Under the pieces are notes generated by a model. The model was not told the origin of the DNA and did not search any database. It saw only the letters and a list, made by a program, of their open reading frames with translations. From Rhynchopus euleeides (lineage: Eukaryota > Euglenozoa > Diplonemea > Diplonemida > Diplonemidae): 64,000 bases of DNA. The translations under genes and the position numbers were made by a program. Positions 1 through 64,000 of the stretch are shown in pieces; the first letter of the stretch is position 1, and each line of letters opens with the position of its first letter. The stretch spans positions 660,501-724,500 of the forward strand of contig OY723295.1 of the NCBI GenBank assembly GCA_963210315.1. Reading direction: 5' to 3'.

Positions 1-3000
1 CCGGCCCCTTCGCTGCCGAGCCCGACGCGGGGGGCGGGCAGTGGCACTCCCAGTCGCCCGTCTTCTTTGTGTCGGGGTCGACGCACACCTGCCCGGCTGC
101 TGCGCATGCGGTGGTGTGCTGCGTGCACTCGTCAAACATGCACTCCTGCACAGGCGCACCTGTCCGCGTGTTTGTCGAGGGCGGCGGGCACTTGCACATC
201 CAGTCGCTCACGTGCAGCGGGCTGGTGCTGGGGTCCACACACGTCTGCCCCTTCGCACTGCACACGTCCTTCTCGCAGGTAGGGCACACCTCCTTGCACT
301 CGTCCAGCACGCACACCGCGGCAGCCCCGACCAGCGCGTTCCCACGGGCAGGCGGCTTGCACTTGCACACCCAGTCGCCTGTCTTCGTCTTGTCAGGGTC
401 CTCGCACACCTGGTCGTGCAGCTCGCACACGCCCTTCTTCTGCGACGCGCTGGTCTTCTGGCAGCTGGGGCACACCGTGGCACACTCGTCCAGCGTGCAC
501 ACCGCCGTCTTGCCGACCACAGCAGCCCCAGTGTACGGGGCAATGCATGCGCATTGGAACTTCGTCCCGCCCGGTGCCTTTTCGCAGTGCTGACCCGCAG
601 CGCTGCACACAGCCTCGCCGCCCTCTTTGCAGACATCCGGCGGCAGGCACTTGGCAGGCTTCTGCGCCCCCGCCACACCCCTGTCGGGTGCGATGCACTC
701 GCAGAACCAGTTGCCGAGCTTCTTCACGTCGTGGTCCTTGCATGTCTGGCCCGCCTTGGCGCACACAGACCCCTTCGTCTTGCACTCGTCCTGCTCGCAC
801 ACAGCAGGGCCCTTAACCTGCGACCCCTTGGCGGGCGCCACGCACTCGCAGTACCAGTCGTCCTTCTTCAGCTGGTCAGGGTCGACGCACTGCTGCCCCT
901 TCAGGCACACCTTCCCGTTCGCCTCGCACTCGTCCTCCTCACACACGGCGGGGTTGGCGACAGCAAGCGTGTGCGACGGCGGTGGGCACTTGCATCTCCA
1001 GTCGTTTGTAGAGGCGGCGTCCTTGTTCGGGTCCTCGCATGTCTGCCCCTTCTTCTCGCACACGGTTTTCTTCGCCGTCGCGTCGTATGCGCACGTCGGG
1101 CACGCCAGAGCACACTCATCAAGGAGGCAACGCGCCACCGGCCCGCCCACATTCGACCCCACAGCAGGAGGCGCACACTTGCACACCCAGTCCCCGAGAG
1201 AGGTGTCCGTCTGCTTCGGGTCTTCGCACACCTGCCCGACAGCCGTGCACACATCCGTCGAGTTGTCGGTCGCGCACGTCGGGCACACCTCCGTGCACTC
1301 GTCCAGCACGCACACAGCCACACCCCCCACCTTCTTCGTTGCAGGGCCCACGGTGCACTCGCAGTACCAGTCGTTGTTGCTCGCCGTGTTGGGGTCCACG
1401 CACCGCTGGTTCATGGCGAGGCACACCGCAGCGTGCTCTGTGCACTCGTCCTCCACGCACACAGCCGGCACCTGCATGCCCGGTGCACCGGTCTTCGGCG
1501 GCACACACTTGCACTGCCAGTCGTCTGTGACGAGATTGTTCGGGTCGACACAGAGCTGCCCCTTCTCCGTGCACTTGTTGCTCTGCCCGCTTGGGATCCC
1601 AGGCACAGGCTTCTGTGCCGACGGCTTCCCCCCATCCGCGGGAACCTGCCCTGCCGCGACGCAAGACTGACGGCGGGCACTGCACTCCGGCTTCTTCTTG
1701 TTGTAGTCGTCGGCAGCAAGGTAGCACCAGTCCCCCGACGGGTCCGCCTGGGGGTTGCAGCACCCCGTGTCACACGGCTTCGACGCCCCGGGGCCAGGAG
1801 GCAGCTGGATCGGCTTCCCGGTGTGGTCCTTGAAGGTCGCCGTCCACCCGCACGCACAGAGGCACCCATCCTTCGTGTAGCGCGGCACGTGGGCGCACGT
1901 CACCGCCGATGAGTACTCCACGCACTCGTCCTTCCCCTCCTGGCACTGTGCCACAGGCGCCGTCACGGCAGACTTGGCACTCCCCTTGCAGGTGCACGTC
2001 CAGTCGCTCACACTCGCCGCTGTCGTGATCGGGTCGTGGCAGATCTGGTTCTTCGCCTCGCACACATTTGCCGCCGTCTTGTCTGTTGACGCACATGTTG
2101 GGCACACCACTTTGCACTCGTCCAGCTGGCACGGCACTGCAGCCCCGAGACGCTGCTTCCCAGTGCTCGGCGGGGGGCAGTGGCACTCCCAGCTGTCCTT
2201 CGTCTTCAGATCGGGGTCCACACATGTCTGCCCGACGTCTGCGCACTTCTTGTTGTTCTCCTCCACCTTGCACTCGTCCTCCTCACACACGGCGGCCGCA
2301 CCGAGGGACACCGTCTTCGATGGCGGCGGGCACTGGCACTTCCAGGTCCCCGCCTTTGTGGGGTCGGTGTCGACACGTCTGCCCTGCCGCGACGCACACC
2401 TTCTCATTCGAACGGCACTCGTCCTCTGTGCACGTCGCCACCGCGGCCAGGGCGCGCCCCACCTTCGGGTCGACGCACACGCACTCCCAGTCGGAGGTGT
2501 TACGCACATCGTGCTCCACACATGTCTGGCCCGCCTTGCTGCAGACGTTCCCGCTCCCGGTGTCAGCGCACGTCGGGCACTTCACCTTGCACTCGTCCAT
2601 CGTGCAGTCGGCAGGCGCGGTCGTCTTCGCCCCCACCATCGGCGGCTTGCACTTGCAGCGCCAATCACGCAGGTTCGCATGCCCCGTGTTCAGATCCTCG
2701 CAGTCCTGCCCGGCAGCCTCGCACACATTCGTCCCCGCCGCCTTCGTCATTGCGCATGTCGGGCACACATCCTTGCACTCGTCCAGCACGCACTGTGCCG
2801 GGGCGTTGACCCCGTTCGCCCCCTTCGACGGGGGCATGCATGCGCACTCGAACTTCCCGTCCTTGTCATTCGCTCCGGCCACACAGGTCTGCCCTGCCGC
2901 ATGGCACGTCGCCCCGTTCACCTCGCAATCGCCGGGCGGGTCCTTGCACACAGCCGGGGTCATGGGGGCGGGCGTGCCCGTCTGCGGAGGAACGCACTCG

Positions 3001-3247
3001 CACTGCCACGTGTCCTTCTTCAGGAGATCCGTGTCCTTGCACTTCTGGCCCTGCTGCACGCACACCACGTCCTTCTGCTTGCACTCGTCGAAGCTGCAAT
3101 CAGCAACGGCTTTCCCGACTGCCAGCACCTTGCTCGGGGGCGGGCACAGGCACTCCCAATCACCCTTCTTCTTGTGGTCGGGGTCGCGGCAGAGCTGCGC
3201 CTTCGCCTTGCAGACCTGGTTGGTCGCAGCATCCTTGCACTCGTCAA
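1..3247 (-). repeat. Tandem EGF-like six-Cys coding modules (at least 18)
   Basis: Each module of about 50-60 residues has the pattern DEC...C...GQ-x-C...W-x-C-x-C-PP...A-x-C, often with CPTC as second Cys. Six cysteines match the EGF count, but the spacing is not a textbook EGF, so the name is by resemblance. The array continues past the left edge. A dinucleotide loss near 2373-2376 shifts the frame. The sister module near 230-245 reads cacacacgtctg where this one reads gacacgtctg. Confidence 0.7.
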
Positions 3248-6200
3248 TCGGAGGCTCGGGGGTCGGCACTGGTGTCGGCGCCGGTGTCGGCGGTGCAGCC
3301 GTGGAGGGTGCGGGTGTGGCCGGCGCTGGCGTCGGTGGCGCCGGGGTAACCGGGGCACTCGTCGGAGGGGCGGGGGTGGCTGGCACCGGGGTGGGCGGAA
3401 CTGCAGTGGCGGGCGCGGATGTGGCGGGAGCCGGCGTGATCGGCGTCAGCTTGCATTCCTTACCACCCCAGAAGCACTTCGTGTTGGTGTCGCAGTCGGC
3501 CTTCGTGCACAGCGGGTAGCACTCCGACTCCCCGCAGCTCAGCTTCGTGGCATCCCACACACAGGCTGTGTCCAATGAGCAGTTCGCCACCGTCTTCAGA
3601 TCCTTGCATGTCGGCGGCGCCTGGGCGACCTTCTTCCCGAACTTGCTGTTCGGGTCGCACAGGGTGTTGAGCACCTTCGATGGGATCTCGTCCAGCATGA
3701 GGTTCATGAAGTGGTCGCCACGCGGGTTGCTCACCAGCGGGGTCAGCTTCGTCTGTGCGTTGTCGTCCTGGAAGGTGTGGTAGTCGAAGCGCCGCATCAC
3801 AATCCCGAACACCGTCACGCCCTCAGACCGCAGCTTCGTCTGCGCTTCGTTCAGGATTCCGGGATACGTCGGCTTCCAACGGCGGTCCACACAGCGGGGA
3901 TCCCCGCACTGCGTCTCGCAGCATGCATCGCCGTCGATGTCTGTGATCCCACCGTCGGCAATGATGATGACAACGTGCTGACGCCCGGGAGGGCTCTGTG
4001 TCGGGAGGAAGGTGTGGTCCGCAACATCCATCAGCGCATCGTGCAGGTACGTCCACTGCGCCTGGTAGTTATCCTCGTGCCAGGTGATGTCCCCCTGCAA
4101 CTCGTCGCGACGGCCAGACAGCAGCCCGTTCGTGCACTGCCCCACAGCACACCCCACAGGGTGGTCCTGGTCGGGGCGTGCCTCTGCCATCGAGAACTGG
4201 ATGAAGGTCATACGGAACGCGCCTGTGTTTGTCTTCGCAGCAGCACCCACCGTGTGGTCGTCCCCCGTCAGCGGCACAGTCGTCATCCACTCACGCAGGA
4301 GCTCCATCAGCCCGTAGAAGCCGTGGGGGTGGCGCCCGAAGGAGCGGCGCATCGAACCAGACCCGTCCAGCACGAATGCGATGTCCAGGTCCGGGCACGT
4401 GTTGAACTTCGGGATGGTGCAGAAGCCGCCCTGCGGCCCGTGGTGCCACACGCAGTCCTTGTCGGTTTGGCATGGACACCGCTCCTTGTGGTGGTCGCAC
4501 GTCTTGGGGATACACACGTCCACCGCGTTCACCTTCGTCCACGTGCACTTCGCGTCCGTGTCACACGGGGTCTTCGACGAGTGCTTCGCACACGGCGTCT
4601 CGGTGCAGACAGCAGGTGCCCCCTTCACATCCCAGTGGCACTTTGCGTCCTTGTCGCACTTCAGCTCGTCTGTGTGGCGCTTGCATTCGTCCGTCACAAC
4701 ACACTTCTTCGTGTTGTCCCACTTGCACAGCGGGTCCTTTGTGCAGTCAGCCTGCTGCGTGTGTGAGCACGGCTTCGGGCTGCACATGTTCACCTTGTCA
4801 GCAGGAGACACCGTCGCAGGTGGGGATGCCAGCTTCCCAGTCCACACACACCCGGGCTCCTTCTCGCACGTGTCCTTCGACACCTGCAGGCACTTCTTCA
4901 CTTCGCACGACGGCTGCTTCTTTGCGTCGAACTGGCACACATCCAGTTTGCAGAAGTCGGGGTCTGCGGCAGGCGAGTCGCACGGCACCGGCATCGTCAC
5001 ACCCACGGCATGGCAGTTGGCTTCCTTCGTCGGAGGGAGGCACGGGTTGTCGATGCACTTGTCGGCCCACAGAGGGTTCCACAGGCAGGTCTTGTCTGCC
5101 TTGCACTGGGTCTGGTCCTTTGCGAGGCAGCCGGGGGGCTTCTGGACACACTCAGTTGCCTTCCAGTCGCACGCGGGGTTTTTCTTGCAGTCCGTCTCCG
5201 TGCACAGCGGGTAGCACACAGACTCCTTGCAAACGGCAGGGGTCGCAACCTTGTCCCACACGCAAGCCTTGTCGGACACACACACTGCCGCCTCCTTCTG
5301 GACTGCGCAACCTGTCTTGTGCCCCCCAACGACGACCTTTCCAAACTTGCTGTTTGCGTCGCACAGGGTGTTGAGCACCTTCGATGGGATCTCGTCCAGC
5401 ATCAGGTTCATGAAGTGCTCGTAGGAAGGCTCGCTCACCAGTGGGGTCAGCTTCGCCTGTGCGTTGTCGTCCTGGAAGGTGTGGTAGTCGAAGCGCCGCA
5501 TCACAATCCCGAACACCGTCACGCCCTCAGACCGCAGCTTCGCCTGAGCGTCATTCAGCATCGTGGGGTACGTCGGCTTCCAACGGCGGTCCACACAGCG
5601 CGGGTTCCCACAGCTGTCGTCGCAGCATCGTGCACTGCCCCACTGCACACCCCACAGGGTGGTCCTGGTCGGGGCGTGCCTCTGCCATCGAGAACTGGAT
5701 GAAGGTCATACGGAAACCTTTGCCACGAGAGGCGCCAGCTGCCCCCGCCGTGTGGTCGTCCCCCGTCAGCGGCACAGTCGCCATCCACTCACGCAGGAGC
5801 TCCATCAGCCCGTAGAAGCCGTGGGGGTGGCGCCCGAAGGAGCGGCGCATCGAACCAGACCCGTCCAGCACGAATGCGATGTCCAGGTCCGGGCACGTGT
5901 TGAACTTCGGGGTGGTGCAGAAAGCGCCCTGCGGCCCGTGGTGCCACACGCAGTCCTTGTCAGTGTCACAGGGACACTTTGCAGTGTGCTTGTCGCACGT
6001 CTTGGGGATACACACGTCCACCGCGTTCACCTTCGCCCACATGCACTGACCGTCCGTGTCACACGGGGTCTTCGACGAGTGCTTCGCACACGGCGTCTCG
6101 GTGCAGACAGCAGGTGCCCCCTTCACATCCCAGTGGCACTTTGCATCCTTGTCGCACTTCAGCTCGTCTGTGTGGCGCTTGCATTCGTCCGTCACAACAC

Positions 6201-9200
6201 ACTTCTTCGTGTTGTCCCACTTGCACAGCGGGTCCTTTGTGCAGTCAGCCTGCTGCGTGTGGGTGCACGGCTTCGGGCTGCACATGTTCACCTTGTCAGC
6301 AGGAGACACCGTCGCAGGTGGGGATGCCAGCTTCCCAGTCCACACACACCCGGGCTCCTTCTCGCACGTGTCCTTCGACACCTGCAGGCACTTCTTCACT
6401 TCGCACGACGGCTGCTTCTTTGCGTCGAACTGGCACACATCCAGTTTGCAGAAGTCGGGGTCTGCGGCAGGCGAGTTGCACGGCACCGGCATCGTCACAC
6501 CCACGGCATGGCAGTTGGCTTCCTTCGTCGGAGGGAGGCACGGGTTGTCGATGCACTTGTCGGCCCACAGAGGGTTCCACAGGCAGGTCTTGTCTGCCTT
6601 GCACTGGGTCTGGTCCTTTGCGAGGCAGCCGGGGGGCTTCTGGACACACTCAGTTGCCTTCCAGTCGCACGCGGGGTTTTTCTTGCAGTCCGTCTCCGTG
6701 CACAGCGGGTAGCACACAGACTCCTTGCACACCGGAGAGGCGACAACCTTGTCCCACACGCAAGCCTTGTCGGACACACACGCCAGCTCTTCCTTCTGGG
6801 CTGCGCAACCGGGTGGCTTCTGCACCACAACCTGCCCGAACTTGCTGTTCGGGTCGCACAGGGTGTTGAGCACCTTCGATGGGATCTCGTCCAGCATGAG
6901 GTTCATGAAGTGCGTGTCCGTGGGTGTGCTCACCAGCGGGGTCAGCTTCGCCTGTGCGTTGTCGTCCTGGAAGGTGTGGTAGTCGAAGCGCCGCATCACA
7001 ATCCCGAACACCGTCACGCCCTCAGACCGCAGCTTCGCCTGAGCGTCATTCAGCATCGTGGGGTACGTCGGCTTCCAACGGCGGTCCACACAGCGGGGAT
7101 CCCCGCACTGCGTCTCGCAGCATGCATCGCCGTCGATGTCTGTGATCCCACCGTCGGCAATGATGATGACAACGTGCTGACGCCCGGGAGGGCTCTGTGT
7201 CGGGAGGAAGGTGTGGTCCGCAACGTCCTTCAGTGCGTCGTGCAGGTACGTCCACTGCGCCTGGTAGTTATCCTCGTGCCAGGTGATGTCCCCCTGCAAC
7301 TCGTCGCGACGGCCAGACAGCAGCCCGTTCGTGCACTGCCCCACTGTACACCCCACAGGGTGGTCCTGGTCGGGGCGTGCCTCTGCCATCGAGAACTGGA
7401 TGAAGGTCATACGGAGCGCGCCTGTGTTTGTCTTCGCAGCAGCACCCACCGTGTGGTCGTCCCCCGTCAGCGGCACAGTCGTCATCCACTCACGCAGGAT
7501 CTCCATCAGCCCGTAGAAGCCGTGGGGGTGGCGCCCGAAGGAGCGGCGCATCGAACCAGACCCGTCCAGCACGAATGCGATGTCCAGGTCCGGGCACGCG
7601 TTGAACTTCGGGGTGGTGCAGAAAGCGCCCTGCGGCCCGTGGTGCCACACGCAGTCCTTGTCAGTGTCACAGGGACACTTTGCAGTGTGCTTGTCGCACG
7701 TCTTGGGGATACACACATCCACCGCGTTCACCTTCGCCCACATGCACTGACCGTCCGTGTCACACGGGGTCTTCGACGAGTGCTTGGCACACGGCGTCTC
7801 GGTGCAGACAGCAGGTGCCCCCTTCACATCCCAGTGGCACTTTGCATCCTTGTCGCACTTCAGCTCGTCTGTGTGGCGCTTGCATTCGTCCGTCACAACA
7901 CACTTCTTCGTGTTGTCCCACTTGCACAGCGGGTCCTTTGTGCAGTCAGCCTGCTGCGTGTGTGAGCACGGCTTCGGGCTGCACATGTTCACCTTGTCAG
8001 CAGGAGACACCGTCGCAGGTGGGGATGCCAGCTTCCCAGTCCACACACACCCGGGCTCCTTCTCGCACGTGTCCTTCGACACCTGCAGGCACTTCTTGAC
8101 ATTGCACTCCGGCTTCGCGTCGTCGAAGTCGCACACCTCCAGCTTGCAGAAGTCCACGTTGGTGTTGCTCGCGTCGCACGGCGTCGGCATTGTGGTCGCG
8201 GTGGCAACACACGAGTCGCGGTTGGTCTTTGGCAGGCACGGGTTGTCAATGCACTTGTCGGCCCACAGAGGGTTCCACAGGCACTTCGGGTCTGCCTTGC
8301 ACTGGGTCTGATCCTTCGCCGTACATCCTGGAGGCTTCAGGTCACAGCGGGAGCCACTCCACTTGCACAGGGTGTTGGCATCGCACTTCTGCTGTGTGCA
8401 CAGCGGGTAGCAGCTGGAGTCCCCACACTTAGCCTTCGCGTCGTCCCACTGGCACGCTGCATCTGCACCACATGCCTGGGTGTCTTTGGCTGCGCACCCC
8501 AGGCCTGTTGTCTTCTTCACCACCTTCTTCCCGAACTTGCTGTTCGGGTCGCACAGGGTGTTGAGCACCTTCGTCGGGATCTCGTCCAGCATCAGGTTCA
8601 TGAAGTGTTCATTGGTGGGTGTGTTCACCAGCGGGGTCAGCTTCGCCTGTGCGTTGTCGTCCTGGAAGGTGTGGTAGTCGAAGCGCCGCATCACAATCCC
8701 GAACACCGTCACGCCCTCAGACCGCAGCTTTGCCTGTGCTTCGTTCAGCATCGTCGGGTAGCGCGGCAACCAGTTCCTGTCGATGCACCTCCGGTCCCCG
8801 CACCGAGTCTGGCAGCATGCATCGCCGTCAATGTCTGTGATCCCACCGTCAGCAATGATGATGACAACGTGCTGACGCCCGGGAGGGCTCTGTGTCGGGA
8901 GGAAGGTGTGGTCCGCAACATCCTTCAGTGCGTCGTGCAGGTACGTCCACTGCGCCTGGTAGTTATCCTCGTGCCAGGTGATGTCCCCCTGCAACTCGTC
9001 GCGACGGCCAGAGAGCAATCCGCTCGTGCACTGCCCCACTGTACATCCCACAGGGTGGTCCTGGTCGGGGCGTGCCTCTGCCATCGAGAACTGGATGAAG
9101 GTCATACGGAACGCGCCTGTGTTTGTCTTCGCAGCAGCACCCACCGTGTGGTCGTCCCCCGTCAGCGGCACAGTCGTCATCCACTCACGCAGGATCTCCA

Positions 9201-10065
9201 TCAGCCCGTAGAAGCCGTGGGGGTGGCGCCCGAAGGAGCGGCGCATTGAACCAGACCCGTCCAGCACGAATGCGATGTCCAGGTCCGGGCACGTGTTGAA
9301 CTTTGGATCAGTGCAGAAGGAGTTAGCACCCGCCTCGTGCCACGTGCAGCTCGTGTCCTCCGAGCACTTGCACCGGTCCGCTGGGTGGTTGTACTTGTCG
9401 CACGTCTTTGCGATGCATGCATTCTTCTTGGTGTCCCACATGCACTTTGTGTTGGTGTTGCACGGACCCTGCGTCCCGACTGCACCACACACGGTCTCCT
9501 TGCACACAGCGGTCGCGTCCCACTGGCACTTCGCGTCGTGCGTGCACCCAAGCTCGTCCGGGTGCTCCCCGCAGGCTGTGGGGGTGCAGGTCGACCCCGC
9601 CCACTTGCAGCCCGACTGGGACTGGCAGACTGTCTCCACCAGGCCCGCGCAGTAGTCTGCAACGCAGTACCCAACCTTCACGGATGGTGCCTCGGTGCCT
9701 TTGAAGGTCTTCGGCGCCTTCCACGTGCACTGCGCGCTTGCACCGCAACTCGCTGCATCCTGGGAGAGGCACTTGGCCAGCTGGCACGGCACCTGCGCCC
9801 TTGCGTCGTAGTGGCACACAGGCACGATGCAGAAGTCCGGATCACCCGCCGGCGCAGAGCACGGGAAGGGCACTGTCTGTGCCACAGCCGTGCACGTCTG
9901 CTGGTTCAGCTTCGCCTTGCATGGGTCTGAGATGCAGAGATTCGGAGCCCACAGCGTGTTCCAGAGGCAACCGGCCCCTGCGCACGCTGCTTTGTCAGTC
10001 TGATCCGGACACGCAGCCAACGCGCTGCCGGCTGCAGCCAGCAGCAGCACCGCTCTCCGTGCCAT
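1..10065 (-). CDS. Giant secreted multi-VWA, Cys-rich, EGF-like repeat protein (3' end outside window; two frame lesions)
   Basis: The protein begins at the ATG at 10065-10063. I chose this over the longer upstream ORF because it gives a clean signal peptide (MARRAVLLLAAAGSALA) followed at once by Cys-rich sequence. Order of parts: Cys-rich region with C-x3-D-x2-C-x-W motifs (residues ~18-257), VWA domain (~258-515), then the same Cys-rich + VWA pair three more times, a Thr/Pro linker (nt ~3455-3245) and a long run of six-Cys EGF-like modules (nt 3247-1) still open at the edge. VWA domains carry the metal-site motif DGSGS and a later ADGGITD, as in metal-binding (MIDAS) VWA domains. Inferred role: extracellular adhesion or matrix protein. 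The reading frame is broken by a 206-bp deletion in VWA 3 (junction 5628/5629) and a 2-bp loss near 2373-2376. Downstream of each, the expected protein continues in another frame, so this is either a recent pseudogene or carries assembly errors. No membrane anchor is visible; the C-terminus is missing. Confidence 0.8.
3245..3455 (-). other. Thr/Pro/Ala linker in the giant protein
   Basis: About 70 residues of TPAP/TSAP/TPVP-type sequence between the last Cys-rich VWA module and the first EGF-like module. It is the same style of sequence as the stalk of the surface-protein family to the right, and is probably an extended O-glycosylated spacer. Confidence 0.75.
3628..4398 (-). other. VWA domain 4 of the giant protein
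   Basis: Full-length VWA with DGSGS and ADGGITD, in the frame downstream of the VWA 3 deletion. Followed by a short Cys-rich piece and then the Thr/Pro linker, so it is the last VWA before the EGF-like section. Confidence 0.85.
5330..5897 (-). other. VWA domain 3 of the giant protein, internally deleted
   Basis: Begins with the same DGSGS motif, but the sequence jumps from VGQCT straight to the part coding the Cys cluster after ADGGITD. Aligned to VWA 2, bases equivalent to 7124-7329 (206 bp) are missing, with the junction at 5628/5629. The lost piece codes the central strands including ADGGITD, and 206 is not a multiple of three, so the domain cannot fold normally and the frame changes. Confidence 0.8.
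6826..7597 (-). other. VWA domain 2 of the giant protein
   Basis: Nearly the same sequence as VWA 1 and 4 (DGSGS, ADGGITD, PTMLNDAQAKL). The frame is intact. The anchor sequence coding DGSGS lies 1696 bp from that of VWA 1, which defines the module period. Confidence 0.85.
8521..9293 (-). other. VWA domain 1 of the giant protein
   Basis: Starts at CPDLDIAFVLDGSGSM and ends near SKFGKKV. The metal-binding DGSGS motif and the ADGGITD strand/loop are intact and the frame is open. About 257 residues, slightly longer than a typical ~200-residue VWA domain because of a Cys-containing insert after ADGGITD (DACC, then a second Cys before WLPRYP). Confidence 0.85.
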
Positions 10066-11101
10066 GATAAGAATCCCCCTTTGGTGCACGCTTGTCTGCG
10101 TATATATTTCCTGGGTTGGGGTGTGCCGTGTGTGTGCGTGCTCCCCCCCCATGTGCATGCGAACCGTCAGAATAAAATACAAAAGCGCGACAAGGGCGGA
10201 CGGGGGCAGGGGCGTCAGACTCACGGGATATGCAACAGCTGCAGCACCAAAGCCAGGAGGGTACACTGCATCGCACAAAACTGAACACACTTCTGTCTGA
10301 AATCTATCGAACAGAGCTACCGAACGGGCAGGGCTGCCGCCCCGACGACACGGTGAAGGCTAGGTTGTCGCCTCTGCTCGAGACCTCTCCTGACACCCGA
10401 CACCCCATCGCAGTCCGAGTGAGCTTGCGCCCCTGGTCGCCGTCGTCTCTCCTAGACTGCACCTGACAGTCCAAAGTGGCCTGACACCCTCGATACCCCA
10501 CCATTGAGACGAGCAGCACCACCTGCCACCTTCCACCGCCACGAATCCTCATCATGACGATACAACTGGCATGCGACCGGACTGACCCCACCCCCTCGCT
10601 GAACGCCACTTCCGAGAGCCGGCACATCTTCGCACCCCTTTTGTGGCGACGCGCTGCCACGCCCCTCACACAGGCGGAAAGACATACCACTCCTTTCCTC
10701 GGCGGCATCTCTGCCACATGTGTTGCACACCTGAGGGCACACTCCTCGGCTCACCCACCCCCTTAAGCAGTCCCAAGCAGGCCCAGCCAGGGCCCTGCCC
10801 TGGACCCTCCCTCCGCATCCTCCACAAACAACACCCATCACTCACCCGCAGGTGTCTGTCTCGACGGCGCCTGCCGCCATAGGGAGTGTCTGCGCAAGGG
10901 TACACCTCTCTCAAGCCGCCCCCCCCCCCCCCCAGCAACTCCAACACGCCACACAGTATGTTGGCGTCAGAGCCAAGAGAGAGGGTGTAACAGAGAGCGA
11001 GGGGGGGAATCTCTCCCCCTCTCCGAGAATGCACTGTATTTGGTGCCATCCCCTCATCAACCCCCCACCCCCCCCCCACCCACCACCACCATTTGCCTTG
11101 A
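10066..11101. other. Intergenic region between the giant gene and the orphan gene
   Basis: No convincing gene. Upstream of the giant gene's ATG, the minus strand has a C-rich stretch and an AG (exon would start near 10095), a weak acceptor candidate. The region contains C homopolymers at ~10919-10934 and C-rich runs at ~11066-11090. Short overlapping ORFs on both strands show no recognisable protein. Confidence 0.5.
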
Positions 11102-12085
11102 TTATGCCAAGGCGGACAGAATGCTCTCCGCCGTCCGGTCGGCGGGCAGCGTGTAACTCGGGGTGCTGCAGTCTCTCCCCACCCGCTCCATATCCCCGCG
11201 GTGCAGGCCGTACAGCGCGTGCACGACCCTCTGGTTCCAACCTGACGCCGCACCTCCATTCGGAAGCCCACTCGCGGCAATAACGTCTGATCTTGAGAGG
11301 GTAATCTCACGGTCCGCCGCAACCGCCGCCTCCAGCGTGAAGAGGAAGGAGGTCAGAAGCTCGGGGTGGGTGCAGCCCAACGCGTCAATCCTCTCTGAGA
11401 GGAGGGATTCGGCCAGCCCTCCGTAGTACCACCCGTCCTGTGTTGCGATCTTCCCCTTGGCTATCTCGACGGCAGCGGCAGAGACAACCCTGCAGAGAAA
11501 GGCGCGCAGCTCAGGGATGCTCCGGAGGCGGACCTCGCGTGACTGCGCGTTGTGGCTCCCGGTTGCCACCAGCACGTCCGGGTTTCGCGTTGCGATGGCG
11601 TAGATCTGCAGCCAGTCAACCCCTTGGGGGACCCCTGCGGTGAACGGCGACATCCTCTGCCGTGACGGGGCAAACATAGCTACCGAGCTGACATCCTCCA
11701 GCCTGCAGCTGCATGACTCCGGAGCAAGCCCGATGAGGCTGTGCATGAGGAACCTTCTGCAGAGCTTCTCGACATGTCGCAACCGGAGGGTCCGCACGGC
11801 TTCGCCTGGGGGCTGCCAGGCGACACCACCCGAGCCTGTGTCGAGTTTGACGAGCTGTCTGTGGGGGATGCGGAGGCGGATGTCCTGCTTGTGGCAGGAA
11901 CGCAGGGGAGCCGCGCCCTGCTCGACATGCACGACCTGCAGGCAGACCGAAGTCAGGACGCACTGCGCAGCCGCCGAGGAGCACTGCTGCGAATCTGCAG
12001 GCTCGTCAACCATCACCCCAGCAACCGATGCGATGTACACCTCATCCGGAGGGCACATCCGTCCCCTAGGTTTCCTCTCCGCCAT
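11102..12085 (-). CDS. Orphan hypothetical protein, 327 residues
   Basis: I do not recognise a family. The ATG at 12085-12083 (MAERKPRGRMCPPDEVYIAS) is preferred to one 18 codons upstream, because that extension is coded by a C homopolymer giving a glycine run. A strong pyrimidine tract ending in AG lies just upstream (12112-12142). The protein is soluble-looking, with no signal peptide or membrane helix. It is Cys-rich in the first third (QQCSSAAAQC, CLQ, SCHK), then mixed helical with a well-formed stretch ELRAFLCRVVSAAAVEIA and DGWYYGGLAESLL. It ends SILSALA followed by TAA. It is on the same strand as all its neighbours. Balanced composition and length support a real gene, but there is no homology evidence. 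Confidence 0.5.
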   Translation of the reverse strand: MAERKPRGRMCPPDEVYIASVAGVMVDEPADSQQCSSAAAQCVLTSVCLQVVHVEQGAAPLRSCHKQDIRLRIPHRQLVKLDTGSGGVAWQPPGEAVRTLRLRHVEKLCRRFLMHSLIGLAPESCSCRLEDVSSVAMFAPSRQRMSPFTAGVPQGVDWLQIYAIATRNPDVLVATGSHNAQSREVRLRSIPELRAFLCRVVSAAAVEIAKGKIATQDGWYYGGLAESLLSERIDALGCTHPELLTSFLFTLEAAVAADREITLSRSDVIAASGLPNGGAASGWNQRVVHALYGLHRGDMERVGRDCSTPSYTLPADRTAESILSALA

Positions 12086-12111
12086 GCCTCCTCCCCCCCC
12101 CCCCCCCGGGG

Positions 12112-12142
12112 CTATTGAAATGGAAGTAGAAGGAGGCACAAA
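12112..12142 (-). promoter_or_regulatory. Candidate 3' splice (trans-splice) acceptor of the orphan gene
   Basis: Read on the minus strand, a tract rich in C and T (ccttctacttccatttcaat) ends in AG 26 nt before the ATG. No in-frame upstream exon is apparent, so a spliced-leader acceptor is the simplest reading. A diverged copy of the tract lies at 12291-12313. Confidence 0.5.
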
Positions 12143-12500
12143 AGTGATCTCAGAGAGGGGGGGGTTTTGATCGTCGAGAGTGGGGGGGGGCCCGGGGGGG
12201 GCGGCTACAGAAGCTGTCTCTTTCCCCCCACCCCTTCACTCGATAGCAGGTTGTGTGCCCCAGTCCAGGGGGGAAGGGGGGGGGGGTAGTGAAATAGAAG
12301 TAGAAGGGAGCACCGGGAGGGGCCACACGGGAGTGTGTGGTGCGGTGGTCGGTGTTGGTGTTGGCGGTGTAAGACAAAACCACCCAAAGGTAGAAACCTG
12401 TCGGAAGGTGGGGGGGCGGGGTGCCGCGATTCTCCAGCAGTGCTGAGGGTCCGGGAGCCAGCGGGCTCTCTCTCAGCGCTGCAACACCCCCCCCCCTTTT
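12143..12500. other. G-run-rich intergenic DNA with a local duplication
   Basis: Contains G homopolymers (about 12160-12200, 12270-12286, 12411-12416) and a second copy of the pyrimidine/purine tract (12291-12313, matching 12117-12139, offset 174 bp). I see no gene. Confidence 0.45.
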
Positions 12501-12505
12501 GTTAA

Positions 12506-12688
12506 CCCTTTCTGCCCGGAGGGTATTCTTCGATTTAAAATTCGTGGCGTTTGGTGGTGGTAAAACTGGAGATTTTCGGAGATTGGTTTCGGGCAAAATC
12601 AGCACAAAAAGAAATATTCGAAATTCAAATAACTTTGCCTGCATAGGCAAAGTGAAAGCCACTGTAGTGGCTTCCCGGACAGAAAGGG
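12506..12688. mobile_element. piggyBac-like MITE, 183 bp, flanked by TTAA
   Basis: Ends are inverted repeats, CCCTTTCTGCCCGG at the left and CCGGACAGAAAGGG at the right, with one mismatch. TTAA sits directly outside both (12502-12505 and 12689-12692). TTAA target duplication plus a terminus starting CCC is the hallmark of the piggyBac superfamily. No coding capacity. Near the right end are two internal palindromes, ACTTTGCC...GGCAAAGT and AGCCACTGTAGTGGCT. It is AT-richer than the surroundings. Confidence 0.75.
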
Positions 12689-12692
12689 TTAA

Positions 12693-13311
12693 CTCGGTAC
12701 CCGCTTCCCCACTCGTGCACTGCGTTTGCAGTGTTGGCTCAATCGTGTTCGTCTCGTGTCGGATGCAGGCCAGGGATAGTGCCCTGTTTGGTGCCGTTTG
12801 TTCCCGCGTGGGTACGCGGGTGGGTTGCCGTGCCTGGGCACGGAGACACCTCCCCATTTCGCCAAAATTTTGCTTGCGGCCTGCGGTCACGCTCCGTTGA
12901 TGTTTTGTTTGCCCGGCTGTCCGCGGCGCCCATCAGGGCGACTCTGCGGCACCAGTGTCTCTCGTCGTCGCATGATTCTCTTTGTTTTAGTTTCTATTCG
13001 TGACTGTCTTTTTTCCTTGTTTACGGGGCCCGACCCCTGTCCCGTGTTCACCCTACCCCCCGGATTAGCTCGTCAGCAGGTTCCTCTAGAAGGCCTGCGT
13101 CCATCAGGAAGCGCAGGGTCACCAGTGGCTTGGTGAAGAGCAGTGTGCGGAGGAGCACATCAACGCCAACTACTCAATCCTTTCTCCCACGATCCCAACA
13201 GGAATGGGAGCCGTGTCACCACGCGCCAAGTCCGGGAGCTCGTCCGAAGGCCGCTGCGCTCCATTGCCCGGCATGGCTATGGGGGTTCTGAGAACCGTCG
13301 GCAGTGCCGTA
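12693..13311. other. Intergenic DNA, no gene seen
   Basis: Mixed-composition sequence with small GC hairpins (for example gtgcctgggcac near 12831). No ORF with a recognisable product. Confidence 0.4.
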
Positions 13312-13600
13312 CCCTTGAGGGGCGTACACGAGCGGCCGCTGTCCTTGAGGGACAGCATGGCGGGACCCACTCCCTGAGGGGCATGCGCGGGGTGCACCTC
13401 AACTCTGTGGGACCGGAAGTGTCGTCAGAGCCCTGCCCCTTGAGGGGCGCACAGGGAGTGCACGATGTCCTGTCGGTAACACTGAGCCCGGCCCGCCCTT
13501 GAGGGGCATGTGGACTGGACGATCCCCTGGATGAGCGACAGCACCCAGCCCTTGAGGGCATACACGGGATGCACACGTCCTTGAGGGGCAGGGAGGAGAT
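13312..13600. repeat. Degenerate minisatellite, core CCTTGAGGGGC
   Basis: The core recurs at about 13312, 13342, 13371, 13437, 13496, 13550 and 13579. Spacings cluster near 29-30 bp or about twice that, as in a decayed ~29-bp tandem repeat. Several units continue with a shared tail resembling acacgggatgcac. Confidence 0.65.
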
Positions 13601-13701
13601 GATCGCATGTGCGCAGATACCGAACGCCGTCACGAGTCTTTTAAGTGCGAAAAGCTAGAGCGTTTTCCCACACCCCAACCTGCCCCGCAGACCAGATCTG
13701 A

Positions 13702-13747
13702 CGGTATCTCCCTTGGGAGATCATATGCTCTCCCAAGGGGGATACCG
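13702..13747. repeat. Strong hairpin, 19-bp arms
   Basis: Arms 13702-13720 and 13729-13747 (CGGTATCTCCCTTGGGAGA and its complement, one mismatch) flank an 8-base loop. Followed by a run of GGTCTCCC motifs (13752-13790). Function unknown; a fold-back insertion is possible. Confidence 0.6.
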
Positions 13748-13813
13748 TTTGGTCTCCCGACAAACGGTCTCCCGCGATGGTCTCCCACCATGACTGCCAC
13801 CGTGTACGTGCGT

Positions 13814-13869
13814 AAGTCCCCTCGGCACTATTAGCGAAGGTACTTATGCACACTATTTGGAGGGGACTT
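13814..13869. repeat. Short inverted repeat, 10-bp perfect arms
   Basis: AAGTCCCCTC at 13814-13823 and its exact complement at 13860-13869. The enclosed piece contains AGCGAAGG, whose complement CCTTCGCT lies at 13893-13900. Resembles the ends of the small MITE just downstream, but no clear element boundary. Confidence 0.4.
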
Positions 13870-14081
13870 CTGCTGTTATTGAAGCGACGGGGGCCTTCGC
13901 TCTGGAGCCCAGAAATGTGAGGAAGGCCCACACGGCTGTGGTGTATGAGTGGTGCCTAATACCCGGCCTTTACTGAGTCAGCCCCAGGGAAAATAAGTTC
14001 CGACACCCCACCCCTTCTATCAGAAGTTTATCAGAGGTTCAAAAACGCTGTTTCAGGGGCCCCATATTAATTTAACTTTGT

Positions 14082-14189
14082 GGGGGTCTTCGCTACGGAG
14101 TGACCGTCAGTGCGTTTTGGTGAATTCCCTGTTAAATTAGCTGAAAACTGACGGAGTTTGACGGAGGATAACTGCCAGCGAAGACCCCC
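14082..14189. mobile_element. Small MITE, 108 bp, ends GGGGGTCTTCGCT
   Basis: Perfect 13-bp terminal inverted repeats at 14082-14094 and 14177-14189, with a second inner pair (gaccgtcagt / actgacgg). A relative of nearly the same length and end sequence lies at 24561-24669. No coding capacity; superfamily not assigned. Confidence 0.55.
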
Positions 14190-14813
14190 TGTGTTTCTAA
14201 AACCTAAAAAAGGATGGGCGGGCGGGGGAGGGGGGGGGAGTAGAGGGCGGGGCGGAGCGGGGCGTGGGGGGCGGGCACAACGCCACACTACTGTTTTGTA
14301 ATCGACTCGTGCGTCGGTTCAATTAAATGCGTTCCTCCCGTGCGAGGCTGTTAGAGACTGTGTTGGTACATTGTATTTGAAGAAACGGAATATTTCTGCA
14401 GATTTCGAGCGGTGTTTTCCAGGCATAGGACCTTCAATCCAAGGTGACCCCCCACCCCCACCCGCCCACCCCTGCTGGCGAGGGGCGTGCCCGGGGGCGC
14501 ACCTGATCAGGTTCATCTGGCAGAGCTCGTTAATTCGGTATCCGTCACCCAGCGTTTCTTGGACTACACCCAGCGATACCCCACTGGCTCCAGAGAGGAA
14601 CGCAAACAGACCCCAATCGGAGTTGAGGGGGGGGGGGGGGCGCGGGCGAGCACCGAAGAGGGTCAGGCGACTGGAAGCGGCATCCAGACATGCAGCTTCA
14701 CCACGCAATAAGGGCAGGGGAGCACCCGTCAGGCGAGAATACCATCCGTTGCAGATAAGAGGTGTAATGGGGGTGGGGGTGAGATGTGTCTGTGTGATGG
14801 GGACAATTGAAAC
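14190..14813. other. Intergenic DNA, no gene seen
   Basis: Contains G-rich runs (14220-14280, 14628-14640) and C-rich runs (14448-14475). ORFs crossing it are low-complexity and unconvincing. Confidence 0.4.
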
Positions 14814-15459
14814 TCATGGTTTGACACCACGTGGGCAAAAAAAAATAATCCCCCACGCGTGGACACGTGTTCCCAGGTGGGGGAAAAAATCACCCCACCA
14901 GGCCTACGTGGGGTCCCGTAGACGTGGGAGAAAAAATCGTTTTGGCTGTAAAATTCAGCAAGCTGGAAAAAAATACCCCCCCACGATTTTTTAAAAACCC
15001 ATTCTTCTGAATATTTGGGGTCTGTGCGGATCGTGGTGGGGTCATTTTGGCCATGGGGTGTCTCTTTCCACCCTTGACTGGGAGGTGCCACGCCTCCCCA
15101 CCCAGCGGACCCCCCCACGGATTTTTCATAACCCCGTTCTTTTAAATACTTTGTGCGGATCGTAGTGGGGTCATTCTGACCCATTCCTGGTGGTCACCAT
15201 CAAGGCTCCCACAGGAAACCAGGCCAAAAACGGCAACATGCACCCAGTGCATTCACCCCCCATAAGAACTCGCGTTCATTGTCGGCACATGTGTGTGTTC
15301 CTGTGCCTCTTGCCGAGAAGGCGAGATTTTTTTGGCATGACTTCCCGCAGGGGCCCTGAATGCCTGAAGGGAAAATCCCGATTTTTGTCCCCCACGCAAA
15401 ACTTCCCCACGTGGGCCCACGTCGGAAAAAATGGGTACCCACGTGGTGTCAAACCATGA
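14814..15459. mobile_element. Non-autonomous DNA element, 646 bp, 22-bp perfect inverted ends
   Basis: Left end TCATGGTTTGACACCACGTG... (14814-14835) is exactly inverted at 15438-15459. Just inside the right end is the palindrome ACGTGGGCCCACGT. The inside carries two diverged direct copies of an ~80-bp unit (14977-15057 and 15110-15187), both with gtgcggatcgt-gtggggtcatt. No ORF of note. The right ~50 bp recurs as a solo end at 24817-24867, so this is a dispersed family. Confidence 0.7.
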
Positions 15460-15987
15460 AAACTGTGAACGCAAAAAAAAAGAAAGAATGAAAAAGAGAC
15501 AGAAAGACGAAAAAAAAGCCTTCAGGAAGTTGACCTTGCAGGAAGGCACCCTGGTTGTGCTGTCGACACAGCAACTACAAACCCTGATAGGGACAGGGGA
15601 GCTCGGAAAGGGACTGGGGCGGAGGGGGTCCTGGAAGGACGTGAGACGGAAAAGTAAGGTACAGTGTTCCATCAGAGAAAGGGAGAGGGCGTCGAAGTGC
15701 CATGGTGTTGGCAGCATGCCGACCACGAAGGTGTGTCGGGGAGTGACCTGATGAAGGTTCGGAAGAGACGCCCAGAAGAGAGTCAGGCCGCAACGGGTGA
15801 CAGTCTGCGTGAGACGTTCTTCACAGGAGGGCGCGGAAGAACGGCGCGCGTAAACTTGGAGAGCTCCGGAAAGTGACAGGACACCTCCAGACAAGGCGGG
15901 AGAGAAAAGAGGGAATGTGAGGCAGAAGTTGAACTCTCCATGCACAGGTAGTTGGGTCAGACCAGTGGACGGGTCTGTGAGCTGCTC
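15460..15987. other. Intergenic DNA, no gene seen
   Basis: Purine-rich on the plus strand (A and GA runs at 15472-15520). A long minus-strand open frame across here is explained by this composition. Confidence 0.4.
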
Positions 15988-16496
15988 ACCAAAGGAGAGA
16001 AGAAGGGAAGGCGATGGAACAGCAGCAGATGCATGGGAGTGTGAAATCAGAGAGAGGAAAATGGGGTGCATTTGGAAGCTGCTAGTGTGCAGTGCCAGGG
16101 TATCCACCAAGAGCGCAGTCTTGCTGTGGTTCTACTTGTGGGATTGAGGAAATGGCACTGCACGCCAGCAAAACGGAGGGTTTGTTCACTAAGGAGATTA
16201 CTGTTGGAGTATGTCGCTTTGATATTGTAACGTTCCGGGCCCGTTATTCAAATGGGAGGGTGCCCAATCATCTGACCTCAGTCTCGGGAGAACGACCCAT
16301 GCGCCTCCAGAAATGGAAATGCCAGTCAGCCCGGACAGACAACAACAAGGACTTACACCAAACAGTAGGGATTCGGTTCGCAGAGAAGAATGGAGGTGGA
16401 AAAAAATTAAATGTTCGCTAAGAAAAGCAAAGTGATGGGGGGTGGGTGGAGAGTGAGACAAGACGTGTGATGTACACGAGAGGAAACAGGATGACC
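15988..16496 (-). other. 3' flank of surface-protein copy 0, shared with the array
   Basis: From about 15988 to the stop codon this stretch closely matches the 509 bp before each array gene's stop codon (34473-34982 and equivalents). It is probably the 3' untranslated and processing region of the gene family. Homology ends abruptly at the left side. Confidence 0.6.
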
Positions 16497-19400
16497 TTAG
16501 ACACCGGTACCGTCCACAGGCTCGTGCTTGCCCTCGGGGGCGCCGCCGCTGTCCTTCTTGAAGCAGAGGAAGACAGCGATGCCCACAATGACGAAGAAAC
16601 CGAGAACACTGCACACCACAATGGCAGCGATCTCGCCATCCGTCAGGTCATCGTCGTCGTCACTGTCCAGGGCGCGGGTGGCGACAGTGTTACAGCGGTA
16701 GTTGCCGTTGACCTGGACACGCTCGGCAGTGCTGACACACGTGATAGCCTGGCACACAGACTTGCTGTCCAGCTTCGTGCTGGTGGCATAGTCGAGATCG
16801 CACTCCTTCCCGTTGGACACGGACCCACCTGTCGGGCCATCGACAGCAAGAACACTGGCATCACGCCCCGAAGTCCTCTTGTTTGCGTTGTACAGCTGCA
16901 CAAGGGTCGTCTTGCCCAGGATCAGCTGCGCCAGCTTGGATGCCTCAGCTGTAACGACGGCAAAGACGTCGAACCCCGTCACACTTGCCTGCCCAAGAAC
17001 CACGAGGTCCCCGACCACGGATCCGAGGCCCGCACCAAGCGTGGCGGCGATAGCTGTCGCGTCAGCGCTGGTGTACTGAGACAGGGTGTTCGCCCCGAAG
17101 ACGAGCCCCACGGTCACAGTAACAGTGGAGGTGCCGTTGGGGGCGCACAGCTTCACCGACTCGTCCGGGTGCGAGTACTCGTCAGAGACACATTCGCACC
17201 AGTTGCCATTCACGGTATCGACAGTGCATGTCGAGGCGGGGTCCAGCCCGTTGAGCCGGCAGTCCTCGTTTGTGGTGCAGAAGCCCGCGAACGACGTCTC
17301 GACCTTCCTGATGACGGTGACCTTCGTCGGGGAAGGGGTCGGCATCGTGCACGCCCCGTCGACGCACACCGTGTTCACCGTGTCGAACGTGCAGTCCCCG
17401 TTCACAAGGCAAGTCGCCGTCACGTTCTCAGACTTCAGCACGCAGTCGCTACCGGCACCGGACAGCTTGGCCACACGCACGTAGAAGGGGTCGCACTTCA
17501 CGGCAGAGCACACCGTCGTCCCGCTCAGCTCCAGCTCGAACGCCGACGCTGCGTTCCCCAGTGTGCACGTCTTCAGAATTGCCAGCGTCGGGGCCGGGGT
17601 GGGGGGCGGGTATGTCTCCCCAGAGCCCAGCGGGGCCGGCGGCAGCGTCGCAGGCACCACCTCCACCTTTGTCACCAGGCTGGCGCCGAGCGTCTGCGAG
17701 GCAGCGGGGTTCGTCTTCAGCGCGTCCGCAACAGCAGTGGTCACCGAGTCCGTGGCCACGCTCCCCACCTTGGAGCTGGGGACCTCCGCCACAGACAGGG
17801 CCCCGATGGACCCGCAGAAGAAGTCGATGGCTGTCGTCACCCCGGCGAGGTTGGTGTTCAGCACACCCAGCAGGAACACCTTCACATCACGCGGCACATC
17901 CCCGTTCTGGCACGACCCGACGGAGAAGTACAGGAACGACACCACCTCCTGCACCACCTCGTAGCAGCCCCAGTATGCAGCATCCCCACTGTCCAGGATC
18001 TGCGGGCCGTAACCGCTGGAGCACGTGCACTGGCTGGACGCCGGCGTGCACACACCGGCGCTGTCCCCGTTCTCCCTGCACACCGCATCGCTCGTGCACC
18101 AGACAGTCAGAACCGGCGCAGCCCCCGGTGCCCCAGTCGTCGGGGCAGGGGTGGCCGGCACATTTGTGGGGGGCACCGGCACAAGCGTGCGCGGCGTGTG
18201 CGTCGGCGGGACCGGGGTCGGCGGCACGGACGTGGGCGCGAGTGTCTTCCCAGCAGGCAGCGGGGTCGGTGGGGAAATTGTGTTGGGCGCCGGAGTGGGG
18301 GGTGACGGTGTCGGGGCGATCGTTGGGGGAGCAGGTGTTGCGGGCGCCGGAGTCGCAGGTGCGGGTGTCGCAGGCGCCGGAGTCGGCGGAGCCGGTGTGT
18401 CCGGTGCAGGCGTCGCCGGTGCGGGTGTCGCAGGTGCAGGCGTCGCCGGGGCCGGTGTGGCCGGCGCAGGTGTGGCAGGTGCGGGTGTTGCGGGTGCGGG
18501 AGTGGCCGGAGCAGACGTTGCAGGTGCGGGAGTTGCAGGTGCCGATGTCGCAGGTGCGGGTGTTGCAGGAGCAGGCGTCGCCGGAGCGAAGGTCTTCCCT
18601 GCCGGAAGTGGTGTGTCCGGGGCAGAAGTCGCAGGGGCTGGTGTCGCAGGTGCCAAGGTCTTTCCGGCCGGAAGAGGTGTCGCCGGGGCAGGCGTCGCTG
18701 GTGCAGGAGTTGCGGGCGCCGGAGTCGGGGCGATAGTTGCAGGTGCGGGTGTCGCAGGCGCAGATGTCGCCGGTGCAGATGTAGCAGGTGCAGGTGTCGC
18801 AGGTGCCGGTGTCGCCGGTGCGAAGGTCTTGCCTGCCGGAAGAGGAGTCGCCGGTGCAGGTGTAGCGGGTGCAGGTGTCGCAGGCGCCGGTGTCGGGGCG
18901 ATAGTTGCAGGAGCAGGCGTCGCAGGTGCGAATGTCTTCCCTGCCGGAAGAGGCGTCGCCGGTACAGATGTAGCCGGTGCGGAAGTTGCGGGTGCCGATG
19001 TGGCAGGTGCGGGTGTGGCAGGTGCAGGTGTCGACGGAGCCGGTGTGGCCGGTGCGAATGTCTTCCCGGCGGGAAGGGGTGTCGCCGGTGCAGACGTTGC
19101 CGGTGCGGGTGTTGCGGGTGCCGATGTGGCAGGAGCAGGTGTCCCAGGCGCAGGCGTTGCCGGCGCTGGTGTCGCAGGCGCCGGAGTTGCAGGTGCAGGC
19201 GTTGCCGGTGCAGGTGTAGCAGGTGCCGGCGTCGCAGGCGCTGGTGTCGCAGGCGCCGGAGTTGCAGGTGCAGGCGTTGCCGGTGCAGGCGTCGCAGGCG
19301 CCGGGGTTGCCGGTGCGGGTGTCGGGGCGAGAGTTGCAGGTGCGGGTGTCGCCGGCGCGAAAGTCTTGCCTGCCGGAAGGGGGGTCGCCGGTGCAGATGT

Positions 19401-20426
19401 AGCCGGTGCAGGCGTCGCAGGCGCCGGTGTGGGTGCGATAGTTGCGGGTGCGGGTGTCGCAGGTGCGGGTGTGGCAGGCGCAGAGGTTGCCGGGGCCGGT
19501 GTCGCCGGGGCGAAGGACTTGCCTGCCGGAAGAGGAGTCGCCGGTGCAGATGTAGCCGGTGCAGGCGTCGCAGGCGCCGGTGTGGGTGCGATAGTTGCGG
19601 GTGCAGGCGTGGCGGGTGCGGGTGTCGCCGGTGCAGATGTCGCGGGTGCGGGTGTTGCAGGAGCAGGTGTGGCCGGGGCAGGCGTCGCTGGGGCAGGTGT
19701 CGCGGGTGCGGGAGTAGCCGGTGCCGGCGTCGCAGGTGCTGGTGTGGCAGGTGCCGGTGTTGCGGGTGCGGGAGTGGCCGGTGCCGGTGTTGCGGGCGCG
19801 GGAGTTGCCGGTGCCGGCGTCGCAGGTGCAGGTGTGGCAGGTGCTGGTGTCGCAGGTGCAGGAGTGGCAGGTGCCGGTGTTGCGGGCGCGGGAGTTGCCG
19901 GTGCAGGCGTCGCAGGTGCAGGTGTGGCAGGTGCAGGTGTCGCGGGTGCAGGTGTTGCGGGTGCGGGAGTAGCCGGTGCCGGCGTCGCAGGTGCAGGTGT
20001 CGCGGGTGCAGGTGTTGCGGGTGCGGGAGTAGCCGGTGCCGGCGTCGCTGGGGCAGGCGTTGCGGGTGCGGGAGTAGCCGGCGCCGGCGTCGCAGGTGCA
20101 GGTGTGGCAGGTGCCGGTGTTGCGGGTGCGGGAGTAGCCGGTGCCGGTGTCGCTGGGGCAGGCGTTGCGGGTGCGGGAGTCGCCGGCGCGGGTGTGGCGG
20201 GGGCAGGAGTCGCAGGGGCAGGGGTGGCAGGTGCAGGCGTCGCTGGGGCTGGTGTCGCAGGGGCTGGTGTTGCGGGCGCAGGCGTTGCGGGGGCAGGTGT
20301 CGGGGGAGCAGGTGTTGGCGGTGACGGTGTTGGCGGCGAAGGTGTTGGCGGCGCAGGTGTCGGGGGTGCGGTCCCGCAGACACATTGCACCAACAGCACC
20401 ATGGCCAGCAACCGCGGTCCGTGCAT
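16497..20426 (-). CDS. Thr/Pro-rich type I surface protein, divergent copy 0 (1309 residues)
   Basis: Signal peptide MHGPRLLAMVLLVQCVCG, then a ~747-residue APATP repeat stalk (nt ~20372-18131) punctuated by TPLPAGKTFAP. Next comes a Cys-rich ectodomain (from TVWCTSDAVC), an acidic DSDDDDD patch, a membrane helix (residues ~1266-1289) and a 20-residue tail ending KHEPVDGTGV. The ectodomain has two C-x5-C...C-x-C knots (WCTSDAVC and FCTTNEDC) and N-glycosylation sequons NVT and NGT. The start at 20426 follows a splice-acceptor-like tract directly. The copy differs from the array genes by a shorter stalk, two extra Asp residues and scattered substitutions (VSDEYSH, VVTAEASK). Inferred role: heavily O-glycosylated cell-surface coat protein. 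No known family recognised beyond mucin-like architecture. Confidence 0.85.
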   Translation of the reverse strand: MHGPRLLAMVLLVQCVCGTAPPTPAPPTPSPPTPSPPTPAPPTPAPATPAPATPAPATPAPATPAPATPAPATPAPATPAPATPAPATPAPATPAPATPAPATPAPATPAPATPAPATPAPATPAPATPAPATPAPATPAPATPAPATPAPATPAPATPAPATPAPATPAPATPAPATPAPATPAPATPAPATPAPATPAPATPAPATPAPATPAPATPAPATPAPATPAPATPAPATPAPATPAPATPAPATPAPATPAPATSAPATPAPATPAPATIAPTPAPATPAPATSAPATPLPAGKSFAPATPAPATSAPATPAPATPAPATIAPTPAPATPAPATSAPATPLPAGKTFAPATPAPATLAPTPAPATPAPATPAPATPAPATPAPATPAPATPAPATPAPATPAPATPAPATPAPATPAPGTPAPATSAPATPAPATSAPATPLPAGKTFAPATPAPSTPAPATPAPATSAPATSAPATSVPATPLPAGKTFAPATPAPATIAPTPAPATPAPATPAPATPLPAGKTFAPATPAPATPAPATSAPATSAPATPAPATIAPTPAPATPAPATPAPATPLPAGKTLAPATPAPATSAPDTPLPAGKTFAPATPAPATPAPATSAPATPAPATSAPATPAPATPAPATPAPATPAPATPAPATPAPATPAPDTPAPPTPAPATPAPATPAPATPAPPTIAPTPSPPTPAPNTISPPTPLPAGKTLAPTSVPPTPVPPTHTPRTLVPVPPTNVPATPAPTTGAPGAAPVLTVWCTSDAVCRENGDSAGVCTPASSQCTCSSGYGPQILDSGDAAYWGCYEVVQEVVSFLYFSVGSCQNGDVPRDVKVFLLGVLNTNLAGVTTAIDFFCGSIGALSVAEVPSSKVGSVATDSVTTAVADALKTNPAASQTLGASLVTKVEVVPATLPPAPLGSGETYPPPTPAPTLAILKTCTLGNAASAFELELSGTTVCSAVKCDPFYVRVAKLSGAGSDCVLKSENVTATCLVNGDCTFDTVNTVCVDGACTMPTPSPTKVTVIRKVETSFAGFCTTNEDCRLNGLDPASTCTVDTVNGNWCECVSDEYSHPDESVKLCAPNGTSTVTVTVGLVFGANTLSQYTSADATAIAATLGAGLGSVVGDLVVLGQASVTGFDVFAVVTAEASKLAQLILGKTTLVQLYNANKRTSGRDASVLAVDGPTGGSVSNGKECDLDYATSTKLDSKSVCQAITCVSTAERVQVNGNYRCNTVATRALDSDDDDDLTDGEIAAIVVCSVLGFFVIVGIAVFLCFKKDSGGAPEGKHEPVDGTGV
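18131..20372 (-). repeat. Stalk-coding 15-bp repeat tract of copy 0
   Basis: Tandem 15-bp units coding APATP, with variants (SAP, IAPTP, LAPTP) and TPLPAGK punctuation. Lacking stops, it leaves other frames open on both strands. Confidence 0.9.
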
Positions 20427-20431
20427 CTCGG

Positions 20432-20448
20432 CTGAACAGAAAGTGTAG
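20432..20448 (-). promoter_or_regulatory. Candidate splice acceptor of copy 0
   Basis: Minus strand reads ctacactttctgttcag, then a five-base leader ccgag and the ATG. Same tract as in the array copies. Confidence 0.55.
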
Positions 20449-20553
20449 ACCTGGACCGTGGTGAGGTGCTGATGGAGTGGCACAACGATACTTCAATCAC
20501 GCCGCTCAAACCTTGAATTAAGAATTGCTCGGCGCCCCTAGAGAACCCAGTGC

Positions 20554-20616
20554 TGCCGACCGTCAGACAATGTCCTCGGCCTCCGCTGGGACACTGACAT
20601 TCGCTGACGGTCGGCA
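20554..20616. repeat. Hairpin upstream of copy 0
   Basis: Arms 20554-20574 and 20596-20616: TGCCGACCGTCAG is perfectly inverted, then two mismatches and AATGTC paired. It lies ~130 bp upstream of the ATG, just beyond the point (~20488) where homology to the array's 5' flank ends. Possible fold-back element. Confidence 0.6.
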
Positions 20617-22275
20617 TGACTGGTACCACTTCCCTGCCTGCCGATTCCTGCCCTGCCGGCGATTTTTTTTGTGGGGTGAACCGGGTGCGTGCTCTTCTCC
20701 GCTGCTGCTGTTCCTGTGTGAAGGTGTTCCAGCGCTTTGCACTCTCACGTGAGTCGCCCTCCGCTGTCCCGTCGGACTGAGCGGAGCGTGGGCAGAGATC
20801 CGCGCACGGTCCACCCACTCAGAACGTGATCGCCACACGAACCCATATCAATCACACTCATCCCGAGCAAGGTCTCCCTCGCTTGGCCTTCGATCCTTTA
20901 GACCCTCGTGTTTGCGAATCAGCGAAAGGCTTTGGTCGGCGCTGCTGGCAGCAAGGCTCGGGGCAGCTGTCGCCTCGTTGGTGAGGTGACAGGTGGACGT
21001 GCCCCAGAGCCGGCCCACTGGGTGATCGGCAGGGGCGTCTGAGAGCCAGGCCGCCACCGTCAACGCCAATCCGGATTGGCCTTTTTCGACCACGATTCGA
21101 TGGAGGGGAAAACTGGCCCCAGCCAGTTCCCACTCCTGGTGCTAAGCACACATCTGTTCCCGGCGGTCGCCACTTCCAGACAATCTCCTTGCGAGAGTGG
21201 AGGTGACCGAGCTCGGTTCCCCTGCTTCTCTGAAAGAGGTACATACGTCGGATTCCGAAGGTGTTAACAACGTCGTACCACTCGTGGTCAGAAAGGCAGG
21301 ACCTGCCGCTGGAGTGGCTGAGCTGAGCTTGGAGGAGAAACGGCGCAGACCTCGTGCTCTGGTCCCGAGCCCCAGAATGCCAGTTGCAGACTGTCGTGTC
21401 GGCGGGGGACAGGCACTGGGTATGCCAACATGCAGGTGTGGTGCTGCAGGACATGGTGGAGAAGAGGTCGAGGTGTTCGATGTCGGATCACGACGTGATC
21501 GCGACGCAGCCAAAAAATCATGACGTGATTCACGTTCACGACGCTATTCCCTTGCCAAACAATTCACGCCGTGTTCTGAACCATCCATGCTTCTTGTTCT
21601 TCAACGAACCATCATACACCCACCCTAAATGGATGCGAAGATCCCCCCACAACCAACGAGATTCTACAACGGGCATTGCGCTCGGGATCATGCGAGAGCT
21701 GAGCTGCGATGAGTTCCCCTCGAGCAAGGGGTTGAAGACAGGGTACCCAGGGACACCACCTTCGAGGGATATCGTTTGCTCACGGGTGACAGCAGAAGCA
21801 GAATCGGAAAACGCCGTTGCACTTTCTCGGCAACCCCAAACTGGTAAACTCACTGACGTACACCATGATGACGTCCGGCTGTGCGGCGACATTGAGTGGG
21901 TACCTGAAGAGGGACATGTCAACGGCCTGAATCTAGAGGGCGCAGGCAGCCTCCGCACGTCGCATTGTATGCCATGTGCTCGCGCAAATCGGTACTGCAT
22001 GGGGTTCTTACGGACAGTCCTTGAATGTAAGAATGAAATCGAGGGCGGGAGCGATGAACGTTGGGTACCGATGCGGGCTTCATGTCATCCAACTGGCCAC
22101 ATTTGGCCCCCAGAAAGCCCTCGAGGGAGAGGATTGGTACCGGCTTCGCATCTAATACCCTCTCGCATCAATCTATCCAGCGAGCCCTCCAGATCGCTCC
22201 ACCCGCAGGCTGTGTTCCGCTGAAATGCGTTGAGCCTGCTGGCGGGACTATTTGTGTCAGCACGACAGAGACATC
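20617..22275. other. Gene-poor DNA unique to this interval
   Basis: No recognisable protein on either strand. The longest open frame (plus, about 21354-22223) begins with GTG rather than ATG and has no family features. This is the start of ~5 kb separating copy 0's 5' flank from the spacer relic at 25498. Confidence 0.4.
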
Positions 22276-22323
22276 GCGAAGGACTGCTGGGAATGGCCTG
22301 AAGCCCTTCCCAGCAGTATTCGC
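22276..22323. repeat. Hairpin with compound arms
   Basis: GCGAA...CTGCTGGGAA at 22276-22293 pairs with TTCCCAGCAG...TTCGC at 22307-22323. Could act as a structured RNA or a fold-back insertion; no further evidence. Confidence 0.5.
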
Positions 22324-22357
22324 TCCTGGTTTGTCTCGCCCAGGTCTTGATCGCGTG

Positions 22358-22377
22358 ACCTGGGTCTTAACCCAGGT
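22358..22377. repeat. Small hairpin ACCTGGGT-ctta-ACCCAGGT
   Basis: Perfect 8-bp stem and 4-base loop, 35 bp after the larger hairpin. No T-run follows, so there is no reason to call a terminator. Confidence 0.45.
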
Positions 22378-22499
22378 CCTGACCCCGGTTGTGACTCAGA
22401 TTACAGGGCAACACCACGAGGAGCAGCGTGCACACGACACCAGAGGCACATTCTGACCTCTTTGTGTGCTCTTTGTGGCATGATCAAGCTGGGAGTCTT

Positions 22500-23465
22500 A
22501 GAAGCAGGCGAGCAAGACGGCACCACCAGCCGTGCGATCCCGCTTCTCTCCGACACACGCTCATTGCACCGCTTGAGTGGATCTGCACCTTGCACCACGT
22601 CCCCGGGCATTTATACAATCTTCCTGGCCCGTGAGCTGCAGGACAGCGGCCCTGCTACGTGTGCGGCGCTTCTGCGGCTGGCAGAGATGCCCACGAAATC
22701 GCTGGGCTGGAGTCCCACCTGCAGGCCGCCGTCCGCCTGACGGCACCCCTCGCATCGCTGCTCCAGAAGTACTGCAACGCGCAGCTGGGTGTGCCCAACG
22801 GCGTGCCCCTGTCGACACAGTGCACACCGACATTGAGTGTCATCGAGCAAGTGTCTGAGGTGGGGAAGTGCGGCCCCCCAGCCCCTGGCAGGGGAGCTGG
22901 CCTGGTCTGGCGACCGCATGCGCAGAAGGTGGGACGGCACGGAGTCAGGGAAGTCCTTCTGGTTTGCGGTCCGCCGTCTGTGCCCGAGCGCGTACGGCCG
23001 CGTGAGTCGTAGGGGTGTCAGAACTCCGGTGCCACTTCCCCTCGGTTTCGGGGAGGTCACGAGTAGGGCCTGGGTAATCTACGACAAGGCCGCCACGTTC
23101 CGAGGGTGTGCTGGATTTCTGAGACAACCCGGGGGCGAACCGGGCTGCTACACTCCTCTCTGCTCTCGGGTGTCTGCTGCTTGTCGAGTGACAGGCAGGG
23201 CGGAAGCCATTATTCTTTGTGCAGTCGAGAGAGAATCGCAACGCCCAATGTCATGTGGACGCAACAGGGAGTTGTCAAGTGTGTTTCCTCAGCTCGGTAC
23301 GGCAAGCAGGAGGCGAATCTCCAAAAGAAAATAGGAGGGGGGAAAACGGCCGTTTTTTCGCCAGCACAAAATGAAAACGGCCGTTTTTATATTTCGGTAG
23401 CGGGACCTGAGGTAGTGAATTCTCATAAAATCCACTCCCTCCATGACGGCCGTTATGACACTATG
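22500..23465 (-). mobile_element. Broken copy of the CGGCCG-end DNA element: first ~970 bp, inverted
   Basis: The reverse complement matches the first ~970 bp of the intact element at 25832-27513. Its terminus (CATAGTGTCATAACGGCCGT read on the minus strand) ends at 23465. The match stops at 22500 in the sequence equivalent to 26800. The next part of the element is at 23975 in the opposite orientation, as expected if an inversion broke the copy. Confidence 0.75.
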
Positions 23466-23974
23466 ATCAATATCTTCTTTTGCTGAATACTCGCAACTGT
23501 CTGCCCGACCAAGCCCGGTGTGATTCTCCCCATATGCATCTGCTGTCCCAGCACTCCTCGCCCGCTCCCTGGGGCTCGAAGAAGGAAGGACACGAGCCCC
23601 GTGCGACGCGGCGACGTACGACTCTTCCCTATCTCGGCTGTCAGCCGCGTCCTCCCGCATCACCGCAAGCAATCCTCGCGTCTCGCACCGCCTTGTGCTG
23701 ATGGGCGGGAGCTGCCACGCCACCCATTGATGTGTGTGATTCGCCTCTTTCGGAACCTTCTCCTGCAGCTGCATGTGCTGCAGCGTCTCGTCAGTACTGA
23801 ACAGCGGGCGACGAGCTTGTTTCCTGTCGACGTTGTATCCCATTCAGTACCGTACGTCAGCTTTTGCGCTGAACGGTGCCTAATGCAACGGAAAAGCGGT
23901 GGCTGAGTTACCCCCATCTCCCACGAGACGCGTTTTTGATAATATTGATGTTTTGTGTCTTATGTCCGACCGCA
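23466..23974. other. 509 bp between the two pieces of the broken element
   Basis: Probably the original flank of the element, carried inside the inverted segment. Holds part of a minus-strand open frame that runs into the element end; product not recognised. Confidence 0.5.
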
Positions 23975-24405
23975 CTCAGCTGCATCAGATATGTGGCACA
24001 GCACATCCTTCAGCGCCAGTGCGGTCGTGAACCCATCCAGCTGGTGCTGCATATTGCCCGGGATGATCGCCCGTGCCTTCGGGAAGAAATCAGCGAAGGT
24101 GGTGTCCTGCTCATCCGGGGTGTGGACGCCGATATCAAGGGAAAGCTCTGTCGGAAGAGCCCTGATGCCAGTGAGCGACACCCACCTCTGCCTGCACGGT
24201 CATCCACGACACACGTGCCTAGATGGGCCGCAACCAGGTTCAGCCCCTCCTCGGGACACACTTGTTGACAGCATCGTGCACCATGCCAGCCGGTGATCCG
24301 GTGAACAACGCACCCCGGGCGATCCGAAGTTGCAAGCCTGCCACTGAGGGTATCGCACTCCAACAGCGCCAGCTGTTTCCCTGGCTCTGCGCTTTCAACA
24401 CTGCG
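23975..24405 (+). mobile_element. Broken copy of the CGGCCG-end DNA element: middle ~430 bp, direct
   Basis: Matches 26805-27235 of the intact copy in the same orientation with scattered substitutions. It begins exactly where the inverted piece (22500-23465) leaves off in element coordinates. The element's last ~280 bp, including its right end, is absent. Confidence 0.75.
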
Positions 24406-24560
24406 GCTCCCGACTGATTCCCGCGCAGGACTGGGTTCCGACCTGATGTCAGAGAGATACACACCGTCAGCCCGGAAGGAACAGATTCTCACAACCTCCG
24501 GCGGTTGGGGGGCTCCGACCCCCAGACCCCCCTGTGGCATGTGCTTGTCAATATGCGACT

Positions 24561-24669
24561 GTGGGGTTCTTCGCTACCATCACGTTTTCGTCAAAGTTCG
24601 GCAAATTCTTCCTATGCGTAAATAGGAAATGCACCAACACGCCGTTTCGGCACCGTAGCAAAGACCCAC
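24561..24669. mobile_element. Small MITE, ~109 bp, relative of 14082-14189
   Basis: Left end GTGGGGTTCTTCGCTA (24561-24576) and right end TAGCAAAGACCCAC (24656-24669) are imperfect inverted repeats. They match the GGGGGTCTTCGCTA ends of the first copy, and the length is nearly the same. Confidence 0.5.
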
Positions 24670-24816
24670 TGTGTCGCTGTCTACTCCGTGCCTCCGGACG
24701 CGCTCCGGAGAACTCGGTGTCGGCCAGGACAAGATTTTGGGCGAAGCGCCGGAAAATACCCCAGACCAGCAGAACCAGCAAAAATCCGAAAAGCTAATTT
24801 CAAGCTACGTTCCTGG

Positions 24817-24867
24817 ACGTGGGCCCACGTGGGGAAAAATGCGTACCCACGTGGTGTCAAACCATGA
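24817..24867. mobile_element. Solo right end of the 14814-15459 element family
   Basis: Starts with the palindrome ACGTGGGCCCACGT and ends with CCCACGTGGTGTCAAACCAT plus GA (22-bp terminus at 24846-24867), matching 15408-15459. I see no matching left end nearby, so it is a truncated copy. Confidence 0.65.
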
Positions 24868-24928
24868 CTGAAATCACCCTGAAAAACCGGAAAACGGCGC
24901 CAGAAAAATAAGTCTACCTTACACCTTG

Positions 24929-25165
24929 ACCCACACCCCCACGAGCGATTGCACGCAGCAGCGTCATCACAAGATGACCCCGTGCCACAAGCGGACCAGG
25001 CCCTCCCCCACACCCCTCCTGGTCCAGCTCAGGTGCTGGTGGCCCGGCAAGGCCGTGAGACCCAACAGCATACCCGCCAAGACCCCCAGCAGCGATGGCA
25101 CGCAGCAGCGTCATCACAGAAGACGACCCTGTGCGGCCCAGGCCCCACCCCCCCACCCGCAGCAC
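24929..25165. repeat. Pair of ~85-bp direct repeats, 149 bp apart
   Basis: 24929-25015 and 25078-25165 share cacgcagcagcgtcatcaca and the flanking C-rich text, with small indels. No gene. Confidence 0.55.
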
Positions 25166-25497
25166 ACTCCGTCCACACAGCGCGTCAGCAAGCTGACCCG
25201 TGTGCAGCAGGGAGGCGCGGCAGCAGCTCCGCAGCCAGACAGCACCGGAGGGCAGTCAGGGCTGAGCGCGTCGCAGCACACACCGATCCGCCCTGTCGCG
25301 CCACCACCCACACCCCACCCACCCAGCGTCATGCAGGGGACTGCTGACACGGCATCTCGTCGACTCCGCATGCACCCACAGCGCACCAACGGTACATAGT
25401 CGCGACGCCAAACCAGAGGGTGTGGAGAGCAGAGACAAGCAGGGCTGACAAGCCGGAAAAGGAGCCGCAACAGCGTACGATGTGGGAGTCTACGATG
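25166..25497. other. Intergenic DNA, no gene seen
   Basis: C-rich sequence just before the spacer relic. If the array once extended here, a surface-protein gene would be expected immediately left of 25498, but none is present. Confidence 0.45.
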
Positions 25498-25831
25498 GGG
25501 TCAAAGGGTGCGGGCTATCGTCCTGGAGCTGCTGCTTGGTGTTTGTCTCAATGTGGGATCACAGGGGCCCACCGAGAAGCGGTGTCCCCAACCACGCGCG
25601 GGTATTGGCGTGCCTGTGTAATGTACATTAATCCACGTAAACTGCCGAGGGGCACAGGGCGAACGTATGAGTCAGATCAACCCGGCGGGCCCGCTTTCAG
25701 CACGCCGGCCGGCCGGCATCGGTATGCGGGCTGCGGGCTGCGGTGTGCCGCGGCAAACAGGAGGAGGGGGAATTACGGAGTGCAGAGCCAGCGGGAGTAC
25801 ACTACACTGTGTTTTTTTAAGCTTTTTTTTA
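25498..25831. repeat. Relic of the array spacer, left part
   Basis: Matches the array spacer at 32728-33053 nearly base for base, including the palindrome TAATGTACATTA at 25619-25630. It ends at the T-run where the DNA element is inserted. Confidence 0.8.
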
Positions 25832-27513
25832 CATAGTGTCATAACGGCCGTCATGGAGGGATTGGATTTTCTGAGAATTCACTACCTCAGTTCCCGCTAC
25901 CGAAATATAAAAACGGCCGTTTTCATGTTTTGTTGGCGAAAAAACGGCCGTTTTTTTCCCCCTCCTATTTTCCTTTGGAGATTCGCCTCCTGCTTACCGT
26001 ACCGAGCTGAGGAAACACACTTGACAACTCCCTGTTGCCTGCACATGACATTGGGCACTGCGATTCTCTGTCGACTGTACAAAGAATAATGGCTTCCGCC
26101 CTGCCTGTCGCTCGACAAGCAGCAGACACCCGAGAGCAGAGAGGAGTGTAGCAGCCCGGTTCGCCCCCGGGTTGTCCCAGAAATCCAGCACACCCTCGGA
26201 ACGTGGTGGCCTAGTCGTAGATCACCCAGGCCCCGCTCGTGACCTCCCCGAAACAGAGGGGAGGTGGCACCGGGGTTCTGACACCCCTACGACTCATGCG
26301 GCCGTACGCGCTCGGGCACAGACGGCGGACCGCAAACCAGAAGGACTTCCCTGATTCCGTGCCGTCCCACCTTCTGCGCAGCTGCGGTCGCCAGCCCAGG
26401 CCAGCTCCCCTGCCAGGGGCACTGGGGGGTCGTACTTCCCCACCTCAGACACTTTCTCGATGACATTCTCAATGTCGGTGTACACTGCATCGACAGGGGC
26501 ACGCCGTTGGCACACCCAGCTGCGCATCGCAGTACTTCTGGAGCAGCGATGCGAGGGGTGCCGTCAGGCGGACGGCGGCCTGCAGGTGGGACTCGAGCCC
26601 AGCGATTTCGTGGGCATCTCTGCCAACCGCAGAAGCAACGCACACGTAGCAGGGCCGCTGTCCTGCAGCGGGCCCGGAAGATTGTATGAATGCCCGGGGA
26701 CGTGCTGCAAGGTGCAGATCCACTCAAGCGGTGCAGGTAGTGTGTGTCGGAGAGAAGCGGGATCGCACGGCCGGTGGTGCCGTCTTGCTCGCCTGCTTCT
26801 CCCTCTCAGCTGCGTCAGAGATGTGGCACAGCACATCCTTCAGCGCCAGTGCGGTCGTGAACCCATCCAGCTGGTGCTGCATATTGCCCGGGATGATCGC
26901 CCGTGCCTTCGGGAATAAATCAGCGAAGGCGGTGTCCTTCTCAGCCGGGGTGCTGTCGCCGATATCAAGGGAAAGCTCTGTCGGAAGAGCCCTGATGCCA
27001 GTGAGCGACACCCACCTCTGCCTGCACGGTCATCCACGACACACGTGCCTAGATTGGCCGCAACCATGTCCAGCCCCTCCTCGGGACACACTTCTTGACA
27101 GCATCATGCACCATGCCAGCCGGTGATCCGGTGAACAACGCACCCCGGGCGATCCGAAGTTGCAAGCCTGCCACTGAGGGTATCGCACTCCGACAGCGCC
27201 AGCTGTTTCCCTGGCTCTGCACTTTCAACGCTGCGTTCTTCTTCTTCTTGATATGGCGCGGTCCGTCAAAGTGGTCCACGAAGTCTGAACTCTTCGCATC
27301 ATACTTGAAGGCGCGCTCACAATGCTTGCTGCAGGGTATCCCTTGCAGTGGGGAGGCACTCCTGGTGGTGGGATCTCGCCTGCTGACCCACGCCCCATAC
27401 AAAATTCCCAGGTAAAAAAAACGGCCGTTTTTTAAAATGCTGAAAATCAGCGGCCGTTTTTGCAAGTCCACAAAATACAAGGGATTTTTTAAAACGGCCG
27501 CTATGCAACCATG
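25832..27513. mobile_element. DNA transposon-like element, 1682 bp, ends CATAGTGTCATAACGGCCGT, with preserved empty site
   Basis: Both 20-bp ends are inverted repeats matching at 16 of 20 positions (left 25832-25851; right 27494-27513 reads CATGGTTGCATAGCGGCCGT on the minus strand). TTTTTA flanks both sides (25826-25831, 27514-27519) and occurs once at the empty site in each array spacer (33048-33053). So the element is an insertion with a 6-bp (or longer, T-slipped) target duplication. The ends are rich in AACGGCCGTT palindromes (near 25843, 25914, 25944; 27420, 27493). The body has short minus-strand open frames, including a U1/BED-like zinc-finger piece, but no complete transposase. Superfamily not assigned; probably non-autonomous. 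Confidence 0.75.
27238..27335 (-). pseudogene. Possible C2H2 (U1/BED-like) zinc-finger fragment in the element
   Basis: Read on the minus strand: CSKHCERAFKYDAKSSDF, then VDHFDGPRHIKKKK. Two Cys and an H-x5-H pair with an FDG core match U1/matrin-type or BED-like fingers found in some transposases. The frame has no ATG nearby and soon becomes unconvincing. It lies in the part of the element missing from the broken copy. Confidence 0.25.
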
Positions 27514-27518
27514 TTTTT

Positions 27519-27800
27519 AAGTTTTTTTTAGGGGGTAGCGGGGTGTGCGGCACATGGATCCGAAACGATTGTGTGCAGCGTCCCAGGCAAGGCGTGCAGT
27601 GTATGCAGGCAGCCCAGACACCGCGGATCCCGTGCCACACGCCGAAGGGTCTGCCGGCACGCTCCCAGCCCCCCGCCCCGTTGGCACGCCACAGCGGGCA
27701 TCCCGCAGAGCGCTAACCAGCGCATCAACTCAAACATTAGGAAGGCAAGCACAGGCGGAGACCAGGGGTATGCCCAGGCTCGCAGGTGCCCACAGCTTCT
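27519..27800. repeat. Relic of the array spacer, right part
   Basis: Continues the spacer match (33053-33335) on the other side of the inserted element, with a few substitutions (for example cacgctccc for gcgctccc). It diverges after gtgcccacagcttctgt. Confidence 0.75.
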
Positions 27801-28015
27801 GTCACTGCACAGACGTATGTAGTTGTGGGAAGAGGAGAACGGGAAGCGGGGGCTGGGGGGTGGGGACGCGGAATACGGAATCTGGGGGTGTGATGGGGTA
27901 TGGTGTACGGAATGTGAAATAAGGAATCTGGAAACACAAGCTCGCCTGTTAATGGAGGGCCCATCTTGTTCCGTTGTGTAGGTGTTGCCCCGCACACCCG
28001 TACGGGGAGGCCGCT
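27801..28015 (-). other. 3' flank of surface-protein copy 1, unlike the other copies
   Basis: No similarity seen to the 3' flank shared by copies 0 and 2-6. It goes together with the divergent C-terminal coding region of copy 1. Confidence 0.5.
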
Positions 28016-31000
28016 TTACACGCCAGCACCATCGACTGGCTCGTGCTTGGCTGCCTCGGGGACGTCGTTCTTCTTCCCGCACATCACAATGGCCACCACA
28101 ACAAACGCAACAAGGGCGAGGAATGCAATGGACACGCCGATGGCCGCACGCTCCCCGGCGCTCAGATCGTCATCACTCTCAGTCGACCTAGTCCCCGAGC
28201 TCCTGCATACATACTGCGACCCATCGAGCGTACGCGTCGTTGTGGATGTGCACGATATAGCCTGACACACGTTGTTCTGATCAAGCACAGTGCGCGTCGC
28301 GCTGTCGAGTTCGCAGGCCTTTCCATTGCCCATGTTGCCGCCTGATGCCCCACCCAGCGCATCCAGTGTGAGGGCATCGCGCCCTGTTGTGTTGAGCGTC
28401 GCGTATTTCGCGTTGTAGGATGAGTCCAGGGCCGCGTCCCCCAGGATGAACTTCACCATCTCCTGAGGGTTGCACCCCACAAGGGCGAACAGAGAGACAC
28501 CCGACCCAGGGATCACCAGGACGCCGTCCGCACCGCCTGACACAGTGCCGAGGATAAGGGCAAGGGTCTGTACGAAGTTCGCCTTCTCCGCATCTGTCAC
28601 ATCTGCCTCCGTGTTAGATGTGAAGTCGAGCCTTACAACCATATTCACCACGGACGCCGTCTTGGCGATGCACAGCTGCACGTACGGGTTCGGGTGTGCA
28701 TACTCGGCCGTCGTCACGCAGGTGCACGTGTTGCCGAGAATGGGGTCCACACTGCACGTCGCATTAGGGTCCATCCCGTCAAGCCGGCAATCCGCAGCGG
28801 TATGGCAGAAGCCGCTGACCGAAGTTTGCTTCTTCGCAATTGTGGTGACCTTCGTCGGGGAAGGGGTCGGCATCGTGCACTTCCCGTCGACGCACACCGT
28901 GTTCACCGTGTCGAACGTGCAGTCCCCGTCCACAAGGCAGGTCGCTGTCGCGTTCTCAGACTTCAGCACGCAGTCGCTACCGGCACCGGACAGCTTTGGC
29001 ATACGCACGTAGAAGGGGTCGCACTTCACGGCAGAGCACACCGTCGTCCCGCTCAGCTCCAGCTCGAACGCCGACGCTGCGTTCCCCAGTGTGCACGTCT
29101 TCAGAATTGCCAGCGTCGGGGCCGGGGTGGGGGGCGGGTATGTCTCCCCAGAGCCCAGCGGGGCCGGCGGCAGCGTCGCAGGCACCACCTCCACCTTTGT
29201 CACCAGGCTGGCGCCGAGCGTCTGCGAGGCAGCGGGGTTCGCCTTCACGGCAGCCGCAACAGCAGAGTTCACAGAGTCCGTGGCCACGCTCCCCACCTTG
29301 GAGCTGGGGACCTCCGCCACAGACAGGGCCCCGATGGACCCGCAGAAGAAGTCGATGGCTGTCGTCACCCCGGCGAGGTTGGTGTTCAGCACACCCAGCA
29401 GGAACACCTTCACATCACGCGGCACATCCCCGTTCTGGCACGACCCGACGGAGAAGTACAGGAACGACACCACCTCCTGCACCACCTCGTAGCAGCCCCA
29501 GTATGCAGCATCCCCACTGTCCAAGATCTGCGGGCCGTAACCGCTGGAGCACGTGCACTGGTGCGACGACTGAGTGCACACACCGGCGTTGTCCCCATTC
29601 TCCCTGCACACCGCATCGCTCGTGCACCAGACAGTCACAACCGGCGCAGCCCCCGGGGTCGCGGTCGTCGGGGCAGGGGTGGCCGGCACATTTGTGGGGG
29701 GCACCGGCACGAGCGTGCGCGGCGTGTACGTCGGCGGGACCGGGGTCGGCGGCACGGACGTGGGCGCGAGTGTCTTCCCAGCAGGCAGCGGGGTCGGTGG
29801 GGAAATTGTGTTGGGCGCCGGAGTGGGGGGTGACGGTGTCGGGGCGATCGTTGGGGGAGCAGGTGTTGCGGGCGCCGGAGTCGCAGGTGCGGGTGTGGCC
29901 GGTGCGAAGGTCTTGCCTGCAGGAAGAGGTGTGTCCGGCGCAGGCGTGGCCGGTGCAGGTGTCGCAGGCGCGAAGGTCTTGCCAGCCGGAAGAGGTGTGT
30001 CCGGCGCAGGCGTCGCCGGTGCGGGTGTCGCAGGTGCGGGTGTCGCAGGTGCGGGTGTCGCAGGCGCAGGCGTCGCCGGTGCGGGTGTCGCAGGCGCAGG
30101 CGTCGCCGGAGCCGGCGTCGCAGGTGCGGGTGTCGCCGGTGCAGGAGTGGCCGGTGCAGGAGTGGCAGGCGCGGGTGTGGCAGGTGCAGGCGTCGCCGGG
30201 GCCGCTGTGGCCGGTGCGAAGGTCTTCCCTGCCGGAAGAGGTGTGTCTGGCGCAGGTGTCGCCGGGGCGGGAGTTGCAGGTGCCAAGGTCTTCCCTGCCG
30301 GAAGAGGTGTGTCTGGCGCAGGCGTGGCCGGTGCGGGTGTTGCGGGTGCCGGCGTCGCAGGTGCAGGAGTCGCCGGAGCCGGTGTGGCCGGTGCGAAGGT
30401 TTTGCCTGCCGGAAGAGGTGTGGCTGGCACAGGCGTGGCCGGTGCGGGTGTTGCAGGCGCCGATGTCGGGGCGATAGTTGCGGGTGCCGGTGTCGCCGGG
30501 GCAGGCGTCGCAGGTGCAGGAGTTGTCGGTGCCGACGTTGCAGGCGCCGGCGTGGCCGGTGCGAAGGTTTTGCCTGCCGGAAGAGGTGTCGCCGGTGCAG
30601 ATGTAGCGGGGGCAGGTGTCGCAGGCGCCGGTGTCGGGGCAACAGTTGCAGGTGCAGGCGTCGCCGGTGCGAAGGTCTTCCCTGCCGGAAGAGGCGTCGC
30701 CGGTGCAGATGTTGCCGGTGCGGAAGTTGCGGGTGCTGATGTGGCAGGGGCGGGTGTCGCCGGTGCGGGAGTTGCAGGTGCCGGCGTGGCCGGTGCGAAA
30801 GTCTTCCCTGCCGGAAGAGGAGTCGCCGGTACCGGCGTGGCCGGTGCGGGTGTCGCAGGCGCCGGTGTCGGGGCGATAGTTGCAGGTGCGGGTGTCGCAG
30901 GTGCGGGTGTGGCAGGCGCAGACGTTGCCGGGGCCGGTGTCGCCGGGGCGAAGGTCTTGCCTGCCGGAAGAGGAGTCGCCGGTGCAGATGTAGCCGGTGC

Positions 31001-32596
31001 AGGTGTCGCAGGCGCCGGTGTGGGTGCGATAGTTGCGGGTGCAGGTGTAGCCGGTGCGAAGGTCTTTCCTGCGGGGAGCGGTGTGGCCGGCGCGGGCGTG
31101 GCTGGTGCCGGAGTTGCAGGTGCGGGAGTCGCAGGTACGGTAGTTGCAGGTGCGGGAGTCGCAGGTGCGGGGGTCGCAGGTGCGGTAGTTGCAGGTGCGG
31201 GAGTCGCCGGTGCAGGCGTCGCAGGCGCCGGTGTAGCAGGTGCAGGCGTTGCCGGGGCAGGTGTAGCAGGCGCAGGCGTCGCAGGTGCGGGTGTAGCAGG
31301 CGCCGGCGTTGCCGGGGCAGGGGTTGCCGGTGCGGGTGTCGGGGCGAGAGTTGCAGGTGCGGGTGTCGCCGGGGCGAAAGTCTTGCCTGCCGGAAGGGGC
31401 GTCGCCGGTGCCGACGTGGCCGGTGCGGGTGTTGCAGGCGCCGGTGTCGGTGCGATAGTTGCAGGTGCGGGTGTCGCAGGTGCGGGTGTGGCAGGCGCAG
31501 AGGTTGCCGGGGCCGGTGTCGCCGGGGCGAAGGTCTTCCCTGCCGGAAGAGGAGTCGCCGGTGCAGATGTAGCCGGTGCAGGTGTCGCAGGCGCCGGTGT
31601 GGGTGCGATAGTTGCGGGTGCAGGCGTCGCCGGTGCAGATGTCGCGGGCGCGGGTGTTGCAGGCGCAGGTGTAGCAGGCGCCGGCGTTGCCGGGGCAGGT
31701 GTAGCAGGCGCCGGCGTCGCAGGTGAGGGCGTCGCCGGTGCGGGTGTCGCAGGCGCCGGCGTCGCAGGCGCAGGGGTTGCCGGTGCGGGTGTCGGGGCGA
31801 GAGTTGCAGGTGCGGGTGTCGCCGGCGCGAAAGTCTTGCCTGCCGGAAGGGGGGTCGCCGGTGCAGATGTAGCCGGTGCGGGTGTTGCAGGCGCCGGTGT
31901 CGGTGCGATAGTTGCGGGTGCAGGTGTCGCAGGTGCGGGTGTGGCAGGCGCAGACGTTGCCGGGGCCGGTGTCGCCGGGGCGAAGGTCTTCCCTGCCGGA
32001 AGAGGAGTCGCCGGTGCAGATGTAGCCGGTGCAGGTGTAGCAGGCGCCGGTGTGGGTGCGATAGTTGCGGGTGCAGGCGTCGCCGGTGCAGGCGTTGCGG
32101 GTGCGGGTGTTGCAGGCGCAGGTGTGGCGGGTGCAGGCGTTGCAGGGGCAGACGTGGCGGGTGCGGGTGTCGCTGGGGCCGGCGTTGCAGGGGCAGGTGT
32201 CGCGGGTGCGGGTGTCGCGGGGGCAGGCGTTGCAGGCGCAGGGGTGGCAGGTGCAGGGGTGGCGGGTGCCGGTGTCGCCGGTGCAGGCGTGGCAGGTGCA
32301 GGTGTTGCCGGGGCGGGTGTCGCAGGGGCAGGGGTGGCAGGTGCAGGCGTAGCAGGTGCAGGCGTCGCCGGTGCAGGCGTACCAGGTGCAGGTGTTGCCG
32401 GGGCCGGTGTCGCAGGTGCAGGCGTGGCAGGTGCAGGCGTCGCGGGTGCCGGTGTCGCGGGTGCAGGCGTTGCGGGGGCAGGTGTCGGGGGCGCCGGTGT
32501 TGGCGGCGAAGGTGTTGGCGGCGCAGGTGTCGGGGGTGCGGTCCCGCAGACACATTGCACCAACAGCACCATGGCCAGCAACCGCGGTCCGTGCAT
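28016..32596 (-). CDS. Thr/Pro-rich type I surface protein, copy 1, mosaic (1526 residues)
   Basis: Same plan as the family: signal peptide MHGPRLLAMVLLVQCVCG, ~963-residue stalk (nt ~32542-29653), Cys-rich ectodomain, membrane helix (residues ~1484-1507) and tail ending KHEPVDGAGV. From the start down to about nt 28845 it is nearly the array sequence. Left of that, it is strongly diverged yet collinear: FCHTAADCRLDGMDPNATC replaces FCTTNEDCRLNGLDPASTC, and the helix reads SIAFLALVAFVVVAIVM. It also has its own text near the stalk end (TTATPGAAPVV, CTQSSHQC). Cysteine positions and the last residues are kept, so the divergent part is under constraint. The pattern suggests an older paralogue overwritten by gene conversion over its 5' three-quarters. 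Confidence 0.85.
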   Translation of the reverse strand: MHGPRLLAMVLLVQCVCGTAPPTPAPPTPSPPTPAPPTPAPATPAPATPAPATPAPATPAPATPAPATPAPGTPAPATPAPATPAPATPAPATPAPATPAPATPAPATPAPATPAPATPAPATPAPATPAPATPAPATPAPATPAPATSAPATPAPATPAPATPAPATPAPATPAPATIAPTPAPATPAPATSAPATPLPAGKTFAPATPAPATSAPATPAPATPAPATIAPTPAPATPAPATSAPATPLPAGKTFAPATPAPATLAPTPAPATPAPATPAPATPAPATPSPATPAPATPAPATPAPATPAPATPAPATSAPATPAPATIAPTPAPATPAPATSAPATPLPAGKTFAPATPAPATSAPATPAPATPAPATIAPTPAPATPAPATSAPATPLPAGKTFAPATPAPATLAPTPAPATPAPATPAPATPAPATPAPATPAPATPAPATPAPATPAPATPAPATTAPATPAPATPAPATTVPATPAPATPAPATPAPATPLPAGKTFAPATPAPATIAPTPAPATPAPATSAPATPLPAGKTFAPATPAPATSAPATPAPATPAPATIAPTPAPATPAPATPVPATPLPAGKTFAPATPAPATPAPATPAPATSAPATSAPATSAPATPLPAGKTFAPATPAPATVAPTPAPATPAPATSAPATPLPAGKTFAPATPAPATSAPTTPAPATPAPATPAPATIAPTSAPATPAPATPVPATPLPAGKTFAPATPAPATPAPATPAPATPAPATPAPDTPLPAGKTLAPATPAPATPAPDTPLPAGKTFAPATAAPATPAPATPAPATPAPATPAPATPAPATPAPATPAPATPAPATPAPATPAPATPAPATPAPATPAPDTPLPAGKTFAPATPAPATPAPDTPLPAGKTFAPATPAPATPAPATPAPPTIAPTPSPPTPAPNTISPPTPLPAGKTLAPTSVPPTPVPPTYTPRTLVPVPPTNVPATPAPTTATPGAAPVVTVWCTSDAVCRENGDNAGVCTQSSHQCTCSSGYGPQILDSGDAAYWGCYEVVQEVVSFLYFSVGSCQNGDVPRDVKVFLLGVLNTNLAGVTTAIDFFCGSIGALSVAEVPSSKVGSVATDSVNSAVAAAVKANPAASQTLGASLVTKVEVVPATLPPAPLGSGETYPPPTPAPTLAILKTCTLGNAASAFELELSGTTVCSAVKCDPFYVRMPKLSGAGSDCVLKSENATATCLVDGDCTFDTVNTVCVDGKCTMPTPSPTKVTTIAKKQTSVSGFCHTAADCRLDGMDPNATCSVDPILGNTCTCVTTAEYAHPNPYVQLCIAKTASVVNMVVRLDFTSNTEADVTDAEKANFVQTLALILGTVSGGADGVLVIPGSGVSLFALVGCNPQEMVKFILGDAALDSSYNAKYATLNTTGRDALTLDALGGASGGNMGNGKACELDSATRTVLDQNNVCQAISCTSTTTRTLDGSQYVCRSSGTRSTESDDDLSAGERAAIGVSIAFLALVAFVVVAIVMCGKKNDVPEAAKHEPVDGAGV
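29653..32542 (-). repeat. Stalk-coding repeat tract of copy 1
   Basis: 15-bp units coding APATP with about a dozen TPLPAGKTFAP/TLAP punctuation units. Differs from copy 2 by block gains and losses. Confidence 0.9.
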
Positions 32597-32601
32597 CTTG
32601 G

Positions 32602-32618
32602 CTGAACAGAAAGTGTAG
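32602..32618 (-). promoter_or_regulatory. Candidate splice acceptor of copy 1
   Basis: Minus strand ctacactttctgttcag, five-base leader ccaag, then ATG. Confidence 0.55.
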
Positions 32619-32839
32619 ACCTGGACCGTGGTGAGGTGATGATCGGGTGGCACAACGGCACATGAACCGTGACTCGCACTACCCGGGCAGAGGTGGAGCA
32701 GGACGTGATGGGGCGTGGGGGTCGGGGGGTGCGGGCTATCGTCCTGGAGCTGCTGCTTGATGTTTGTCTCAATGTGGGATCACAGGGGCCCACCGAGAAG
32801 CGGTGTCCCCAACCACGCGCGGGTATTGGCGTGCCTGTG

Positions 32840-32851
32840 TAATGTACATTA
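32840..32851. promoter_or_regulatory. Conserved palindrome TAATGTACATTA, 244 bp upstream of each array gene
   Basis: A perfect 12-bp palindrome at a fixed distance from the ATG of copies 1-5 (also 39747, 46693, 53639, 60570) and in the relic (25619). Could be a protein-binding site. Its conservation is uninformative on its own, because the whole spacer is homogenised. Confidence 0.3.
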
Positions 32852-34982
32852 ATCCACGTAAACTGCCGAGGGGCACAGGGCGAACGTATGAGTCAGATCA
32901 ACCCGGCGGGCCCGCTTTCAGCACGCCGGCCGGCCGGCATCGGTATGCGGGCTGCGGGCTGCGGTGTGCCGCGGCAAACAGGAGGAGGGGGAATTACGGA
33001 GTGCAGAGCCAGCGGGAGTACACTACACTGTGTTTTTTTAAAGCTTTTTTTTAAGTTTTTTTTAGGGGGTAGCGGGGTGTGCGGCACATGGATCCGAAAC
33101 GATTGTGTGCAGCGTCCCAGGCAAGGCGTGCAGTGTATGCAGGCAGCCCAGACACCGCGGATCCCGTGCCACACGCCGAAGGGTCTGCCGGCGCGCTCCC
33201 AGCCCCCCGCCCCGTTGGCACGCCACAGCGGGCATCCCGCAGAGCGCTAACCAGCGCATCAACTCAAACATTAGGAAGGCAAGCACAGGCGGAGACGAGG
33301 GGTATGCCCAGGCTCGCAGGTGCCCACAACTTCTGTACTGATCTCTCGCGAAATAGGCCATATAGGTTATGTGATCATTGGTGTGATACTATGTGACTTG
33401 AAGTGACTCACAAGCCGTTTTCACTGGCTCCAGTCACGTCACAGTAAGTTTGGTGGACTGTGCAGAGGCCAAGGCAACGGGGTACTCCCCCGAGTGCCCT
33501 TCTCAGCTGACCCACCGGGCAACCAGGTAGGCCACGATTACGCCAAACACCAAGAGGTGGGGCGGTGCATTGTTATGTTGGGGATGTGTCTTGGCTGCGG
33601 CTTGATGTGGGTTTTCCACCCCGATGGGTACCTGCGTACCACTACCGATAGGTAGTGTCGCAGCCCAGATTTCTGTGTATCTGTTCTGGATCTTGCGGCC
33701 CACGCACCCCATTTCATCAGATCGGGGAGTGGTGGAATTAGTGTTCCAACATAGCAAACATAGTGAGCCTAGTGAACCCCAAGAGAAGGGGAGAAACGAA
33801 AGTTGTTGTTCTTCAAACGCAGCACACCCCACATCACGTGTGAAATGTTTGCAAGGGTCCGCACAGTGGGGACCCTCACACCCAGTCACGGCAGTTACGG
33901 CTTGTCAGTCAGTGAGGGGAAGTAGGCCGCCCCTCACGTTAAAACACTCAGTCACACCTGGTAGCGAAGGCCCCCAAGTGAAAAGTTTCACAATTTGCTT
34001 CGCCGAACTGTCAAAACCCAATTTCAGGCAGGTATTCGTTTGCTACCACCACACTGCCCAACGGGCAGAGATAGTTTGAACGAATTTTGAACGATTTTTG
34101 GCCGTGCTAGTCGCGCCCCCCGGTGAGGGGGGGTCGCTGTTTCGTGTTCTCCTTGCCGCACGGAGGCATTGCCTTACGTCGCCTCTTCCTCTTTTCCTTT
34201 ATTTTGGCGGGTTAGTCTGACACAGAGGGCGGGACCGTGCTGATATGCACGGTGACGACTCTCCCTTTTTCGTTGTGCCCGCCCCTTGGTGACAAGGGTG
34301 AGTTTTGTGTGACTACCAAATAAACCAATTGCGGGTTTTCGGATTGTTGTTGTGTGGTAACCATAATATTATGGTAGGGAGAGTTGTGGCAGCCTTCCAT
34401 ACAACTATCTTACTACAAGCACCGGACTTGCAAGACCAGATCCTGAGCGATCGGTCAGGTGTGGGTGCTGCTCACCGAAGGAGAGAAGAAGGGAAGGCGA
34501 TGGAACAGCAGCAGATGCATGGGAGTGTGAAATCAGAGAGAGGAAAATGGGGTGCATTTGGAAGCTGCTAGTGTGCAGTGCCAGGGTATCCACCAAGAGC
34601 GCAGTCTTGCTGTGGTTCTACTTGTAGGATTGAGGAAATGGCACTGCACGCCAGCAAAACGGAGGGTTTGTTCACTAAGGAGATTACTGTTGGAGTATGT
34701 CGCTTTGATATTGTAACGTTCCGGGCCCGTTATTCAAATGGGAGGGTGCCCAATCATCTGACCTCAGTCTCGGGAGAACGACCCATGCGCCTCCAGAAAT
34801 GGAAATGCCAGTCAGCCCGGACAGACAACAACAAGGACTTACACCAAACAGTAGGGATTCGGTTCGCAGAGAAGAATGGAGGTGGAAAAAAATTAAATGT
34901 TCGCTAAGAAAAGCAAAGTGATGGGGGGTGGGTGGAGAGTGAGACAAGACGTGTGATGTACACGAGAGGAAACAGGATGACC

Positions 34983-37900
34983 TTAGACACCGGTACCGTC
35001 CACAGGCTCGTGCTTGCCCTCGGGGACGCCGCCGCTGTCCTTCTTGAAGCAGAGGAAGAAGGCAATTCCCACAATGACGAAGAAACCGAGAACACTGCCC
35101 ACCACAATGGCAGCGATCTCGCCATCCGTCAGGTCGTCGTCACTGTCCAGGGTGCGGGTGGAGACGACCTTGCAGCGGTAGTTGTCGTTGACCTGGACAC
35201 GCTCGGCAGTGCTGACACACGTGATAGCCTGGCACACAGACTTGCTGTCCAGCTTCGTGCTGGTGGCATAGTCGAGATCGCACTCCTTCCCGTTGGACAC
35301 GGACCCACCTGTCGGGCCATCGACAGCAAGAACACTGGCAGCACGCCCCGAAGTCCTCTTGTTTGCGTTGTACAGCTGCACAAGGGTCGTCTTGCCCAGG
35401 ATCAGCTGCGCCAACTTGGATGACTCAGCTGCAACGACGGCAAAGACGTCGAACCCCGTCACATTAGCTTCCCCAAGAACCACGAGGTCCCCGACCACGG
35501 ATCCGAGGCCCGCACCAAGCGTGGCGGCGATAGCTGTCGCGTCAGCGCTGGTGTACTGAGACAGGGTGTTCGCCCCGAAGATGAGCCCCACGGTCACAGT
35601 AACAGTGGAGGTGCCGTTGGGGGCGCACAGCTTCACCGACTCGTCCGGGTGCGAGTACTCGGCAGAGACACATTCGCACCAGTTGCCATTCACGGTATCG
35701 ACAGTGCATGTCGAGGCGGGGTCCAGCCCGTTGAGCCGGCAGTCCTCGTTTGTGGTGCAGAAGCCCGCGAACGACGTCTCGACCTTCCTGATGACGGTGA
35801 CCTTCGTCGGGGAAGGGGTCGGCATCGTGCACGCCCCGTCGACGCACACCGTGTTCACCGTGTCGAACGTGCAGTCCCCGTTCACAAGGCAAGTCGCCGT
35901 CACGTTCTCAGACTTCAGCACGCAGTCGCTACCGGCACCGGACAGCTTGGCCACACGCACGTAGAAGGGGTCGCACTTCACGGCAGAGCACACCGTCGTC
36001 CCGCTCAGCTCCAGCTCGAACGCCGACGCTGCGTTCCCCAGTGTGCACGTCTTCAGAATTGCCAGCGTCGGGGCCGGGGTGGGGGGCGGGTATGTCTCCC
36101 CAGAGCCCAGCGGGGCCGGCGGCAGCGTCGCAGGCACCACCTCCACCTTTGTCACCAGGCTGGCGCCGAGCGTCTGCGAGGCAGCGGGGTTCGTCTTCAG
36201 CGCGTCCGCAACAGCAGTGGTCACCGAGTCCGTGGCCACGCTCCCCACCTTGGAGCTGGGGACCTCCGCCACAGACAGGGCCCCGATGGACCCGCAGAAG
36301 AAGTCGATGGCTGTCGTCACCCCGGCGAGGTTGGTGTTCAGCACACCCAGCAGGAACACCTTCACATCACGCGGCACATCCCCGTTCTGGCACGACCCGA
36401 CGGAGAAGTACAGGAACGACACCACCTCCTGCACCACCTCGTAGCAGCCCCAGTATGCAGCATCCCCACTGTCCAGGATCTGCGGGCCGTAACCGCTGGA
36501 GCACGTGCACTGGCTGGACGCCGGCGTGCACACACCGGCGCTGTCCCCGTTCTCCCTGCACACCGCATCGCTCGTGCACCAGACAGTCAGAACCGGCGCA
36601 GCCCCCGGTGCCCCAGTCGTCGGGGCAGGGGTGGCCGGCACATTTGTGGGGGGCACCGGCACAAGCGTGCGCGGCGTGTGCGTCGGCGGGACCGGGGTCG
36701 GCGGCACGGACGTGGGCGCGAGTGTCTTCCCAGCAGGCAGCGGGGTCGGTGGGGAAATTGTGTTGGGCGCCGGAGTGGGGGGTGACGGTGTCGGGGCGAT
36801 CGTTGGGGGAGCAGGTGTTGCGGGCGCCGGAGTCGCAGGTGCGGGTGTGGCCGGTGCGAAGGTCTTGCCTGCAGGAAGAGGTGTGTCCGGCGCAGGCGTG
36901 GCCGGTGCAGGGGTCGCAGGGGCGAAGGTCTTGCCAGCCGGAAGAGGTGTGTCCGGCGCAGGCGTCGCCGGTGCGGGTGTCGCAGGTGCGGGTGTCGCAG
37001 GTGCGGGTGTCGCAGGCGCAGGCGTCGCCGGTGCGGGTGTCGCAGGCGCAGGCGTCGCCGGAGCCGGCGTCGCAGGTGCGGGTGTCGCCGGTGCAGGAGT
37101 GGCCGGTGCAGGAGTGGCAGGCGCGGGTGTGGCAGGTGCAGGCGTCGCCGGGGCCGGTGTGGCCGGTGCGAAGGTCTTCCCTGCCGGAAGAGGTGTGTCT
37201 GGCGCAGGCGTGGCCGGTGCGGGTGTTGCGGGTGCCGGCGTCGCAGGTGCAGGAGTCGCCGGAGCCGGTGTGGCCGGTGCGAAGGTTTTGCCTGCCGGAA
37301 GAGGTGTGGCTGGCACAGGCGTGGCCGGTGCGGGTGTTGCAGGCGCCGATGTCGGGGCGATAGTTGCGGGTGCCGGTGTCGCCGGGGCAGGCGTCGCAGG
37401 TGCAGGAGTTGTCGGTGCCGACGTTGCAGGCGCCGGCGTGGCCGGTGCGAAGGTTTTGCCTGCCGGAAGAGGTGTCGCCGGTGCAGATGTAGCGGGGGCA
37501 GGTGTCGCAGGCGCCGGTGTCGGGGCAACAGTTGCAGGTGCAGGCGTCGCCGGTGCGAAGGTCTTCCCTGCCGGAAGAGGCGTCGCCGGTGCAGATGTTG
37601 CCGGTGCGGAAGTTGCGGGTGCTGATGTGGCAGGGGCGGGTGTCGCCGGTGCGGGAGTTGCAGGTGCCGGCGTGGCCGGTGCGAAAGTCTTCCCTGCCGG
37701 AAGAGGAGTCGCCGGTACCGGCGTGGCCGGTGCGGGTGTCGCAGGCGCCGGTGTCGGGGCGATAGTTGCAGGTGCGGGTGTCGCAGGTGCGGGTGTGGCA
37801 GGCGCAGACGTTGCCGGGGCCGGTGTCGCCGGGGCGAAGGTCTTGCCTGCCGGAAGAGGAGTCGCCGGTGCAGATGTAGCCGGTGCAGGTGTCGCAGGCG

Positions 37901-39503
37901 CCGGTGTGGGTGCGATAGTTGCGGGTGCAGGTGTAGCCGGTGCGAAGGTCTTTCCTGCGGGGAGCGGTGTGGCCGGCGCAGGTACGGTAGTTGCAGGTGC
38001 GGGAGTCGCAGGTGCGGGGGTCGCAGGTGCGGTAGTTGCAGGTGCGGGAGTCGCAGGTGCGGGGGTCGCAGGTGCGGTAGTTGCAGGTGCGGGAGTCGCC
38101 GGTGCAGGCGTCGCAGGCGCCGGTGTAGCAGGTGCAGGCGTTGCCGGGGCAGGTGTAGCAGGCGCAGGCGTCGCAGGTGCGGGTGTAGCAGGCGCCGGCG
38201 TTGCCGGGGCAGGGGTTGCCGGTGCGGGTGTCGGGGCGAGAGTTGCAGGTGCGGGTGTCGCCGGGGCGAAAGTCTTGCCTGCCGGAAGGGGCGTCGCCGG
38301 TGCCGACGTGGCCGGTGCGGGTGTTGCAGGCGCCGGTGTCGGTGCGATAGTTGCAGGTGCGGGTGTCGCAGGTGCGGGTGTGGCAGGCGCAGAGGTTGCC
38401 GGGGCCGGTGTCGCCGGGGCGAAGGTCTTCCCTGCCGGAAGAGGAGTCGCCGGTGCAGATGTAGCCGGTGCAGGTGTCGCAGGCGCCGGTGTGGGTGCGA
38501 TAGTTGCGGGTGCAGGCGTCGCCGGTGCAGATGTCGCGGGCGCGGGTGTTGCAGGCGCAGGTGTAGCAGGCGCCGGCGTTGCCGGGGCAGGTGTAGCAGG
38601 CGCCGGCGTCGCAGGTGAGGGCGTCGCCGGTGCGGGTGTCGCAGGCGCCGGCGTCGCAGGCGCAGGGGTTGCCGGTGCGGGTGTCGGGGCGAGAGTTGCA
38701 GGTGCGGGTGTCGCCGGCGCGAAAGTCTTGCCTGCCGGAAGGGGGGTCGCCGGTGCAGATGTAGCCGGTGCGGGTGTTGCAGGCGCCGGTGTCGGTGCGA
38801 TAGTTGCGGGTGCAGGTGTCGCAGGTGCGGGTGTGGCAGGCGCAGACGTTGCCGGGGCCGGTGTCGCCGGGGCGAAGGTCTTCCCTGCCGGAAGAGGAGT
38901 CGCCGGTGCAGATGTAGCCGGTGCAGGTGTAGCAGGCGCCGGTGTGGGTGCGATAGTTGCGGGTGCAGGCGTCGCCGGTGCAGGCGTTGCGGGTGCGGGT
39001 GTTGCAGGCGCAGGTGTGGCGGGTGCAGGCGTTGCAGGGGCAGACGTGGCGGGTGCGGGTGTCGCTGGGGCCGGCGTTGCAGGGGCAGGTGTCGCGGGTG
39101 CGGGTGTCGCGGGGGCAGGCGTTGCAGGCGCAGGGGTGGCAGGTGCAGGGGTGGCGGGTGCCGGTGTCGCCGGTGCAGGCGTGGCAGGTGCAGGTGTTGC
39201 CGGGGCGGGTGTCGCAGGGGCAGGGGTGGCAGGTGCAGGCGTAGCAGGTGCAGGCGTCGCCGGTGCAGGCGTACCAGGTGCAGGTGTTGCCGGGGCCGGT
39301 GTCGCAGGTGCAGGCGTGGCAGGTGCAGGCGTCGCGGGTGCCGGTGTCGCGGGTGCAGGCGTGGCCGGTGCAGGCGTTGCGGGGGCAGGTGTCGGGGGCG
39401 CCGGTGTTGGCGGCGAAGGTGTTGGCGGCGCAGGTGTCGGGGGTGCGGTCCCGCAGACACATTGCACCAACAGCACCATGGCCAGCAACCGCGGTCCGTG
39501 CAT
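34983..39503 (-). CDS. Thr/Pro-rich type I surface protein, array copy 2 (1506 residues)
   Basis: Signal peptide 1-18, stalk ~946 residues, ectodomain, DSDDD patch, membrane helix IAAIVVGSVLGFFVIVGIAF (residues ~1463-1482, extended by FLCF), tail KKDSGGVPEGKHEPVDGTGV. It is 13 residues shorter than copies 3 and 4 because of a stalk difference around the TTVPAPATP segment. Unlike copies 1 and 3-6 it carries VTTAVADALKT instead of VNSAVAAAVKA (nt ~36190-36230), the version otherwise found only in copy 0. That is a local conversion patch or an ancestral remnant. Confidence 0.9.
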   Translation of the reverse strand: MHGPRLLAMVLLVQCVCGTAPPTPAPPTPSPPTPAPPTPAPATPAPATPAPATPAPATPAPATPAPATPAPATPAPGTPAPATPAPATPAPATPAPATPAPATPAPATPAPATPAPATPAPATPAPATPAPATPAPATPAPATPAPATPAPATSAPATPAPATPAPATPAPATPAPATPAPATIAPTPAPATPAPATSAPATPLPAGKTFAPATPAPATSAPATPAPATPAPATIAPTPAPATPAPATSAPATPLPAGKTFAPATPAPATLAPTPAPATPAPATPAPATPAPATPSPATPAPATPAPATPAPATPAPATPAPATSAPATPAPATIAPTPAPATPAPATSAPATPLPAGKTFAPATPAPATSAPATPAPATPAPATIAPTPAPATPAPATSAPATPLPAGKTFAPATPAPATLAPTPAPATPAPATPAPATPAPATPAPATPAPATPAPATPAPATPAPATPAPATTAPATPAPATPAPATTAPATPAPATPAPATTVPAPATPLPAGKTFAPATPAPATIAPTPAPATPAPATSAPATPLPAGKTFAPATPAPATSAPATPAPATPAPATIAPTPAPATPAPATPVPATPLPAGKTFAPATPAPATPAPATPAPATSAPATSAPATSAPATPLPAGKTFAPATPAPATVAPTPAPATPAPATSAPATPLPAGKTFAPATPAPATSAPTTPAPATPAPATPAPATIAPTSAPATPAPATPVPATPLPAGKTFAPATPAPATPAPATPAPATPAPATPAPDTPLPAGKTFAPATPAPATPAPATPAPATPAPATPAPATPAPATPAPATPAPATPAPATPAPATPAPATPAPATPAPATPAPDTPLPAGKTFAPATPAPATPAPDTPLPAGKTFAPATPAPATPAPATPAPPTIAPTPSPPTPAPNTISPPTPLPAGKTLAPTSVPPTPVPPTHTPRTLVPVPPTNVPATPAPTTGAPGAAPVLTVWCTSDAVCRENGDSAGVCTPASSQCTCSSGYGPQILDSGDAAYWGCYEVVQEVVSFLYFSVGSCQNGDVPRDVKVFLLGVLNTNLAGVTTAIDFFCGSIGALSVAEVPSSKVGSVATDSVTTAVADALKTNPAASQTLGASLVTKVEVVPATLPPAPLGSGETYPPPTPAPTLAILKTCTLGNAASAFELELSGTTVCSAVKCDPFYVRVAKLSGAGSDCVLKSENVTATCLVNGDCTFDTVNTVCVDGACTMPTPSPTKVTVIRKVETSFAGFCTTNEDCRLNGLDPASTCTVDTVNGNWCECVSAEYSHPDESVKLCAPNGTSTVTVTVGLIFGANTLSQYTSADATAIAATLGAGLGSVVGDLVVLGEANVTGFDVFAVVAAESSKLAQLILGKTTLVQLYNANKRTSGRAASVLAVDGPTGGSVSNGKECDLDYATSTKLDSKSVCQAITCVSTAERVQVNDNYRCKVVSTRTLDSDDDLTDGEIAAIVVGSVLGFFVIVGIAFFLCFKKDSGGVPEGKHEPVDGTGV
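36611..39449 (-). repeat. Stalk-coding repeat tract of copy 2
   Basis: 15-bp APATP units. Near 37985-38090 it has a three-fold TTAPATPAPATPAPA block, shortened relative to copies 3 and 4. Confidence 0.9.
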
Positions 39504-41889
39504 CTTGGCTGAACAGAAAGTGTAGACCTGGACCGTGGTGAGGTGATGATCGGGTGGCACAACGGCACATGAACCGTGACTCGCACTACCCGGGCAGAGG
39601 TGGAGCAGGACGTGATGGGGCGTGGGGGTCGGGGGGTGCGGGCTATCGTCCTGGAGCTGCTGCTTGATGTTTGTCTCAATGTGGGATCACAGGGGCCCAC
39701 CGAGAAGCGGTGTCCCCAACCACGCGCGGGTATTGGCGTGCCTGTGTAATGTACATTAATCCACGTAAACTGCCGAGGGGCACAGGGCGAACGTATGAGT
39801 CAGATCAACCCGGCGGGCCCGCTTTCAGCACGCCGGCCGGCCGGCATCGGTATGCGGGCTGCGGGCTGCGGTGTGCCGCGGCAAACAGGAGGAGGGGGAA
39901 TTACGGAGTGCAGAGCCAGCGGGAGTACACTACACTGTGTTTTTTTAAAGCTTTTTTTTAAGTTTTTTTTAGGGGGTAGCGGGGTGTGCGGCACATGGAT
40001 CCGAAACGATTGTGTGCAGCGTCCCAGGCAAGGCGTGCAGTGTATGCAGGCAGCCCAGACACCGCGGATCCCGTGCCACACGCCGAAGGGTCTGCCGGCG
40101 CGCTCCCAGCCCCCCGCCCCGTTGGCACGCCACAGCGGGCATCCCGCAGAGCGCTAACCAGCGCATCAACTCAAACATTAGGAAGGCAAGCACAGGCGGA
40201 GACGAGGGGTATGCCCAGGCTCGCAGGTGCCCACAACTTCTGTACTGATCTCTCGCGAAATAGGCCATATAGGTTATGTGATCATTGGTGTGATACTATG
40301 TGACTTGAAGTGACTCACAAGCCGTTTTCACTGGCTCCAGTCACGTCACAGTAAGTTTGGTGGACTGTGCAGAGGCCAAGGCAACGGGGTACTCCCCCGA
40401 GTGCCCTTCTCAGCTGACCCACCGGGCAACCAGGTAGGCCACGATTACGCCAAACACCAAGAGGTGGGGCGGTGCATTGTTATGTTGGGGATGTGTCTTG
40501 GCTGCGGCTTGATGTGGGTTTTCCACCCCGATGGGTACCTGCGTACCACTACCGATAGGTAGTGTCGCAGCCCAGATTTCTGTGTATCTGTTCTGGATCT
40601 TGCGGCCCACGCACCCCATTTCATCAGATCGGGGAGTGGTGGAATTAGTGTTCCAACATAGCAAACATAGTGAGCCTAGTGAACCCCAAGAGAAGGGGAG
40701 AAACGAAAGTTGTTGTTCTTCAAACGCAGCACACCCCACATCACGTGTGAAATGTTTGCAAGGGTCCGCACAGTGGGGACCCTCACACCCAGTCACGGCA
40801 GTTACGGCTTGTCAGTCAGTGAGGGGAAGTAGGCCGCCCCTCACGTTAAAACACTCAGTCACACCTGGTAGCGAAGGCCCCCAAGTGAAAAGTTTCACAA
40901 TTTGCTTCGCCGAACTGTCAAAACCCAATTTCAGGCAGGTATTCGTTTGCTACCACCACACTGCCCAACGGGCAGAGATAGTTTGAACGAATTTTGAACG
41001 ATTTTTGGCCGTGCTAGTCGCGCCCCCCGGTGAGGGGGGGTCGCTGTTTCGTGTTCTCCTTGCCGCACGGAGGCATTGCCTTACGTCGCCTCTTCCTCTT
41101 TTCCTTTATTTTGGCGGGTTAGTCTGACACAGAGGGCGGGACCGTGCTGATATGCACGGTGACGACTCTCCCTTTTTCGTTGTGCCCGCCCCTTGGTGAC
41201 AAGGGTGAGTTTTGTGTGACTACCAAATAAACCAATTGCGGGTTTTCGGATTGTTGTTGTGTGGTAACCATAATATTATGGTAGGGAGAGTTGTGGCAGC
41301 CTTCCATACAACTATCTTACTACAAGCACCGGACTTGCAAGACCAGATCCTGAGCGATCGGTCAGGTGTGGGTGCTGCTCACCGAAGGAGAGAAGAAGGG
41401 AAGGCGATGGAACAGCAGCAGATGCATGGGAGTGTGAAATCAGAGAGAGGAAAATGGGGTGCATTTGGAAGCTGCTAGTGTGCAGTGCCAGGGTATCCAC
41501 CAAGAGCGCAGTCTTGCTGTGGTTCTACTTGTAGGATTGAGGAAATGGCACTGCACGCCAGCAAAACGGAGGGTTTGTTCACTAAGGAGATTACTGTTGG
41601 AGTATGTCGCTTTGATATTGTAACGTTCCGGGCCCGTTATTCAAATGGGAGGGTGCCCAATCATCTGACCTCAGTCTCGGGAGAACGACCCATGCGCCTC
41701 CAGAAATGGAAATGCCAGTCAGCCCGGACAGACAACAACAAGGACTTACACCAAACAGTAGGGATTCGGTTCGCAGAGAAGAATGGAGGTGGAAAAAAAT
41801 TAAATGTTCGCTAAGAAAAGCAAAGTGATGGGGGGTGGGTGGAGAGTGAGACAAGACGTGTGATGTACACGAGAGGAAACAGGATGACC
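39504..41889. repeat. Array spacer 2 (2386 bp)
   Basis: Same length as spacer 1 and, as far as read, the same sequence. Empty insertion site near 39955-39960; palindrome CCATAATATTATGG at 41268-41281. Confidence 0.85.
39509..39525 (-). promoter_or_regulatory. Candidate splice acceptor of copy 2
   Basis: Same tract and five-base leader as copy 1. Confidence 0.55.
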
Positions 41890-44800
41890 TTAGACACCGG
41901 TACCGTCCACAGGCTCGTGCTTGCCCTCGGGGACGCCGCCGCTGTCCTTCTTGAAGCAGAGGAAGAAGGCAATTCCCACAATGACGAAGAAACCGAGAAC
42001 ACTGCCCACCACAATGGCAGCGATCTCGCCATCCGTCAGGTCGTCGTCACTGTCCAGGGTGCGGGTGGAGACGACCTTGCAGCGGTAGTTGTCGTTGACC
42101 TGGACACGCTCGGCAGTGCTGACACACGTGATAGCCTGGCACACAGACTTGCTGTCCAGCTTCGTGCTGGTGGCATAGTCGAGATCGCACTCCTTCCCGT
42201 TGGACACGGACCCACCTGTCGGGCCATCGACAGCAAGAACACTGGCAGCACGCCCCGAAGTCCTCTTGTTTGCGTTGTACAGCTGCACAAGGGTCGTCTT
42301 GCCCAGGATCAGCTGCGCCAACTTGGATGACTCAGCTGCAACGACGGCAAAGACGTCGAACCCCGTCACATTAGCTTCCCCAAGAACCACGAGGTCCCCG
42401 ACCACGGATCCGAGGCCCGCACCAAGCGTGGCGGCGATAGCTGTCGCGTCAGCGCTGGTGTACTGAGACAGGGTGTTCGCCCCGAAGATGAGCCCCACGG
42501 TCACAGTAACAGTGGAGGTGCCGTTGGGGGCGCACAGCTTCACCGACTCGTCCGGGTGCGAGTACTCGGCAGAGACACATTCGCACCAGTTGCCATTCAC
42601 GGTATCGACAGTGCATGTCGAGGCGGGGTCCAGCCCGTTGAGCCGGCAGTCCTCGTTTGTGGTGCAGAAGCCCGCGAACGACGTCTCGACCTTCCTGATG
42701 ACGGTGACCTTCGTCGGGGAAGGGGTCGGCATCGTGCACGCCCCGTCGACGCACACCGTGTTCACCGTGTCGAACGTGCAGTCCCCGTTCACAAGGCAAG
42801 TCGCCGTCACGTTCTCAGACTTCAGCACGCAGTCGCTACCGGCACCGGACAGCTTGGCCACACGCACGTAGAAGGGGTCGCACTTCACGGCAGAGCACAC
42901 CGTCGTCCCGCTCAGCTCCAGCTCGAACGCCGACGCTGCGTTCCCCAGTGTGCACGTCTTCAGAATTGCCAGCGTCGGGGCCGGGGTGGGGGGCGGGTAT
43001 GTCTCCCCAGAGCCCAGCGGGGCCGGCGGCAGCGTCGCAGGCACCACCTCCACCTTTGTCACCAGGCTGGCGCCGAGCGTCTGCGAGGCAGCGGGGTTCG
43101 CCTTCACGGCAGCCGCAACAGCAGAGTTCACAGAGTCCGTGGCCACGCTCCCCACCTTGGAGCTGGGGACCTCCGCCACAGACAGGGCCCCGATGGACCC
43201 GCAGAAGAAGTCGATGGCTGTCGTCACCCCGGCGAGGTTGGTGTTCAGCACACCCAGCAGGAACACCTTCACATCACGCGGCACATCCCCGTTCTGGCAC
43301 GACCCGACGGAGAAGTACAGGAACGACACCACCTCCTGCACCACCTCGTAGCAGCCCCAGTATGCAGCATCCCCACTGTCCAGGATCTGCGGGCCGTAAC
43401 CGCTGGAGCACGTGCACTGGCTGGACGCCGGCGTGCACACACCGGCGCTGTCCCCGTTCTCCCTGCACACCGCATCGCTCGTGCACCAGACAGTCAGAAC
43501 CGGCGCAGCCCCCGGTGCCCCAGTCGTCGGGGCAGGGGTGGCCGGCACATTTGTGGGGGGCACCGGCACAAGCGTGCGCGGCGTGTGCGTCGGCGGGACC
43601 GGGGTCGGCGGCACGGACGTGGGCGCGAGTGTCTTCCCAGCAGGCAGCGGGGTCGGTGGGGAAATTGTGTTGGGCGCCGGAGTGGGGGGTGACGGTGTCG
43701 GGGCGATCGTTGGGGGAGCAGGTGTTGCGGGCGCCGGAGTCGCAGGTGCGGGTGTGGCCGGTGCGAAGGTCTTGCCTGCAGGAAGAGGTGTGTCCGGCGC
43801 AGGCGTGGCCGGTGCAGGGGTCGCAGGGGCGAAGGTCTTGCCAGCCGGAAGAGGTGTGTCCGGCGCAGGCGTCGCCGGTGCGGGTGTCGCAGGTGCGGGT
43901 GTCGCAGGTGCGGGTGTCGCAGGCGCAGGCGTCGCCGGTGCGGGTGTCGCAGGCGCAGGCGTCGCCGGAGCCGGCGTCGCAGGTGCGGGTGTCGCCGGTG
44001 CAGGAGTGGCCGGTGCAGGAGTGGCAGGCGCGGGTGTGGCAGGTGCAGGCGTCGCCGGGGCCGGTGTGGCCGGTGCGAAGGTCTTCCCTGCCGGAAGAGG
44101 TGTGTCTGGCGCAGGCGTGGCCGGTGCGGGTGTTGCGGGTGCCGGCGTCGCAGGTGCAGGAGTCGCCGGAGCCGGTGTGGCCGGTGCGAAGGTTTTGCCT
44201 GCCGGAAGAGGTGTGGCTGGCACAGGCGTGGCCGGTGCGGGTGTTGCAGGCGCCGATGTCGGGGCGATAGTTGCGGGTGCCGGTGTCGCCGGGGCAGGCG
44301 TCGCAGGTGCAGGAGTTGTCGGTGCCGACGTTGCAGGCGCCGGCGTGGCCGGTGCGAAGGTTTTGCCTGCCGGAAGAGGTGTCGCCGGTGCAGATGTAGC
44401 GGGGGCAGGTGTCGCAGGCGCCGGTGTCGGGGCAACAGTTGCAGGTGCAGGCGTCGCCGGTGCGAAGGTCTTCCCTGCCGGAAGAGGCGTCGCCGGTGCA
44501 GATGTTGCCGGTGCGGAAGTTGCGGGTGCTGATGTGGCAGGGGCGGGTGTCGCCGGTGCGGGAGTTGCAGGTGCCGGCGTGGCCGGTGCGAAAGTCTTCC
44601 CTGCCGGAAGAGGAGTCGCCGGTACCGGCGTGGCCGGTGCGGGTGTCGCAGGCGCCGGTGTCGGGGCGATAGTTGCAGGTGCGGGTGTCGCAGGTGCGGG
44701 TGTGGCAGGCGCAGACGTTGCCGGGGCCGGTGTCGCCGGGGCGAAGGTCTTGCCTGCCGGAAGAGGAGTCGCCGGTGCAGATGTAGCCGGTGCAGGTGTC

Positions 44801-46449
44801 GCAGGCGCCGGTGTGGGTGCGATAGTTGCGGGTGCAGGTGTAGCCGGTGCGAAGGTCTTTCCTGCGGGGAGCGGTGTGGCCGGCGCGGGCGTGGCTGGTG
44901 CCGGAGTTGCAGGTGCGGGAGTCGCAGGTACGGTAGTTGCAGGTGCGGGAGTCGCAGGTGCGGGGGTCGCAGGTGCGGTAGTTGCAGGTGCGGGAGTCGC
45001 AGGTGCGGGGGTCGCAGGTGCGGTAGTTGCAGGTGCGGGAGTCGCCGGTGCAGGCGTCGCAGGCGCCGGTGTAGCAGGTGCAGGCGTTGCCGGGGCAGGT
45101 GTAGCAGGCGCAGGCGTCGCAGGTGCGGGTGTAGCAGGCGCCGGCGTTGCCGGGGCAGGGGTTGCCGGTGCGGGTGTCGGGGCGAGAGTTGCAGGTGCGG
45201 GTGTCGCCGGGGCGAAAGTCTTGCCTGCCGGAAGGGGCGTCGCCGGTGCCGACGTGGCCGGTGCGGGTGTTGCAGGCGCCGGTGTCGGTGCGATAGTTGC
45301 AGGTGCGGGTGTCGCAGGTGCGGGTGTGGCAGGCGCAGAGGTTGCCGGGGCCGGTGTCGCCGGGGCGAAGGTCTTCCCTGCCGGAAGAGGAGTCGCCGGT
45401 GCAGATGTAGCCGGTGCAGGTGTCGCAGGCGCCGGTGTGGGTGCGATAGTTGCGGGTGCAGGCGTCGCCGGTGCAGATGTCGCGGGCGCGGGTGTTGCAG
45501 GCGCAGGTGTAGCAGGCGCCGGCGTTGCCGGGGCAGGTGTAGCAGGCGCCGGCGTCGCAGGTGAGGGCGTCGCCGGTGCGGGTGTCGCAGGCGCCGGCGT
45601 CGCAGGCGCAGGGGTTGCCGGTGCGGGTGTCGGGGCGAGAGTTGCAGGTGCGGGTGTCGCCGGCGCGAAAGTCTTGCCTGCCGGAAGGGGGGTCGCCGGT
45701 GCAGATGTAGCCGGTGCGGGTGTTGCAGGCGCCGGTGTCGGTGCGATAGTTGCGGGTGCAGGTGTCGCAGGTGCGGGTGTGGCAGGCGCAGACGTTGCCG
45801 GGGCCGGTGTCGCCGGGGCGAAGGTCTTCCCTGCCGGAAGAGGAGTCGCCGGTGCAGATGTAGCCGGTGCAGGTGTAGCAGGCGCCGGTGTGGGTGCGAT
45901 AGTTGCGGGTGCAGGCGTCGCCGGTGCAGGCGTTGCGGGTGCGGGTGTTGCAGGCGCAGGTGTGGCGGGTGCAGGCGTTGCAGGGGCAGACGTGGCGGGT
46001 GCGGGTGTCGCTGGGGCCGGCGTTGCAGGGGCAGGTGTCGCGGGTGCGGGTGTCGCGGGGGCAGGCGTTGCAGGCGCAGGGGTGGCAGGTGCAGGGGTGG
46101 CGGGTGCCGGTGTCGCCGGTGCAGGCGTGGCAGGTGCAGGTGTTGCCGGGGCGGGTGTCGCAGGGGCAGGGGTGGCAGGTGCAGGCGTAGCAGGTGCAGG
46201 CGTCGCCGGTGCAGGCGTACCAGGTGCAGGTGTTGCCGGGGCCGGTGTCGCAGGTGCAGGCGTGGCAGGTGCAGGCGTCGCGGGTGCCGGTGTCGCGGGT
46301 GCAGGCGTGGCCGGTGCAGGCGTTGCGGGGGCAGGTGTCGGGGGCGCCGGTGTTGGCGGCGAAGGTGTTGGCGGCGCAGGTGTCGGGGGTGCGGTCCCGC
46401 AGACACATTGCACCAACAGCACCATGGCCAGCAACCGCGGTCCGTGCAT
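41890..46449 (-). CDS. Thr/Pro-rich type I surface protein, array copy 3 (1519 residues)
   Basis: Predicted protein apparently identical to copy 4. Stalk ~959 residues (nt 46395-43518), VNSAVAAAVKA version of the ectodomain, intact helix and tail. Its stalk keeps the block (ATTVPATPAPATPAPATPAP) that copy 2 lacks. Confidence 0.9.
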   Translation of the reverse strand: MHGPRLLAMVLLVQCVCGTAPPTPAPPTPSPPTPAPPTPAPATPAPATPAPATPAPATPAPATPAPATPAPATPAPGTPAPATPAPATPAPATPAPATPAPATPAPATPAPATPAPATPAPATPAPATPAPATPAPATPAPATPAPATPAPATSAPATPAPATPAPATPAPATPAPATPAPATIAPTPAPATPAPATSAPATPLPAGKTFAPATPAPATSAPATPAPATPAPATIAPTPAPATPAPATSAPATPLPAGKTFAPATPAPATLAPTPAPATPAPATPAPATPAPATPSPATPAPATPAPATPAPATPAPATPAPATSAPATPAPATIAPTPAPATPAPATSAPATPLPAGKTFAPATPAPATSAPATPAPATPAPATIAPTPAPATPAPATSAPATPLPAGKTFAPATPAPATLAPTPAPATPAPATPAPATPAPATPAPATPAPATPAPATPAPATPAPATPAPATTAPATPAPATPAPATTAPATPAPATPAPATTVPATPAPATPAPATPAPATPLPAGKTFAPATPAPATIAPTPAPATPAPATSAPATPLPAGKTFAPATPAPATSAPATPAPATPAPATIAPTPAPATPAPATPVPATPLPAGKTFAPATPAPATPAPATPAPATSAPATSAPATSAPATPLPAGKTFAPATPAPATVAPTPAPATPAPATSAPATPLPAGKTFAPATPAPATSAPTTPAPATPAPATPAPATIAPTSAPATPAPATPVPATPLPAGKTFAPATPAPATPAPATPAPATPAPATPAPDTPLPAGKTFAPATPAPATPAPATPAPATPAPATPAPATPAPATPAPATPAPATPAPATPAPATPAPATPAPATPAPATPAPDTPLPAGKTFAPATPAPATPAPDTPLPAGKTFAPATPAPATPAPATPAPPTIAPTPSPPTPAPNTISPPTPLPAGKTLAPTSVPPTPVPPTHTPRTLVPVPPTNVPATPAPTTGAPGAAPVLTVWCTSDAVCRENGDSAGVCTPASSQCTCSSGYGPQILDSGDAAYWGCYEVVQEVVSFLYFSVGSCQNGDVPRDVKVFLLGVLNTNLAGVTTAIDFFCGSIGALSVAEVPSSKVGSVATDSVNSAVAAAVKANPAASQTLGASLVTKVEVVPATLPPAPLGSGETYPPPTPAPTLAILKTCTLGNAASAFELELSGTTVCSAVKCDPFYVRVAKLSGAGSDCVLKSENVTATCLVNGDCTFDTVNTVCVDGACTMPTPSPTKVTVIRKVETSFAGFCTTNEDCRLNGLDPASTCTVDTVNGNWCECVSAEYSHPDESVKLCAPNGTSTVTVTVGLIFGANTLSQYTSADATAIAATLGAGLGSVVGDLVVLGEANVTGFDVFAVVAAESSKLAQLILGKTTLVQLYNANKRTSGRAASVLAVDGPTGGSVSNGKECDLDYATSTKLDSKSVCQAITCVSTAERVQVNDNYRCKVVSTRTLDSDDDLTDGEIAAIVVGSVLGFFVIVGIAFFLCFKKDSGGVPEGKHEPVDGTGV
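43518..46395 (-). repeat. Stalk-coding repeat tract of copy 3
   Basis: Same arrangement as copy 4. The longest stalk among copies 2-5. Confidence 0.9.
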
Positions 46450-48835
46450 CTTGGCTGAACAGAAAGTGTAGACCTGGACCGTGGTGAGGTGATGATCGGG
46501 TGGCACAACGGCACATGAACCGTGACTCGCACTACCCGGGCAGAGGTGGAGCAGGACGTGATGGGGCGTGGGGGTCGGGGGGTGCGGGCTATCGTCCTGG
46601 AGCTGCTGCTTGATGTTTGTCTCAATGTGGGATCACAGGGGCCCACCGAGAAGCGGTGTCCCCAACCACGCGCGGGTATTGGCGTGCCTGTGTAATGTAC
46701 ATTAATCCACGTAAACTGCCGAGGGGCACAGGGCGAACGTATGAGTCAGATCAACCCGGCGGGCCCGCTTTCAGCACGCCGGCCGGCCGGCATCGGTATG
46801 CGGGCTGCGGGCTGCGGTGTGCCGCGGCAAACAGGAGGAGGGGGAATTACGGAGTGCAGAGCCAGCGGGAGTACACTACACTGTGTTTTTTTAAAGCTTT
46901 TTTTTAAGTTTTTTTTAGGGGGTAGCGGGGTGTGCGGCACATGGATCCGAAACGATTGTGTGCAGCGTCCCAGGCAAGGCGTGCAGTGTATGCAGGCAGC
47001 CCAGACACCGCGGATCCCGTGCCACACGCCGAAGGGTCTGCCGGCGCGCTCCCAGCCCCCCGCCCCGTTGGCACGCCACAGCGGGCATCCCGCAGAGCGC
47101 TAACCAGCGCATCAACTCAAACATTAGGAAGGCAAGCACAGGCGGAGACGAGGGGTATGCCCAGGCTCGCAGGTGCCCACAACTTCTGTACTGATCTCTC
47201 GCGAAATAGGCCATATAGGTTATGTGATCATTGGTGTGATACTATGTGACTTGAAGTGACTCACAAGCCGTTTTCACTGGCTCCAGTCACGTCACAGTAA
47301 GTTTGGTGGACTGTGCAGAGGCCAAGGCAACGGGGTACTCCCCCGAGTGCCCTTCTCAGCTGACCCACCGGGCAACCAGGTAGGCCACGATTACGCCAAA
47401 CACCAAGAGGTGGGGCGGTGCATTGTTATGTTGGGGATGTGTCTTGGCTGCGGCTTGATGTGGGTTTTCCACCCCGATGGGTACCTGCGTACCACTACCG
47501 ATAGGTAGTGTCGCAGCCCAGATTTCTGTGTATCTGTTCTGGATCTTGCGGCCCACGCACCCCATTTCATCAGATCGGGGAGTGGTGGAATTAGTGTTCC
47601 AACATAGCAAACATAGTGAGCCTAGTGAACCCCAAGAGAAGGGGAGAAACGAAAGTTGTTGTTCTTCAAACGCAGCACACCCCACATCACGTGTGAAATG
47701 TTTGCAAGGGTCCGCACAGTGGGGACCCTCACACCCAGTCACGGCAGTTACGGCTTGTCAGTCAGTGAGGGGAAGTAGGCCGCCCCTCACGTTAAAACAC
47801 TCAGTCACACCTGGTAGCGAAGGCCCCCAAGTGAAAAGTTTCACAATTTGCTTCGCCGAACTGTCAAAACCCAATTTCAGGCAGGTATTCGTTTGCTACC
47901 ACCACACTGCCCAACGGGCAGAGATAGTTTGAACGAATTTTGAACGATTTTTGGCCGTGCTAGTCGCGCCCCCCGGTGAGGGGGGGTCGCTGTTTCGTGT
48001 TCTCCTTGCCGCACGGAGGCATTGCCTTACGTCGCCTCTTCCTCTTTTCCTTTATTTTGGCGGGTTAGTCTGACACAGAGGGCGGGACCGTGCTGATATG
48101 CACGGTGACGACTCTCCCTTTTTCGTTGTGCCCGCCCCTTGGTGACAAGGGTGAGTTTTGTGTGACTACCAAATAAACCAATTGCGGGTTTTCGGATTGT
48201 TGTTGTGTGGTAACCATAATATTATGGTAGGGAGAGTTGTGGCAGCCTTCCATACAACTATCTTACTACAAGCACCGGACTTGCAAGACCAGATCCTGAG
48301 CGATCGGTCAGGTGTGGGTGCTGCTCACCGAAGGAGAGAAGAAGGGAAGGCGATGGAACAGCAGCAGATGCATGGGAGTGTGAAATCAGAGAGAGGAAAA
48401 TGGGGTGCATTTGGAAGCTGCTAGTGTGCAGTGCCAGGGTATCCACCAAGAGCGCAGTCTTGCTGTGGTTCTACTTGTAGGATTGAGGAAATGGCACTGC
48501 ACGCCAGCAAAACGGAGGGTTTGTTCACTAAGGAGATTACTGTTGGAGTATGTCGCTTTGATATTGTAACGTTCCGGGCCCGTTATTCAAATGGGAGGGT
48601 GCCCAATCATCTGACCTCAGTCTCGGGAGAACGACCCATGCGCCTCCAGAAATGGAAATGCCAGTCAGCCCGGACAGACAACAACAAGGACTTACACCAA
48701 ACAGTAGGGATTCGGTTCGCAGAGAAGAATGGAGGTGGAAAAAAATTAAATGTTCGCTAAGAAAAGCAAAGTGATGGGGGGTGGGTGGAGAGTGAGACAA
48801 GACGTGTGATGTACACGAGAGGAAACAGGATGACC
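46450..48835. repeat. Array spacer 3 (2386 bp)
   Basis: Same as spacer 1 in length and content; nothing specific to this copy was seen. Confidence 0.85.
46455..46471 (-). promoter_or_regulatory. Candidate splice acceptor of copy 3
   Basis: Same tract and leader as copy 1. Confidence 0.55.
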
Positions 48836-51800
48836 TTAGACACCGGTACCGTCCACAGGCTCGTGCTTGCCCTCGGGGACGCCGCCGCTGTCCTTCTTGA
48901 AGCAGAGGAAGAAGGCAATTCCCACAATGACGAAGAAACCGAGAACACTGCCCACCACAATGGCAGCGATCTCGCCATCCGTCAGGTCGTCGTCACTGTC
49001 CAGGGTGCGGGTGGAGACGACCTTGCAGCGGTAGTTGTCGTTGACCTGGACACGCTCGGCAGTGCTGACACACGTGATAGCCTGGCACACAGACTTGCTG
49101 TCCAGCTTCGTGCTGGTGGCATAGTCGAGATCGCACTCCTTCCCGTTGGACACGGACCCACCTGTCGGGCCATCGACAGCAAGAACACTGGCAGCACGCC
49201 CCGAAGTCCTCTTGTTTGCGTTGTACAGCTGCACAAGGGTCGTCTTGCCCAGGATCAGCTGCGCCAACTTGGATGACTCAGCTGCAACGACGGCAAAGAC
49301 GTCGAACCCCGTCACATTAGCTTCCCCAAGAACCACGAGGTCCCCGACCACGGATCCGAGGCCCGCACCAAGCGTGGCGGCGATAGCTGTCGCGTCAGCG
49401 CTGGTGTACTGAGACAGGGTGTTCGCCCCGAAGATGAGCCCCACGGTCACAGTAACAGTGGAGGTGCCGTTGGGGGCGCACAGCTTCACCGACTCGTCCG
49501 GGTGCGAGTACTCGGCAGAGACACATTCGCACCAGTTGCCATTCACGGTATCGACAGTGCATGTCGAGGCGGGGTCCAGCCCGTTGAGCCGGCAGTCCTC
49601 GTTTGTGGTGCAGAAGCCCGCGAACGACGTCTCGACCTTCCTGATGACGGTGACCTTCGTCGGGGAAGGGGTCGGCATCGTGCACGCCCCGTCGACGCAC
49701 ACCGTGTTCACCGTGTCGAACGTGCAGTCCCCGTTCACAAGGCAAGTCGCCGTCACGTTCTCAGACTTCAGCACGCAGTCGCTACCGGCACCGGACAGCT
49801 TGGCCACACGCACGTAGAAGGGGTCGCACTTCACGGCAGAGCACACCGTCGTCCCGCTCAGCTCCAGCTCGAACGCCGACGCTGCGTTCCCCAGTGTGCA
49901 CGTCTTCAGAATTGCCAGCGTCGGGGCCGGGGTGGGGGGCGGGTATGTCTCCCCAGAGCCCAGCGGGGCCGGCGGCAGCGTCGCAGGCACCACCTCCACC
50001 TTTGTCACCAGGCTGGCGCCGAGCGTCTGCGAGGCAGCGGGGTTCGCCTTCACGGCAGCCGCAACAGCAGAGTTCACAGAGTCCGTGGCCACGCTCCCCA
50101 CCTTGGAGCTGGGGACCTCCGCCACAGACAGGGCCCCGATGGACCCGCAGAAGAAGTCGATGGCTGTCGTCACCCCGGCGAGGTTGGTGTTCAGCACACC
50201 CAGCAGGAACACCTTCACATCACGCGGCACATCCCCGTTCTGGCACGACCCGACGGAGAAGTACAGGAACGACACCACCTCCTGCACCACCTCGTAGCAG
50301 CCCCAGTATGCAGCATCCCCACTGTCCAGGATCTGCGGGCCGTAACCGCTGGAGCACGTGCACTGGCTGGACGCCGGCGTGCACACACCGGCGCTGTCCC
50401 CGTTCTCCCTGCACACCGCATCGCTCGTGCACCAGACAGTCAGAACCGGCGCAGCCCCCGGTGCCCCAGTCGTCGGGGCAGGGGTGGCCGGCACATTTGT
50501 GGGGGGCACCGGCACAAGCGTGCGCGGCGTGTGCGTCGGCGGGACCGGGGTCGGCGGCACGGACGTGGGCGCGAGTGTCTTCCCAGCAGGCAGCGGGGTC
50601 GGTGGGGAAATTGTGTTGGGCGCCGGAGTGGGGGGTGACGGTGTCGGGGCGATCGTTGGGGGAGCAGGTGTTGCGGGCGCCGGAGTCGCAGGTGCGGGTG
50701 TGGCCGGTGCGAAGGTCTTGCCTGCAGGAAGAGGTGTGTCCGGCGCAGGCGTGGCCGGTGCAGGGGTCGCAGGGGCGAAGGTCTTGCCAGCCGGAAGAGG
50801 TGTGTCCGGCGCAGGCGTCGCCGGTGCGGGTGTCGCAGGTGCGGGTGTCGCAGGTGCGGGTGTCGCAGGCGCAGGCGTCGCCGGTGCGGGTGTCGCAGGC
50901 GCAGGCGTCGCCGGAGCCGGCGTCGCAGGTGCGGGTGTCGCCGGTGCAGGAGTGGCCGGTGCAGGAGTGGCAGGCGCGGGTGTGGCAGGTGCAGGCGTCG
51001 CCGGGGCCGGTGTGGCCGGTGCGAAGGTCTTCCCTGCCGGAAGAGGTGTGTCTGGCGCAGGCGTGGCCGGTGCGGGTGTTGCGGGTGCCGGCGTCGCAGG
51101 TGCAGGAGTCGCCGGAGCCGGTGTGGCCGGTGCGAAGGTTTTGCCTGCCGGAAGAGGTGTGGCTGGCACAGGCGTGGCCGGTGCGGGTGTTGCAGGCGCC
51201 GATGTCGGGGCGATAGTTGCGGGTGCCGGTGTCGCCGGGGCAGGCGTCGCAGGTGCAGGAGTTGTCGGTGCCGACGTTGCAGGCGCCGGCGTGGCCGGTG
51301 CGAAGGTTTTGCCTGCCGGAAGAGGTGTCGCCGGTGCAGATGTAGCGGGGGCAGGTGTCGCAGGCGCCGGTGTCGGGGCAACAGTTGCAGGTGCAGGCGT
51401 CGCCGGTGCGAAGGTCTTCCCTGCCGGAAGAGGCGTCGCCGGTGCAGATGTTGCCGGTGCGGAAGTTGCGGGTGCTGATGTGGCAGGGGCGGGTGTCGCC
51501 GGTGCGGGAGTTGCAGGTGCCGGCGTGGCCGGTGCGAAAGTCTTCCCTGCCGGAAGAGGAGTCGCCGGTACCGGCGTGGCCGGTGCGGGTGTCGCAGGCG
51601 CCGGTGTCGGGGCGATAGTTGCAGGTGCGGGTGTCGCAGGTGCGGGTGTGGCAGGCGCAGACGTTGCCGGGGCCGGTGTCGCCGGGGCGAAGGTCTTGCC
51701 TGCCGGAAGAGGAGTCGCCGGTGCAGATGTAGCCGGTGCAGGTGTCGCAGGCGCCGGTGTGGGTGCGATAGTTGCGGGTGCAGGTGTAGCCGGTGCGAAG

Positions 51801-53395
51801 GTCTTTCCTGCGGGGAGCGGTGTGGCCGGCGCGGGCGTGGCTGGTGCCGGAGTTGCAGGTGCGGGAGTCGCAGGTACGGTAGTTGCAGGTGCGGGAGTCG
51901 CAGGTGCGGGGGTCGCAGGTGCGGTAGTTGCAGGTGCGGGAGTCGCAGGTGCGGGGGTCGCAGGTGCGGTAGTTGCAGGTGCGGGAGTCGCCGGTGCAGG
52001 CGTCGCAGGCGCCGGTGTAGCAGGTGCAGGCGTTGCCGGGGCAGGTGTAGCAGGCGCAGGCGTCGCAGGTGCGGGTGTAGCAGGCGCCGGCGTTGCCGGG
52101 GCAGGGGTTGCCGGTGCGGGTGTCGGGGCGAGAGTTGCAGGTGCGGGTGTCGCCGGGGCGAAAGTCTTGCCTGCCGGAAGGGGCGTCGCCGGTGCCGACG
52201 TGGCCGGTGCGGGTGTTGCAGGCGCCGGTGTCGGTGCGATAGTTGCAGGTGCGGGTGTCGCAGGTGCGGGTGTGGCAGGCGCAGAGGTTGCCGGGGCCGG
52301 TGTCGCCGGGGCGAAGGTCTTCCCTGCCGGAAGAGGAGTCGCCGGTGCAGATGTAGCCGGTGCAGGTGTCGCAGGCGCCGGTGTGGGTGCGATAGTTGCG
52401 GGTGCAGGCGTCGCCGGTGCAGATGTCGCGGGCGCGGGTGTTGCAGGCGCAGGTGTAGCAGGCGCCGGCGTTGCCGGGGCAGGTGTAGCAGGCGCCGGCG
52501 TCGCAGGTGAGGGCGTCGCCGGTGCGGGTGTCGCAGGCGCCGGCGTCGCAGGCGCAGGGGTTGCCGGTGCGGGTGTCGGGGCGAGAGTTGCAGGTGCGGG
52601 TGTCGCCGGCGCGAAAGTCTTGCCTGCCGGAAGGGGGGTCGCCGGTGCAGATGTAGCCGGTGCGGGTGTTGCAGGCGCCGGTGTCGGTGCGATAGTTGCG
52701 GGTGCAGGTGTCGCAGGTGCGGGTGTGGCAGGCGCAGACGTTGCCGGGGCCGGTGTCGCCGGGGCGAAGGTCTTCCCTGCCGGAAGAGGAGTCGCCGGTG
52801 CAGATGTAGCCGGTGCAGGTGTAGCAGGCGCCGGTGTGGGTGCGATAGTTGCGGGTGCAGGCGTCGCCGGTGCAGGCGTTGCGGGTGCGGGTGTTGCAGG
52901 CGCAGGTGTGGCGGGTGCAGGCGTTGCAGGGGCAGACGTGGCGGGTGCGGGTGTCGCTGGGGCCGGCGTTGCAGGGGCAGGTGTCGCGGGTGCGGGTGTC
53001 GCGGGGGCAGGCGTTGCAGGCGCAGGGGTGGCAGGTGCAGGGGTGGCGGGTGCCGGTGTCGCCGGTGCAGGCGTGGCAGGTGCAGGTGTTGCCGGGGCGG
53101 GTGTCGCAGGGGCAGGGGTGGCAGGTGCAGGCGTAGCAGGTGCAGGCGTCGCCGGTGCAGGCGTACCAGGTGCAGGTGTTGCCGGGGCCGGTGTCGCAGG
53201 TGCAGGCGTGGCAGGTGCAGGCGTCGCGGGTGCCGGTGTCGCGGGTGCAGGCGTGGCCGGTGCAGGCGTTGCGGGGGCAGGTGTCGGGGGCGCCGGTGTT
53301 GGCGGCGAAGGTGTTGGCGGCGCAGGTGTCGGGGGTGCGGTCCCGCAGACACATTGCACCAACAGCACCATGGCCAGCAACCGCGGTCCGTGCAT
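48836..53395 (-). CDS. Thr/Pro-rich type I surface protein, array copy 4 (1519 residues)
   Basis: Same predicted protein as copy 3. Copies 3 and 4 form two consecutive 6946-bp units with no difference I could find by reading, so the duplication or conversion joining them is very recent. Confidence 0.9.
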   Translation of the reverse strand: MHGPRLLAMVLLVQCVCGTAPPTPAPPTPSPPTPAPPTPAPATPAPATPAPATPAPATPAPATPAPATPAPATPAPGTPAPATPAPATPAPATPAPATPAPATPAPATPAPATPAPATPAPATPAPATPAPATPAPATPAPATPAPATPAPATSAPATPAPATPAPATPAPATPAPATPAPATIAPTPAPATPAPATSAPATPLPAGKTFAPATPAPATSAPATPAPATPAPATIAPTPAPATPAPATSAPATPLPAGKTFAPATPAPATLAPTPAPATPAPATPAPATPAPATPSPATPAPATPAPATPAPATPAPATPAPATSAPATPAPATIAPTPAPATPAPATSAPATPLPAGKTFAPATPAPATSAPATPAPATPAPATIAPTPAPATPAPATSAPATPLPAGKTFAPATPAPATLAPTPAPATPAPATPAPATPAPATPAPATPAPATPAPATPAPATPAPATPAPATTAPATPAPATPAPATTAPATPAPATPAPATTVPATPAPATPAPATPAPATPLPAGKTFAPATPAPATIAPTPAPATPAPATSAPATPLPAGKTFAPATPAPATSAPATPAPATPAPATIAPTPAPATPAPATPVPATPLPAGKTFAPATPAPATPAPATPAPATSAPATSAPATSAPATPLPAGKTFAPATPAPATVAPTPAPATPAPATSAPATPLPAGKTFAPATPAPATSAPTTPAPATPAPATPAPATIAPTSAPATPAPATPVPATPLPAGKTFAPATPAPATPAPATPAPATPAPATPAPDTPLPAGKTFAPATPAPATPAPATPAPATPAPATPAPATPAPATPAPATPAPATPAPATPAPATPAPATPAPATPAPATPAPDTPLPAGKTFAPATPAPATPAPDTPLPAGKTFAPATPAPATPAPATPAPPTIAPTPSPPTPAPNTISPPTPLPAGKTLAPTSVPPTPVPPTHTPRTLVPVPPTNVPATPAPTTGAPGAAPVLTVWCTSDAVCRENGDSAGVCTPASSQCTCSSGYGPQILDSGDAAYWGCYEVVQEVVSFLYFSVGSCQNGDVPRDVKVFLLGVLNTNLAGVTTAIDFFCGSIGALSVAEVPSSKVGSVATDSVNSAVAAAVKANPAASQTLGASLVTKVEVVPATLPPAPLGSGETYPPPTPAPTLAILKTCTLGNAASAFELELSGTTVCSAVKCDPFYVRVAKLSGAGSDCVLKSENVTATCLVNGDCTFDTVNTVCVDGACTMPTPSPTKVTVIRKVETSFAGFCTTNEDCRLNGLDPASTCTVDTVNGNWCECVSAEYSHPDESVKLCAPNGTSTVTVTVGLIFGANTLSQYTSADATAIAATLGAGLGSVVGDLVVLGEANVTGFDVFAVVAAESSKLAQLILGKTTLVQLYNANKRTSGRAASVLAVDGPTGGSVSNGKECDLDYATSTKLDSKSVCQAITCVSTAERVQVNDNYRCKVVSTRTLDSDDDLTDGEIAAIVVGSVLGFFVIVGIAFFLCFKKDSGGVPEGKHEPVDGTGV
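50464..53341 (-). repeat. Stalk-coding repeat tract of copy 4
   Basis: Same unit order as copy 3. Confidence 0.9.
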
Positions 53396-55781
53396 CTTGG
53401 CTGAACAGAAAGTGTAGACCTGGACCGTGGTGAGGTGATGATCGGGTGGCACAACGGCACATGAACCGTGACTCGCACTACCCGGGCAGAGGTGGAGCAG
53501 GACGTGATGGGGCGTGGGGGTCGGGGGGTGCGGGCTATCGTCCTGGAGCTGCTGCTTGATGTTTGTCTCAATGTGGGATCACAGGGGCCCACCGAGAAGC
53601 GGTGTCCCCAACCACGCGCGGGTATTGGCGTGCCTGTGTAATGTACATTAATCCACGTAAACTGCCGAGGGGCACAGGGCGAACGTATGAGTCAGATCAA
53701 CCCGGCGGGCCCGCTTTCAGCACGCCGGCCGGCCGGCATCGGTATGCGGGCTGCGGGCTGCGGTGTGCCGCGGCAAACAGGAGGAGGGGGAATTACGGAG
53801 TGCAGAGCCAGCGGGAGTACACTACACTGTGTTTTTTTAAAGCTTTTTTTTAAGTTTTTTTTAGGGGGTAGCGGGGTGTGCGGCACATGGATCCGAAACG
53901 ATTGTGTGCAGCGTCCCAGGCAAGGCGTGCAGTGTATGCAGGCAGCCCAGACACCGCGGATCCCGTGCCACACGCCGAAGGGTCTGCCGGCGCGCTCCCA
54001 GCCCCCCGCCCCGTTGGCACGCCACAGCGGGCATCCCGCAGAGCGCTAACCAGCGCATCAACTCAAACATTAGGAAGGCAAGCACAGGCGGAGACGAGGG
54101 GTATGCCCAGGCTCGCAGGTGCCCACAACTTCTGTACTGATCTCTCGCGAAATAGGCCATATAGGTTATGTGATCATTGGTGTGATACTATGTGACTTGA
54201 AGTGACTCACAAGCCGTTTTCACTGGCTCCAGTCACGTCACAGTAAGTTTGGTGGACTGTGCAGAGGCCAAGGCAACGGGGTACTCCCCCGAGTGCCCTT
54301 CTCAGCTGACCCACCGGGCAACCAGGTAGGCCACGATTACGCCAAACACCAAGAGGTGGGGCGGTGCATTGTTATGTTGGGGATGTGTCTTGGCTGCGGC
54401 TTGATGTGGGTTTTCCACCCCGATGGGTACCTGCGTACCACTACCGATAGGTAGTGTCGCAGCCCAGATTTCTGTGTATCTGTTCTGGATCTTGCGGCCC
54501 ACGCACCCCATTTCATCAGATCGGGGAGTGGTGGAATTAGTGTTCCAACATAGCAAACATAGTGAGCCTAGTGAACCCCAAGAGAAGGGGAGAAACGAAA
54601 GTTGTTGTTCTTCAAACGCAGCACACCCCACATCACGTGTGAAATGTTTGCAAGGGTCCGCACAGTGGGGACCCTCACACCCAGTCACGGCAGTTACGGC
54701 TTGTCAGTCAGTGAGGGGAAGTAGGCCGCCCCTCACGTTAAAACACTCAGTCACACCTGGTAGCGAAGGCCCCCAAGTGAAAAGTTTCACAATTTGCTTC
54801 GCCGAACTGTCAAAACCCAATTTCAGGCAGGTATTCGTTTGCTACCACCACACTGCCCAACGGGCAGAGATAGTTTGAACGAATTTTGAACGATTTTTGG
54901 CCGTGCTAGTCGCGCCCCCCGGTGAGGGGGGGTCGCTGTTTCGTGTTCTCCTTGCCGCACGGAGGCATTGCCTTACGTCGCCTCTTCCTCTTTTCCTTTA
55001 TTTTGGCGGGTTAGTCTGACACAGAGGGCGGGACCGTGCTGATATGCACGGTGACGACTCTCCCTTTTTCGTTGTGCCCGCCCCTTGGTGACAAGGGTGA
55101 GTTTTGTGTGACTACCAAATAAACCAATTGCGGGTTTTCGGATTGTTGTTGTGTGGTAACCATAATATTATGGTAGGGAGAGTTGTGGCAGCCTTCCATA
55201 CAACTATCTTACTACAAGCACCGGACTTGCAAGACCAGATCCTGAGCGATCGGTCAGGTGTGGGTGCTGCTCACCGAAGGAGAGAAGAAGGGAAGGCGAT
55301 GGAACAGCAGCAGATGCATGGGAGTGTGAAATCAGAGAGAGGAAAATGGGGTGCATTTGGAAGCTGCTAGTGTGCAGTGCCAGGGTATCCACCAAGAGCG
55401 CAGTCTTGCTGTGGTTCTACTTGTAGGATTGAGGAAATGGCACTGCACGCCAGCAAAACGGAGGGTTTGTTCACTAAGGAGATTACTGTTGGAGTATGTC
55501 GCTTTGATATTGTAACGTTCCGGGCCCGTTATTCAAATGGGAGGGTGCCCAATCATCTGACCTCAGTCTCGGGAGAACGACCCATGCGCCTCCAGAAATG
55601 GAAATGCCAGTCAGCCCGGACAGACAACAACAAGGACTTACACCAAACAGTAGGGATTCGGTTCGCAGAGAAGAATGGAGGTGGAAAAAAATTAAATGTT
55701 CGCTAAGAAAAGCAAAGTGATGGGGGGTGGGTGGAGAGTGAGACAAGACGTGTGATGTACACGAGAGGAAACAGGATGACC
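53396..55781. repeat. Array spacer 4 (2386 bp)
   Basis: Same as spacer 1 in length and content. Confidence 0.85.
53401..53417 (-). promoter_or_regulatory. Candidate splice acceptor of copy 4
   Basis: Same tract and leader as copy 1. Confidence 0.55.
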
Positions 55782-58700
55782 TTAGACACCGGTACCGTCC
55801 ACAGGCTCGTGCTTGCCCTCGGGGACGCCGCCGCTGTCCTTCTTGAAGCAGAGGAAGAAGGCAATTCCCACAATGACGAAGAAACCGAGAACACTGCCCA
55901 CCACAATGGCAGCGATCTCGCCATCCGTCAGGTCGTCGTCACTGTCCAGGGTGCGGGTGGAGACGACCTTGCAGCGGTAGTTGTCGTTGACCTGGACACG
56001 CTCGGCAGTGCTGACACACGTGATAGCCTGGCACACAGACTTGCTGTCCAGCTTCGTGCTGGTGGCATAGTCGAGATCGCACTCCTTCCCGTTGGACACG
56101 GACCCACCTGTCGGGCCATCGACAGCAAGAACACTGGCAGCACGCCCCGAAGTCCTCTTGTTTGCGTTGTACAGCTGCACAAGGGTCGTCTTGCCCAGGA
56201 TCAGCTGCGCCAACTTGGATGACTCAGCTGCAACGACGGCAAAGACGTCGAACCCCGTCACATTAGCTTCCCCAAGAACCACGAGGTCCCCGACCACGGA
56301 TCCGAGGCCCGCACCAAGCGTGGCGGCGATAGCTGTCGCGTCAGCGCTGGTGTACTGAGACAGGGTGTTCGCCCCGAAGATGAGCCCCACGGTCACAGTA
56401 ACAGTGGAGGTGCCGTTGGGGGCGCACAGCTTCACCGACTCGTCCGGGTGCGAGTACTCGGCAGAGACACATTCGCACCAGTTGCCATTCACGGTATCGA
56501 CAGTGCATGTCGAGGCGGGGTCCAGCCCGTTGAGCCGGCAGTCCTCGTTTGTGGTGCAGAAGCCCGCGAACGACGTCTCGACCTTCCTGATGACGGTGAC
56601 CTTCGTCGGGGAAGGGGTCGGCATCGTGCACGCCCCGTCGACGCACACCGTGTTCACCGTGTCGAACGTGCAGTCCCCGTTCACAAGGCAAGTCGCCGTC
56701 ACGTTCTCAGACTTCAGCACGCAGTCGCTACCGGCACCGGACAGCTTGGCCACACGCACGTAGAAGGGGTCGCACTTCACGGCAGAGCACACCGTCGTCC
56801 CGCTCAGCTCCAGCTCGAACGCCGACGCTGCGTTCCCCAGTGTGCACGTCTTCAGAATTGCCAGCGTCGGGGCCGGGGTGGGGGGCGGGTATGTCTCCCC
56901 AGAGCCCAGCGGGGCCGGCGGCAGCGTCGCAGGCACCACCTCCACCTTTGTCACCAGGCTGGCGCCGAGCGTCTGCGAGGCAGCGGGGTTCGCCTTCACG
57001 GCAGCCGCAACAGCAGAGTTCACAGAGTCCGTGGCCACGCTCCCCACCTTGGAGCTGGGGACCTCCGCCACAGACAGGGCCCCGATGGACCCGCAGAAGA
57101 AGTCGATGGCTGTCGTCACCCCGGCGAGGTTGGTGTTCAGCACACCCAGCAGGAACACCTTCACATCACGCGGCACATCCCCGTTCTGGCACGACCCGAC
57201 GGAGAAGTACAGGAACGACACCACCTCCTGCACCACCTCGTAGCAGCCCCAGTATGCAGCATCCCCACTGTCCAGGATCTGCGGGCCGTAACCGCTGGAG
57301 CACGTGCACTGGCTGGACGCCGGCGTGCACACACCGGCGCTGTCCCCGTTCTCCCTGCACACCGCATCGCTCGTGCACCAGACAGTCAGAACCGGCGCAG
57401 CCCCCGGTGCCCCAGTCGTCGGGGCAGGGGTGGCCGGCACATTTGTGGGGGGCACCGGCACAAGCGTGCGCGGCGTGTGCGTCGGCGGGACCGGGGTCGG
57501 CGGCACGGACGTGGGCGCGAGTGTCTTCCCAGCAGGCAGCGGGGTCGGTGGGGAAATTGTGTTGGGCGCCGGAGTGGGGGGTGACGGTGTCGGGGCGATC
57601 GTTGGGGGAGCAGGTGTTGCGGGCGCCGGAGTCGCAGGTGCGGGTGTGGCCGGTGCGAAGGTCTTGCCTGCAGGAAGAGGTGTGTCCGGCGCAGGCGTGG
57701 CCGGTGCAGGGGTCGCAGGGGCGAAGGTCTTGCCAGCCGGAAGAGGTGTGTCCGGCGCAGGCGTCGCCGGTGCGGGTGTCGCAGGTGCGGGTGTCGCAGG
57801 TGCGGGTGTCGCAGGCGCAGGCGTCGCCGGTGCGGGTGTCGCAGGCGCAGGCGTCGCCGGAGCCGGCGTCGCAGGTGCGGGTGTCGCCGGTGCAGGAGTG
57901 GCCGGTGCAGGAGTGGCAGGCGCGGGTGTGGCAGGTGCAGGCGTCGCCGGGGCCGGTGTGGCCGGTGCGAAGGTCTTCCCTGCCGGAAGAGGTGTGTCTG
58001 GCGCAGGCGTGGCCGGTGCGGGTGTTGCGGGTGCCGGCGTCGCAGGTGCAGGAGTCGCCGGAGCCGGTGTGGCCGGTGCGAAGGTTTTGCCTGCCGGAAG
58101 AGGTGTGGCTGGCACAGGCGTGGCCGGTGCGGGTGTTGCAGGCGCCGATGTCGGGGCGATAGTTGCGGGTGCCGGTGTCGCCGGGGCAGGCGTCGCAGGT
58201 GCAGGAGTTGTCGGTGCCGACGTTGCAGGCGCCGGCGTGGCCGGTGCGAAGGTTTTGCCTGCCGGAAGAGGTGTCGCCGGTGCAGATGTAGCGGGGGCAG
58301 GTGTCGCAGGCGCCGGTGTCGGGGCAACAGTTGCAGGTGCAGGCGTCGCCGGTGCGAAGGTCTTCCCTGCCGGAAGAGGCGTCGCCGGTGCAGATGTTGC
58401 CGGTGCGGAAGTTGCGGGTGCTGATGTGGCAGGGGCGGGTGTCGCCGGTGCGGGAGTTGCAGGTGCCGGCGTGGCCGGTGCGAAAGTCTTCCCTGCCGGA
58501 AGAGGAGTCGCCGGTACCGGCGTGGCCGGTGCGGGTGTCGCAGGCGCCGGTGTCGGGGCGATAGTTGCAGGTGCGGGTGTCGCAGGTGCGGGTGTGGCAG
58601 GCGCAGACGTTGCCGGGGCCGGTGTCGCCGGGGCGAAGGTCTTGCCTGCCGGAAGAGGAGTCGCCGGTGCAGATGTAGCCGGTGCAGGTGTCGCAGGCGC

Positions 58701-60326
58701 CGGTGTGGGTGCGATAGTTGCGGGTGCAGGTGTAGCCGGTGCGAAGGTCTTTCCTGCGGGGAGCGGTGTGGCCGGCGCGGGCGTGGCTGGTGCCGGAGTT
58801 GCAGGTGCGGGAGTCGCAGGTACGGTAGTTGCAGGTGCGGGAGTCGCAGGTGCGGGGGTCGCAGGTGCGGTAGTTGCAGGTGCGGGAGTCGCAGGTGCGG
58901 GGGTCGCAGGTGCGGTAGTTGCAGGTGCGGGAGTCGCCGGTGCAGGCGTCGCAGGCGCCGGTGTAGCAGGTGCAGGCGTTGCCGGGGCAGGTGTAGCAGG
59001 CGCAGGCGTCGCAGGTGCGGGTGTAGCAGGCGCCGGCGTTGCCGGGGCAGGGGTTGCCGGTGCGGGTGTCGGGGCGAGAGTTGCAGGTGCGGGTGTCGCC
59101 GGGGCGAAAGTCTTGCCTGCCGGAAGGGGCGTCGCCGGTGCCGACGTGGCCGGTGCGGGTGTTGCAGGCGCCGGTGTCGGTGCGATAGTTGCAGGTGCGG
59201 GTGTCGCAGGTGCGGGTGTGGCAGGCGCAGAGGTTGCCGGGGCCGGTGTCGCCGGGGCGAAGGTCTTCCCTGCCGGAAGAGGAGTCGCCGGTGCAGATGT
59301 AGCCGGTGCAGGTGTCGCAGGCGCCGGTGTGGGTGCGATAGTTGCGGGTGCAGGCGTCGCCGGTGCAGATGTCGCGGGCGCGGGTGTTGCAGGCGCAGGT
59401 GTAGCAGGCGCCGGCGTTGCCGGGGCAGGTGTAGCAGGCGCCGGCGTCGCAGGTGAGGGCGTCGCCGGTGCGGGTGTCGCAGGCGCCGGCGTCGCAGGCG
59501 CAGGGGTTGCCGGTGCGGGTGTCGGGGCGAGAGTTGCAGGTGCGGGTGTCGCCGGGGCGAAAGTCTTGCCTGCCGGAAGGGGGGTCGCCGGTGCAGATGT
59601 AGCCGGTGCGGGTGTTGCAGGCGCCGGTGTCGGTGCGATAGTTGCGGGTGCAGGTGTCGCAGGTGCGGGTGTGGCAGGCGCAGACGTTGCCGGGGCCGGT
59701 GTCGCCGGGGCGAAGGTCTTCCCTGCCGGAAGAGGAGTCGCCGGTGCAGATGTAGCCGGTGCAGGTGTAGCAGGCGCCGGTGTGGGTGCGATAGTTGCGG
59801 GTGCAGGCGTCGCCGGTGCAGGCGTTGCGGGTGCGGGTGTTGCAGGCGCAGGTGTGGCGGGTGCAGGCGTTGCAGGGGCAGACGTGGCGGGTGCGGGTGT
59901 CGCTGGGGCCGGCGTTGCAGGGGCAGGTGTCGCGGGTGCGGGTGTCGCGGGGGCAGGCGTTGCAGGCGCAGGGGTGGCAGGTGCAGGGGTGGCGGGTGCC
60001 GGTGTCGCCGGTGCAGGCGTGGCAGGTGCAGGTGTTGCCGGGGCGGGTGTCGCAGGGGCAGGGGTGGCAGGTGCAGGCGTAGCAGGTGCAGGCGTCGCCG
60101 GTGCAGGCGTACCAGGTGCAGGTGTTGCCGGGGCCGGTGTCGCAGGTGCAGGCGTGGCAGGTGCAGGCGTCGCGGGTGCCGGTGTCGCGGGTGCAGGCGT
60201 TGCGGGGGCAGGTGTCGGGGGCGCCGGTGTTGGCGGCGAAGGTGTTGGCGGCGCAGGTGTCGGGGGTGCGGTCCCGCAGACACATTGCACCAACAGCACC
60301 ATGGCCAGCAACCGCGGTCCGTGCAT
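55782..60326 (-). CDS. Thr/Pro-rich type I surface protein, array copy 5 (1514 residues)
   Basis: As copies 3 and 4 but one five-residue APATP unit shorter at the start of the stalk (shared with copy 1), with at least one silent base change in the stalk (near 59560, gggg where copy 4 has ggcg). VNSAVAAAVKA ectodomain; helix and tail intact. Confidence 0.9.
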   Translation of the reverse strand: MHGPRLLAMVLLVQCVCGTAPPTPAPPTPSPPTPAPPTPAPATPAPATPAPATPAPATPAPATPAPATPAPGTPAPATPAPATPAPATPAPATPAPATPAPATPAPATPAPATPAPATPAPATPAPATPAPATPAPATPAPATPAPATSAPATPAPATPAPATPAPATPAPATPAPATIAPTPAPATPAPATSAPATPLPAGKTFAPATPAPATSAPATPAPATPAPATIAPTPAPATPAPATSAPATPLPAGKTFAPATPAPATLAPTPAPATPAPATPAPATPAPATPSPATPAPATPAPATPAPATPAPATPAPATSAPATPAPATIAPTPAPATPAPATSAPATPLPAGKTFAPATPAPATSAPATPAPATPAPATIAPTPAPATPAPATSAPATPLPAGKTFAPATPAPATLAPTPAPATPAPATPAPATPAPATPAPATPAPATPAPATPAPATPAPATPAPATTAPATPAPATPAPATTAPATPAPATPAPATTVPATPAPATPAPATPAPATPLPAGKTFAPATPAPATIAPTPAPATPAPATSAPATPLPAGKTFAPATPAPATSAPATPAPATPAPATIAPTPAPATPAPATPVPATPLPAGKTFAPATPAPATPAPATPAPATSAPATSAPATSAPATPLPAGKTFAPATPAPATVAPTPAPATPAPATSAPATPLPAGKTFAPATPAPATSAPTTPAPATPAPATPAPATIAPTSAPATPAPATPVPATPLPAGKTFAPATPAPATPAPATPAPATPAPATPAPDTPLPAGKTFAPATPAPATPAPATPAPATPAPATPAPATPAPATPAPATPAPATPAPATPAPATPAPATPAPATPAPATPAPDTPLPAGKTFAPATPAPATPAPDTPLPAGKTFAPATPAPATPAPATPAPPTIAPTPSPPTPAPNTISPPTPLPAGKTLAPTSVPPTPVPPTHTPRTLVPVPPTNVPATPAPTTGAPGAAPVLTVWCTSDAVCRENGDSAGVCTPASSQCTCSSGYGPQILDSGDAAYWGCYEVVQEVVSFLYFSVGSCQNGDVPRDVKVFLLGVLNTNLAGVTTAIDFFCGSIGALSVAEVPSSKVGSVATDSVNSAVAAAVKANPAASQTLGASLVTKVEVVPATLPPAPLGSGETYPPPTPAPTLAILKTCTLGNAASAFELELSGTTVCSAVKCDPFYVRVAKLSGAGSDCVLKSENVTATCLVNGDCTFDTVNTVCVDGACTMPTPSPTKVTVIRKVETSFAGFCTTNEDCRLNGLDPASTCTVDTVNGNWCECVSAEYSHPDESVKLCAPNGTSTVTVTVGLIFGANTLSQYTSADATAIAATLGAGLGSVVGDLVVLGEANVTGFDVFAVVAAESSKLAQLILGKTTLVQLYNANKRTSGRAASVLAVDGPTGGSVSNGKECDLDYATSTKLDSKSVCQAITCVSTAERVQVNDNYRCKVVSTRTLDSDDDLTDGEIAAIVVGSVLGFFVIVGIAFFLCFKKDSGGVPEGKHEPVDGTGV
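57410..60272 (-). repeat. Stalk-coding repeat tract of copy 5
   Basis: 15 bp shorter than copies 3 and 4, by loss of one unit near the N-terminal end. Confidence 0.9.
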
Positions 60327-62712
60327 CTTGGCTGAACAGAAAGTGTAGACCTGGACCGTGGTGAGGTGATGATCGGGTGGCACAACGGCACATGAACCGT
60401 GACTCGCACTACCCGGGCAGAGGTGGAGCAGGACGTGATGGGGCGTGGGGGTCGGGGGGTGCGGGCTATCGTCCTGGAGCTGCTGCTTGATGTTTGTCTC
60501 AATGTGGGATCACAGGGGCCCACCGAGAAGCGGTGTCCCCAACCACGCGCGGGTATTGGCGTGCCTGTGTAATGTACATTAATCCACGTAAACTGCCGAG
60601 GGGCACAGGGCGAACGTATGAGTCAGATCAACCCGGCGGGCCCGCTTTCAGCACGCCGGCCGGCCGGCATCGGTATGCGGGCTGCGGGCTGCGGTGTGCC
60701 GCGGCAAACAGGAGGAGGGGGAATTACGGAGTGCAGAGCCAGCGGGAGTACACTACACTGTGTTTTTTTAAAGCTTTTTTTTAAGTTTTTTTTAGGGGGT
60801 AGCGGGGTGTGCGGCACATGGATCCGAAACGATTGTGTGCAGCGTCCCAGGCAAGGCGTGCAGTGTATGCAGGCAGCCCAGACACCGCGGATCCCGTGCC
60901 ACACGCCGAAGGGTCTGCCGGCGCGCTCCCAGCCCCCCGCCCCGTTGGCACGCCACAGCGGGCATCCCGCAGAGCGCTAACCAGCGCATCAACTCAAACA
61001 TTAGGAAGGCAAGCACAGGCGGAGACGAGGGGTATGCCCAGGCTCGCAGGTGCCCACAACTTCTGTACTGATCTCTCGCGAAATAGGCCATATAGGTTAT
61101 GTGATCATTGGTGTGATACTATGTGACTTGAAGTGACTCACAAGCCGTTTTCACTGGCTCCAGTCACGTCACAGTAAGTTTGGTGGACTGTGCAGAGGCC
61201 AAGGCAACGGGGTACTCCCCCGAGTGCCCTTCTCAGCTGACCCACCGGGCAACCAGGTAGGCCACGATTACGCCAAACACCAAGAGGTGGGGCGGTGCAT
61301 TGTTATGTTGGGGATGTGTCTTGGCTGCGGCTTGATGTGGGTTTTCCACCCCGATGGGTACCTGCGTACCACTACCGATAGGTAGTGTCGCAGCCCAGAT
61401 TTCTGTGTATCTGTTCTGGATCTTGCGGCCCACGCACCCCATTTCATCAGATCGGGGAGTGGTGGAATTAGTGTTCCAACATAGCAAACATAGTGAGCCT
61501 AGTGAACCCCAAGAGAAGGGGAGAAACGAAAGTTGTTGTTCTTCAAACGCAGCACACCCCACATCACGTGTGAAATGTTTGCAAGGGTCCGCACAGTGGG
61601 GACCCTCACACCCAGTCACGGCAGTTACGGCTTGTCAGTCAGTGAGGGGAAGTAGGCCGCCCCTCACGTTAAAACACTCAGTCACACCTGGTAGCGAAGG
61701 CCCCCAAGTGAAAAGTTTCACAATTTGCTTCGCCGAACTGTCAAAACCCAATTTCAGGCAGGTATTCGTTTGCTACCACCACACTGCCCAACGGGCAGAG
61801 ATAGTTTGAACGAATTTTGAACGATTTTTGGCCGTGCTAGTCGCGCCCCCCGGTGAGGGGGGGTCGCTGTTTCGTGTTCTCCTTGCCGCACGGAGGCATT
61901 GCCTTACGTCGCCTCTTCCTCTTTTCCTTTATTTTGGCGGGTTAGTCTGACACAGAGGGCGGGACCGTGCTGATATGCACGGTGACGACTCTCCCTTTTT
62001 CGTTGTGCCCGCCCCTTGGTGACAAGGGTGAGTTTTGTGTGACTACCAAATAAACCAATTGCGGGTTTTCGGATTGTTGTTGTGTGGTAACCATAATATT
62101 ATGGTAGGGAGAGTTGTGGCAGCCTTCCATACAACTATCTTACTACAAGCACCGGACTTGCAAGACCAGATCCTGAGCGATCGGTCAGGTGTGGGTGCTG
62201 CTCACCGAAGGAGAGAAGAAGGGAAGGCGATGGAACAGCAGCAGATGCATGGGAGTGTGAAATCAGAGAGAGGAAAATGGGGTGCATTTGGAAGCTGCTA
62301 GTGTGCAGTGCCAGGGTATCCACCAAGAGCGCAGTCTTGCTGTGGTTCTACTTGTAGGATTGAGGAAATGGCACTGCACGCCAGCAAAACGGAGGGTTTG
62401 TTCACTAAGGAGATTACTGTTGGAGTATGTCGCTTTGATATTGTAACGTTCCGGGCCCGTTATTCAAATGGGAGGGTGCCCAATCATCTGACCTCAGTCT
62501 CGGGAGAACGACCCATGCGCCTCCAGAAATGGAAATGCCAGTCAGCCCGGACAGACAACAACAAGGACTTACACCAAACAGTAGGGATTCGGTTCGCAGA
62601 GAAGAATGGAGGTGGAAAAAAATTAAATGTTCGCTAAGAAAAGCAAAGTGATGGGGGGTGGGTGGAGAGTGAGACAAGACGTGTGATGTACACGAGAGGA
62701 AACAGGATGACC
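60327..62712. repeat. Array spacer 5 (2386 bp)
   Basis: Same as spacer 1 in length and content. Confidence 0.85.
60332..60348 (-). promoter_or_regulatory. Candidate splice acceptor of copy 5
   Basis: Same tract and leader as copy 1. Confidence 0.55.
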
Positions 62713-64000
62713 TTAGACACCGGTACCGTCCACAGGCTCGTGCTTGCCCTCGGGGACGCCGCCGCTGTCCTTCTTGAAGCAGAGGAAGAAGGCAATTCCC
62801 ACAATGACGAAGAAACCGAGAACACTGCCCACCACAATGGCAGCGATCTCGCCATCCGTCAGGTCGTCGTCACTGTCCAGGGTGCGGGTGGAGACGACCT
62901 TGCAGCGGTAGTTGTCGTTGACCTGGACACGCTCGGCAGTGCTGACACACGTGATAGCCTGGCACACAGACTTGCTGTCCAGCTTCGTGCTGGTGGCATA
63001 GTCGAGATCGCACTCCTTCCCGTTGGACACGGACCCACCTGTCGGGCCATCGACAGCAAGAACACTGGCAGCACGCCCCGAAGTCCTCTTGTTTGCGTTG
63101 TACAGCTGCACAAGGGTCGTCTTGCCCAGGATCAGCTGCGCCAACTTGGATGACTCAGCTGCAACGACGGCAAAGACGTCGAACCCCGTCACATTAGCTT
63201 CCCCAAGAACCACGAGGTCCCCGACCACGGATCCGAGGCCCGCACCAAGCGTGGCGGCGATAGCTGTCGCGTCAGCGCTGGTGTACTGAGACAGGGTGTT
63301 CGCCCCGAAGATGAGCCCCACGGTCACAGTAACAGTGGAGGTGCCGTTGGGGGCGCACAGCTTCACCGACTCGTCCGGGTGCGAGTACTCGGCAGAGACA
63401 CATTCGCACCAGTTGCCATTCACGGTATCGACAGTGCATGTCGAGGCGGGGTCCAGCCCGTTGAGCCGGCAGTCCTCGTTTGTGGTGCAGAAGCCCGCGA
63501 ACGACGTCTCGACCTTCCTGATGACGGTGACCTTCGTCGGGGAAGGGGTCGGCATCGTGCACGCCCCGTCGACGCACACCGTGTTCACCGTGTCGAACGT
63601 GCAGTCCCCGTTCACAAGGCAAGTCGCCGTCACGTTCTCAGACTTCAGCACGCAGTCGCTACCGGCACCGGACAGCTTGGCCACACGCACGTAGAAGGGG
63701 TCGCACTTCACGGCAGAGCACACCGTCGTCCCGCTCAGCTCCAGCTCGAACGCCGACGCTGCGTTCCCCAGTGTGCACGTCTTCAGAATTGCCAGCGTCG
63801 GGGCCGGGGTGGGGGGCGGGTATGTCTCCCCAGAGCCCAGCGGGGCCGGCGGCAGCGTCGCAGGCACCACCTCCACCTTTGTCACCAGGCTGGCGCCGAG
63901 CGTCTGCGAGGCAGCGGGGTTCGCCTTCACGGCAGCCGCAACAGCAGAGTTCACAGAGTCCGTGGCCACGCTCCCCACCTTGGAGCTGGGGACCTCCGCC
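62713..64000 (-). CDS. Thr/Pro-rich type I surface protein, array copy 6, C-terminal part only
   Basis: The last ~429 codons are visible: most of the Cys-rich ectodomain (VNSAVAAAVKA version), acidic patch, membrane helix and KHEPVDGTGV tail. The signal peptide and stalk lie beyond the right edge. The frame is open to the last base, so the partial state is due to the window. Confidence 0.9.
   Translation of the reverse strand, partial: AEVPSSKVGSVATDSVNSAVAAAVKANPAASQTLGASLVTKVEVVPATLPPAPLGSGETYPPPTPAPTLAILKTCTLGNAASAFELELSGTTVCSAVKCDPFYVRVAKLSGAGSDCVLKSENVTATCLVNGDCTFDTVNTVCVDGACTMPTPSPTKVTVIRKVETSFAGFCTTNEDCRLNGLDPASTCTVDTVNGNWCECVSAEYSHPDESVKLCAPNGTSTVTVTVGLIFGANTLSQYTSADATAIAATLGAGLGSVVGDLVVLGEANVTGFDVFAVVAAESSKLAQLILGKTTLVQLYNANKRTSGRAASVLAVDGPTGGSVSNGKECDLDYATSTKLDSKSVCQAITCVSTAERVQVNDNYRCKVVSTRTLDSDDDLTDGEIAAIVVGSVLGFFVIVGIAFFLCFKKDSGGVPEGKHEPVDGTGV

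Follow-up and report, generated by a model that had tools for sequence, protein, structure and literature searches.

A tandem array of near-identical genes predicted to encode a mucin-like transmembrane protein

In the window, the whole 64,000-bp stretch of DNA analysed here, the minus strand carried six consecutive head-to-tail open reading frames (ORFs) between position 28016 and the window end, five of them complete and one cut. Probably, these ORFs belong to a tandem array of at least six units that arose by recent amplification and encodes a mucin-like stalk protein of the type I transmembrane kind; the array would have been amplified for dosage and shaped by unequal crossing-over and gene conversion. 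Unequal crossing-over of misaligned units would have multiplied one ~6.95-kb unit and would keep the units uniform. Short gene conversions would carry variants among the array members and a separate copy, c0. In the copy at the array edge, c1, an exchange boundary would lie inside the gene, so that c1 would retain the C-terminal half and the 3′ flank of an older paralogue.

In Trypanosoma brucei, the setting of dosage through copy number is explained by polycistronic transcription (PMC1855330). Under polycistronic transcription without individual promoters, output would rise with the number of copies, and the array would therefore most likely serve high expression, here of a coat or adhesion stalk that would be extended and O-glycosylated. 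That one coat protein is made at high dosage, as proposed in the first-pass annotation, may reasonably be supposed by analogy with trypanosomatid biology (PMC1855330).

Layout of the array and identity of its units

The coordinates of c1 to c5 run from stop codon to ATG, and all copies are on the minus strand. The copy at the 3′ edge of the array, c1 (28016–32596; 1526 aa), is followed by c2 (34983–39503; 1506 aa), c3 (41890–46449; 1519 aa), c4 (48836–53395; 1519 aa), which served as the reference copy, c5 (55782–60326; 1514 aa) and c6 (62713–64000). The last of these ends at the window edge, and the 1288 bp present all match c4. The proteins encoded from the ATG thus range from 1506 to 1526 aa.

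In all five gaps, an ATG and the stop codon that follows were 2386 bp apart, the sum of 2329 bp lying outside the longest open frame and 57 bp more up to the ATG. The stop-to-stop periods were 6967, 6907, 6946, 6946 and 6931 bp. The five 2329-bp spacers (32654–34982 between c1 and c2, and then 39561–41889, 46507–48835, 53453–55781 and 60384–62712) had the same sequence, with no mismatches and no gaps in any of the ten pairwise comparisons. Judging from these five unchanged spacers, divergence per copy since the common origin was less than ~0.03%.

Pairwise comparison of the units gave 100% identity between c3 and c4 across the complete 6946-bp unit. Differences of c5 from c3/c4 were limited to the loss of one 15-bp repeat unit, as in c1, and one private SNP, and those of c2 to the loss of 39 bp from the stalk and a single group of 8 SNPs close together. 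With more than three same-strand copies that are near-identical in coding and spacer DNA, the locus resembles in this respect the concertedly evolving tandem gene arrays of euglenozoans. The six consecutive same-strand copies, the constant 2386-bp spacing, the sameness of copies 3 and 4 and the uniformity of the non-coding DNA, all noted in the first-pass annotation, were borne out. Its description of the coding sequence as near-identical held for c2 to c6. It missed that c1, owing to a different 3′ sequence, had no more than 92% identity over its whole length, and it also missed the seventh copy, c0, and the spacer remnants downstream of c1.

The central ~1.1 kb of the spacer (54140–55256 and the equivalents in each spacer) matched nothing around c0 or on the downstream side of c1. 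It would have been either gained by the array or lost at both of those places. When transposon-marking inverted repeats were sought in this part, only one 15-nt pair was found, away from the ends. Rfam and tRNA scans of the whole window gave no matches.

Genes and spacers were equally uniform, and a very recent expansion would explain their identity without selection. Neutral amplification, by crossing-over in a repeat-rich genome and with no selection for dosage, would therefore produce much the same picture, and euglenozoan genomes can be repeat-rich (PMC10161547). However, the frames were open in all copies and the protein frame was under strong constraint (see below), an observation that bears on the protein and not on selection for copy number. 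We consider this explanation unlikely.

The perfect identity of the five spacers and of the adjacent c3 and c4 is also what a duplicated or over-polished unit would give. The assembly would then have inflated or smoothed the copy number, with fewer real units and with one consensus spread over the spacers by polishing. The adjacent, identical c3 and c4 could represent a single unit that the assembly duplicated, and a frameshifting 203-bp loss in a neighbouring VWA repeat gene suggests that repeats here may be imperfectly assembled. On the other side, c1, c2, c3/c4 and c5 differed from one another in their combinations of variants (the 15-bp and 39-bp indels, the 8-SNP tract, the SNP and the 3′ end), so that, by their sequences, at least four distinct units must exist. 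An assembly effect of this kind seems distinctly unlikely as an explanation of the array.

Sequence exchange, the edge copy and the separate copy

Three features point to unequal exchange and gene conversion, the processes assumed in the preferred reading of a recently amplified dosage array: a tract common to c2 and c0, the composition of c1, and a 15-bp deletion common to c1 and c5, which are not neighbours.

The separate copy c0, the seventh in the window (16497–20426, minus strand; 1309 aa), had a shorter stalk that differed from the array at silent sites, whereas its 3′ third matched the array, with 97% identity in the C-terminal part. In c2, 8 SNPs within 32 bp (36194–36225, minus strand) all had the c0 state, and they lay within a 1.19-kb stretch (35663–36848) free of differences between c0 and c2. 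The two copies were identical across 1186 aligned bases, with all 24 remaining differences located further 3′ (~3e-11 under a uniform model). The tract and the identical stretch indicate exchange between copies, with either copy as the possible donor.

The edge copy c1 carries the signal peptide and stalk of the array type, followed by a divergent C-terminal half (ectodomain module 2, transmembrane segment and tail). Its first ~2.4 kb matched the array except for indels and 5 substitutions, its middle was 92–100% identical, and its last ~850 bp (approximately 28016–28860, minus strand) had ~57% identity to the other copies. The divergence starts near the PTPSPT linker, which separates two ectodomain modules. 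When the 3′ flank of c1 was searched for homology to the array spacer, the result was no better than with shuffled sequence. As judged from these comparisons, c1 is a chimera in which a 5′ part of the array type is joined to the 3′ part of an old paralogue. Active homogenisation, as first proposed for this locus, thus agrees with the identity of spacers and units and with the conversion tracts but is not array-wide, as copy 1 retains its ancient, different 3′ end.

A reservoir for antigenic or adhesin variation, to which c0 and c1 would donate variant C-termini, would fit the different C-terminal module behind the same stalk in c1 and the conversion tracts connecting c2 and c0, but it is highly improbable given that the members of the array hardly differ, the reverse of what a diversity archive would show, that the divergent end of c1 shows purifying selection (dN/dS ~0.34), and that a single variant type is present.

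Sequences related to the array were also found beyond it. The 525 bp on the 3′ side of c0 (15972–16496, minus strand), probably a 3′ UTR, were 99% identical to the array 3′ flank (spacer positions 1805–2329). Downstream of c1, a remnant of array-type spacer (25497–27807) covered spacer positions 65–687 with 98.5% identity and was split by a 1.68-kb insertion at 25832–27513. The similarity of c0 to the array and the presence of this remnant suggest that c0 probably once lay next to c1 and was moved away from it by inserted DNA.

The 1.68-kb insertion had CGGCCG palindromes near its ends and was set in AT-rich spacer DNA. An inverted relative was present at 22500–24405, with 94–96% identity over two blocks. 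The insertion looks like a non-coding mobile element.

Reading frame and predicted protein

Long ORFs were open in other frames and strands across the repeats, for example one of 1014 aa at 29574–32618 on the plus strand. The 15-bp repeats keep several frames open on both strands, and ORF length is therefore no evidence for a gene. When the stalks of c0 and c4 were compared, the differences at codon positions 1, 2 and 3 numbered 27, 8 and 281, and every gap in the alignment was a multiple of three. The alignment of the stalk repeats is uncertain unit by unit, an uncertainty that does not produce a third-position bias. For the C-terminal half, c1 and c4 gave a dN of 0.49 and a dS of 1.44 (dN/dS ~0.34), indicating purifying selection on the divergent end of c1. 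The codon-position test and dN/dS settled the question in favour of a real minus-strand frame, with the protein sequence evidently under selection.

In c4, the predicted protein consists of a signal peptide (residues ~1–18), a stalk (~19–986), a Cys-rich ectodomain (~987–1470), a transmembrane segment (~1471–1502) and a tail. The signal peptide was called by eye from the hydrophobic N-terminus, MHGPRLLAMVLLVQCVCG. Across the copies, the stalk of ~955–970 residues contains ~110 APATP motifs, 14–15 spacers of the PLPAGK type and ~216–217 Thr/Ser, and is composed of 35% P, 33% A and 20% T. The ~535 residues that follow include 27–28 Cys, one hydrophobic segment and a tail ending in KHEPVDG(T/A)GV. 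With 217 Thr/Ser, dense O-glycosylation of the stalk is possible. If stretched out in full, its ~968 residues could span roughly 300 nm.

A signal peptide, PTS-rich repeats, a single transmembrane helix and a short tail together make up the architecture of a transmembrane mucin. Both this type I design and the codon-position test support the earlier description of a mucin-like surface protein, with the surface location being predicted. We also considered a GPI-anchored trypanosomatid mucin and rejected it, as a charged, conserved tail rather than a GPI signal follows the hydrophobic segment. The KHEPVDG.GV tail is kept in c1 despite nearly saturated silent sites, an observation that favours a real cytoplasmic tail over a GPI anchor.

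The octapeptide PLPAGKTF occurred ~14 times in the stalk (for example, within 50438–53341 on the minus strand), which is otherwise nearly free of Lys and Phe, and it was conserved in c0. It is a possible cleavage, cross-link or binding site.

A Pfam search returned nothing for the array protein or for the intergenic ORFs, and a PDB sequence search with the array protein returned one chance-level match and no relative. Relatives were found in none of the viral contigs, prokaryotic genomes and phages searched, as expected of a eukaryotic gene. The structure model of the full C-terminal part had a mean pLDDT of 35. For the second folded module alone, the model (mean pLDDT 72) had a ferredoxin-like beta-alpha-beta-beta-alpha-beta topology, with weak structure matches (best Z 7.3). 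SEA domains also have a ferredoxin-like topology; there was no SEA match in Pfam and no SEA chain among the structure matches listed for this model. An EGF-like Cys spacing occurred twice (weak internal match, E 0.005), with no Pfam EGF match. Since Pfam and PDB gave no relative and the resemblance to SEA is a weak one of topology only, we use "mucin-like" as an architectural label.

Genomic context and comparison with known systems

In every copy including c0, CTACACTTTCTGTTCAG was found just before CC(A/G)AGATG. This arrangement is a plausible trans-splice acceptor, with TTCTGTTCAG^CCAAGATG as the putative spliced-leader addition site. A spliced-leader-like pattern of the trypanosome type, which may not be that of diplonemids, was sought and was absent. 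The same-strand gene order, the polypyrimidine-AG immediately ahead of the ATG and the wide intergenic regions are compatible with a euglenozoan; the analysis detected no taxon-specific marker. In the diplonemid Diplonema papillatum, genes are clustered on the same strand, spacers are large and repeat-rich, and 3′ UTRs are long (PMC10161547); the layout of the window would fit a genome organised in this way.

Some tandem arrays of T. brucei are invariant in both genes and spacers. In others, described as having "mixed dynamics", a single copy at the edge stands out by its C-terminus and its remodelled flanks, for example in Tb105a (PMC1855330). The present array resembles them in its single strand, its identical coding and intergenic DNA and its distinctive edge copy, with ectopic and allelic conversion being the processes there (PMC1855330). 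It differs in its unrelated product, in its long unit with an internal repeat tract, and in having invariant units and a mixed edge copy at one locus. The array is thus a clear new example of a gene-array type already known, and its mechanism has already been described in trypanosomes. If the preferred reading is true, the locus would offer a clean example from nature of how an array arises and is homogenised, as it combines invariant units, an edge unit with an intragenic exchange boundary, a dispersed copy that trades short tracts with the array, and remnants of the spacer. A likely major surface protein would also be identified for a group with a poorly known coat.

Among surface proteins, bodonin of Bodo saltans is likewise a multi-copy glycoprotein with a repetitive ectodomain in a free-living euglenozoan. 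Bodonin, however, averages seven transmembrane helices and is diverse and rich in Ser, Thr and Asn, whereas the array protein has one transmembrane helix and Pro/Ala/Thr repeats (PMC4728078). Trypanosomatid mucins, PPG and PSA are also repetitive Thr/Ser/Pro-rich surface proteins in multigene families. In the array protein, a transmembrane helix and a charged, conserved tail replace the GPI signal, and its copies are near-invariant rather than a diverse family. Animal mucins of the MUC1/MUC17 type have in common with it a signal peptide, a long Pro/Thr-rich repeat region that varies in length, Cys-rich modules close to the membrane, a single transmembrane helix and a short tail. It differs from them in that Pfam matched neither SEA nor EGF, in that one module gave just a weak ferredoxin-like prediction, and in that no homology was detectable. 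Hydroxyproline-rich and arabinogalactan proteins of plants and algae contain AP and TP dipeptide repeats, as does the array stalk.

A more speculative proposal, which we put forward tentatively, is that a free-living euglenozoan, possibly a diplonemid, would build a thick coat or a prey-capture fringe from one protein encoded by a dosage array. Its repeat stalk, Cys-rich modules, transmembrane helix and tail would have converged on the design of animal transmembrane mucins, and the edge copy would swap the membrane-proximal module behind the same stalk.

A large repeated gene on the same strand as the array (2283–10359, minus strand) contained at least four VWA modules of ~1.7 kb (starting at 9291, 7596, 5895 and 4397). 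These were followed by a TPAP-rich linker and then by EGF-like DEC..GQ.C.DP..DW.C.C repeats running past the window start. Its product is probably another secreted or surface protein. Around position 5628, one VWA module was without ~203 bp relative to its sister modules, by which the frame was shifted and the upstream ORF ended. This loss may reflect either pseudogene formation or decay, or a local collapse of the assembly.
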